From Glossina fuscipes (taxonomy: Eukaryota; Arthropoda; Insecta; Diptera; Glossinidae): 64,000 nt of DNA. The position numbers and the translations under genes were made by a program. The notes beneath the pieces are model-generated. The model had not been told where the DNA came from, made no database searches, and was given only the letters and a program-made list of their open reading frames with translations. Numbering within the stretch: position 1 is the stretch's first letter; every line of letters begins with the position of its first letter. Location: the NCBI RefSeq assembly GCF_014805625.2, contig NW_023998414.1:4141157-4205156 (forward strand), in the 5' to 3' direction. Of this stretch, positions 1-64,000 are shown piece by piece.

Positions 1-166
1 TTTTTTTGTTTTTTCTATATCTGCTTTATTTATTTATTTATTTATTTATTTTTTTTTTTTGATTTTGAATATATTTCTAAATAATTTTTGTAATTTTATT
101 CTATATATTATTTCTATTAATTTCTGATTTTCTAATATACTTTGCATTTGAATTTTTCTTTCACAG
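1..166 (+). other. 3' end of an upstream intron of gene 1
   Basis: This T-rich stretch contains a (TTTA)n run and ends in a polypyrimidine tract and acceptor (TTTTTCTTTCACAG, AG at 165-166). It contains no in-frame ATG that could start the protein read from 167. The first coding exon of gene 1 must therefore lie to the left of the window. Confidence 0.65.
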
Positions 167-615
167 AATTAAATTTATTCCTATTTATTCTCTGTTGTGC
201 CATATTCCTACAAACAACGGAAGCCATACCGGTAGCAGTGCCAGTACCGATACCAATACCTGTTGCTGTACTTCATGGTACTTCGAATTCTGGTCACCAT
301 ATTATATTACAAACGCCTGTTTATTGGCCCCGTTATTATCAGACGACATTACAAGTTACCCAGCCGCAACAACAACAACAACAACAACAACAACATCAAC
401 AGTTACAACAGCAACAACAAAAACAACAACAACAACAGCCTTTAACGCAGCATCATATTATCTTTCATCATCATTTGCAATATCATCATTTGCATCAACG
501 CGCCGTTAATAATCCGGACAAAATGAATTATTGCACCGATGAAATGATTTTTAAGAATATACGTAAACAAATGGGTTCATCTCTGCAATACATTAGAAAT
601 CTATTCGATGAATAT
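167..615 (+). other. Gene 1 coding exon: signal peptide, poly-Q/His-rich region, first helix
   Basis: The acceptor AG is at 165-166 and the donor is a perfect GTAAGT at 616-621. The exon begins with two bases that finish a codon opened in the off-window exon (phase 1) and ends after a complete Tyr codon (phase 0). The Gln run is made of CAA/CAG codons, and triplet slippage in this block also keeps the other two frames open, so those are not genes. The last 31 residues form a likely amphipathic helix containing C122. Confidence 0.72.
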
Positions 616-2352
616 GTAAGTATTACACTGTACGTTGTATTCCTCTCTACGAATTAATACAAATTTATTTTGCCTTTATTGAGAGCATAGAGATGAGTAA
701 TTGAGTAGCAGTAATTAACTCTCATCTCTTATTTACATAAATTGCTTTAGCTAGCGCCTGTGTTATGCTTGCAATGAATGCTGGCTTTATAGGATTTTCG
801 AAAACTATTCCTTTTAATTTTTTTTTTCCCAAGGGCATGAGGATGAAAGCAAAGGTTTATTATATACATATAAAGAATAACTTTTTCATCAATTGTTGGT
901 TTTTCTGTGGAAAAAATTTGCAATACTTGAATAGTAATTGCTTAAGGGGATTTTCTCTGTGCTTTGAAATTTTAACGAGCGTTTAGAAATACGCGGGTAT
1001 TTCACCTTAAGCACACTCACGATTTTTCCACCCATCATGAACGAAATGCAGATATACTCGTTCTGTGGTTTCGTTTGCAACACTTGAACGACATCCAGTG
1101 AAGATCCACAGTTCCGATAAAATTTAAAGCATATTAAAATATTTAGATGACACTTAGAGATGCATCTTGCTTTGATCACAAAGGCATTGACATTTATATA
1201 AGATCATGAAATATAGAAAGACGCAATATTTTCAAAAATGGAACGATTCATTTGAGTATAATCTGAGTCCTTTAGGCACACGGTCAGCCCTTTTGGCAGT
1301 ATATTGTTGCAACTGTTTATATAACAATAATTAAGACAAAATTAAACGAAATTTTTCCCATACAAGTCTTAAATCGATCAAGTTTGAAGAAGTTCAGTAT
1401 TTTTTCGCTTCAAAATATTACAACAAAAACCAACAATCAATGATAGTAGGCCTTCACGGAAGTCACAATCATTTCTTCATTCGTTCAATATTTATTTGAG
1501 AGCTATCTTCTTCCCATTAGGCTCACTATTTTTTAGATGAACTACATGTATTAATGAATATTAAAAAAAAAAAAAATACCCTCATCACTTGTTTTTTTTT
1601 TTCTTCTATTAACCGATTTTCTATCATTTGTAACATTTCAGTTAAGATCACGTGAAGGCAAAACTTATGAAGAAATGTTGGAATTGTGGAGATTACATGA
1701 TCTGGAAATTCGTTATCCACAACGAAAAGTTATTAAAACGGACAATGAGGTAAACGAGAAACTTTTCTGTTTGTTCTCATCATCCCGCCTTCCTATTTCA
1801 GTTTTTTTCTTTTTTATCTCTCTTTCTCTTTGTCTCATTTCGTCCATCTGTTTCTATCTTCATATGTCCTTTTAAAGATTTATTATATTAATTAATGAAT
1901 ATTTTATGTTAATTTTTTTTTTTTTTTTGTTTTTTTTAACTTAGCTCCATACCGAAGTACTTAAGTTTTATTTAAATCTGCATACGTTCGAGCAGCTAAT
2001 AGCCGATGTTATCGCCGATGTTAATGTAAATAAAACGAATATTGAACATGGTGAAGAGTATTCGGCTAAAAAAATTATACAATTCTTTGATAAACTTAAA
2101 AAAGAAGTCCGTTTTAATATTCAGGAAGCGGAAACTGTATTACAAGATCTCACCATTGAAAAGCCTAACTTGGAGGAGAATATCGTCGATTACAATAAAA
2201 CGGTTAATAGAAATACGCGGGATTTCTTAATAGTTCACAAATTGATTGAAGAAATTAAACATGTTTATGAATTGGTTGAACTATACTGTAACAATAATAA
2301 TAATAATAACAACAACAACAATAACAGTCATAACAGCAACACTGATGAATAG
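167..2352 (+). CDS. Secreted helical cytokine-like protein, diverged Unpaired-type paralog (5'-partial)
   Basis: Exons are 167-615, 1642-1749 and 1945-2352 (stop TAG), giving 320 visible residues after a split first codon. Numbering from the codon at 169: hydrophobic signal-peptide core 1-19 ending TTEA; alternating Pro/Val/Ile/Ala stretch 20-34; Gln-rich run 65-90; His-rich stretch 95-109; predicted amphipathic helices 119-149, 158-170, 186-211, 222-254 and 274-300; Asn run 301-312. N-glycosylation sequons are at N214, N269 and N311. Cysteines in the mature part are C122 and C300. The segment W165-R-L-H and the helices after it align with gene 2 downstream, including the phase-0 intron after residue 185. 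From this I infer an extracellular four-helix ligand of the JAK/STAT (Unpaired) class. The N-terminus, with its ATG, is outside the window. A different secreted helical family is possible, since there is no family-specific residue I can cite from memory. The exon structure is firm; the family call is moderate. Confidence 0.68.
616..1641 (+). other. Gene 1 intron (1026 bp, phase 0)
   Basis: The donor is GTAAGT at 616 and the acceptor is TAACATTTCAG ending at 1641. The intron is AT-rich with an A13 tract near 1563 and a T-rich tract before the acceptor. I see no conserved element or coding potential inside it. Confidence 0.7.
1642..1749 (+). other. Gene 1 coding exon with W-x-L-H core motif
   Basis: This 36-codon exon has phase 0 on both sides. 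It encodes a short charged helix containing ELWRLHDL, which matches EMWWLHHN in the second exon of gene 2. The donor is GAG|GTAAAC at 1750. The reading frame joins cleanly to the exons on either side. Confidence 0.72.
1750..1944 (+). other. Gene 1 intron (195 bp, phase 0)
   Basis: The donor is GTAAAC and the acceptor is a long T tract followed by AACTTAG ending at 1944. It sits about 20 codons after the W-x-L-H motif. The second intron of gene 2 lies 18 codons after the same motif, so this looks like an ancestral shared intron. Confidence 0.7.
1945..2352 (+). other. Gene 1 terminal coding exon
   Basis: A single open frame of 135 codons ends at TAG 2350-2352. It encodes three predicted helices and an acidic/Asn-rich tail. 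LKFYLNLHTF and QEAETVL correspond in order and spacing to LKRWYRNMQT and CELETAV in gene 2, and RDFLIVHKLI corresponds to RFVKFFYYKYL. The Asn run is built from AAC/AAT triplets and probably varies in length. Confidence 0.72.
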
Positions 2353-2487
2353 ATGGCTAAGGGCAAATAAAAAAGAAGCCTAAGAAACATTATTTTAAAT
2401 TATATTAGATAAGTATTAGAAAACCAATCCAATCCATCCCAAAATATTGAAAAAAAAAAAGCTAAATAAATAAATCTATAATAAACC

Positions 2488-2532
<45 letters not shown>

Positions 2533-4260
2533 ATATATATACATATATATACCATGTAATCAACCCGGCAGAGACAAATCGAAAAGATAATATATTTTGT
2601 CTACAATTAAGAAATGTTGATGTTTTAAAGAAATCAAACGCAAATGAATTGCAAAACTGGTTTCATTGTAATACTTAATAATAATAACGATGATTATGTA
2701 CTTGTATTAATAGATATTTATATCCTGAACATAACATATAAACAGGTAACGATTTATACATATAAACTGTTATTCATTTTATGACTACCCACACTATGAA
2801 GCTTCATGCGAACATCACTTAACAAGCATACAAACGTGCAACAAACACCTTAACCCTGCCAATCGTCTAATCTATTCCCAAATCCTCTTAATATCCAGTC
2901 ACTTTTCACCTCTCCATCTACCTATCCTATCGTCTTATATCCAATCAATCATCTTCAACTCCTTTCTATTCTGGTATAATTTCAGCTTCTTATCAACATC
3001 TTTGTAGCGACATAATATCATTTTCATTTGTTGAATCGTCTTCGATTTCATACCTTAAGTCTATTGGCTATCGTCTCGATCATTTCGTTATCCTATTTGC
3101 TCTATCATTCCCACTTTTCTAGTATATCTACCCTTTCCTCATCACCAATGCTCCCCTCGGTTTGTACTTTTTGCCTTATGACGTTTTCGCGTTTTCCACT
3201 GCTTACCTTTTTTCAAAAAACTTAGTTTCTTTTTTTTTTTTTTTTTTTTTGACACATTCTTCTCTTATCTGTACTCTTCATCTCCCGTAATAATAATATA
3301 ATAATTCAAGGTTTTGTGAAATCGCAAAAAAAATAAAAAAAAAATAAATAAAAAAAATATCTCTTCGATACATTCTATGATTTATTTTGTAAATGATATT
3401 TGCATGTTTTCGTCGCGTTCGCTTCCACTCTATATCACTGTCATCTACGTCATCGAATATTAAGTGAACGTAACATAACGAACAGGACTCGTTTTTTATA
3501 TTGTCTTTTACTCCTTCAAGTCACACATGAATAATCACTCATTTATTATTAATCGTACTTAATAATCATTTCGATGAAATACATTCACGTTAATGATATG
3601 ATGATGATAATATTATTAAAAATGTTTATGTTGTCAGCAATTTAAGAATGATCAAACGATTTTGATTAGTGTGTAACAACGATAATTATTATTATTATTA
3701 TTATTATTACAATTATTATTTTTTAATTAGACAGATAAACTATTTAATTTATTGCAATTATTTATATAAAATACTTTAAATTATTTGATTTGAGAGTATA
3801 TTTTTTATTATTATTATTATTATTATTATTTTTATTTTATATCTTGTGTTCTTTTAGCTAAGTTTTTGTTTTCTCCTTAATATTATTTATTTGCCTTCAG
3901 ATAATCGTTAGTTCAATTTTATGAACTTTGCTTAAGAGGCCAATAATTCTACAATATTCGTATAAAAAACACGCGCTTTATTTAATTCTCATCTTTGATT
4001 GAGAATTCCATTTCTATTTAGATTTTTGCATTCATTCCTTCATTCATTCACGCACACATACATTCATTTAATCCATTTTACTATAATAATATTATAATAA
4101 TCTATAAATAATACATATGTCTGTAATAAAACATTGACTAAATACATATTAAGATAACTAAACTAGATATATAAATAGTAAAACAAAACAAAATCACAAC
4201 AACAAAATTTATGATATAATAATAAATAGATCAATAAAAGCATTTAGAAAAGTTTTATTT
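2353..4260 (+). other. Probable 3' UTR of gene 1 with alternative polyadenylation signals
   Basis: The gene has no further coding exon. AATAAA hexamers lie at 2465-2470, 2480-2485 and, more distally, 4221-4226 and 4233-4238. The last is followed by a T/G-rich stretch typical of a cleavage region. Between them are (TA)n at about 2493-2550, ATT triplet runs near 3690 and 3805, and several ATTTA and TTATTTATT-like motifs (for example about 3883-3892) that could act as AU-rich instability elements. In such AT-rich DNA these motifs also occur by chance. Which end is used cannot be decided here. Confidence 0.4.
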
Positions 4261-4294
4261 GTTGTCGTTTCATTTAGCCGCAGTCCGCACCTAT

Positions 4295-4339
<45 letters not shown>

Positions 4340-6165
4340 GCCTTTTATCCTAATCTATTCTTATATAATTAATTATTATGTTAATTATGGTCAGCTTATG
4401 CCCTTGAAGTGTGACGCCTCTCTGCCTTGCATCTGGTTACTTGAATGGATCAATGAATCAATTTACGCCGAAGAAAGGGTCAAATCTTGTGCCTATTTTT
4501 TGATAAGCATAACATTCGATTAGTGTCCGTCTTTCTGTCCTAACGATTGCAAAGCTTGAAATAGGGAGTTCAAAGCTTAGCACTTTTACTTTTTCTTGAT
4601 AAATGAAGATTAAGTTTGAAAGGGGGGTGCAATCTGCCACCAAATAAACAGACAATAATCAAATGATCATGACTTACAATTTATGAATATTCCGCATATA
4701 TTAATTTAAAAATTGTTACAAGCTTTGATAATTAACAAAATTTTCAAGTTTACAAGACGATTTCAGATATCGAATCGATTTATTTTAACTTCATTATGGA
4801 TTCTCCAAGTCAAGTCTCTCTTGCCATATAGCCGACTTGGAGCGCGCAATATTTGATATTCATTCAATATATCGAACCAAGATATGTCGAGATATACAAT
4901 AATGAGCGATGTTAAGCGTAGGTTGCATTCGCCTGATTATGTGCAGTTTTACGCTGAATTTTTAAATATCCATAGATGTATATTAAAAATATTTGTATTT
5001 TCCGCGCTCAATATCTTCCGTTCGCGATATATTTACACATTAATATATTTGCTTATTTGTTTTTGTGTAACATATGTTGCAAGTCTTAACATTTTATAGT
5101 TCAAGTTGAGCAACAGATAGAAGGAAAACGAACTTGAATTGCTTAGGTGGGATACTTACAGATGCTTTTTGCTTGTCGTTGTACACCTTCGACGCGTAAA
5201 ATCGAATTGAGATGAGCTTAGAATTAATTTTGGATTCTTTATGTTTTGCTTGTCCCCTCGGGCAATGCAAAGCATGAAAGCAATACCGTTAGGTTATTTG
5301 AGATGTTTTGCATAACAATAACGGTTGTTTGGATTTATACACGAATAATATACGATATTATAGCGCCTGTGTGAAGTGCTTAAAATAAGCACTTGTAAGG
5401 TTTTTCTTTTTTTTTTTTTTTTTTTTTTTTGGGACTCAAACATATATCGATGGCATTGTTAACAAATTTAAATATGAAAGCTAATTTTTTGCGGTTGTTG
5501 TGAAAGGGTGAAAAAATTTATTGTTATTTATTTAAAAATTTTAAAGAATATGTTACGAATACGCTTGCATTGAATCAAATTAATATTGCGCATGCGTCCT
5601 ATTTTCTTCTTTTTCCCCCCCAAATGAATTCATTTTATGGCCAAGAAGATGTCGTTTCGTTTCTTTGTTAGTCGACTATATATACCTATGTAAATAACGT
5701 CTTATGTATTATTTTTGTTTCGAGTCGTGTTTTTTTTTTTTTTTTTTTTTTGCAATATTTTCTCAATGAAATATTGTTATTTCTGTAGTTTCTCTCACAA
5801 AAGAGAGCATTTGGATATCTCTTTGAGAATTTCATTAATATGAATTTCTCTTGATATGTTCAACAAATATTTATTGTTTATTTGTATGCGTATACATGCT
5901 TGTACAAACAGAATATATGATAATACATATACATATATATATGATTTGATATATAAGCACACATATATAAAGGTAATGAGTGATTTTTTCATATATTAAA
6001 TAATTGACCAATCGTGAACTTCAATTAAACTAATACTAATACAATTTATGCAATCAAGGAACGCCCTCGTGCTTTTATGTGCGTGTGTATATTAAAATGA
6101 AAGAGAAAAGGAGCACGCTCTTAAATTAAATCTCTCTTTAACAATACTCAGCGTTATGCGATTGT

Positions 6166-6205
<40 letters not shown>

Positions 6206-8337
6206 GAAAGTATTTCACAACATCTGATGCTATCCCATTTCGTTGTAAGATAAATTGCATGGGATTTTTTCTCAAACGTATTTCGCAAGGTTTTGATATT
6301 TAAAAGTTACTTAAATTGTATTTACACTGATTTTTATCTGGATTGGAAACTTGCGAGAAAAATCCCCCAACGTTGAGATTCTTGTTGTTTTCTGACGTAA
6401 ACTTTAAGTTATTTATTAATAATAATACATGATTTCTTCATACCCACTAGCAGCCGGTTATATCTACTTCACTATTTCACATTTTTGTAACATAGAGAAA
6501 TACCCATCAAAAACTGCTTATATGCATTCTTGATAAGCGTAAAATTGAATTACGTACGTCTAACAGTCAACTTGTCGCTTGATATGTTTGTGCCATTTTT
6601 CTTTCTCAAATGACGCATTATAAGTAAAATAAAAAAAAAAAATAGAGAGAGTACGTACGTACGTCCTCGTTACATCAAAAAGACCAAAATTCCAATTCCA
6701 CCAATTTTCCATATAAGTCAATTTTTCCAACAAAACTAACCTCCATTAGTTGGTTGATATTCATTATTTTCCGGATTGGATTCGTAATTTGTTAGGTACG
6801 TAGACCAGCTTTATCGACAATATGTCGCTAAATTCGAGATTTTGAGAAATTTGTCGAAAAGTCAAAATTGATGTACGAACGAGTTTGTAATGGCGCGGTG
6901 AGAGAGAGACCGAGAGATACAGAGAGAGCGCTGTCTTCTTTTTGTTTCGCTTCTTGATAAAAATCAGCAAAGAAGAGAAACTAAACTATACGACTTATTC
7001 GATATTTGAAAATATCCTACACCACTTTTCGACATATAAGGATATGTTAACTTTGTGCCAATGCATGCAGTGTTTTAAGGACTTGAGACGAGTTCACCTT
7101 TTGAGCTTGTCTGTCCGTCTGTCCATCTGTAGCTAGTGGTGGGTTACAGCCAATAATTCTTTTTTACTTGTTCTTATAATAAGTTTCTCTTTAAACGCTT
7201 AAGAAATATTTAATATTAAGTCACCATAGCATAGATACAATCGCTTCTTAATTCAAATGATAGCATGTTCTACCCACATTCCATAGAAGTCGATTGCGCA
7301 AATAAAAAAGAGTTATATTCTATTTTGCGGCTAACCTTAGATGCCTACCATTACCTTAAAGAATTTGTCGTTTTCTTACGAATATGTCATTGGGATGATC
7401 GGCGTATTTTCTGTCTTAGATCTAAACAATATCGAACTTAATAATAGATGTAACTTCTTTGATTTCTATTACAAAAAATTCGATCTGCACATGTCGATCA
7501 ACCAGTCCGAAACTATCTAGTCGGTATATATCGGAGCGAATTTCGTATTTCTTTGAATTCCAGCGGCTTGGCCGTTGTTAGGGTTGTTTGTAAATAAATA
7601 CTGCCCATTTTTATGGTTAGTTGGTTTATAAAATCGACTCAAGACTTTTTTTTATAATTTGTTATTAGACTTTTGGTGACTAAGAATACGGACAACAAGC
7701 TCATGGACGGCCAGGACACTAAATTGAATGGGAATATTAAGTTGAAATGACGCGATTACACATGTTTTGCGGGATTTCAAGGACGAATCAAATTTCTATC
7801 ATTTTTATGATACTTATGCGCCTAGAAAACTATATTATAAATTGATAAGACTGAGTTTTGTGACGATCCCGACAATTCTTAAACTGAAGCTATATGGGAG
7901 CATCGCCTTCTCAAAAGTATATATTCTTTCGCGATTAAGTTGTGAATTTTTTTTTTTGCTTCCAACTCACTAATGCGCTATCATTTAGTCAAGGTCTAGT
8001 AAATACTTGGAGTTTTGCAAATTACACAAATTTAATTTTAATATTCAAGATTGATATAAAAAAACGAACAAAGCAATTGGTGAGAGGGATATACTAAAAC
8101 AACCGTAGAGCCAGGTTAAAGATATTTTGACTGTAATATATAGCTGGGTTCAAGTAAACATAATCATGTACATCCATGGAAGCGTTCAAAGATGGTAAAT
8201 TAATTGCAATTAGAGGTAAAACACAATTATATAACTGTAATTATAATATTAGTCAGCGACATCTACTGGCGGAAATGATGAAGTAGTGCGACGACAATCA
8301 GTAATCGGTCCCGTTCGCAGGTTACAAACATTATTAA
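4261..8337. other. Intergenic AT-rich DNA, no gene seen
   Basis: This stretch holds a (TA)n run at 4302-4336, T tracts near 5410 and 5730, a CA/TA compound repeat near 6168-6205, a short ACGT repeat near 6652, and a weak GTCCGTCTGTCC core near 7107. The short ORFs do not resemble proteins and show no codon bias different from the surroundings. I see no promoter or RNA gene. Confidence 0.5.
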
Positions 8338-9010
8338 AACAACTAAGAAGATTATAGTCGGCCTACATAGGCGATTACGTACGTTACACCACTTCGCCCA
8401 CTACAGTTATTCATTCGTTTTGGTAATAATGCACCAGAATCGACCATAATTTTCATGAAAGTTCGCATATTGGAAGTTTGGATCTTCGCTCCGTACAAGG
8501 ATTTGCGTTTCGTGATCGCGCCTATATATGTTAGGGTTCATAAAATAGACCTTTTCGCTCGAACGCTATCATCATAAACTATTAAAAATTAAACCCTTTT
8601 TCGTGGGGTTTACTACTCAGGAGATATCTTATATGGAGTGGGGCCAAGAAATAAACCCATGTGGTTTAAATTAGGTCCAATTAATTTTTTCATTTAATGA
8701 TTGTCATGAGCATATTTTAATCACAAACCTATAACGATTTTTCAAAATAATGTGTTATATGGAGAGTAGTCGAAAAAGTGGACAGGTCCGAGTGATTTGT
8801 AGTAGCGTTCGTCCTTGAAACAAATTATGTAATTGTACCGAATTTCATCAAAATATTTTAAAAATTGTGACTGGTAGCTTGGCCAACAATAGGCAGACGG
8901 ACAGACCGACTTTGATCGTTATAATAAAAGGTGGATTTACCTTAAGGTCTTCAACGTGTTGCATATACCCGCATTAATTTAATACAGCCTGTAGCGCCAA
9001 GTGGTGTAGA
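8338..9010. repeat. Dispersed repeat, family B copy
   Basis: The left end reads AACAACTAAGAAGATTATAG, followed by an imperfect inverted motif (GTCGG...CGAT), and resembles the left ends at 22985 and 24533. The right part (about 8890-8985) has the degenerate 'GCAGACGGACAGACCGAC' core, then a stretch ending GTGTTGCATATA. That stretch matches 23185-23280 and 26085-26175. There is no coding capacity, so this is probably a non-autonomous mobile element remnant. Boundaries are approximate. Confidence 0.5.
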
Positions 9011-10721
9011 GTATAAATAACATAATTATTGATCTTAACGGATCAAAGACCGAGCTATTTAAATCTCCTCGGCATTCTTCAAACGATTAGTTCTTTTTAT
9101 TTATTTATTTAGTTTATTTTTTTTTGGCTTGCATTTACTTCTGACATCGCTGTCGAATGTCATATCACTATCTTCAAAGGGGTCTGTTAAGAGAGATTGA
9201 TAATATCGATCATTAAAAATTGCAATGCCTTGAATTGTGAATTGATCTACAATAATATTATGCGAAGTGGGCGTTCCTAACCTACCAAAAAAAACCGTAT
9301 AATGAGTTTACAACAAATTCTGTTACCTAATTATAATCGATGGATTTAGAAATTTATCGATTATGAAATTGCATGAAGCAGTAAAAAGATGTTTTGGCAC
9401 GCTTCACGGCACCCTTCGGAACATCATCTTATTGATATCATAGATCGTTTATGTATTTAAATCAATTAACCAATTGCGATTATAAACCTCCTGTTAATAT
9501 AGGAGAATATCGCTTAGAATTCTTATTATAAAATTTTCTCGTCTCATTATTTTCGAAAAGTTACGGGCCGAAGATGATAAGTTGGGTAAACAGTTGTGTT
9601 TTTTTTTTTAGTTTGTAAATTTTACCCAATACAACGAGGATGGTGAGCTCAATGGGACAATTATTATAAATAGTTTTTAATTATGTTCGGCCTTTCTGAG
9701 CATAAACTGATCAAGCTTTAACTACGAAACGCTAGCAAACAAGTCTCCTCGCCAAGGACGCTAAAGTATCAAAGTGAGTTTCTAGTTCGTTTGGACGGTT
9801 TGACTTGAAATTTTTAAAACCACGAATAGCTTCAGTTATGAGTATGAATTTTTAAAAACTACTTATTATTCAGTTAAAAAATACATCTGTAATTTTAGTC
9901 AATCCTCGTACATGAATAATTTTATTAATTTCCGATTTAACGCAAATGTTCGCAAATGTTAATATACTTAACACATTGATGCGATAATACGTTGTGAGCA
10001 ATTGTCTTAAGAAGAAGCGTACATGAAAGGGAATAGCTTGCGCTCATTTGTAACTGAGCTGTGAATGATGTTACAAAACGTTAACGTAACCGACATTAAG
10101 TCATCAAAGCAACATCCTTTTAGATCATATTCAACACATCCATCCTAATGGTATATACAAAGTGTAAGTAAGAAGCGAAGGCAATGCAATTAGTTACGCC
10201 AATATCTTGTCGATGTAAACTCGAAAATTGTGTGAGAATGAAAATATTTGTAATATTAAAAACCCAAGCAACAAACATGACTTGGCACTAATTGCAAACA
10301 AAACACAGGAGAAAATAATCTTCTTCTATTTTTTTGCTGCCTTCTTCTTTTTTTTTTTTTTTTTTTATTAACAAAAGACCAACAACATGAGCAGAAAACC
10401 TGTAACTATGGTATCAAAATATTTCGTTCATAACGAATTGGTAAACACAAGGGAAAATTACTGCTGGTTTTCTATACAAACATATGTGGTAACGTGCATG
10501 ACCAATGTTTAGCAACAGCGCATAGACGTTAATATAAGACTATATAGACATTTGTGTCCTGCCGAGTTTGCACTTTTGTATACCGACAGCAGCAGCAGGA
10601 GCTCATCAAGGGCAATCAACCAATGATAGTGTTGTTTGTTATATGGTCGTTTTTTTCGTTTACACCTATACACATAGGCATACATACACACCCACGCACA
10701 TTCATATATACACATATATGT

Positions 10722-10722
10722 G

Positions 10723-10755
<33 letters not shown>

Positions 10756-10783
10756 GCAGAGAGAGAGAGGGAGAGAGAGAGAG
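10722..10783. repeat. (GA)n-rich tract
   Basis: An interrupted GAGA repeat of about 60 bp. GA tracts can bind GAGA factor in flies, but this one lies 7.5 kb upstream of gene 2 and may be only a microsatellite. Confidence 0.8.
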
Positions 10784-11690
10784 GGCGGTAGGTGAAGGGG
10801 ACGGGGAATAAGTGAGACGATTAACTAACCAACTTAAATAAAGAAACTGCAAGTTTTGATATCGTGACCAGGCTGGTCTTGGGGGAATGGGAATGGGGAA
10901 GGGGAATGGGAGGAGGGCAGGAGTATAAGAAATTGAAAAATTTCATTATTGAGTTATTTTGTACTTTCTTTCATGTTCTCTTTGTCCTTGATACGCTACC
11001 TCCGACTCGACCGTAAAATATATTTTCTATTAATTTTCATTATTGTATATGTACACACACCCAGCTTGCTTATTGCAAATAAGACATTCGTTGTCCTTAT
11101 TGTTAGTAAGTCTGCCATTTTATTGCGACAACTGACTGATGTAGCAGCTTGAACGGCCAACATCAAGAAAAATCGCCTGCTGTTAACAATTTTGGGTTCG
11201 AATATATTTTTTTTTTTTTGGTTTTAGGCTTTGGTTTGCTCAATATACATACTCATATACGTATATGTATATGTATATTGTTTACCTATGCATATGATGC
11301 ACATACCTATACATACGATAAATAAAACGGTTGAAAATGTGGACGTGACAAAGATTACCAACAACAAGTTATGCTTTCTATTAGAAAGCAGCCAAATACA
11401 CGCACCAAGCATTCATGTACAATTTAACACAAAGTTGTTTTAATTCAGACAATAGTCGGCAATTAAAATAGTTTTTTTCTTCTATTGTTTCTCGTATCCT
11501 GTGTTAAGTAAAAGAAAATACATAAATTTATTATGTGACACTACATTATTATTACGGTACTTTAAAGACAAAAGATTTGGGAAAATATTCGGATGCTAAG
11601 TATTTTAGAACAAATATTTTCATCTTTTCTCGTCTTCACGAATAATAATGAAATGTTGACTTTTTTCTTAACTCAACTTGCCCATCAATA

Positions 11691-11693
<3 letters not shown>

Positions 11694-11739
<46 letters not shown>
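11694..11739. repeat. (CA)23 microsatellite
   Basis: An uninterrupted CA dinucleotide run, visible directly. It would be a length-polymorphic marker. Confidence 0.95.
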
Positions 11740-11742
<3 letters not shown>

Positions 11743-12846
11743 ACCGGACCACCCAATTTTTAGCTAATGCTAATGACTACGTATCTATCCAAAGGTGTCT
11801 TAATTTTTTTTTGTTTTTTGCTCGTAATCACCTGCTGAGTACTAAAGCAACGCACGCACTATTATTTTGTAACTTTTTCTTTTCTTTTTTTTTACAAATG
11901 TTTATCTATTTATTTTTTTTTATTTTTTATTTATTGCTATTGTTGCTCTAATAGAGTGGTCTTGCAATAGAAAATGAATAAGCTAAATATATGAAAACAA
12001 GAAAACCTTTCGTACTCTCTGAGGGGGAACATCAGTGTAGTAGGCTTAAAAAAGAAAGCATTTTTTGGCATTTTTTTGGCATTTTAATAACCGCATAGCA
12101 ATACACGAGAAAGCTGTAAAACGTACCTGTATTAAAGAAAAAAGTTTTCTTTTAAAAATGGATGGCAACGCATGAGCCATTCACGCGTAGATCTTTAGCT
12201 TACGGAATTCCGCGGCATGTGGTGTAGTTGATGTAAATTGCGACCGATTGTTGTGTGAATAGCGAATATTTCACTTAAAATTCAACTTCATTTTTTAATC
12301 AAAAGGAAACTATCCTTATATAAATATATATATATAATTTAAAACGGAAAGTAAAGATTGCAAATTTTTGGAGTTATACTGCCCGTCATTTTGAAAATTC
12401 ATGTTTCGAAAAAAAACGTCTCTAAAGCTTCAAATACCCATGTATGGCTATACGATTTGCAAATGTGTAGTTTTGACGAAATGAAAGTTTTGCACAATCG
12501 CCTGCCCGATTTTTCATTAGTCTGTCCACCTTTCTATGCAACAGATTGTGCTACAAATTTGGGGATGGATGCGATATTTTAATTTTTCTTTTATTTGCTT
12601 TTGCATAATTTTATAAGAGCCATCTAATAACAACAGATTAGAGGCCGATCGACATGTTTGCAAAGAATATCTTGAATTTTTGACATGGAGATAAGTCAAA
12701 ATTCTCAATTTTTGTACTTTGTCAGACCAGTGTCAAGGTAGGTTGATCTTCCTAGGCAAGGTTCTAAAGTTATATCATCCGTTATTTCGTTACGCTGACT
12801 AAGAATATGTAGCGTATTCAATTTGCACTACCACACGCCACATAAG

Positions 12847-12901
12847 TAGCCGAGTCGATAAGAACCGCGACCAACGAGTCAATGTTCGCTGGTTCGAATA
12901 T
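12847..12901 (+). other. tRNA-like stretch (possible SINE head or tRNA relic)
   Basis: TAGCCGAGTCG resembles the pol III A box and D arm (TGGCNNAGTGG). GGTTCGAATAT, 44 bp further on, resembles the B box and T loop (GGTTCGANTCC). The flanks do not form a convincing acceptor stem, and the T stem is imperfect. A working tRNA gene is therefore unlikely, and a decayed tRNA or a tRNA-derived SINE head fits better. Confidence 0.3.
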
Positions 12902-15900
12902 CAATGCGGTTTACTCTGATCTTAGCTACATAAAACTGCGGCGAGTAGGAGATATCCTCTAAGTGATTGGTCATATAAAAAGAAAAAAAAAATCTCTTTA
13001 GTCCATATATGAAAAAAAATTGCACATATAATGTAGACCAGGTAACGGGTTCGAAAAGGACTAGGCTCGTATGATTTATATAGTATAGAGCCAGCTTTAA
13101 TTAAGAACGAAAGCAATTCTAGCTTGAATATAAGAAATCTTTTATTATCAAGATTGGTATATAAAGCTACGATTTTTCAAAATAGCTAAGCCTCGGAAGA
13201 GCGACATTTTTATCATTAAAGAATTTATCACGTTTGCGACACGTACGTGAACCATATTCGTCAAAGACTGTTAACGCTTATAGAAACGCTTGAGAAACAC
13301 GGCATTAACGATAATCTCTACTAAACGCTTCAACAATTCATTACTCTATTGTTTAGATATTGTTTTTTTAGTGAACGTTTCCGTTATCACTGCTGGATAT
13401 ACCATAAGGCTAAAGGCATTTTGATATAAGATTTGATAAGGCATTCGCTTAGTCAGATTTATACTGATATTGCCTTTAATTGTCGGTACGCAAATTCATG
13501 AACAATGAAATCGATTAGATTTGCTCGATATAGGTTTAGCTTTTTTTTCCCTCTCTCTCTCTCTTTCTCTCTCTCTCTTTCCTGTATATATATGTGTGCA
13601 CCTAATCTCTCATATTCATTTTTCGATTCTTAATAGCTAAGTGATGATAGTTTTTCTATAAAGTGTTGCGCTTTGTATTGCATCTCAAATCGAGTACCGT
13701 CACTTTCAAAGCCATGACGGCGATTTTGAACAACCTGTTGCAATTGTATGCATTTAAAAAAACCCATACTGGCACTTCTTTGCTAGATCTTTAACGCGAA
13801 GTAGCGGCTCTGGGAACATGCAAAACCCGTTTGCATGAATTCTTCACATTGTCTAGAGACTTTCGCATTTTCGATTATAAAGTCTCTTAGTTGTTAGTAG
13901 AAAAAAAAAAAAAAAAACATTTCAAACATTTAGCAAACCTAACATGGAAACTATCAAGTTTTTGCATATATCTATTTCTACTAAAATGGGTCTAACTGCC
14001 ACAGTCGCAAAAATGAAGATAAGAAGTTGAAAGTGGGTTTAACCATTCCTCGATCTGTTTCAAGAATACGCTCGTTTGTGCCAGAATATATTGGGCATAA
14101 ATTTGAACTAAAATATTATTGTTAATAATGAACGGGTCAACAAGCCTATCGAGGTCATTTTGTAATAGAAGGCGGTTGCAAGTGGTGCTGGCGAATGGGA
14201 TCGAACGTTGTAGATGAAAATGTGAAAAAAATTATTTGGTGTTCCTTCGAGGTTTTCTCGGCTTCTAATCTGTTATGGACGTGCACGTAGATCGCAAGGA
14301 TTTTTTCACCGTCGAGCAATGTCTATCTCACATTTTAGCATCTTATCGTCATTTCTGCGGCAGCGGCAATCCGACAGATATGATGGACGAAATTGCTCCT
14401 TTGCGGTCGAAATTGATATATACAAATATCATCGCCATCTCGAGATGCAGATTAGCTAAATAAAAATAGATTATAGTTATTTAAAGATTTTTTTTTATAT
14501 AAATAAAAACTCATTTTACAAAATTTAGACTCTTTACTTGCCTTTTAACCACTTCTCTCTCATACCGATCCAAGCGCTAGTTCTAGCATTAAATCTACTT
14601 TCAGTAACTTGGAATTTTTGTAAGGACCTTAAAGAAAAATTCAAAAGTTTTTAACATTATCGTTCATTTACAGAGTATGCGCAGCTTTTTAGGTTTTTTT
14701 TTTTTTTTTTTTTTTGTGAATACACATCGAGGTTATTAAAGCGATCAGATGTTTCGCTGTCGGAAAAATTCTTTTAATTTCAATAGATGATGTTCTCTTA
14801 CTTGGTTTTGACTTTTTTCTATATATTTAATTTGGGTTTCCCCGCAATCACGTGGGTTTTTGCGTGCTCCCTCTTTTTCTATAACTTACAAGCATAACTA
14901 CAGTTTAGTTTAACGAATACGACTATCAACAAAGGAGATAAGTGATTATATATGTTGTTCAGCCGGACGTTATTTATTAGGTAACATATGAAGTCAGTTG
15001 ATATGTGAAAGTATTGCTGTTGGGTTCAAAGATGACGTATGAGACTTTGAGATGAACTTGCCGCTCAGACACCACAATTCTTTTCGACGTTTATGCGTAA
15101 GAAGTGTAACCAACGGATTAGAATAAAAGATAATCCATCCCTTCTTTTTTCACTTAAACTTTCAAAATGCACTGCGCTAGCAACTATGAATCAAAAAATA
15201 GTGAAGATGCTAGTCTCTTAAAAGCAGGAAAGTATGTAAGCGATAACAAGATCTTTTAACCGAATGAACATATATCAACGAAGCATGTTAAAACGTTTGG
15301 GGAAAATTCACTGCAAAGAAAAAGATTTTCATATCTGCAGTGTGCATCTCTGCTGAAACCAAGCTCCAAGGTTAATCTAGAAGGCAACAACTAACATTGC
15401 TCTTCGTGTTTTAAGGCGCAAAGGAAAAAAAATTTTTTTTTTTTTGTTTGTTTTAGAAGGGTACAGGCGGATTGATGTGCAAAGGTGTTTAAGTTAATAG
15501 TTTCTTCAAGAATTTACAAAAATTTTCACCATTAGTGGTAATTATATAAATCATAAACGCGGTTGTAAAGTTACATCGAAGGAAATTGCATGATTTGAAT
15601 GATACGAATATAATAGCAGAACCGAGAATCATACGGAATGGGTCGGGATCTGGCCAGATTGAATGTAGCGAATCAAAGCCAGAGTGAAAAGGAGTGAGAG
15701 AAACACGGACATATGTAAATAGGATCGAATTAAACAGAACGTATTCGAGCAGAATTAAAAAGATTCGAATCGAAAATGGTCGAATAGAATTCTCGAAGAC
15801 CGAATATATTTAATCGATGGCGTGCAGTTAGTCCATTGTGCGTAGTCCAGATTTTTGTCTTTGCTAAGAGATGGGCTACCTTTCGACTCTGTTCGGATTT

Positions 15901-17929
15901 TTGGCAGGGTAATCGATAATTGGACTGACATAGGAATATGAATGAACAAAATGAGTATAAAAACTAAACAAACATAATTAAAAATTGAAAAATTTTCCTG
16001 TTACCATTTGTCATGTGTACATGTATGTGTATAAAGTTGAAAGAAAATTACTATATACAAAGTGTGTTGTAAAGAATTTCAGAGAAACAGTACAATTATA
16101 TATTTTTTTAAGGACACGAAAAGCTATCAAAGAAAACCTATTTAATTAGCGTCTTCAAGGCGATTATTGCCGAAATTCTTCATGTACGTAAGGCAACAAA
16201 TCGCTACGTAACGAAGACAAGAAATATTGGCCATCTTCAGGGCGCTCATTAAGCAGTATCAAAGCTATGCAAAAAGAACCTAACAAGCTTAAGCAGGATT
16301 AAACGATCTAGGATAAGATAGAAACGGGTGAATGTGATGAGGCAGAGAGGAATAAATAGCATCAGCATAGAGGAATGAAACAGAATGGAAAAGTATTCAT
16401 TAGTAGATTAATCAATCAATACAATATTGGGTCAAAGAATCGCGATAATTATTAATTAGTCATGCTTTCAATAGAATGAATAAACTTTCACTCGCTGTGC
16501 TTTTCATATTTCGATTTTCGATTATCTAACAGGATCGGGTAATCAATCTCTTCTGTTGCGTGCGGTTTTCGTTAATTCGGCTTATATTCTTGTCTAGTGA
16601 TTATTCCAAGTTCTTCTTAATCATATATCGTTACCGTCGACCTGGTTCAATACTTTACAATTGTAGTATATGTACGTCCTTTCACGTATTACGGTCTGAG
16701 TGATCTGTGCACTACTATCTCTTTTAGAGTTCGTCTTAGAATATTTCTTTCATAGGCAAACCCGCAAAGAACCGCTGTCTCAAGATCGTTCATCATTCTT
16801 CATCCTTATATTGTTGTATTGTAATGTATTTTATGTTTTTATAGAATACATATATATATAACAGAAAAAAAAAAAAAAAATTATTGCAATGAGTAATTTG
16901 CATACACTTGCGAATTGAAGGAGAAAGGATTGCATTACAAAATTTTGGTTGCGTCCAGATTTCTGAGTTAAAAATGCCATTTTTCTACATCAACGTGCCT
17001 ACGCGTATTTGTGCGAGGGATTATGACAAATCAGAAATCATCATCAGTTAACACTCACTCAAGAGAAAAAACTTTTCATTAAACCGAAGGGGTAAATGAG
17101 TGTCAAAATGATAATTGGCAGAGAGTATCGAAACGGGTAAAAGAAAGATAGAAAGGGAGAAATAAGAGAGTGAGAAAGAAAGAGAAAGACAAAGTGAGAG
17201 AGAGAGAGAGAGAGAGAGATGCGAGAAATGAGAAAGATGGCTAAAAAAAGGTAAGGATAGACAAAGAGCATGTATGTATGCCCAAAAAAAAAAAAATAAA
17301 TAAAACGAAGTCCTACAAAAACAATGACGTGTTAACAATGACGATTATGAGTAGTAAACTGTTGCTATTGTTATTAGTGTTGGCGATGTTGTTGTTCTTG
17401 TTGTTAACATTTGTTGGCACCGTTTGTACCCTGTTGTGGCGTTGGCTACAATATAAAAAGCAATAACAACAATTGAAATTAAAACGGAAAATGTTGATCT
17501 CTGGATGGATGTGTATATATGGCTTTTTCTTTGTGTACATGTGTACGAGAAATACGTGAGATGAGCTCAAGCATTTGTCTGCATTACAAATTCCAATACA
17601 TATAAAAAAAAAACAAGTTGTTGTCTGACGCTGAGGAGGAGGAGAGTGTTACAAGGCAAGTAAAAAGCGAAAAAAAGAAACAGCAACAAATGAAAAAAAC
17701 AAAAAAAAAAAAAAAAAAAAAAACCACCACACAAGCGCGAGTGCCTTATGCCGGACAGAGATTTCAGGCAAAGTCTCAACAAAGAAAGGTAGGCAAAATT
17801 AAGGCAGCATACAATTCAGTCAATTGGTTCAATGGTGCGCAACGATATGTAGAGAGTGGAATTTACTTTGCTGTATTATTCCTATGAGAATCGTTTTGAC
17901 CGGCTTTGTGAGAGTAAATTTATTTTTAG
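12902..17929. other. Intergenic DNA upstream of gene 2, no supported gene
   Basis: This segment holds CT repeats near 13550, several poly-A/T tracts and a GA tract near 17198-17218. A 62-codon ORF at 17278-17466 would encode a single Leu-rich membrane segment (LLLLLLVLAMLLFLLL), but it is built largely from TTG/TTA-rich repeats and I cannot support it as a gene. An ORF at 14275-14463 is also unrecognised. Regulatory DNA for gene 2 may lie here, but nothing specific can be proved. Confidence 0.4.
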
Positions 17930-18246
17930 GGTTGGGTTCGAGGGGTCGTTTCAGACTCAGACCGATCGAACTGAATGCGACTACACTCAAACGGCAGCCA
18001 ACAAGCCAAATATTTAAAGTGATTTACTTGCCAACAATACCGCAAAAAGCAAAATGCAACTCAAACATTGCTCAAACTGAGCAAACTGACCGTCTTCATA
18101 TCAAAATGCCATCGCATATAAACAATCAGGCTCAAGCACATGCGCACACTGTACAACGGGACAACAATCACACAACACAACGATAACAATTGTAAATAAC
18201 TGAATTTACAATTTATTGTAATTGATGAATTGTGTAAACAATATAC
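17930..18246 (+). promoter_or_regulatory. Proximal upstream region of gene 2, possible alternative leader
   Basis: This block is less AT-rich than its surroundings and contains two initiator-like TCAGAC motifs (17951 and 17957). The sequence that follows has the character of a fly 5' leader. It also carries an open frame up to 18186 with no recognisable product. It may be a transcribed leader or proximal promoter DNA. No TATA box or good DPE accompanies these motifs, so the site at 18280 is preferred. Confidence 0.2.
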
Positions 18247-18312
18247 TATATAAATAATATTGGCATTCCATAAACTATCAGACGTAATGAAATAAGAAAA
18301 CAGTCAAGATTA
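18247..18312 (+). promoter_or_regulatory. Candidate core promoter of gene 2 (TATA, Inr, DPE-like)
   Basis: TATATAAA is at 18247-18254, an initiator-like TCAGAC lies at 18278-18283 with A+1 at 18280, and AGATT at 18307-18311 falls at +28 to +32, where a DPE (RGWYV) is expected. The TATAAA at 18249 is at -31. The spacing is correct for a Drosophila-type core promoter. AT richness makes chance TATA boxes common, so the triple arrangement is the main support. The implied 5' UTR is about 370 nt, A-rich, with a (TA)n run and short upstream ATGs. Confidence 0.4.
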
Positions 18313-18508
18313 ACAAAACAAAAAAAAAAAAAAATTAAAAAATTAAAAAAAAAAAATAAAAATAAAAATAAAAAAAACACATCAAGAAAATATGAAAAAA
18401 GAAAATAATTCGCAATTAACTTAAGCTGCCATTAAGATTGATTGTTTAAAAAAAACAATTACAATACAAATCTTACTTATGCATACATTTATTTAAAAGA
18501 CATTAATC

Positions 18509-18550
<42 letters not shown>

Positions 18551-18649
18551 ATATAAAATTAGATACGCGAAGTGTTGAAAGGATTTGAAAGGAAATTTTT
18601 GTAAAATCGTTTTTCGCGTGCGAACGTTAATGTAATCCCGTCAAGAAAG

Positions 18650-19048
18650 ATGCATTCAAGGCTTCGCTATTTTGTGTTTGTCATCGCACTATTCATAGAA
18701 TGGATGATAATGGTGGTAGATTGTAATACAGCCCTTCGAACAGTGCATATTAGTGCTAAAAGTACGCTTCAACTTAATGCCGACGCATTATTCATTAAGC
18801 GTTATAACTCCACCTCTTCGCCGGTGTTTGAGTCAACAACGGCAACGTCGTTATCATTATCATCAAGCACCTTAAGTTTAACTAGTTTGCGTTGGCGTAA
18901 AAGGCATCGTAAACGCCATAGCATTTGGTATGATTACAATAATTATAATGAAAACAGCACCACGTTGGAATGGGCAAATCCATGTGGCGGTTTCTACGAT
19001 CCAAATGCCAAGCAATCACATAAACCTAATAAACGGAAACAACTAAAG
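18650..19048 (+). other. Gene 2 coding exon 1
   Basis: 133 codons from ATG to AAG|GTACAT (donor at 19049). The exon encodes the signal peptide, the Ser/Thr-rich segment, the polybasic cluster and the NPCGG motif, so most of the non-helical N-terminal region lies in this exon. Confidence 0.72.
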
Positions 19049-22000
19049 GTACATTTTGCACATTTTTCCCTTCCCTACTTGCATTTTTCCTTTGCTTTTT
19101 CAAATATTTTTATAAGTAAATCAAAGAATGGCTAAAGCATAGCATGGCATAACAGCTTAACTCGAGATATACCAAATTGACTTTGTTTTTCATCTCCTAA
19201 CGCTGTGACACCTAATTAATACGTTACACTATAATAAAGAACAGCAGCAATAAACAGCAAAAATAAAGTAATCGTCTAAGGGATGTTTCGCTTTACTAAG
19301 CCTTAAATTTTTAACTAATGAGGCTCGCGATTGAATTGAGGACAATTTTAATAGTTTTTGCAATGCAACCACCTTTGCTTATATCATAAATATTACGTTA
19401 AGTGAGAATGTTGCTCGATTCAAGTGTTGCCCGTTTGCCTTTGAGCTGATAATTGATTTCCTTAGGCCATAGAAAGTAGAATCAATTTTAACTTGAAATT
19501 TATTACTCGGGTTTATATTAATTTAGCTTTAGACTCCTTTTTATCCGATCACAAGCCAGCACTTTATACGCTACTTTTCACTGGACTGACAATTGAGATC
19601 AACCTGCGCGATCATTGAAGATAAGCAAACTGCTTTTAACTTAGTTCCCGTCGATTAGATTTATTTTTTCCAAACATCATTTCATTGTGTTCGACTTCAT
19701 TCTAGTCGCGTTTCCAGATTAACAAATATTTAAACAATTTTTCAATTTTTTTTTTTTTAGTTAAATGCCTTTAATAAAATAAATTAAAAAGAAAGGAATA
19801 AAACCAATTTTTCTCAACATGCAACTATGCAACGAGGTATATTAACCAATCATATTCGTGTGTGATCATTATCATGTAGGGTGAAACCTTGAATTGCGTT
19901 GGCATTAAAAGCCTATCGCTTACGACATTTTCTCCGCCCTATTCCACGCTGTATTTGCAACCAATACCCAATACGTCGTGAATTTTTTTAAGATAAAAGA
20001 TTCTAGCAAGATGTACCGAGATACGCGTCTCCATCCGTAGCATTCATATAGAATGTTACGATTCCAAAAGAATAGAAATAAAGTGTTGTATCGATTTCCA
20101 AAGAATCAATTATATGTTTTACCACAATTATGATTGAGAAATTGAAACGATTTCGGACCAGAGCTTAGGAACTTGAACATGCTTTTGTTATTAAGTTAAG
20201 ATTTATGTGGCAAATATTGGTGTGAAGTTTAATGTAAATATTTTTTACATCGAGTTGACTTTCACTCCACTAACATATCTCACATAGATCATATATTGTC
20301 CATTCATCCGTTCGTCATCTAAACTCCTAACGTCGGTCATATTAATTTGGAAAATTGAAATTTAATACACATGGCATTAAATTAAGCTCACGGATTGTTG
20401 GGGTGAAAAAGAATCCTGTTCACCTACAAATACACTCAAACTTAAGATGACAATTTTGAAATATTGCTATTAATATCATAATAATATAAATCGGATAAAG
20501 ATGTGAAATTTCTTACATACATTGCTTAGGCATGCAATTAAAGAATTAATTAAACAATTAAAGGAACAACCTTTGAACTTCTCATAAAGTGTTGTTGATA
20601 GTACAAAAAGCACTGTGTTCTTCAAAGATCATAATATATTCAATACGCTCAACTTTTCTTTATTAGTCTTTTTTTATACGCGCCATTGAAGGAAGAGGAA
20701 TATATTTATATTGTCAAAATGTTCGCAACGCCCAGAAGGAAGCTTTAGAGACCCCATTAAGTATATACATTCTTGATCAGAATCATATACTGAATCGATC
20801 TAGAGGTGTCCATCTGTCCGTTTGTTTAATGTCTGTTGTAAACATTATCCTAAATTCGGCAGAAACATTGAAAATTCTTGCACACAGATTGGTATTAAAA
20901 TCGATTGAAGAGTACACCTGCAATACTGCGTAAACTGAGGAAGCCGCGGTTTTTCAAAAGGAATAAGAAATTCTTTTCTTCTCATTATTCATTCATAAAT
21001 CTACAATAATTTGCCTGTATATTCTATAGGCGATACTGTAGTACCCGCATAAAAAGAAGGCAATCGCGCAGGAAGGCACAAGCCTCAAAAACCTCATAAA
21101 ATATACAAATTCTTGGCAAGTTTCAAATCCGGAATGTACTTAAGCATATCCCAAACTTTTCAAAGAATCCGTCCACCACGCCCACACGTCTATCTTACAA
21201 AATGTGTGAGCACCTGTGTTGACCATGGTTTTGTTTGGCTTGCTACTCATAGAGCACAGCACGTACACCATATAACTTTCCACTCTCATTTTGAAAATAG
21301 AAAAAATCAGTTATGTCCATCTAATACTATAGAGTATGGAAATGTAGTTCTTTCTCTCTTTTTTTTTTTTTTTGGGCTTTTTTATGATATAATGAATGGG
21401 TATAAGAATCCTACTTGTTCTTTTCGTCTTCTTAACTTGCTCGGGGTATCACTGAATAACAAGTTTTCCCAAAAATATTTTGCGAAAAGAACTTTAGTCT
21501 TTTTAAACAATGGCGCTATTTAAAGCTGTTTGATGTGTTCAAAATAAATCAAAATTGAATTTCAATGTTCGTGTATCATGCTTGTTTGCAAATGCTGCTC
21601 AATAACTGTTATTATAATTATATTAATAATAGTATTAATTGCTTTAATAGTATTACAAAATTTAATTGATTTGCATACATTTTCTTATTACCGTCAATAG
21701 GTATTACGATAATTGCTTTGATTTAATGCCTCAGATAAATCACAACAAAACAGAATTCCATTGTCGTTCATAATAATAAAAAGAAAAAAAAAAAAAAAAT
21801 TAATAACGCAAGTAAATCGATTATACTTTACTTTGATCACCACAGTATTAGCTGCGAGAGCTATTGATGACATATATATATATATATTTAAAACTCGCAT
21901 CATAAATAAAGAGAAAGTTAAAATATGTATTAATGATGAATGGTTTTCGTTTAGTCTCAATCTACTTTAGTCTATACTCTATAAGTCTTTTACTAACAGT

Positions 22001-25000
22001 CAGTCATCATAAACACAAAACACACAACACCGCTATTTAGATATTCTTGAAAATAAAGTATGAAAATGGACGCCGTCGTAATGTCCAAGTTGAGGAGTTC
22101 TCGATGTTTGCAAAAATATATACATTATCTATAGAAGTTGTTTGCTAGTGTAAAAAAAATTGACTTCTCCAATTACCACTCGTATTATCAGTGGATATAT
22201 CAATTCTCTTTAGAAAAAGAAAAACAAAAAAACAAAAACGATATTTACTAACAACATACCAAACAAGTTAGGTTAGGCCGTTTGCCTAGTTTGCCTAAGA
22301 ATGTCATAATCCATCTTTCAAGTATGTAGAATTTATTTACAATATCTATTCAAAATAACTTAGATTGGATTCCAATATCCCGGAAAAGTTGTAGTGAAAC
22401 TTCAGCGAGATCCAAGGGCGGCTCAAAAAGTTTTGCAATACAGAAAATATTATTAAGCCATAGCGAAATATGATCTATTTGCTATTACGTAATAGATAAA
22501 AAATATTATCATAAACATGTAAATTCACTGTTTACGTTGATGCAACCATTCGTACATTCATTTATATACGAACATTAGCAAAGAGAATCCGGGCTAACTA
22601 AGTCAGCAAATGTAAACAAAATTTTATGCTTAAGAGCGCTTGGGATAAATAGTAAATTGATATTTAAACCTACCATTTTCCCTTATCAGTTAACCCTATC
22701 AGATCAGATCAGATCAGATCAAATCAAATCAAATCGGTCAGATTAACTTAATTAATTTTTTTCATGTGATCATGTGTACACTTAAACATTGTTTATGCAA
22801 TGTCTTCTCCATGTCTCCTTCTATTGTCAAAGTATTATAGCGTCCTTGATTTTATTTAAAGATGTCAGTGAAAAGGAATTCGAGTCAACGATGTTTCCTA
22901 TAGTTCCGACCTTCTTTTTCAAAAGTTTAATATAGTCTTAAACGAGTAGGTAGCTTGCTTTTTACTTTACATTACGTAAATTAAAACAAGTAAAAAGCCT
23001 ACAATGGCCAACGGTCTACTATTAAATAGCCTACATCACCCTGCCCTGCATATATGTTGGTCGCATGACGAATTTCAAAATATGACTTCGAAAACGTGAG
23101 CCCTTCCGACCAACCATTTACGCTTGGGCGTTTATTCTTTGGGCCAAAATGCTCCGATTTTGCACACAAGAAAACATGCTCGACAGGACAAGCTTAGATC
23201 GATACAGAAAGCGGAACTACATCGATCGCAAGTCCTTCAGGGTGTTGTATATAGTCGCACAAGCTTAATACATGGTCCAGGTCATAAAAAAGTTTAATTA
23301 TGCCTTTAAGCTTACGTTTTCCGATATTTTTGTATTTAAAAGTTTTTCAAAACCTATTCTTATTACTAAATCCAAATGCAAAGCCAATGGGGCAAGTAAA
23401 GAGTACAAGTTCGCTTGTTTGGTTTGTGTCGAGGGCAGGAAACATACATTTTCGCACAGCTGGATCAAATTCATCTCAATTTCTTTTATTGAGTAAATTA
23501 TTTTCATTTTATGTATATTTTTTGTCTTATTATCTATTATTGTTATAATATAAATTTTGTTTTTGTTGTTTTTGCTTTTTTACAGATTTATAGTATTTTA
23601 AAGAGATCAGCTAATAATGATTATAAGACTTTAATGGGTAGTCGCCAGCAAGATATTGATATTAGCAACATTGAAATGTGGTGGCTCCATCATAATACCT
23701 ATAAATTTCTACCAAAGTTGAAAATGAACTCAAGCGTAAGTATTTTTCAAAATGCATATATATGTATATATATATATCTAAATATAAGAAAATTATTCAT
23801 CTTCATGAATAATGAAACGAAAAAAAAAAAATATTTTAATAATAAAAGCTATTTTGATAGATTTAGTGCACAGTGCGTACGAAGTCTACTTAAACGAATT
23901 CAATCGAAACTGTATAGCATTTCTCGTGCATGATTCTTTGATCGATCAAACAACTTGAATTTATATATATGTATACATATATATCAAGTGGATGCACTGC
24001 CGATTTCGTTATCTGCCTGGAAATTATTAAGTGGAAACACTCTTAAGTCTCTCAGCTAGGCATCCAATATCCTAATAATCTTTTATGTTCTTTCATTATA
24101 TATTTTAGTACTGGAAACACAACAAAATATTCTTTCATTCTATTCCATTATGACAAAACGTCTAAGGCCTTGTTCATGCTTTTTATCTCATATTCAAATT
24201 TTTTTTTTTTACCCTACCTTAAACTAAAATGTCCTCTGCTCAGTGTCCTTGCACTTGAAGATGTTAGGTCATTTTTGCCCCCTTATCTCTAAGAGGAATA
24301 ACAACTTTTATTATATTATTATTATATTATAAGTCAACAGGTAAAAAGAATGTTTTCACCTGCCAAATCAAGTACTCTTTCAGCGTTGATAGTAATATTT
24401 TTCTAAAAATTTACTCTGCAGTCGTGCAGGTTCTCATTCTCTCTTTCTCTTGTCATTTACTCGCAACCCTTGCTATTCATCTAACGCTTTAGTTAGTATT
24501 TATGTTAAAATCTTTCGCGAATAGCAGGAGAGGAAATGAGTAAACGCATCATAGTTGGGGAAAGCCGGCTATTAAATACCCTACGCCATTTTACCTTACA
24601 CAATTAGATTTGCTACCATTTAGGAGCTTATTTTTCATGAGAGTCCTTAGACGAGGTGCGAGGTTATCTAACTATATTTGCCATAAAAATAATAACTTTT
24701 TCTGCGAATCCTTTTATCGAGTCGAATGCAAAGACGATCAACTTCGGGACCCAAATTTACAGTTCAGTTAATTTTTTCTCTTGGTCATATAAACTGTCAC
24801 CTTTCATAGACACGATTATATGTGAGCGGATTCAAAAAGCAAGTAAGTCCATCCGATTCAAATTTCTCACATCTTTTCATAAAGAAATTTTGAAATTTGT
24901 AAATTATTTTCGTGTAACGGTTTTCGAGCGATCGTAAAAGTACTCTAATCCAAACTCGATTATCAAAACCATGCGTCCTTGGTGAAATGTAGCAAAAATT

Positions 25001-25143
25001 GCGATCTTTATGTCGTATACAAAAGTATACATATGGAGATACATCAGTCACTCAGTCATGGACAGATAAGCTTGAATCAGGAGTCAGAAAATGATTTTGC
25101 ATCTATAAGCGTTGTAGGTTTTAATTAGTAAATAATGAATTCG

Positions 25144-25183
<40 letters not shown>

Positions 25184-27122
25184 CGATAAATATTTATATT
25201 AAATTTTATACAAAATATTTGCTATTAAAAGATGTTTTGCTGGAAGAAAAATATTGAAAAGCTTTTAATTAGATTTAAGAATCAGTCAGTCATTGAGGGC
25301 TCTTTGAACTGTTGTTAATAGATATTGGCTCTGCTGCCATGCGTGAAGCATTTAAGTCAACTATGAAATCAACTATGAAAGGCATGTTACCCCACAGTTT
25401 TTATAATCGTAGGTGGTAATAAGAAGAGCGACGAACATGAATTGTTGAAAAATACCGCATATTGGCAAGAAGGAAACACTCCGATTAGACGGGATAGGAA
25501 ATATGGTGATGTTGTCTTCGTCAGTCCATTGTTTATACAGCTTGTCTGTCCATTTGTCTTTTTTGCTTTCAGGTCATCAGGTCACTTGTTTTGGCCCAAC
25601 GAAAACGATTCTATTCCGACCACTGCCAATATAAGGCCTTAGTTTGAAAAGTCGCTAGATGAAAGCAACTGGCGTAGGGCACTTAATGGTGGGCCGTGTC
25701 CCATTACAGTCTTTCTATTTGTTTTATTTTTGTTTTACTGTTTGAGTACCGCTCATCCCTGAGTTTGGCAGCACGATGTTCCGCATAGTTTAACTCTACA
25801 AGACTGCTGTCTTGCGCTCGTGTGCGTCATATGCCGCATGCACATATGATGTAAATAAATAATAAACGTAACGCGACGTTTTTCAATTAACGACGTTTTC
25901 AATAAAAATGCAGAGCAATGTTTAACTTTGACTTTTGTCTTACTTCGTCGCAAAAGTAGTTACCTTAAATCCATTTTCAATAACGTCCGGGCTGAGAGTC
26001 GTCGTAAAAGTCGTCAGTGCAAGTAAATTTCGTTAAAATATTTCGAATATTTCGACCTATTTGGATAGACATCAGAAGGCTGGACAGGCGGACAAGCTTA
26101 AATGATTCTGAATCGATCAGTATAATGAAAGGTGCATTCACCTCAGGCCCTTCGGGGTGTTCCATACATCCAGATAAACAAGATGTATGTAGTTTATAAG
26201 AAGGAAAGGTGAGACCTAAGACTATGCTATGGACAAAATGTAAATGAAATGTTAAAGTCGTAATTGGGCTTTTAATTGACGAATAGATGAACGGTTTGTG
26301 TTCTAAAGAAACAAAAAGGCTTTAAATTATTCAAATATCGCAAATATCGACATTGCAGTAAGAAAGCATCGATTAATGAGTCAATTAAACGGTGATTAGT
26401 GAAAGAAGAATTCTGTAAATTGAATTTTTTTTAAGAAATGATTCATAAATGAGAAATGTCTACCTTCATCACGTTATACACACATTAAATTATATTATAA
26501 TATATAAGAATTGTATTCGATTAATTTAAGCGAAAAATATTTTTCATCTTATTCTTGTTTATAGATTGCTTTGAAACGTTGGTATCGTAATATGCAAACG
26601 TATGTAGCATCGTTCGGTTACCTAAGACGAATACAATTGAAATTCGATCATACAAAATCCCAAGGCGAAAGCAGTACAGCACGTGAACTAAAGGAATTAC
26701 TAAAAAGTTCACGGAATATGTTATGCGAACTGGAGACGGCTGTTAACGGCACTCAATCGTTTAAAGGCTATCGCTTTCGTAAACAATTACCGCAAGTAAG
26801 CCGCTCGCAAATGAACAAACGTTTAAAATTGCGAACTAAACAGCAACTTGATCGCAATCCGACTGATATACAGCGAGCTGATTCAATCGATTTACGTTTC
26901 GTAAAATTCTTTTATTATAAATATTTGAAAAATATGTGCAAATTATTGCGCGAATATATTAAAAATAAAGACAAACTTGAAAGGGGTCCATCGCGTCGTG
27001 CCTTTAATGAAGTGGACAAACCGATGAAACGTTTAAGGAAAAATAGACACTCACTTAACATGGATCGTATATCCCGTGTAAAAAAGAATAAAAATCTAAG
27101 AATTATATCCAATCTTGTGTAG
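18650..27122 (+). CDS. Unpaired-type secreted helical cytokine (JAK/STAT ligand), three exons, 368 aa
   Basis: Exons are 18650-19048, 23586-23735 and 26565-27122 (stop TAG), both introns in phase 0. The start ATG has A at -3 and opens a signal peptide (hydrophobic core about 7-23). Then come a Ser/Thr-rich region, a polybasic cluster RWRKRHRKR at 81-89 (possible proprotein-convertase site), and a WANPCGG motif at 108-114. The helical domain spans about 134-320: E-M-W-W-L-H at 163-168, a helix at 186-210, a helix with C237 in LCELETAV, a basic linker and a helix at 290-316 with C308. The tail is Lys/Arg-rich. Sequons are at N53, N102, N181 and N244. Mature cysteines are C112, C237 and C308. 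Length, secretion, basic charge and helix pattern fit the fly Unpaired family (about 400 residues), ligands of the Domeless receptor. The family call is inference; the exon model is strong. I cannot say which of upd1, upd2 or upd3 it matches, though the signal peptide argues against the signal-less Drosophila upd2 form. Confidence 0.72.
20650..20850 (+). repeat. Dispersed repeat, family A copy
   Basis: In order it carries AACGCCCAGAAGGAAGC, a segment ending ATTCTTGATCAGAATCAT, GAATCGATCTAGAGGTGTCC, the ATCTGTCCGTTTG core and TGTCTGTTGTAAAC. These blocks recur in the same order in other copies, or reversed at 29500-29720 and 62320-62507. The copy is non-coding and diverged. Confidence 0.55.
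21030..21175 (+). repeat. Dispersed repeat, family A, truncated copy
   Basis: CACAAGCCTCAAAAACCTCATAAAATATACAAATTCTTGGCAAGTTTCAAATCCGGAATG follows the same layout as 52990-53060 (ACAACACCC...TATAAATTCTTGGGTAGTTTCAAAATCGGAAT). It lacks the GTCCGTC core. The motif is given here as description of the repeat only, and an overlapping ORF is not a gene. Confidence 0.45.
22699..22736. repeat. Pentanucleotide repeat AGATC/AAATC
   Basis: Four or so copies of CAGAT grade into CAAAT copies, showing a point change spread through part of the array. It lies within gene 2 intron 1. Confidence 0.85.
22985..23285. repeat. Dispersed repeat, family B copy
   Basis: It begins AACAAGTAAAAAGCCTAC and carries a CTACATCACCCTGCC block. 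The right part reads GACAGGACAAGCTTAGATCG and ends near GTGTTGTATATAGTCGCAC. The head matches 8338 and 24533; the tail matches 8890-8985 and 26085-26175. Confidence 0.5.
23586..23735 (+). other. Gene 2 coding exon 2 with W-W-L-H core
   Basis: 50 codons, phase 0 on both sides, with a perfect GTAAGT donor at 23736. The W-W-L-H motif at residues 165-168 matches W-R-L-H of gene 1. A glycosylation sequon (N-S-S) ends the exon. Confidence 0.72.
24533..25110. repeat. Dispersed repeat, family B, diverged copy
   Basis: The left end (GAAATGAGTAAACGCATCATAG, then TTGGGG...TTAAATACCCTACGCC) resembles the heads at 8338 and 22985. The right end (GACAGATAAGCTTGAATCAG, then AAAATGATTTTGCATC) resembles the GGACAAGCTTAAATGATTCTG block at 26090. 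Boundaries are approximate. Confidence 0.4.
26075..26185. repeat. Dispersed repeat, family B right-end fragment
   Basis: GGACAGGCGGACAAGCTTAA is followed by GATTCTGAATCGATCAG, a block with AAAGGTGCATTCACCTCAGG and CTTCGGGGTGTTCCATA. The same order is present at 8890-8985 (AAAAGGTGGATTTACCTTAAGG, CTTCAACGTGTTGCATA). Confidence 0.5.
26565..27122 (+). other. Gene 2 terminal coding exon
   Basis: 185 codons plus TAG. It carries the helices after the W-W-L-H motif, both C237 and C308, and a long basic tail. It opens with IALKRWYRNM, in the position where gene 1 has TEVLKFYLNL. It is the longest clean open frame in the window, and there is no frame disruption. Confidence 0.75.
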
Positions 27123-27960
27123 TTCTAGTAAGCGCCTATTGTAAGTTATTTCCGCAATTGACACTATAAAGCGAGCGCCGATGCGAGCAAACATAACGAG
27201 CCCTACTCTAAGGCGATTGCCAAAGCGACACTTTTGCAAAGAAAGTAAAACGAATGAGACAGTCAATCCTTTATCCTAGACTTGAATGCCGAGTTGAGAG
27301 TACACTTCATGATACCGCTTGCAGCATAAAGTAACTAATGACCACAGAAGCAATGCGAATCGATTTAACTCATTCTGCCTTTCTATCTGACTGACGGACC
27401 GAAATTTTTAAAACTGAAAAATTTTAAAGAGACAAAACTCTCAATCCCTGCACATACAATCTTGTGTAATGCATTCATAGTTTAAAATAATAATAGATCG
27501 GGTAGACTCGGGGGGCTTCTAACATCCAGAAAATTAGCTTAGTTACGCGATCGTTCGAGTCACTTTAGTAATGTCCGTACGTTTATTCATGGAAATAATC
27601 AAGTTTGCAAAAATCTGGATGAAAAGTGAAAGTGAAGTGTACTTGTACTTGAGAGTGGACTACATCCAGCGATAAGTGAATCTGTAATTTGGAAAGTGCT
27701 GGTAAAATGTAAAAAAAAATTGAAAATTTTGTTTCTCCCAATATTAGACTGCAGGAGAGGGTGACTTAGAATTGAGCAAAAATCTCTTCTCAGGTGCTTT
27801 AAAAAGTTTTGAGCAAAAACAGTTTCGATTCGCTTACTGACTGACAAACATGGTTCTAATAGACTAACTTGCAAGTTTTCTATAGCTGCTTGAGTGGACC
27901 TGTATCTAAGATTCGTTTAAACGCGAATAAAATGTGCTTGTTCTCTATGGAAACACACAC

Positions 27961-27964
<4 letters not shown>

Positions 27965-28005
<41 letters not shown>
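27965..28005. repeat. (CA)n microsatellite
   Basis: About 20 uninterrupted CA units lie in the probable 3' UTR of gene 2. Confidence 0.95.
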
Positions 28006-28007
<2 letters not shown>

Positions 28008-28410
28008 TGAAACAAGTATTTATTATTTAAAATAATTTCTTTTACCATCATTTTTAGTTTTTATATAAAAATCATAATAAAAATAATTATAATAATTATT
28101 ACTCTAGTCAATGTTATTATCCCCATCTTTTTTTTTTTTTTTTTTTTTTTCTTTATACATATATATGTACACACATTATATTCCCACCAACTTAATATGC
28201 TATAAATACAAACATTTATGAATGAAATAACTTTTTTTTAATGATTTTAAATAATAATAATTTTTACTTTTAAGTTTTTAGAGTAAAAGGAAAAATGAAA
28301 TAATTACTTAATATATATGTAAGTGTGCTTTTTTTTTTAAACTTGTGCTTAATAAAAAAGAAAATGTTCCTATATATGTATGTATGTATGTATAATATAG
28401 AATAGTGTAG

Positions 28411-28450
28411 TATAGTATAGTATAGTATAGTATAGTATAGTATAGCATAG
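28411..28450. repeat. TATAG pentamer array
   Basis: Eight tandem TATAG units, the last with one substitution (CATAG). Confidence 0.92.
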
Positions 28451-28790
28451 TATATAGCGTTTATATGTATATGCGGTTATATACGCAATAAGTTTTTATT
28501 ACTTAGTTATATATACGTAGTAGAAATAGTGTCTGCTTACAGTTGAACAGCATTTTAGCGTTATTTCCTTGGCATTTCGTTTAGGTCCGATCTGTGATAT
28601 TAGTTCTGGATATGCGTGCACTTACAACAGCATTATAAAAAACGTATTAATCGTATAATTCTAATTATATACGTATAAGTTTACTTTAATTGTAATGGTT
28701 AATTTAATTTATTAATTTCTTTATCTTTGTACATAATCTAGGCTAAGAGGATAATGATGTAGACAATAAAAGTTTTTATTAAAAATGTTT

Positions 28791-29012
28791 GAAAATTGTT
28801 TTTGCTTCCAAGTTATAAACTGAGATCGAAAGCATGATTTCGATTTTGTTAAGATTTTGCTCAGATTTTTATATGCTTCATTTTTAATCAGCGCACTCCG
28901 CGCCTTATGTCACAAAATTTTTAAGAAACACAAATTCAAAGAGTAATTTGTATAATTATTGTAAGAGTCTTGACTCTACGATTATCGTGTGATTATTCTA
29001 TGCAAGCGATTG

Positions 29013-29052
<40 letters not shown>

Positions 29053-30311
29053 GACATTCAAAAATTATTAAGCCATTTTTAGCAGAATGCTATAAGAATT
29101 TTTTGGATATAAAAGTGTAATATTGACTCATAAGAGATGTGATAAGCTTTTCAGCAGATTATCGTAAGAATAATCTAAGTCGGTCATAAAAAACCATTGT
29201 AGTAAAATCGTAGAGTGTTCGCAAAGAATGCAAGAAGCTCTAACAGGAATCAGGTATAGGCACGTTCTAAGAATAACTTGAAAAACAGAACAAGTCAGAA
29301 ACTTATATTTGGTCGCGACCCATTCCCGTTATCCTAAGCAAGAGTAAAAAAATGAATGAGAGACGAACAGACGGACATGTTAGGATGCACTTCAAATATG
29401 AAACTGACCAAGAATTTATATGGTTCATGAAGCTCGCTTCCATAATATTGGGCAAGCGTAGTCAATTTTTTCCATTTTTCCAAATTTGGGGTCGATAGCT
29501 GCGTGTTTGCGGCCAGAAGCGTGTTTACAACAGACATTACAAAGACGTACAGACGGACAGACGGATATGCCCAATTCAGATTCAGAACTATATGCTAATC
29601 AAGAATATATGTGTATTCATTTGGTGCAGTCTCTGAAGCTTTTTTCTTGGTGTTTGTAAACGCTTTGACAAAATGAATATACCTGTCATTCTTCGGTGAT
29701 GGGTATCAAAACCATTTTGATATCACCAAAGTTCCTAGTAATTAATATATTTTTCTTATTGTATTGTAAAAGCGAAGTGATGTTACACACACACAATAGT
29801 TGCCATGCAGTGTATCGGCGAAAACTCGGCTCAATTTTGTGTCAAAAATCACGTGCGTTATTTCGTGCAGCGAATTTTCGGTTTACAGGCATTTTTCAAG
29901 CGTTCGTAACCATATCAAGAAAGTGAAATAGGTGAGTGAAGTAAGTGAATAGATAAAAATTATTTCGATGTAATAACAAAATGTAATGCACTCGTTTATG
30001 CTTCATGAACTCAAAACGGTTGCGTAACTCACGCGTGACGAAATTTAAAAGATTAAATTATTTTCCTCTAAACGTTCCTTTCAAACGTTTTTTAGCATTA
30101 AAGAAAATATATCAGTTGTGCAGGGATCGGAATCGATAAGCGGTATATATATTAGATAAATGAAAAGGTCTGCGGGATTTTTTAATCAAAATACAAATGC
30201 ATTGCCATTTTTCTGGTAGAATCATTCATTAATCGATCACTGTTGAGCTTGTGGAATTTGTGAACGAAAAATTAAACCAAGTAAACAGAAAGCGAAACAA
30301 ATGTTAGTTGA
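28791..30311. other. Intergenic DNA with poly-T tract and family A repeat
   Basis: A 35-bp T run spans 29014-29048, and family A sequence spans 29330-29720. Short ORFs in this block are repeat-derived or unrecognised. I see no gene. Confidence 0.5.
29330..29720 (-). repeat. Dispersed repeat, family A, reverse-oriented copy
   Basis: Two reverse units lie in series: GAACAGACGGACATG at about 29364-29378, then GCGGCCAGAAGCGTGTTTAC, ACAACAGACATTAC, ACAGACGGACAGACGGATATG, a CAGTCTCTGAAGCTT block and the terminus GGTGATGGGTATCAAAA. The layout is the same as at 61930-62507, including the end sequence. A minus-strand ORF through it is a repeat shadow. Confidence 0.6.
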
Positions 30312-30464
30312 GCGAGGGTAACGTCCGAGTTGAATACATTAGAAACTTCTCAGCGCGACCCTTTCAGTTTACGCCGGGTAATTGAATATGTTTATGATCC
30401 TTTGGGTTTAATGAGCGCTTTCATCGCATTCCGATGCACGATTCCTTTCCAATTTCGTCGAATA
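30312..30464 (+). pseudogene. BEL/Pao-type retrotransposon pol relic
   Basis: A 51-codon frame reads ...PFSLRRVIEYVYDPLGLMSA..., with VYDPLG at 30390-30407. In BEL/Pao polymerases a segment of the form PF(T/S)-R-R-x-(L/V)...VYDPLG(F/L) follows the reverse transcriptase palm. The frame is closed by stops at both ends (30309 and 30465), and no LTRs or other pol motifs are apparent, so this is a decayed fragment. The neighbouring 30465-31860 is less AT-rich and may be further decayed element. Confidence 0.5.
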
Positions 30465-32324
30465 TAAATCATCATCTACTGTTGCGTCAGTTCGGGTTTT
30501 GCCACAACTCGTGCGACGTCATCCATCTTTTCGAGTTCTATCCAAGTTTTTCAAATATTATTGGCGAGTGTTGTCCTCTTCTCATCGCCCCGGATCAATC
30601 GGGTCGAAAATGGCGATGTACAGGTGAAAACTCGGCTCATTGCATTGCAAATTGTTAATGTATCCGCATGAGCAGCCGACTAAGTAAGACTTACGACTAT
30701 TGAATCTATGCTAGGGTTTACTTTGGTCGTAGTTACAGAGAGTGACCTGTCGGTAAAGGCAAAACACTTACCTATGACACACGTACCCATTAAGCTGCGG
30801 CCGCTTCTCTGCCTCTTTATCTTTCTTTACTTCTTTCCGACCGTCACTGCATTCAATAAATATGGCACACGTCCTAAGTGATTGATCATATTATCCATGG
30901 AAAAAAGTTGCAAGCTATCCGTACCGTGATCTGGAAACTCATACGGTTGCCAAATATCGAGTTTGCTTTTATCTTCAGCTTTATTTAAGTGGTTTAAAAT
31001 TGTTTTTTGGTCAACATTTCGCTCAACAACGATTCAACTTGCGGGCCGTTTGTCTCTTCATCTGTGCACAGTGTCTGCAGTAAACATTCTTTTGATCGCA
31101 AAAAATAAAACTATGGTCTTCAAGTTTGACAAGAAAATGAGCCAAATCGGTCAAAGGACACGCATATAACGCAACGCATTAGCTGACGTCACTTTTTTTT
31201 TCAAAAGCAAGAAAAATTGGATTTTGTTCGTGTTACTTATCATCCGAAAAAATTTGGACATATATTATGAAGGTCATCTTCCAGTATTCACGCAAAAGTT
31301 GAAACAATAGCCCAAGCTCACCGAAATTGAAATTTTTTGTGTTTTTTTTTTGAGCGTTTTTTTAAGCTAAAGTTGATAGGTGTTGAAGATTCGGTCACAA
31401 TCGAAACTTATTCCCCACTAATCTTCCAGATACGAAAGCTTTGTCGGGCACTCTCGTTTACTAAATGCGTATAAAAAATTCTACAGATTTCGTCTGTTAA
31501 GTTCCTTTACCATGAACTTTCATAAATACTTCTCCACGAAAATTATTTTCGTTCGTGCGTTCATATGAAAGTTCAATTCGTCTATCGACCGTTTGTCGAT
31601 AGCGTGCTTAAAATTCGCAATATTGAAAAAAATTGAGACTAGAAAGTTCAATGAAAATTTAATAAGCATTTCAGTTCGTCGACATCTTCGGAGCATTCAT
31701 AAACTAATGCGTCATCATGCAAATCATCTTTGCAAAGATCGTCTTGGGAGGAGCGCGTTTTGCATAGACTTTCGGAATCAATTGTTGAATTTGGTATAAA
31801 ACGTATTCTTCATATTAAACGTTTGATGGCAGAGCCTTTCTCCCAAGTTCTAGATTTTAAATTTTGTTGGCTGTGTTTTGTGCTGTGCTTTTCTGAAAGG
31901 ACTGACTGAAGACTGTGTAAAACTGAACATTTTTTGTTTTGCGCATGCGATGATCAAAATTGTTGTGTTAGTCGTTTTGTTGTTGGTATTTTTTGTTGCC
32001 TAATGTCGGCTAAATGCATCTATGCTATGCTATGCTAAGTTGTTAAAGTAAATGCTTTAACATCACTTAAGAAAGAGATTTATGCATATTACCGTTGAAT
32101 GTCAAACGTTTTGTATGCATGTAAATGCAAAAGTGGGGTGAGCTTGTGTGATAATCGTGCGATAATGAGTAGAGTAACAGAGATTTAAAATAAGATCGTA
32201 TTAAAGATGTTTAAGAGGCTCTAAGGTCACAAAGACCAATTCAACCAAGTTAACAATGTATGAATGTATGAAGTTATGAAAACATTGGCTTAAATGCCTG
32301 TTTAGATTTATATATGTACATATT

Positions 32325-32365
<41 letters not shown>

Positions 32366-35300
32366 TTGCCATTGCAGAGCAAAATATGGCAAAATATGCC
32401 GATTTGAATATGATTATTGGGATAATCTTTAAAAAATGTGTATACAAATTTTAATCCTCATAAAAGAAGTGATTATTTTTAAAAAGTAAGGATGTGAAGA
32501 AGCGGATGCAAAGAGTAGAACGATGCTTACAAAACGAATAAAAAGCAATGGATATAAATCAAAGAGCAGACGAAAGACAAATGCGTAATAAACTTATGAC
32601 AAGAAACTAACAGAGATAATTTGTACGGTATGGGCAGACAACAGGATTATAAATATATTCAAATATCCTAACGGTTGAGGGATTTTCACAGACTACAAGT
32701 TGAGCGAGCACCTTTTTTGAATTGAACAATGAAAAGGTTTTCTTTGCTCCTATGATCGTAATCGATTAACTGTATATATATATATATATGTGTGTGTGTG
32801 TTTAAGAGTGCGTGTGTTTATGGATTTGTTTTCTATATGTTGCATAGAGACGGTCAATTGTTTAAATTTGTTGTCTCGTGTAGTGGTACCTGTAGATGAA
32901 TAAAACACTTACAAGTGTCAAGTGTCACTCAAATACTCTTTTTATGTTAACCCAAGCTAAGGTAATACTCAAACATATCTATTTATATATATAGACGTAT
33001 AGATATGTATAGATGTATGTATAGATATGTATGCATATACTCTTAGATATGGATATATATATATATATATATATTAATCAAAAAGTACCGGGAAATGTGT
33101 TTATCACCCAACATACTACATTTTAAATAGATACCTTTAACCTTTGGTGCCATACTCAAAAGATGCAAGATCAACGACTATATCCGCTCTCCCTTGGACA
33201 TTTTCAAGACTACAAAAGACGGTCCTTATTTCGACTCCAATAGCCAGAAGAATGCAAAAGAGATTAAATTCTTGAGCAATGCGAAATTCCAAGTTCGTCC
33301 ATTCAGAGCTCTGTCTTTCGATCACTTCCAGAACAAACATAGGCCAAATCAGCTCACCAACAAAAGTTTGTTACCTTGCAAAGACTTACTTCTTACGGGT
33401 TGGCGGCGAAAGTGTAGAACAAGGCCCGAATGTACGCCCAAATGCCGTAAAGTTAACAATTTAGATCAACTTAGTCGTCGTGACATTTTAAAAATTTGAC
33501 TTTTTGGCTATGTACAAATTTTGTAAAATTGATTTTTCATCTGACAGATTTTATAAAAAAACTAACTAATTTCGTTCAAGGACAGGTTTACATGGGTAGA
33601 AGAGCCTTAATCGGCTTAGAAAATGGGCCCAAGCCAATCACTGTAATGAGAGATGAGTCTATCTCAAGTTTCTCTTCTTAATATTTTCTATATTAAAAGC
33701 TTTGTAGGCTTTCACGAATGTCTCGGGGTTATTAAGGTTTTTGGATGATTTCGTAAACATATTTAACAGGATTTATTCAGTTCCCTCATCCGAACGACTG
33801 CGGCACTCATATTTCTTTGTAATATGCGCATGAGCCTTTTGTTTCCCAGAACCGAATATGTAATTGTGGAATTTAAAGGTTAAATGGATTCCTTACCAAC
33901 TCTGTTAAGCTGATATCATATAAACTACGTCATATGGATGTGATGTTTCGAAAAAAATATTGCGCAAGTCCGGATATACGCATATACACATTTTGAAAAC
34001 CTTGTAAGACTTGAAGAATAAAAGAAGAAAACCCGTGCAAATGTAGATATGCCGTATGGCACTGGGATTGGAAGCAGATTTTGAAGCAAAAACTGTCACT
34101 TAGAGGGAAAAAATTTCCTCGAAGAGGAAAGAGAAGATTTATTTGAATAGTTCCTAGTACTTTTTGATCACATTGTACTTGCGTTCGTGTACTGTGTTAG
34201 CAGACGAATAGGTAACGAATTATTTTCATTTAAAAATAGTTCGACTTATAATGGCTTGAAATTTGAATAATTTGCTGGCCAAGAAGGATTAGCAGTGGCA
34301 TTTGTTGATGCCCTCTCTGCGAACCAATAATTTATCATCACTTATGCCAAAGGATATTGATGGCACCTACCATGACTGAATCCTTTGTTAAAGATCGTAT
34401 TTGTTTTATTGCTGTTAAATTTACTGTTAATCTCATATTTTCCACCTTTGCTTTTTTTACTTTCCTCCTCTATTTGTAGAATAATCTTTTTTGTGACCCT
34501 ACGCCATTTGTGTTTTAGGGTAAATTTTTGCAACCTTTTTGCGGATGTATGTGACAGCCAGATGTACTTAAGCGAGACTCATTTTTTATTAATATACCAA
34601 TACTGACTCGATTTAAGCTTCCCTCTCCGTCTCTTTGTCTGTCCGCTTGTCTGCCTGCTTGTCGAAGTATGTTAACGTTTCAGGTATAGGTCGAAAGTTT
34701 TCAGATATTTTGACATAACGTTATAAAATCGATTTGAATGGGAAGACTTTTGAGAGTACCTCTATACTCTATATATATGTACCTCCTTTATTATATTACC
34801 TGAGAAAAAATGGAAATATTGAGAAATGATTCGATGGTGAAAAAATTGAATTGGATGAGTTAACCTTTTGAATCGCTTTCCCTGCCTTCTTCGCCACGAA
34901 AATTAATTAATTTTTTGGCACAAAGACCTGATGTACGATATCTCAAGATGAAAACAGATCTATGCTACTAATGTGGTGTCACGCTCAACTCTAATTAATT
35001 TGAACCTTGTATGTCTATTTTTCCGATGTTGCTCTATGCAAGGGATCTAATGAAAAGCTTTCGCCTTTGTAAATCAATAGTGTTTAATTTTCAGTACTTT
35101 ATGATGAAAACTGGTCAAGTATGAGGAAATAGCAGCCCATTGGAAATTTAATTTTGCTTAATTCGAAACACTTTAGTTTATATTACAGATCCGCTCCGAT
35201 ATATATATTTCATACAGACGCAATTTTTGCTTTATATTGTTTTATAACAAAAAAGTTAATATGGAAATGTGTATAGGACATTAGGTAGTTGACTCGATTT

Positions 35301-37549
35301 GAACATAATTTTTACACCTTGTTTATATTATTTTCGACTAGAAGGCCGCTTTGAAAAAAGCGGTTTTTTAACTTGAGTAAAAAGCTACCGTTTCATTTCA
35401 TTTCATAATTTGTGGATATCCTAATTTGACAGTAACACGCGACCTACAACCCTTCGACAGTTCGGCATAAAGAAACAATAATCGCAGAGAGATAGTTGCC
35501 ACAGTTTGGCGGTTAATTGAATATCACAGAGATCTGAAATGTCCTGAATCAGAGGATAGAGAGAGATAGATGCTCTAAATTTATCATTGTTGCATCGTTT
35601 TTAATTTGTACAATGTTTGTACATGTACATGTACATGTGTATGTATGTTTGTAATCCAAAATATTTTTTTATAAAAATAAAATGAGAACCCATCTATACT
35701 CTTCATTTCCAAACTCCATTGATTGGCAGGGCGTGCTTTAAAGCAAATAAAGCCTTTGATATGTCGCTTCTATTATGCACAATATGCAAGAACATGAAGG
35801 GTCAAATAACTTAAGCAGTTTATACATTTGTTTACATAGGGTTGGCAAAATTTACGCACGATTTTAATTTGCCGAGGGCGGAAGATATTACGAAGCACTT
35901 CTCATGTAGGGTTACGTTCGAAACAATTTGCAAATTTTTATTTTTTTCGACAAAAATCAGCGAAAAGTATCTGGGAAAGTTTAGACCAGATGGGTTTATT
36001 TTTCGGGCCACTTTTAAAGAATCATTTTATTGAATTATTTTCATGAAAGTGTAAGCCTTTACTGGACAATAATGTATGCTATTGCTCTTTGCGTTTATTT
36101 CACGATGATAGGCGAAGAATTTTACTCAGCGAGTTAATGTGCAAATCGTGCAAATGTCATGGTATGACCCGAGTATAAAGTTCTAATTTACTTTACTTTG
36201 AGTTTAGTTAAGGGCGTAATTGAAAGTGCTTCACTATCGTCTATAAAAAGGAAAAATCCTTCTAAAGTACTGGGACTATGTACGGATGAACGACATCATA
36301 TGTTGTGTGAGAAAACAAAAAATAATAGAATAGAATTTAATTTTGTTTAGCGCAATAACCGGTTTAATAATCTTATTATATAATTTTGTTAATTTGATTA
36401 TATATGTAAGCGTGTAAATGTATATATGCGTTCGTAACTTGGCACCCATATAATTATACGTATTATTATAATTGTTGATGTGCTAATCATTTAACTTAGT
36501 TTAACACTAACATAATTTCTCATATAAAGATGTCGTTGAACTACTATCAACACAGTTTAATAAACTAGCTCTTTAAACGTTTATTATTTACTCGTTTAAC
36601 ATTAACCTGAACAACACAACTTGCACGTGTTTGCATAAGTTTACGTATCTGTGCATATATGTGTGTGTATGTGTGTGTCTTTTTCTACATTATTATACGA
36701 AACTGACCAATTAAAACAGGTTATATTTTTATTAAACAAAAGAAAAAAAAAACAAAAAACGAAAAAAAAAAACAAAAATGTTTGTTTCTTTAATTACTCT
36801 CACATTGAACTTGAGAATCACTGGTTATTTTATATATACGTATATATGTATCTACTTATATATATATTTTATTATATTTTTATTATCCGTTTAGTTGAAA
36901 TTTGTTCATAGTTCTCAGGCATTAAAATTTTATCACAGAAAGAAAAACAAAAAAATAGATAAAAATTTTACTTTACAATTACAAATCTCTCACGAGTGTG
37001 TGCTGTGTGTTTATTTTTAAGGGTTTATTGAAATTAAAGTAGCAACGATCACTAAATTTCAAAGAATATAATGAAGTAATTACCCAGTCTTAGGCCTAAC
37101 ACAGTTAACTGGATAGTAGGCAGTTGGGTTTGTTGGCGTTTCTGTTGTATGCCTAAGGATACAAGAAGAAGAAATGCATATTAGGAAAGAATTTCATAAT
37201 TGTTATATCATTGTTAAATTATTGGGTTGGCAAGAAATTAATGGTTTGATGACTTTTGTCTTTGTCTTGCACACATTTCTAATGATTTGTGCATTGGAGA
37301 GAGCGCAAGGGAATGTTAACGATCGAGAAAGAGGGAGGGAGAAGAGGGAGGATTGACTGTGCTTGATGAATAACTTAATAGCTAACCGTAGCCCTAACAA
37401 TTCTCAAACTCTCCCACTTATAATAAACACTCAACAACTTTAAAATATGAATGTTTCGGATTAGTTGAGTAAATTGGTCATCATTTCTTCTATATGCATA
37501 TACGGTAATATTAAGTTTATGACCCAGAAGAACTTAAGATATACGCAGC
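30465..37549. other. Intergenic DNA, no supported gene
   Basis: This segment contains (TA)n runs at about 32324-32360 and 33055-33074, a GTCTGTCCGCTTGTCTGCC core near 34637, and a TGTACATG repeat near 35617-35640. A region at 33137-33499 is open on both strands for 67 to 101 codons but resembles no protein I know. Poly-A-rich DNA occurs near 36740-36780. Confidence 0.45.
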
Positions 37550-37700
37550 CTACATTATATCGATTGATTCAGAATCATTTTCTGTGCTTGTCTGTCCATC
37601 TAATCGGCTTGTCCTCTTGCGTCCAATCCACAAGTCGGAGTTTTTGACATTTTTTGATGAAATTTGGTACACCGACCCATTTTGGACCAGGTACATACGT
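37550..37700 (+). repeat. Dispersed repeat, family B, forward copy
   Basis: ATCGATTGATTCAGAATCAT is followed by the CTTGTCTGTCCATC core and TTGATGAAATTTGGTACACC with GACCCATTTT. The same order is present at 51545-51680 (GATTCGGAATCACTTTT, CCTGTCCGTCCGTCC, GACGAGATTTGGTAAACCGACATG). Confidence 0.5.
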
Positions 37701-40700
37701 TGTTAAGTGTCGCGGTTAAAGCTAAAAATTGGCTAAATTTGCATAAATGGCAAATCACAAAGACACTCCATCTTCTTCATTTTCTCGCCAGCACGCCTGA
37801 CACGAGATTGAGACGAGGTCAAGCGCAAGTTAACCGCAAGTAGCATACTTTTTCAAATTTTAAAGGCAACACTACGGTCTGCCACCTTCAGCTCATGTAT
37901 GGCAAATACGCTTGTAAGCCGGTAAGGTAACTGACACTTTGCATTAACGCTTATCTCATTACATGAGCTTGGCGGTACGACATAGACATCATGACTAGAT
38001 CCCATTAAATGGCAAGAACGATTGGTTTCGCAAGGCCGCCTACCTACAGCTTCGTAAAGTTCCTGCATATAAGCAAATAATGAGAATTATGTGTTTCACT
38101 CCGGCTTATACGTACGCACTTGACTTCAGCTCGACAATCTTATCCATTCGTAAATGGAATAATCGATAGGCCAATTAGATTAAAATGTATAGCCTTTCGA
38201 TTAATTTCACTATTTCTATTTATAGATCTGCCCTTCATAAGTGAAATTATTCGTGTGAGGCTTTATAAATCGTATCGATTAATGCTTAACGAATTATGTA
38301 ATGTAAGTGAAGTGATTATCGCAAGTTAAACATTTCCCTTGACATTCATATGCATATACATAACCGATTAATAAACATTGACGGCCTACGTTAAGAGTAT
38401 GAGAAGAAATTTTCAGTTAAGAGAGTTAATATATTGCATTCATAGAAAAGCTCTGCAACACGAATGAAAATTATTTACTGATGATAAAGGAAAATGCAAC
38501 AAGTTATGAATGCTTAATTGAATTGTGGTAAGTATCAATCAATTTTAATTATCATTATAGATATTAACACCTCTATATCAATATAAATAAACAAATATTA
38601 TGTATATATATATATATATATATATGTATATGTATATATACAAGCATATATGTCTACATAATAATATATAGTATAGTAGGTTGCTATGTTTTATGCAACA
38701 AACCAATTGTAATAAATTTTAAAAGCATCAACGTTTACACGTGCGTAAAATTACTAAGAAAGAGAAACTAAGATATCGTATGAGTCTGCCGCAAATGTGG
38801 CAGACGTTTTGACCGCATGCCAAACGCGACATTAAAATACAAAAATAATATCCCCGCTGAGCTATATCACTGGTGGTGATGACGAAGAATGTGCCATTGT
38901 TATGGCTTCTCGTAGAGAAGAGAATCGTATGTAGAGTGGTACGCAGCTAATCCATACGTATGTAATTTATATATATACATATACATATATACATATTGTA
39001 GATGAGCAGCGTAAGCGGTCGGACAGCTGGAGATCGGTTACAAGGTGACCGACAGTTATGCTTTAATTAAGCCAACGATTATCGTAACTAATCGCAATTA
39101 TATGGTTGCACTATTTTTTTCTTCTTCTTTTTTTTTTTTTGCTTTTTGTGTAGTAGAGAGCAATAAGCTAAAAGATCAAACGACTGGTTTGCTTGTTGTC
39201 AATTTCATGTTTATTTGTTATGTTAGGGTTTTGTTATAAATTCAAAAGGCCTTGAATATGGATTTGTAAAGGCTACCTAGGCTAACATGCAACTTATTAT
39301 TAAAGTTCAACGTGAAGCTACTTATTATTAACTATTTACATTTCGTGCAACATTTATATGTACAAATACGTATACCCGATAATACCTTAGGTGAGAGAGT
39401 TTCTGAGACAAGGGTTTTTTTATCCTTACCTTACAAAAGTTGTATTTTATATATTTTATGTATATATATATGAACAATTTGTGAAATGTTTCCAGTTGAT
39501 ATGCAAAAGACATATTACTTACGGTGACTTACGGTGAATTATCGCTTGTCATCGATTAATCGCTTCTCAATTAAAAGACAAGAAAGAGGAGAAGATGAGA
39601 CTTGAATGAAACCAAAAAAAAATCGGTGAAAAGCAACGACTTTCGCTATCAAATCTTAAGAGATTGACTCTGGATTGACTCAAAGACCATTACAAGAATT
39701 TGTTATTCAGCAATAATTTTATTATATAATATCGCATTATTTGTGATTTAATTGATATGCAAAAGAGAATATGTCAACATATTGAAGTCACTAGACGGCA
39801 GGTAGCTAATACTAAGCTAACTTAACCATAGTTCTGTAGACGACCTTACAGACGTAGTAAGGAAAAATTGAATGTGTGTCTGTGTGATTGTATACACTAT
39901 TTTATATTTTATTTAAAATCTGATATTGAGGAATTTAGCATGGTCCACAACCCTTTTTCTAAATAGGCTAATGTTCGGGCAATGAATTTTTGATGGTAAA
40001 AATATAGAAGACTGATTGAAAAGTCCGTGTAAGTGAAGTCGTTGCATCTTTTACCTGCATACCGCAATAAACATGTTTCATCATAGGTATGTTATGGATT
40101 GAATGACTGGGTTGTCTTCTTAATCTAATCCAGAGAAAGGAAGCATTTGCTTGATGTCAGGTAGACAGAATCTGTCGCACAATTTATGTCGCGGCAACTA
40201 ACTGCGAGTGTTTTTAAACTTTAGTTCATGAGGCGGGCATGAGCCTCTCTGTAAGTACTTCCGTCATTGCAAAGAAATGCAAATAATTTTAAAATTAAAA
40301 ATTGTAATTTCTTTTTTTTTTGCTTGTTATCTGTAGGGGCCATTGCTCACATGTTTTTGCCATCATCAGCACACCACAGGCCGAAAATCGTTAACCAACA
40401 GCTACTAAGGCAAGAAGCGATTGTTCCCATATTCGGGTATAAATTGTTGAATTGTCATGTCGATGAACATGAATAGTGAAATCAGTAAAGCGTTTGCCCC
40501 CACCTGCATACCCGTAGGCAGGTCTCAGTTGACTAAACTGAATCACGTTAGCACCGCTACTGGCAAATTTAGATTTTATTCCGTTCAAATTCAACTGTGA
40601 AACGGACGGATGCAAAAGTACTTGTGTCTCATCGATCGAAAGCGATCTTTATCTTGTGACTTTCACAACGAAAATGAAATTGATATGCGACTGCTGTTCA

Positions 40701-43700
40701 TTTATCTTGAGTGCAATCAAGTAATAGTCTACCTTTTCGTCTAATCTTGTAATAGTCGATCGTTTGCTTGTCCATTGTCCGTAAAAGCGAAGGCAGAGAT
40801 CTAAACCTTGGCATATGTACTCTGCTTGATTTTATCGGGAAGTGCAAAAAAACTTGCGGCTAGCAAGATATTTGAAAGACAGTTCAATGTCAATATATTC
40901 CCATTAGCAACGCACGATTTATGACAGGAATCAATGCGAAGCCGGACCGGAATATATTCTAAAGTCGTTGAAATGGATATGTTGAAAATAGTGAAGAGGG
41001 ACAACCAACTTGGTCACGTGTAAAATGTTCCCAAATCGACATATCTCGTCTTATCTGAATATTTCCACAAGCAAAACTTGCTTTACCTTCAGTATCGTTT
41101 TCCCGATGTGCCTCACCACTTAAAGACGGCTGTTATCTTCATTATTCAAGATAAGTAATAGCAAAATTTAATGTTATTGTGTAAGTTGCTTATAATATAT
41201 TAATATATTAGACTTCTATTTAAGAAGAATTTATTACGATTAGTGAGCGGTGTAAGGCTTTTGGTTTAATGTGGACTTCTTCTCATACACAGTATGTTTA
41301 TTAAAAAAAAGGTATAGAGAATGAGTTCTCAGCTCAGATATTGCAAAGCAAATGCAGCTACGAGTCCTTTTCATAAAGGACCTCAATGCATTCAAACGGA
41401 AAAGGGAGGGAAAAAGAATTTCGATTGCAAATAGTTTATATGTATTTGTTGGCAGTGGGAATGTGCGAAAATTCGCTCTGTTATATTGAATGTCATGAAA
41501 CTGGGATTTTCCTTAACTAATCTGTACCTCTTACTTTTTTTTTTTTTTTTTTTAGTGATGACCTTCATTGCGAGGGATAATTGAATATAATCAGTCACTT
41601 TACCGTAATAAAAGACATGTAAGGCTGTTTGTTATCTCTCGCTATTGCAAATTTATGTCAACGCTTCTCATTTGACGCTAAGCCGGCAGATACAATTTCG
41701 AAGCCAAATACCGTGTGAGAGACGAACTATGCAAGCATACTCTAGTAAAAAATTTTATGATATTTAATAAAGTGTAAAATTTTGGTATCCTCACCGAACC
41801 TTAAGTGTCACGACACTTATGCGCATATATAAACGCAGGTACGCCGCTAAACTAATCGTAGAGCAAGGCTATGTGATGCTTGATGAAATTGAGCATTAAA
41901 GAATATTGTATTGCACTTAGAGACGAAAAGGCATAAAAGGCAAATGAGTATATTAACCTAAAAGTGTATTGTACCTAAAAATTTGGTTAATACGCTTTGT
42001 TATTGCTTGTAAAGCTATTACAGCTTGTGCATCTTTAGGGCTAAGAACTTGTAAAAGAAACAACAACAAAAATCGTTTTATCGTTTTATTTCCTTGCTTC
42101 CACGATTCGCTTTCTACGCTTTCGTCTGAGTTTTAAATATTCGAGCATTACACCAGGGCATGGTTGTATAAATTGTGAATAAATTTCACAAAAAAAAAAT
42201 AAAAGAAAAAATACTTGTGTCCTTTAAATAAATTTTTCAATAATCATTAATGGTAGCGAATATTTCAGATGATATTAAAAATTGTTAAGTAAACAGCAAG
42301 TAAACGGATTGTAGTCAGTTTAGAGGGAACCTCTGACCCGCTACATCATTTACATAAACCTCAAGACAAGTCAAGTCAAGTCAAGTCAAGTTGTAGACCT
42401 CATGCGAAACTATATAGGCCTCTCTTTCAATTTTGCAATAGACAAGAAGTTTGAGGATCGGATTGACATTGCTATTCGATTTATCTTTCCAAATTGATCT
42501 AAATCGGATGCGACGATTTTATATCTGCGTATTACTAAACTGACGATAAATCCCGTACACTCCGCTCTTTGCAATGGCCACAGCTAGAATAAGTTGGAGA
42601 GTTTAATGGAATTTCTTCTGGGGAACTGTTGCAACAGCTCAAGCAACTGATTTTTAAATACAACAAATTCACTTACGCTCTTAGATTTTGCATCCAAGAG
42701 CTAATTAAATATTTTTATTCTTGATTAGTTTAATAATAGTACGCATAGAAATGGATGGCAGCTTGTCTGTCTGTTTGAGTAAGTGTTTTCACGATTGTAC
42801 TACAGCATTGTTTAGAAAAGTGAACTCAATGTTAAATTCGAAACTCCCTTTATTCGGATTCGCTCATGCAATCCGAAAAATTGTAAATTTGGAAAGTTGT
42901 TTATGCAAGGATTCTTCATATATGTGTAAGTTATCTTCAAGTATAAGACAGGTGCCGCAGAAAGTATTATGCCTTGAGTTGGTATCTAAGAAAAATATTC
43001 GTGAAAAACTCTTCAACCGATTGACTTGAAAAGAAAGAAACAATACTTGAAACTAAGAAATACTTCAATAAACTCCTCTCTTTTTAATCGTTATTAAGCT
43101 AACTTGAAAAGTCAGTATAACCAGTCACGAGATGCATCAGTTTTCTCCTCCAATAAGATAATTTGGTTAAGTCAGATTTATTTTTTTTTTTTTTCTAATA
43201 TTTCTATATTCCTCTCCTGCATATAATAATCGTTTTTATATATTTATTGTTCCCTATAAGTAAATCTGTACGTCTGCACGTTACTGTTACTTTAAATACA
43301 TTTCGCAAGTGACTCTACTACGCGTTGCGTATAATTTGTTATAAAAACATCTATATGTTATACCTTGGATGTTCTGTTGTATCACGTTTGCAGTATTGGA
43401 TTTTCTAATGCATTCCGTTATTGTATTAAATTTTATATTTTGTTAATTAGGCCGCATGCCTGCACCTTTCTAATAACTCGCGACGTCACTATTGCGATCA
43501 AAAATATAGAAAATATTGAAGCGGAATTTAAATTCATCTCATTTACTTATGCCAGATGGAATGCCAGTTATGCCAGTTCTCGTGCTTAGCCTTTAGATTT
43601 AAGGGCTGCCTGCATAAACCTTATATCAATTATTTGATTTTCCATAAATTTTGGATCTTTTCATATCAACGGAATGTTTCGGCAAGTACGGTCAGGATTA

Positions 43701-44465
43701 CTGTGTTAAATACGTATCTTACGTCTACGTTATTCTCGGTGCGTATGCGATGTGTGTATCATTCGTTTGAACGCACAATGTTGTAGAGGGCAGCAAGGTT
43801 TATGTTATGCAAAGTTTCAGTTATTGAACGAAGTCCTTATGCTTTTATAGCGTATTTGGTTTCCTGTATTTTATTTGCAGTAGAATATCAACAGACGAAG
43901 AAATGGTCAACTGATTCAAGTAATTCGGTATTAGCTGAATATAATCTCTTGCCTGTTCATGCGTATATGATATACTAATGTGATAGAATATAGACTTATT
44001 CATTAGTTCCTCTCTCTCGAGCATTTTTAATATTTGATTAGAATTTTTTTCATTCGTTTCGGTCCATAATTTTCGGTCCATTATTTATATAAATATATTT
44101 ATATATATATATATATATATATGCATTACAATGGAATAGTTCTATTCTTCCTTTCTTTTCTAAATATTTTCCATTTACATGCCATCACATCGAATGTGTT
44201 AAAGAATTATGAATGACTGCAGGCTACTGCGGAGAATGGAACGGATAAGAAGGATGTGAATTGTTGAAATATAAACCTCAATACAATAGCAACATAAAAC
44301 ATTCAATGAATCTGGCGAAACAACATATTTCATCATCATATAAATATGTGAGGATTGCAAAAATGTATCACATGCAGAGAAACTAACTAACACAGTCATA
44401 TTTACTGTTTAACTAACAAGTTAACTTGATTCAGTTAAGCCAACGTGGTAGCGAACCAGCCTTTT
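37701..44465. other. Intergenic DNA, no supported gene
   Basis: This segment holds (TA)n at about 38602-38630, an exact short hairpin GTCTGCC...GGCAGAC near 38785-38807, T tracts near 39120, 41540 and 43180, and an AAGTC pentamer array at 42367-42391. ORFs of 60 to 102 codons here have no recognisable product. Confidence 0.45.
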
Positions 44466-44533
44466 AGCCAGTCAGCCAGTCAGCCAGTCAGCCAGTCAGC
44501 CAGTCAGCCAGTCATCCAGTCAGCCAGTCAGCC
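44466..44533. repeat. Octamer tandem array AGCCAGTC
   Basis: About 8.5 contiguous copies of AGCCAGTC occur, one with a variant (ATCCAGTC). It has no spacers and is therefore not a CRISPR array. Confidence 0.92.
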
Positions 44534-45141
44534 ATGCAACTTTGCCTTAGACACATGTTACCGACAAGAAGGGCAACAATTAAGTTAGTGTATGAAGTCG
44601 GCTAAAAACAGTAAGCGACCGACGTTGTTTTTTTAGTGAAAAGTTAAACAGAGAGTCAGCTGGTGAAACGGGCAGACTGGCCGCGCGATTAGTTCAGTGA
44701 AAAAGTTTACCATAAGAGTGTTGAAAAGTAAAGAAGCTTTAACAAATTACCGCCCATGCGCATCACTAACAACATTGTGAATAAGCTAAAGCGGTTGAGG
44801 TTTACTTTTCGTCTGCATAGATGGCTATTCGCAACCAACTGGCGTTGGTAATGAATGTAAAAAAGTTTTATATGCGTTGTTATATGAGCAAATGATTTTG
44901 TTTACCACACAATCTCAGACAGCCGGCAGTAAACTAGCTGCCAAGCAAATAACGAGCAACTAAGGAGCCAACTCTATCCCATTCACATTCACTGTAGACG
45001 GAATGGTTTTCTTGTTTGGTTGGTCGGTTACATTTGCCCAACGGCATAACGCTTACTTACTCTACGATATATATGAGTGTATTGTGAATATGATTGTTTA
45101 TGTATATGTGTGGATTTGTTGGTTTGATGTATATATGTATG

Positions 45142-45173
<32 letters not shown>

Positions 45174-45976
45174 GGTATTTTTTTTATATATGTTTGCCAG
45201 TGTGTATGATGATGCTAAGCCTTGAAGTTTGTGAGCGGCAAACTTATGACTGAGTAATTGCTGATGATATTTATGCGAGGAAGCGTTTCAGCAGTCAGCA
45301 CTTATGTGGCTATGCATACACATTTTAACATAGGTACCTAAGCATAGGCGCGCATCCAACAACCTCAACTTGGCTATGTTGCATGCATATAAATGTGTGT
45401 ACATATTATCACATACACAGCAAAGCGGTGTATTTGCTGTCTTTTGGAATGTAAATCATTTGTTAAGTGCTCGATTTAGGTGACCGTATTTACTTGTACT
45501 CATATGTATGTATACTCTACTCATGACAGATCTGCGTTGCCGTTGCCGTTTATTATTGTGTCTGGAGACGTGTTCGGATGCGTAACAGCCTATTTTACAG
45601 AATCAAGTGGAATTGCAATCTTGCGTCTGTGTCTGTGACTATGGCTATAGCTGTGGCTACGGCTGCGAATGTAACTGTGGCTACAAGACAGCACACGTTC
45701 TATGACGGAAAGTAATGTTCGGGACATAATTCATCGCACATAATGAGATTGCCATAATTCATTGCGTGCCCGGCCCAGGCCGTCGACTGCCAACCAACAT
45801 TTGTAACGCTGCTTAGCAGTGAATACTCACTCGGTTGGTTAAAATGCAATATGAAGAGGCTCACACATACATATACAAGCAAATAAGCAAACAGGCATAC
45901 AGGCATTGCCGTTACTGTCCTCTAGGTTTTTGTAAATACATATGTATATGTAAGCAAAATTGAAACGAGTTTATTG

Positions 45977-46027
<51 letters not shown>

Positions 46028-49000
46028 GTATATGTACATGATTGTCCATAGTAGTGAATTTGTTGTTTTTTTATCAATCAACAATCATTTTATATCTGAT
46101 CACATCATCAATGCATCGATACGTTGACTTATGCCTTATGAGCTGATTATTTGTTTTCTTTCCAGTCAGTCACTCACTCAGGCCAAAACACACATGTACA
46201 TATAGCCATAGATCTTAGTTTTTATACAATAATTAAATATAATGAGTATAATTGCTTTCATACGCATACACAAGTGCAGACATACATGTACACTCCCATA
46301 CACATACAAACACACACACACACACTCAGCAGACATATATTCATTATATGTATTTGTCGATTTCTTTATGAGGATTGCATAGTAGTAGTAGTAGGAATGC
46401 TCTGATTAATATTTACCCAATAAAGGTACATTAATCTGACAATTTAGTTTGTAACACTTACGAAAAACATATTTCAAAGTTCGCTCGCGCGTTACGTATA
46501 CTTCTGGGGTAATTTAATTCATATTCTTCCTGGCACAGAAACTCCTGGTGCGGAAACAGTTGTATCCGAATTCTGGTAAATTTTAGATCTATTGGGGGCA
46601 AAGCTTTCGTTTACCTCTAAAAGCATCCATTGTTTAAATAAAAATGAAATATCCAATTACGTCATCTTAACAAAAATGGCCTGCATGCTGTATGGGAAAA
46701 TGAATGATGATTTAACTTTTGCATGAGAGGCTTACTAAATTACGCTAGATTAGGACCCTATTCAGTATTGGGGCATACTGTTTTCGACTAGACTATTGCT
46801 TACTTAGGTTGATGGCGCGTTTTTTAAGAATACGAAAATTTGTCTTGTATTTATTTGTCTTGTACGTAAACCAAAAAAATCAAAAAATTTAAAAAGATTT
46901 GTATAAAAGTACATTTATCGCATTATATGCATTAGTATCTGGAGTTAAATAATTCTGCTTATGGCATTAATATATAGTTGTTAAGCCAACTGAAGTAGAA
47001 AACATGGAATAGGATATATGGTACAATCCGGGAATTTACCGCAGCCATCTTCGAAGGACTTGTTTTAAAGAAGTAAAAAATATCTATATATTTTTCAGTG
47101 TCATGTGAACGGTCGCGTCGAGAATGCTTAAGATGGCTTAGGGAGCATTAAATTTCTGCTTCCTCACGACAAATGTTAACATTTACGAACTAATTATCTA
47201 CAATGTCATCGATACTTGATAATTGACCTAAAGAATTCTATTTTATTGGCAAGTAAATGTTAAGTATGATTTAATACACACATGTAACGTCGTGTGTGAA
47301 AATCTATCCTATTGAACAGTAGCAGCCACCGCACAGCGGTCTAATGAAATTGTTTTCATATTGAGATATATATGTATATATATGTATTGAGATATATATA
47401 TATCAAATCGTAGTACTTGCGAAAAGGAATAAGAATAATGGTACATAAAATAAATCTTCACTGAAGTACGCACTTGCACACATTACTTGCCGGCCGTTAC
47501 TATTATTTACGATCGTCAATGTTTTTCTTTTGATTTAATGCATGTATATATAAATGTACCATACATATATATATGTGTGTGCGATTTTTTTTTTTTTTTT
47601 TCTTAATTACTATCATTTTTGTATTACTATTACGCTTTTTCTTTATTATTATTTTCTAAATCATTTTAATCGCCATCAATTCAGTTATGCGTGATTTAAA
47701 TAAAATGAAAATTTTTACTTTAGTATTTGATTGAAACTTCCCCGCAACACGGTTAACCCATATATGGTGTCTTAGTTTTCAACTATCTCTCATCTATATC
47801 AGCCGATGATATAGTATTGGATTATTCGAAATAATTTGCTTGGAACATGGCAACAGCTGATCTTTATATTCATTGCCAATGAAGCAAAGATACGAATATG
47901 CAATATAGGCAGTAAGATGTTATTGAACGCTATAAAGACAACGCGAGTAAATTTACTTTACATCGAGAATAATGAATGATTGATTTATTTATACTCTAAG
48001 ATTTAGTTTATATGATTTCGATAAAATATGTATATATCTAGTAGCAATTGAAGCAAATAGCTGACGTATAATCCGATTTGTACGTTATCCTAATATCGTA
48101 TATAGAATAATTTCGGCTTTTGAGTTTATTCATCTATTGTGTCGAGCATGAGAAGCCCATTATGTTTAACGCTACGCTGTCATTCGATGTATCACTGATC
48201 CTTTAAATGATATCCTTTGCATGCTATGTGCTAATCCTCAACAGAATAAACATACCAATCATTTTCAAGGCTATTTCGTTTTACGTAAAGCAACATAATT
48301 TTTTCAATGATTCTCTAAAATATGTGCTTTCAACTTATGTTCATACATGTTTATCAGTTTACGCTAATTCGCCGCGTATGAAAACTTGATCTATGCTCGC
48401 TGGCTGGCTTCTAACGCTTTTAAGAGCTTTAGCGGAAACTTTGTAATTAGATTGATGGGGCAGATGACTACTATTGCACCGATTTGGAGTTTTACGATCA
48501 GAAATTCTAAATTCCATTCATAATTAGCATTATTCATAAAAATAATGGCATTCTTAATTGAAAAAGTTTCTAGTCAGCCAGCTAGCTTGCAAACGACAAT
48601 TGATAATGACTTCCTATCGTCCTACTGATAGTTACACAACACAGTTCAAATTTATTTTTGACCATCATGGAAATGGTTAATATTGGCAGAATTAACGCTA
48701 CTTAAGCGTGTGTTTCATTTTTCATAACAACATTATTCATATTATTTACGTATATCCTGAAGCGTTGTTTCTGAAGCTGAGAGTAAAATTAGCTCAAAAA
48801 TTGTTTTTACACCATATTGCCTTAAAAGTAATGGTATTAGCTAAGGCGAACCTACGAGTGCGGCAATTGCTACCATTTGTCGAATCAATCGTCATTCGCG
48901 ATGGGAAATGAATGTTAAGGCGGTGAGTTTGTCCTGTCATTTTAGCGCGAGGTGAACTGATTGAAAAATTTCCAACACAACTTGCAAAAAAGTCGTCAAG

Positions 49001-51479
49001 CAAGCAGCAAACTGTGGACAGGTCAAGGCTAACTCTTCTGGAAAAATGTCTTAAGTACAATAAATAGCCTAAAATCTTTACAGCATCGCAACAAAAAACA
49101 ATGTGTTGCTCGAATAGCAGGCGATACTACTACTGCTGCTACTGACTACTTTTGCCGAAGCTCTAAACAACTTATCAAACGAAGCAAGAAAGATAAAGCA
49201 AATAACAATGTCGGTTTGTAGATAAGTCATCAATCAAGATGGCGTGTGCAAATTGCCACCAACATAGACTGTAAAAAAGAAAGAAAAGAAATTTAATTAT
49301 TATTAACACTTGACAAAATAAGTATCGATCATATCGATTCAGATGTTTAGAATGATTTAAAAATAAAGAAATGAAGATGAATGCAAAATGAAGATTTCAT
49401 ATCGCTTACTATGGCCACAGCACACCACCACTTCTTGCACAGCCTTGATGAACTCGTCTAATGGTCGGTTTAAATGTTGTAGAAAATTGTTTATTCCTTG
49501 CGTTTCTTTCTTGCGTTTTTTCGGTGTTAGGAGTGAACATATTTTTTTTGATATATATTTTGATGGGAATAAGTAAAATGTTTTCTTATTTAATTTTTAT
49601 TATTATTTTTTATAATTTCTTGTTGTTGTTACTCTTTGTCATCTTTCGTGTGTTTAAGATAAGTCTCATAACTTTTATTAATAAAACTTATCATTTGAAA
49701 AAAATCTGTCTCTTTTAGTGACTTGGCTTAATCAAAGGATGTTCCTTGGTTTCACAAAGAGTCAGGCCAGCATAAAGTAAAAAAGCAGAAAAAAAAAGAA
49801 AAAAAATCAAAATAATAAAAAAAATGAAGATGGTGGTAGTCGAATCCCTTATGCTTTACGTTTCATTTTAAGCATTCTTAAAAATCTTTCCGTTTATTAG
49901 CAAAAAACAAAAGGCGAATTATTTCGTTATTACGTTTGGCTTATGATATGAATTCAACTAACAATTTAAACGCCTTTAAGAACATTCTGCCTGCTTTGGC
50001 TTAGATGGTCAAAATTGAAATCTTTAGTCTTTAACGAGATGGAGTTCTTAAATTGCCAATTTGCAAGTACAGTGTAGGGCATAATTGAAAAAAGTCGTAT
50101 TTCATGTATATTCTCAAGTTTTATCTGGGTGCCTGGGTACAAGAAGTATCTTAGCATTCCATTTGAGTTACTAATAGCAGTCGCATCTGAACAACTGAAC
50201 TGAAAAGTCAGTCAGTCAGTCATACATAACTGCAGACAGAATCACAGTGAGCACACAAAAAAAAAAAAAAAAAAAACAAAAAAAAAAAGACGGAGAAGGA
50301 GAAGGAGAACGCACGCGCTGTTATCTCTTAAACATCAACAATTGTCATTATTATTATACCAGCGCATGCGTGTATGGCTTTGCATTCATCGGTGTTTCAT
50401 ATTCAAGCAAGCTAAGGTTTTTTTATGCTATTCGTGTAACAGCTTGTACATGTGTGTATGTATGTGCCTGTTTTCTTAAACAATTTGGGGAGTGAGAATT
50501 GTATTTAATATGCAAGTGATGCAACCAACTAAAGATTATTATCTCACACACAAACATACCCATACAAACACTTACGGATATATATATATATATATACTCT
50601 TGGCCAAATAGACAGATTGTAACATAATTTTTTTTCCTTTTTTTCTTCTTTTTTTTTTTTAACAAAGACCAAGCATACACACACATTTAGTTGGATGTAT
50701 AACATAAAGCCAAAGAAATCAAATCATTTGTAATGAAAATAAAAAACAAAGTTATGACTAGTTTTGTCCATACATTTGTACAAAAGCATTCACTGATGTA
50801 CGAATGCTCAAGCACTTGTATATCAAAAAAAAAAAAAAAAAATTTCTTTTCTTTTTTGGTTTAAATAAGATGTCTGTGTTTTTTTCTTTTCTTTTCTCTT
50901 CTCTTCTTTCTTTTTTTTTTTTTTTTTCATTTCGTAGGCTAAGCAACAAGTAACTAGATCACGTATGCATTCATCAGTGGCTGGCTGGTATACAATAATA
51001 ATCTCTTTGTACATAATTTTAGATGCCACACGTATGTACTCATAATAATTGTGTTATTGTGTACGTTTGCGCATATTTACTCTCTTCCTATGTATATATA
51101 ATGTACATTAATTACAGATCGTACATCATAAAAAAAAGGAAAAAAATAAAAAAAAAAAAAACAACTGAACTGAAACAACTTGCAGCGCGACTTACATATA
51201 AATATTAATTGCAATCTCTGTAGTAACTATTGTAGAATAAATTAAGTTAAATGTGACTTTGTTATGCTTAAGTAAGTGTTGGTTAAAATATAAGATCTTT
51301 CGTGAGATCTGTCAGAATTCTTCTCTAAATAATTGAAAACTTCTTATAATCTCGTTCTAATCTATCGAAATTTTGTTTTTGTATATAATTCAATGTTTGC
51401 GTTTGCCATATATATGTTATTTTATACTCTACGTTGGAACTTGATTGCCAAGTTCTCGTCTGAAATATTTATTAATTTT
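44534..51479. other. Intergenic DNA, no supported gene
   Basis: 44620-45000 is less AT-rich and has a leader-like character (TTAGTTCAGTGAAAAAGT near 44689) but no ORF. A TATG/TA repeat lies at 45129-45174, an imperfect GGCTAYRGCTGTGGCTAC repeat near 45640-45685, a 47-bp T run at 45979-46025, and several A/T tracts near 49790, 50260 and 50900. No gene is supported. Confidence 0.45.
45979..46025. repeat. 47-bp poly-T tract
   Basis: The longest homopolymer in the window. It may be a retroposon tail in reverse orientation, but no adjacent element or duplicated target is evident. Confidence 0.9.
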
Positions 51480-51720
51480 ATATCCTGGACCACTTGCCAT
51501 ACAAGGGTATATTTAGTTTGTGCGTTTGTATGCAACACTCACCCATTACTATCCCGGTCGATTCGGAATCACTTTTCGTATCAATCTAAGATTACCTGTC
51601 CGTCCGTCCATTTTGCTTTCTTGCCTTCAGCCTACAGTTTTTTGAGATATTTTGACGAGATTTGGTAAACCGACATGTTTCGCCCCACGGTCATACTGTG
51701 TTAAAGATTTAACGGATCGT
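51480..51720 (+). repeat. Dispersed repeat, family B, forward copy
   Basis: It contains TCGATTCGGAATCAC, CCTGTCCGTCCGTCCATTTT and GATATTTTGACGAGATTTGG with TAAACCGACATG, in the same order as at 37550-37700. An overlapping 111-codon ORF is not recognisable as a gene. Confidence 0.5.
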
Positions 51721-52699
51721 ACCCCTTTTTCGACCACTTCCCATAAAACATCTTATTTTGAAAAGTCATTATAGGAATGACTGCAGGGAGGTGTAGGCTA
51801 TCTAAGGGTAGGCCATATAACAGTAAAATAATTTTATATGTTGTTAAATCAATTTTCTCAAGTTAATAAGCTTTCTAGAAGACCTTGCGCCAATAGAATT
51901 TGAAAAACTTATAAAACATTTCAGTACATGCCGGACTATTTTTCACCCCTCCCATCAGGGTAGCGATAATATTTTCAGCTGAACAGTCAATGCCTTGTGC
52001 TTCTTGGCTTTGGGAGATTTTCTCTTTGTTCAAATTTTACCACATAACGATGAATTGAATTGCCTTTGCCTTGGGTTAGGTGTATTTCGCAATGATTAAT
52101 AATTATTTTGCAAAAACGTATATTTTCTGTTTATTAAAACGCTTTATAAGTAAACCTCCCAACGAACGTTCTTAAGCTTAAACATCCCTGAAGAATCAAT
52201 TTTTTGAGATTTTTTTAAGTTTCCTTTTTTTTTTTTTTTATTGGCTCCTATGGGCCCCGAACAGGGAAGGTGGCGGTCATACTTTAAATAGTTCAATAGA
52301 AAGCGAATAGTTGTATAACAAGGTATTAAATCTATGAACCATCTATCTTGTAGGTGTCTTTAGTTTTCATCCACTTGCCGCAAAAAATTTTCTCGAGTGA
52401 GCATCGTATCGTTTTTTGATTTTCTGCTTGTTGTCACATCTGTGGTATTTTCTTTAACAAATCGACAAAAATGGTATCTGTAGCGGTCCAGAAGAAGTGA
52501 ATGTGTTTGTAAATGACGGCAACGGTCGCTCTACACATTCACTTTTATGAAAAAGTTCGGTGATGTTTGTCAACATTTTGAGTTAATTGTGACTTATACA
52601 GTAGTAGAGGCCAAGCAAAAAACAGAAAAAAGAAAACTTTGCTTTGTGAGATGCCACGTCTTCATAAAGCTTGGACTTTCATATGTAAATCCCGCGTAT

Positions 52700-53110
52700 T
52701 ATAAATCTGTTTATTTTTATACCCCTTACGGAAGGATGAGGGACGAAGCTAACGACTTCAAATTTGACAGAAATATTGGAAGTTCTTGTATGCGGGTTGG
52801 TGTTGAAAACGGACCAAACCGGTCGAAGGACCAACAACCGTCACGTAAACTAAGCACACCTCTGTTTTTCCAAAGTAAATAAAAATTGGTTTTCTGCTCC
52901 TTATGCATAGACTACGGCACATAAATCTACAGAAATTTTGAACTTTTCTTTATATCAAAATTTAATATTTTTTCAATACGTTTATAACGCCAAGAATGAA
53001 ACTCCACAACACCCATAAAGTATATAAATTCTTGGGTAGTTTCAAAATCGGAATCCGCTTAAGCACGTTCACCTGTTTGTCTATCCATTTGTGCGTGTGC
53101 CTAACTGTGT
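52700..53110 (+). repeat. Dispersed repeat, family A, forward copy
   Basis: It starts TTATTTTTATACCCC, then ATGAGGGACGAAGCTAACG and GGTTGGTGTTGAAAACGGACC. A unit with CAACACCCATAAAGTATATA, ATTCTTGGGTAGTTTCAAAA and a weak CACCTGTTTGTCTATCC core follows. The GTTGGTGTTGAAAA stretch is the reverse complement of TTTTCAACACCAAC at 62270. Confidence 0.5.
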
Positions 53111-55847
53111 CTTATCTGTGATACGTAGTCTCCCGTTCGCAAAGAAGGAGATATCGCCTACGAGTTGGCAAAAGGGTTTGGAAAATGGTCAAAGAACACG
53201 ACTACAATGATCACAATTGGTGTATAACCACAACTGGGAACGTGTTCGCTGTACTGATATACGGTATGAATTCCCACAAACTTATTCTACAAAAGTAGCA
53301 AAACATCAGCCACGACCAGTGAATATTATAGAGTAAGCGAATCAAATCTTCTACAGAATACACGTGATGGATATAAAAGATTTGATTGCAAACGAATATC
53401 ATTGTTTTACACTGATCACAGCAGCCACGTAACAACTTACAACGGGGACTGGGAGAATATGGTAGAAGCGAACCCTTAATTAAATAAACAAAAGTAGATT
53501 AAGTAGACAAGAACAAAAGGCTCGCAAAAAAAAAAAAGAAAAAAAAATTGATCATAATTTTAATAATTAGAAGCAATTAACATAAAATAACTATTAAAGA
53601 GGGAATTACGTGCGCCGTCATGTAAAGCCGAAAAAAATTAAAGCCCCAAAGAATAACTCTAAGGGGGGTAAGTAGAGAGCAATTTTTTTCGGTAAATTCA
53701 ACCTGATTTGGTGGTGATATGTAGTCGCGTTCAAGATTGATATAATATATCCAAAGCTTCACTAACCTTCACGATGGCTTTGTTTTTTTTTTTTTTTTTT
53801 TTTTTATAAAGACTTTCAGAATACATGTCAGTTTCGGTAACGATTCCATCATTTGAGTTGAGCATTTGAGTCATTTTGAGATTGGCAAGCAAATGGAAGT
53901 TGCTCGTAGGTCAGAGCTTGAATGTAATAGCTTTTAATAAATACCTTCAGCACGTCAATTGTCTATCGTAGGTAATTCATTGAATCCGATTCGTTGTAAC
54001 CATGACTTTTGGATGTTTAATGATTTTGGCATCTTAGATGTGCGTACGACGTCGGTTAGGGTCGGCAAACCATTACAAACTACTGTTTCAACCGAGGCGA
54101 GATGTTATAACCTTTTTGAAGCCGACGCTGAGCTTATATCGTATATTTATCGTACAACGCTTGTCTCTCGCACCCTTCCATATAATTCTCTTTCATGGTT
54201 TCAAGCGGTTAAAGTGCTATCCCCAAATTGTTATTTTCAGCTCGAATCAAACAAATCAATCGAAAAATCTTTTAGGCTCGATCTTCCTTCGCCTTGTGGC
54301 TATGTTCTACCGGAGTCGTACAAATGGTAAATTTGACTCTTGCATGCAACTGCTATATATTATCTAGAGTTTCGTTGTTGTTTGGAAATGAGCGGCGACG
54401 TTGCTATCAACGACACATGAAACTCTTAAGGACTTTGCGAGTATACATTTACGTTATAAGTCAGTATATGCTTCCATGCGACGAAATTTTGCAAGATCAA
54501 AAGTCATTTTGAACTACACGCTAAGCTACTTAAAGAATATGCTTTTATAATAACTTTAGAAAAAGGTATTAACCGGCTTAGATACAAGCGCTTATAACTA
54601 TAAGGTATTTGTGATATAAATAAAAATGTTATCAATTGCTTGTCATCGCTAACGGAAGCAATAATTCAAAATATGAAAAACACATAAAACGCATATACTT
54701 TGTTACACTAAATACATGGGAATATTTTATTCAAAAATTTATTACAAACCAAAATGCATGTTGTTCAAGTTGTTCCATAAAATGTTTAGTAATTTTCTAT
54801 TTATAAAATTCTCTTTGGGCCCAAAATAAAATCACGTATTTAAAGTTAATAAAAAAAGGAGCACATAGCTAATAAAACATTGTGATAACAATCTGTGTAA
54901 GACAACGAAAAAAACAAAAAAAAAAAAAAAAAAATAAAGCAGAAGAAGATTCAAACTGAAAAACTCAAATCCACCAAAAATAAAATAAGAGATAAAATAT
55001 AACGTTAAGGCAATTATATTATAAACGATATCACATATGAAAGACATTTTAATAAAGCACTTATTTTACACTTGATTAAATATTTAAATGATAGTCAGAA
55101 TGTTCAGCGAGGCCCAACTTCACGCTTACAACGCAGAAATTTTCATTAATTGATGCCCTTATCAAACTGGATTTTAGAGCAATTGAATTATACTACAGAG
55201 CATTTAATGGATGATCATATCGTTGGTACGCGATCATAAGTAACTATATAATTAATATTTTCATTTCTTTTGTAATAATCAGGTATACGCCTAAGAGACT
55301 CAATGGGCATATGCATAATAACCTGAACATACTTAGTAGTAGTAGTAGTAGTAGTAGATTCGGTCTGTGTCCGGTCGTTACCTAGCATGGAATGTTTAAA
55401 GACCTGAAACCATCTGCCTAAGACAGGGGAAGATGCCACTGAGACTAGTTATTCAACACAACATTGACCTTTCAGGAAGTACAAGGCGATAAATTGGACG
55501 AACGAAAAGAATGCGTCGCGTTTTTCCTAATAGATGAAATTACGATCCAGTAATTTTGATAAGAAAAACACGAACATGTCTTCATTCAGTCTTTCAGGTC
55601 TTTATCAAAAGCAGCCCAACTTCTCAGCATTTCCTACGCTTATGTTCAGATTCGTAAGTTTTGTATTGTATTGCACGCTCCTCAAATTGCGATGTTAAGG
55701 ACGTGTCCCACTCTAATTGGGCAATAGTTGATAAAGTCGACTTTCGGGAACTTGGCAAAACATTATTAATGGTTGTTAAGCAACAGCATTGAAGAAGAAG
55801 CCATATTTTGAACCATTTGCATAAAGAAGAAGATGAAATGTATATAT

Positions 55848-55889
<42 letters not shown>

Positions 55890-56401
55890 ACACATACATA
55901 TATTTTATATATTTGATGTTTACCTAAAGCTATATACAGTTTGCCTGTATTGTAGAGATGCAATTCGAAGGTGAAGATTGATTTAAAATTATCTATCTAA
56001 GCAATGACGTCGTTACTTGCATGCCATTGTTAATCATGCTGCTTAATGTAGATAAGAAAGCAAAGACATTTCCTGAGTTTTGTTTCTAATTCAGTTCACT
56101 ATTGTGCTGCTCTTCAATACTGGCACTGGTATTGAAATAACACCTGTGTGCTTTCTAGCAATTCTATAAAATACAGTTAGACTGAAATGAAATGTCAGTG
56201 TGTACCCGAAATGTCCTGTAAACATTCTTTGTTTGCCTTACATTCATCGGAGAAGGAAAGAGTAATATTTTACGTATTTTCGAATAAAGCAAAAAATCTG
56301 ATGTGTAGTAATGTAAGGTATATGTGCACACATTTCCGCTTTTTTTGTTTAAGAATTTTTGAATGTAGGCCACCATCAACTTGCATTTAATATACGCATA
56401 A

Positions 56402-56440
<39 letters not shown>

Positions 56441-59400
56441 CGTATAGTTAAGAATTTGTGTGTTCTAGAGATGATGATAATGTGATGCCTTTCCATGACA
56501 GTTAAGGGCATTGCAGCCGTGTTGACAGACCACCGTGTATTATTTGCTTGACAGTATTCTACTGTCTCAGGTTTCTATGTTTAAATATTTGTAAGTACAT
56601 AATAAATCATTGTTAAGTTATGCGTACATAAGTAAATTATGTTTTTTTTTTTGTTTTTGCTCTTGTGTGCTTTTGTGCCTGGTTATTATTATCAACGTTT
56701 CTTCATCATTATTCAACATTTCTTCACACAAACACATACTCTCACCAATAAATTTTCACATACAAAAATATATACATATCTACGTATATATATATATATA
56801 TATATATATATGTAAAGTTGGCTTAACTGCATACATAGCAGTGTGGCACATAATTTTTTAAGGTTGACCCCCAACACAATCATAAGTCTTTCTTTCTCAT
56901 ATGCAATCATCAAATAAATGCAATGCATGCTTTCGGTACAAATCTACATATTTAAAGAGTAAAAAAGAATACACGTACCCAGGCAAATAGGCAACAAAGT
57001 AAGTACAGGCCCGCCAAACACGCAACATTATCATCATCGTCATTAACGTGGTGGTAACAGAGTCAAAGAGAAGAATAAAAGCAAAAAACAAAAAACAAAA
57101 ACAAAAAACAAATTAAGTAAAGGTATAAAAAAAAAAAAGAATAAATAAATAAATAAGTTAAAAACACACAAAACGATACAAAACGGTGTTTATTGTTTTA
57201 ACACATTAGCGCGTTATTGCAACAAATAATTTCCATACGAAACAGAACTGAGAATAATAAAAACAGCTAAGACAGCAACAATACAAACAGCAACTACAAA
57301 AACATATTTGAACTCTGCAAATAGAGCCCATTAAAAGCGGTCCAACATGAAAAAGGAAAATAAAACAAAAAACAAAAAAAAAAAAAAAAAAAAAAATAAC
57401 AAAAAAATGAAAATAAATAAAAAATTTATATATAAACATAAATAATAATAAAAGGGTTTTTATTTCTTTACTTTTCATTTGTTTTGTTTTTTTTTGTTTT
57501 TTGTTTTTTGTGTGTGAGTTTTATGTACTAAAAGAAATGTCACAGGAAGATAATATTAGTCTTTGTAATTAACCAAAATTGTTAAAAATTAAAACAAAAA
57601 AAAAAAAACAAAAAAAAAACACAAAAACGATAAGTATAATGTAAGACAAAAAAGCAATTTTTCTTTTAGAGATGACGCTAACATCCGGTACTATTTCAAC
57701 TTAATGAATAAGTAGTAACTTAAAAGACTTCAATTCACCTGAGAGTTTCCCTAAAATGTTTCCACACACCATTCGTTATTATGCGTTAATCGTTGGTACT
57801 AATAAGCTTATTTTATGACATCGCCCATTAATCAATTGTAGAAGCTTCATTTAGACTAACCTAATAATCAAAGGAATGAGTGCAAATGGGCAAAGGTCGA
57901 TAAGGTGGAAGGCAACGGCTAACGATATATTACTTAATTGGGTTATCCTTTAAAAAAAAAAAAAGAAACAAAAATTCTAAAATTCGTTTTACGGGCGAAA
58001 AAGACTATTTGGCGAACAAAGGTATACAGATTGTAGGGAGGTTTCTCATCATCAATCGTCATCTTAAAGTAAGGAAGTAGCGGTTTTGAACGTTCGGCTT
58101 GAAAGTGCAGTCATAAGGTACGGCAGGAAAGACCACTGTTAATAGATTGTTCTAAAGGCGGGCAGTATGATTAATAAACGACGAGTGTGTTGTGCGATAT
58201 ACAGATAACTCCAGGACTAGGGAGACGCTAGGGAACGCTGAAGAAAACGTGTACTCCTATTGGAGAATTTAGTTGCACTTGCTCCGAACGTACCGCTATA
58301 CAGAAGCACAACGTGGCGCACATTACGCTGATCCTCAAGGCTGGCGAGTTCCGGCTATACTTTTGTCGTCCACGAACACCATGAGTACTTCGCTATGAAC
58401 GGTCGAGGTCTTTCAAGCAAAGTTTGACGGTTCCTGCTCACACATGCGTGTTGTACTCCAATTTTGGCTGAATACCGGCGAATATTGGCGCCAGTGAAAC
58501 AACATTAGTGAAAATGTTTGAAGCAAGACGCTCTCTAGCCAACAGACTAACATCTCTTGGCTGACACTATAATTCTAAATATTCACGGAAAATATTGCAA
58601 CGCATCTGCGAAATAAGTTGATGTCACTTCCAGTTCATATTGAGAGTATGCAATATTACAATAATCGTTCGGGAACATAAGATCCATATGATCATTTACG
58701 ACGTGATACACATTTGAATAATTGATTACCATAAATGCTTACTTAAAATGCCGGAACTATTTTTGCGAAGAGATTAAATCATGTGTAGGTCATGCGTGGA
58801 TAGTAACATTTTCAAATTTTTTTTATATCGGGCAAATCATTATGCAAGCAGATCATTCAATTTTTAACTGCACTTTTTTATGTTGAGATAAAGAAACCGG
58901 ATGTTGCTGCAACAACGGATAAAGTATAAGTTCATAGGCAAATTGAGAAATCCAAGTTGAGCTCAAATTTCAACAGATCTGTCGGAAAAGGAAACTTGTA
59001 ACACCTATCAACAATACAGGTGTTTGTTAAAAAAAACCATTTTGACATCGCATACCTACGGTTTAAATACAAAAATATCTCTTTATCTAAACAATATCTA
59101 CTAGTTTCGAATGACATTTTTGCCAATTGCCGCTCGACTGTTGCATTCATCGTGTATTCTAAAACATTTCGTATTAAATTAGAAAAAGGTTTTTGTATTA
59201 TTCGTTGTAAAAGTTTAGTCAATGCTTACTGATGATAAGAACTTAAAAATCATATATGAACAGCGAGGAAATTGATAAAGCTTACGATCGTTCAGGACAT
59301 GTAAAGAGATGATGCTAAATTTTGCCCACTGACCTTCATCGGGATGTGCGTGTGCAATGTCAAAATAATTTAGTAATCGGAGCCCTGTGTTCGGCTTGTT

Positions 59401-61329
59401 CGTAACGTTGTAGTTTCATTAAAAAAATTTCTTAAAGCCGATCAGGCAGATGAGACGAAACTGTTAATCTTCGTTAGAATTCTGATTGATGGGCAAAGTG
59501 TGTGTCAAAGGTTTGTGTACAAGTAAAAGGGAATAGATCAAAGGGCTTAATTGTGTTTGGGCAAAATTTCAAAAATGTATTCAATAAACCTCCGCTCTCT
59601 CACATAAATGCTGGCAACACTGCTGACAGGATCGTGTCATTTTTGAATAGTAGCGGCCTTGAAACAACATGTGTTAATACTTCATGATACTGCGACTATT
59701 GGTCGGCCATATTACAGTTCGCTTAGTAGATCGCCATTGCTTTGTTTGTTTGGAATAGATTTCGCCGGTTCCGTTCACTCGCCACAATACATATTTAACT
59801 CTCTTGGAGTCTAGTGATGTATCCATGTTTCACGATGTTTTTCTCACTAAAAGGATGCATTGCCTCAATCAACGAACGTAGTTCGTATTTTTGAGTTGTT
59901 TGAATGTTAAGGGCAATATTTATTAGCTATATACGATATGTTCATAAGGAGTGCTACTCTTAGCGGTAGGGTGAATTTAAATTATACGCAAATATGTACA
60001 ATTCCTTAGACTATATGTTTATTTACAAATGTCTACATAATCATATGGTTAAAGTTTTCATAATATGAATGCAAAATACGTACATTCATATGTACCTGTT
60101 TACATATATGTATATATGCATATATATGTATATAATTTTGTGTACAAACATGAAAATATGTAAGACACGTAATCAAGTTAAGCGCCGCACGAATATGTGT
60201 ATGCATGTATACGCAAGCATGTGTATGTATAAGTTTACAATCAATTATTTATATACATACTCGCACATATTTTTGCATGTACGCACGCACATACACACAA
60301 ATGTACAAATAAAATTGTGTTCCTCGAATGTATGCTTTTTACTCACCCAAATTCCTGACTGGTTTCGCTGCATAAAAAACACCGATAATTTATTGTTGTT
60401 ACTGCGGCTACAGATATCTCACAATGACAATGTAACCCGAACACTTCACTTTATATATATATATATGTATGTATGTATGTATATATATAAATAAGAGTAT
60501 ATATATATATAAAGTGAAGTGTATATATATATATATATACATGTATATAAACACAACAAACATATGTGTGTATTTATACGGCAAGTCTGCATATTTGTAT
60601 ATAATTCGTGCACTACTCTCACTCCCTGTACACATAGTATGTAAGAGTGAACGAGCGGTTCAATAAATTTTCCAAGAAATTGACTTGAATTTCTCGCAAT
60701 TTTATGTTAAATTCATCGAATTTGATGCGTAGTTGAGTTTGTTGTTCTTGCTATTGTTGTTGCTGTTGTTATTATTATTAGTATTATTAGTTGCATTATT
60801 ATTTTCTCTTTGCAGTACGATTGCGATTATTGATGAATGTGAGTATACTTCGTCACTATGTAGTTCAATATTATGGTTTATGTTAGCCAGTTAGAGGATA
60901 TAGATACAGAAAGAATCGTTCAATGAGAGAGAGAGAGAGAGAGAGAGAGATTACTTTAAATTTGACATCATTCTCGATGTGCCAGTATACAGCTATCATT
61001 GTCATAAGTCAAAATTATAGCATTTTCAAATAGTTCTCCTATGTGAATGTACACAGATTAGATATTGGATATGCGTAAATGGACTGGATCCTACCTTTTT
61101 AAGTAAAAAAAAAAAGAAAATTGTAAATGAAGTAAAGGTTCATTTTCGTTCGTCTTTCTGGTCGCGTAAACAAGAAACACTATCTCATCTGACGCGCCAA
61201 AAATCTGGGAGATATACTCGAACAACTTTTTCAATCGCAGTGTGAAGCGAGCATTTGTTTTTTTTTTTGTCTCTTTTTTAAATGTTGTTGGTTCGGCTGG
61301 TGTTGTGAATGGGCGCGTTAACGGACCGT
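53111..61329. other. Intergenic DNA, no supported gene
   Basis: An ORF at 53959-54330 (TTG start, 123 codons) overlaps another of 109 codons in a second frame; neither is recognisable. The segment also contains an AGT trinucleotide run near 55336-55357, (TA)n runs near 55852-55886, 56405-56436 and 56786-56811, A-rich DNA at 57060-57620, a less AT-rich block at 58080-58520, an inverted repeat at 60441-60522 and a GA run near 60927-60951. Confidence 0.45.
60441..60522. repeat. Perfect inverted repeat / hairpin
   Basis: ACACTTCACTTTATATATAT at 60441-60460 is mirrored as its reverse complement ending at 60522 (AAAGTGAAGTGT at 60511-60522). The arms are about 24 bp and the loop about 33 nt, the latter containing GTAT repeats. 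The non-repeat part of the arm, ACACTTCACTTT, is identical on both sides. Confidence 0.85.
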
Positions 61330-61443
61330 GCCAATTGCCTTTTTCGCCCGGAAATTCATGCTATGATTGTGGACGATGTGTTTTTTCAGCAGGATAGTAT
61401 CACCTGCCACACAGCTTGTGAAACAATGTTTCTATTGCGTGAT
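61330..61443 (+). pseudogene. Tc1/mariner-superfamily transposase relic
   Basis: The frame from 61330 reads FRPEIHAMIVDDVFFQQDSI and continues TCHTACETMFLLRD, then a TGA at 61444. The block (V/D)-D-V-(W/F)-F-Q-Q-D-x-x-(T/A)-x-H-T-A is the conserved region around the second catalytic Asp of mariner-type transposases, with the Asp at 61393-61395. The frame then breaks, and DLN followed by TGA (61444 region) looks like a mutated and shortened continuation. No terminal repeats were seen. This is a short inactive fragment. Confidence 0.55.
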
Positions 61444-61533
61444 TGATTTAAACTGACACCTCTTGTTGAAAGACCCTATCTCTCTATCTATCTATCTATC
61501 TCATACGCTGGTCTGAGCGTGTATGGTCTATAA

Positions 61534-61569
<36 letters not shown>

Positions 61570-61671
61570 TTTAATTGTATGTGAACGAATGTTTAATGAA
61601 TTTCCTGTGGTATTTGCAACATAAGGATGTATAATAGCAAGTAAGAAAGTTATAGTCAGTCGTGATCGAAT

Positions 61672-62507
61672 CTTTTATACCCATCACCGAGTACAAAAAT
61701 GGAAAAGAACTTAATTTTCATACTCAATGCTATTGGGTAGACGGACTGATTTCGTCTATTTTCAGCAACAAACAAAAGGCGCGGAAAGTACATGTGTTCA
61801 CAGTTTTTACTGCATAGACGTGTGGGCATTGTAGGACCCTACTTTGATCGGCTTGGGCCATTTTCAAAATTTTCCTTGCAAATTTTGTAGGAAATATTTT
61901 AATTTTTGTGAACGAGAGAATGCATACTGCGGATACTAGACAATTGGGCAGATAGACCGATAGACAGACGAATAGGCGGACATGCATTCAGATGCATTTA
62001 GAATTTGAAACTGCCCAAGAAACAATACACATTATGGGATTTTTCAGGCTTGTATCTGCTCGTTATATGGGTATTAAATGGAATAAAGTCGAATAATGGA
62101 TAGGTCTGATCAATTTTAATCCCTTTTGTACGGGTACTACAGCATCGCTCATAAAATATGCGAAATGAAATTGAAATTTTTATAGATTTATGTGCCAAGA
62201 GCAGCAACAACACCTTTTTATTACTTTTGAAAAACAGCGGTGTTCATAGCATTTGGGGTGCTGACCATTTTCAACACCAACTTGCGCAACAAGAACTTTC
62301 AATGTGTCTGCCAAGTTTGAAGTCGATAGCTTCATTTTTGCGGCCAAATTAATGTTCACAACAGACATTACACAGGCGGACTGACGGACATGACTAAATT
62401 GATTGAATATATATTTTCTGTGCAGTCACTGAAGCTTCCTGCTGGGCGTTGCAAACGATTCGACAAAACGAATACATCCCTCATCCCCCAGTGATGGGCA
62501 TAAAAAG
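61672..62507. mobile_element. 836-bp family A unit with inverted termini
   Basis: The left terminus CTTTTATACCCATCACCGAG (61672-61691) is an imperfect inverted copy of the right terminus CCAGTGATGGGCATAAAAAG (62488-62507). Just outside the left end is CAAGTAAGAAAGTTATAGTC (from 61638), resembling family B heads, so the element may start there. Internally it has GGCGGACATGCATTCAG with AAACTGCCCAAGAA, and TGCGGCCAAATTAATGTTCA, GGCGGACTGACGGACATG and GTCACTGAAGCTTCC, matching 29340-29720. It has no transposase frame. This is probably a non-autonomous (MITE-like or foldback) element. A target-site duplication was not evident. Confidence 0.5.
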
Positions 62508-63865
62508 TGATCTATAATAAGCATAAAAATATAATGCTCTTCATGCAACTGCTATTATACTATCCGAAGACGATGATATGAAAGCATCTACTAATTATAT
62601 GAAAACATTAACAATTATACATATATACTCACATATATCAAGTACATAAGTACATCTGAAAGGTGTAATATGAGAGAAATCGTAGTATTTGCCACTTAAC
62701 TGAGCCAACTCAAGCATTCATACATGGTTGCTTGTCGATTTGGAGAAAAAAAAAAAATTGGAAACATTTTTTTTTCATTTATGAAAAGCTACCTACCGGC
62801 AAATATCGGGAAGTAAGTGTCCAAAAATTTGACAAGCAATTTGACATTAGCGAAGTTTTTCGAAAAATACTCCGTGGCACAATCATGTTATGTTAATTTC
62901 GAGGCAAACTCATTTCGGGGTCATTACGCCCACAAGCCAAATGAATTTATTAGTAAATATTATGTTCGAACTGCACTTCGTCTCTCAGTTCGTTTGCTGG
63001 CCCGTTCCGATTTTTAAGTACTCGTAAAATTTTATAACAAATTTGATATGCAAAACTGAGATCTTCTCCAGGTGCTCTTAGTTCATCTGTAGAGAGCAAG
63101 TGTGAAAATGTCGTAAATCGTCCAATTATAGTTAAAATCTGTAAGAATCTGAAGAAGTAAAACGAGAAATTTCAAAAAGTTACTATTTATAACATCTAAT
63201 GTAGACGCTTATGTAGAAGGCAAAGTATTTAAATTTCGGGGCAGAGTAGTTTACTGTTAATAAAAAAAACCGTGAGATTTTTATACATTCATGTACGTTT
63301 ATATAATGGTTAATATCAAAGTTTCGACAGAAGGTTGTGTTAGGTGTTTTTGCTTACGGCAGAGAGGTTAGTAATTAAATCTTTATTTTTAGTATCATGA
63401 GTTGTTTACATCCGAACTGAGGTACAATTCCATAGTTTTGTTAGAGCACATAAACTCCTTTAACCATAAGACCCTGCTTTAGGTTATCTCACTTAACCTT
63501 TAATTGTAAGTTTGACATTTAGTTGAAAGAGTTGTAGCTAAGCAAAGTAAAATAAATAAAGCAATAAACAAATTAAGTACAACGCACTGCTTCATAGACA
63601 ATTTATCATTAAATATTACAAGAAATTAGTTATTTTTAGTCGCTTTGTATATGCATATATATATATATATATATGTATACATGCCTCTCGATTCTTCAGA
63701 AAATCTATTATTTGACTTAAAGAAACCCTTATAAACAGCCAAGAACTAAACGGTTCAAGAATCTATTTTTACGATTTTAATTAAAAATGGAAAGTTGTAA
63801 GAAACTCTTACGAGACTCTCTGACTGCAGATATCTATATCTGGCTTTTTATCTTCTTTTTATACT
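62508..63865. other. Intergenic DNA, no gene seen
   Basis: AT-rich sequence with a (TA)n run near 63655-63674 and no recognisable coding or RNA feature. The ORF at 62817-63017 is unrecognised. Confidence 0.5.
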
Positions 63866-64000
63866 CTTCATAAGAAGTACAAGTCCCTTTATTATTTATA
63901 TACGTATTATATATTCTTGATCAACATGAAATTCGGAATTGATTAAGCCTTGTCTGCCCGTCTGTATAATTGGTGTATGCTCTTGGACGCTCTACTGGTC
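63866..64000 (+). repeat. Dispersed repeat, family A, forward copy cut by window end
   Basis: TATATTCTTGATCAACATGA, ATTCGGAATTGATTAAGCC and CTTGTCTGCCCGTCTGTAT follow the same order as at 20750-20830. The copy probably continues past the right edge. Confidence 0.5.

Follow-up and report, generated by a model that had tools for sequence, protein, structure and literature searches.

In flies, the Unpaired (Upd) ligands drive JAK/STAT signalling, which acts in development, gut repair and immunity. The available excerpt of a 2011 survey describes Unpaired as a fast-evolving ligand that is "not conserved outside of Drosophila" (PMC3130749). In our protein searches, Unpaired was found in tephritid flies, stalk-eyed flies, house flies, stable flies, blow flies and tsetse flies. 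The Drosophila upd3 gene lies near upd1 (PMC5963806, excerpt). In tsetse salivary glands carrying trypanosomes, several JAK/STAT genes change expression, and the control of infection by this pathway was left open by the authors in the part of the article available (PMC5123318). We analysed a stretch of 64,000 nucleotides from Glossina fuscipes (contig NW_023998414.1; hereafter the window), in which a preliminary description made from the sequence had recognised a tandem pair of Unpaired-like cytokine genes, one of them strongly diverged. In the whole window, no Rfam match and no tRNA were found. Past the second gene (27123-64000, ~37 kb) lie 18 open frames of at least 90 aa; half of them (9) were submitted to Pfam, and none scored above the cut-off.

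The downstream gene (gene 2, + strand) reads as three coding exons encoding 368 residues; its splice sites are GT/AG and both introns are in phase 0. Exon 1 (18650-19048) encodes a signal peptide, a Ser/Thr-rich part, a basic cluster and the motif E-W-x-N-P-C; exon 2 (23586-23735) encodes most of helix A, W-W-L-H and the AB loop with Y-K-F-L-P; the last coding exon (26565-27122) encodes helices B (A-L-K-R-W-Y-R-N), C and D and a basic tail, and ends with the stop codon TAG (27120-27122). The Pfam family Unpaired (PF15972) matches gene 2 over its full length with 248.1 bits (curated cut-off 27; E=1.5e-73). Gene 2 shares 97% identity with the G. morsitans protein P0003 across 95% of its length, this G. 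morsitans model crossing the exon joints of gene 2, and 66% with the Cochliomyia protein named "unpaired 1". Its predicted model is a long-chain four-helix cytokine whose top structure matches are CNTF, G-CSF and IL-11. Compared with Unpaired 1/outstretched of flies, the landmark motifs, N-P-C and the cysteine of helix C are all present, with no notable difference. Beyond reasonable doubt, gene 2 is the ortholog of unpaired 1/outstretched, an ordinary and already recognisable upd1. The earlier assignment to the Unpaired family, made for both genes, is thus borne out for gene 2 by profile and by fold. In addition, gene 2 carries the basic cluster RWRKRHRKRHS (18890-18922) between its low-complexity N-terminal part and the cytokine. 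Among 38 aligned upd1/upd2-like proteins, four residues of this cluster are invariant and two nearly so, and gene 1 has no such cluster. A role as a proprotein-convertase site, or as a point of contact with heparan sulphate, is conceivable.

Besides gene 2, Glossina has a second, clearly recognisable Unpaired gene (P0046, P0048, P0049), to which P0055 of Calliphora and P0054 of Teleopsis are related; the Pfam E-values for P0046, P0054 and P0055 range from 3.8e-43 to 1.2e-59. Its sequence is close to upd1, and a long N-terminal part precedes its hydrophobic segment. P0046, P0048, P0049 and P0055 share M-A-G-T, which is the start of P0048 and P0055 and is internal in P0046 and P0049. The hydrophobic segment follows M-A-G-T by ~70 (Glossina) to 104 (Calliphora) residues, unlike a normal N-terminal signal peptide. 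The long N-terminal part of this second Glossina gene is reminiscent of Drosophila Upd2, which is not known to have an N-terminal signal peptide. The two Teleopsis genes bear consecutive locus numbers (LOC119667035, LOC119667036), are recorded on contigs of identical length and are probably neighbours. Several Unpaired-domain proteins carry wrong automatic names, for example guanylate cyclase beta in Calliphora, vitellogenin in D. grimshawi and KIN17-like in D. santomea.

The upstream gene (gene 1) lies on the + strand in the same orientation, its stop codon being separated from the start of gene 2 by a gap of 16.3 kb. Three exons with GT/AG splice sites were read in the window. The first one, coding exon 2 (167-615, flanked by AG 165-166 and GT 616-617), starts in phase 1 after its AG, which places the exon with the start codon to the left of the window. 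It encodes a putative signal peptide, read from the sequence as the hydrophobic leader LNLFLFILCCAIFLQTTEA (the first exon lies beyond the window edge), a proline-rich and a Gln/His-rich stretch, N-Y-C and most of helix A. Coding exon 3 (1642-1749), in phase 0 on both sides, encodes the end of helix A, a short helix, W-R-L-H and the AB loop. The last coding exon (1945-2352) encodes helices B, C and D of a low-confidence model, a closing cysteine and a poly-Asn tail, up to the stop codon TAG (2350-2352). The mature protein contains only two cysteines, one in N-Y-C ahead of helix A and the other where helix D ends or beyond it.

From 81 candidates, the protein search with gene 1 retained two relatives at E<=0.01, both from Glossina. 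The core of gene 1 is 99% identical to G. morsitans P0001, a model that crosses its exon joints. P0001 does not include the signal peptide part. In G. palpalis gambiensis, P0002 contains a piece of the last exon (63% identity over 31% of the query), with 34 identities in the clear 39-residue stretch. The public model of P0002 is a DUF8207-named, retroelement-like protein fused to this part of gene 1, so that gene 1 is misannotated in that species. Gene 1, present in two other Glossina, is a real, conserved and unnamed gene.

At the level of the whole protein, gene 1 is easily missed by similarity searches, just as the preliminary description had anticipated. BLASTP between genes 1 and 2 gave E=0.61, and the profile-profile comparison (hhalign) of gene 1 with Unpaired gave a probability of 0.4%. 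When the window was searched with 51 relatives, the three exons of gene 2 were hit and nothing else. An Unpaired HMM built from 54 of 58 proteins (P0001, P0002, P0057 and P0058 left out) scored gene 1 at -1.5 bits and reversed gene 1 at -0.6, and 1518 of the 1947 shuffles reported by hmmsearch (from 2000 made) did at least as well. The proposed Pfam check, passed by gene 2, returned no Unpaired match for gene 1 at E up to 10. It returned no unrelated family above its curated cut-off either, so that the match to an unrelated family named beforehand as evidence against kinship is not found. Compared with a 38-row Unpaired alignment (A1, leaving out 13 of the 51 Unpaired-search proteins; alignment A3 leaves out only P0022), gene 1 lacks the invariant cysteine of helix C, K-R-W-Y-R-N and the basic cluster, and has N-Y-C in the place of N-P-C. 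The whole of its exon 4, compared with Unpaired from 47 relatives, scored no better than its own reverse (each 20/300 shuffles), while in the same test the true relative P0046, used as a positive control, was reached by 0/300 shuffles (z 36.6). The absence of any Unpaired link in Pfam, BLASTP, profile-profile and HMM searches, together with the restriction of both relatives to Glossina, speaks for another reading: gene 1 would encode an unrelated secreted helical protein, either Glossina-specific or too fast-evolving to trace, whose agreement with Unpaired at W-x-L-H and at the intron arose by chance. We regard this reading as unlikely, on account of the region around intron 2, the layout of the predicted helices and the position of the gene.

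Gene 1 has intron 2 in common with Unpaired, as well as the flanking residues of W-x-L-H and Y-x-N-x2-T-F, which are the only PF15972 signatures that it carries. The last two introns of both genes are in phase 0, and W-x-L-H precedes intron 2 by 15 residues in gene 2 and 17 in gene 1, that is, at nearly the same distance rather than the same one as first described. Intron 1 occupies different positions in the two genes: it precedes the W by 31 residues in gene 2 and by 15 in gene 1, and falls 6 residues into helix A in the former vs 5 residues before the end of helix A in the latter. The order of landmarks described for the two genes (hydrophobic leader, low-complexity N-terminal part, W-x-L-H, helical segments) was recovered.

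The intron 2 region was picked post hoc, after the preliminary description had named it, and the following shuffle figures are uncorrected for that choice: exon 3 of gene 1, anchored at its 3' intron, scored above 300/300 shuffles against the Unpaired exon of 47 relatives; in a larger run of this anchored comparison (10 of 49 relatives), its score was reached by 11/20,000 shuffles; and the contiguous stretch running over intron 2 from W-x-L-H to Y-x-N-x2-T-F was reached by 6/10,000 shuffles (17 relatives, lenient gap cost). As a control for exon 3, 0/405 real 36-mers, which overlap and partly come from gene 1 itself, reached the score. W-x-L-H carries most of this score, which falls from 18.9 to 3.1 once the motif is removed. 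Among 75 control windows, the top seven all include the intron 2 stretch. The letters common to gene 1 and P0046 in their best alignment are W-R-L-H, R-Y, K and then Y-x-N-x2-T-F. A comparison of each segment with its counterpart, using 15 of the 50 relatives in the alignment, gave 2/1000 shuffles for the W-x-L-H segment and 8/1000 for helix B, and no match was found for helix A (84/1000), helix C (331/1000) and helix D (183/1000). Of the three helix alignments quoted previously, that of helix B is thus supported and those of helices C and D are not, even though the best local alignment of helix C, despite its 331/1000, is the very pairing quoted. In favour of a chance agreement, 20 mismatched pairings were also scored, and one among them (helix A of gene 1 against helix D of Unpaired) was reached by 3/1000 shuffles and does as well as the true pairs. 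Taken together, the tests of the intron 2 region provide modest, post hoc support for paralogy. The statement that paralogy is visible in the sequence should accordingly be confined to the surroundings of intron 2, the whole-protein similarity being undetectable.

The model of gene 1, predicted from P0001 alone, has a mean pLDDT of 51.5, with helices at 7-36, 40-50, 67-100, 106-135 and 156-187. At this low confidence, it shows the same order as the model of gene 2, i.e. helix A, next a short helix with W-x-L-H at its end, then helices B, C and D, with helix B beginning at most one residue from intron 2 in both. With the same reserve about the gene 1 model, the AB loop counts 30 residues in gene 1 vs 32 in gene 2 and the BC turn 5 residues in both, and the CD loop counts 20 residues in gene 1 vs 43 in gene 2, where it holds two short helices. 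The PDB matches of the gene 1 model are mixed helical bundles and carry no weight. The shared helix order, the agreement of the AB and BC lengths, and the location of gene 1 beside upd1, in the same orientation and with a similar exon plan, argue against an unrelated protein, as does the small number of shuffles that reach the intron 2 region.

We therefore favour the reading in which gene 1 encodes a very strongly diverged cytokine of the Upd family, which may be upd3, and we hold it to be probable. As a member of PF15972 proper, gene 1 fails the profile test; a diverged paralogy, and with it a wider Unpaired-like cytokine reading, is plausible and is the one we prefer. The window would then hold a tsetse Unpaired locus. 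Its gene 2 codes for Upd1, which is secreted as a long-chain four-helix cytokine and is expected to activate Hopscotch/Stat92E by binding Domeless, a gp130-like receptor. Gene 1 would have arisen when an upd gene was duplicated in tandem long ago, and would encode a secreted helical protein, having kept the four-helix plan and the region of the AB loop and intron 2 and lost nearly all other recognisable residues. By position and elimination, it would be the best candidate for the tsetse upd3 and would act on Domeless; its fold, paralogy, receptor and upd3 identity are all points that we infer. That gene 1 is instead the tsetse upd2 is highly improbable: Drosophila has three upd genes (PMC5963806, excerpt) and gene 1 is not upd1, but the separate Glossina PF15972 gene (P0046, P0048, P0049) fits upd2 better, a rejection made by elimination, no protein-search match being named upd2 or upd3. 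If upd2 is assigned to this second gene and upd1 to gene 2, the name upd3 remains for the diverged cytokine encoded by gene 1; this is elimination and not orthology.

The identity of gene 1 bears on which tsetse gene deserves the name upd3. In the available part of the salivary gland study, the tsetse gene GMOY003976, whose expression rises in infected glands, received the name "upd3" from a BLASTP search with Drosophila proteins (PMC5123318), and according to an excerpt of another study, upd3 expression in G. brevipalpis exceeds that in G. morsitans (PMC8166097). As gene 1 has no BLAST-level similarity, the upd3 of these two studies is unlikely to be gene 1. If gene 1 is also an Upd, undetected by any profile, the ligand counts of surveys such as that of 2011 would be too low; such genes could be recovered by gene position and intron-anchored motifs, and Upd ligands thought to be missing in other insects may likewise hide beside known genes.

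Drosophila Upd3 is helical and encoded near upd1 (PMC7378365, PMC5963806, excerpts), and in this description it resembles gene 1. Among the upd2-like proteins (P0046, P0048, P0049, P0054, P0055), P0046 has W-R-L-H, R-Y, Y-x-N and T-F in common with gene 1, whereas Pfam recognises P0046, P0054 and P0055 but not gene 1. For long-chain class I cytokines (CNTF, G-CSF, IL-6, IL-11), sequence identity is ~10%, and the model of gene 1 is too poor to be superposed on them. In the Unpaired family, the cysteines lie in N-P-C and in helix C, whereas those of gene 1 lie in N-Y-C and at or past the end of helix D. We tentatively suggest, as a possibility that falls short of even chances, that gene 1 encodes a third Unpaired cytokine of tsetse flies, beyond sequence recognition yet nearly unchanged between close Glossina species, in which the family's likely disulphide from the N-terminal part to helix C has been swapped for one that ties the beginning of helix A to the end of helix D. 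Erythropoietin and interleukin 4 have a disulphide of this A-D type.
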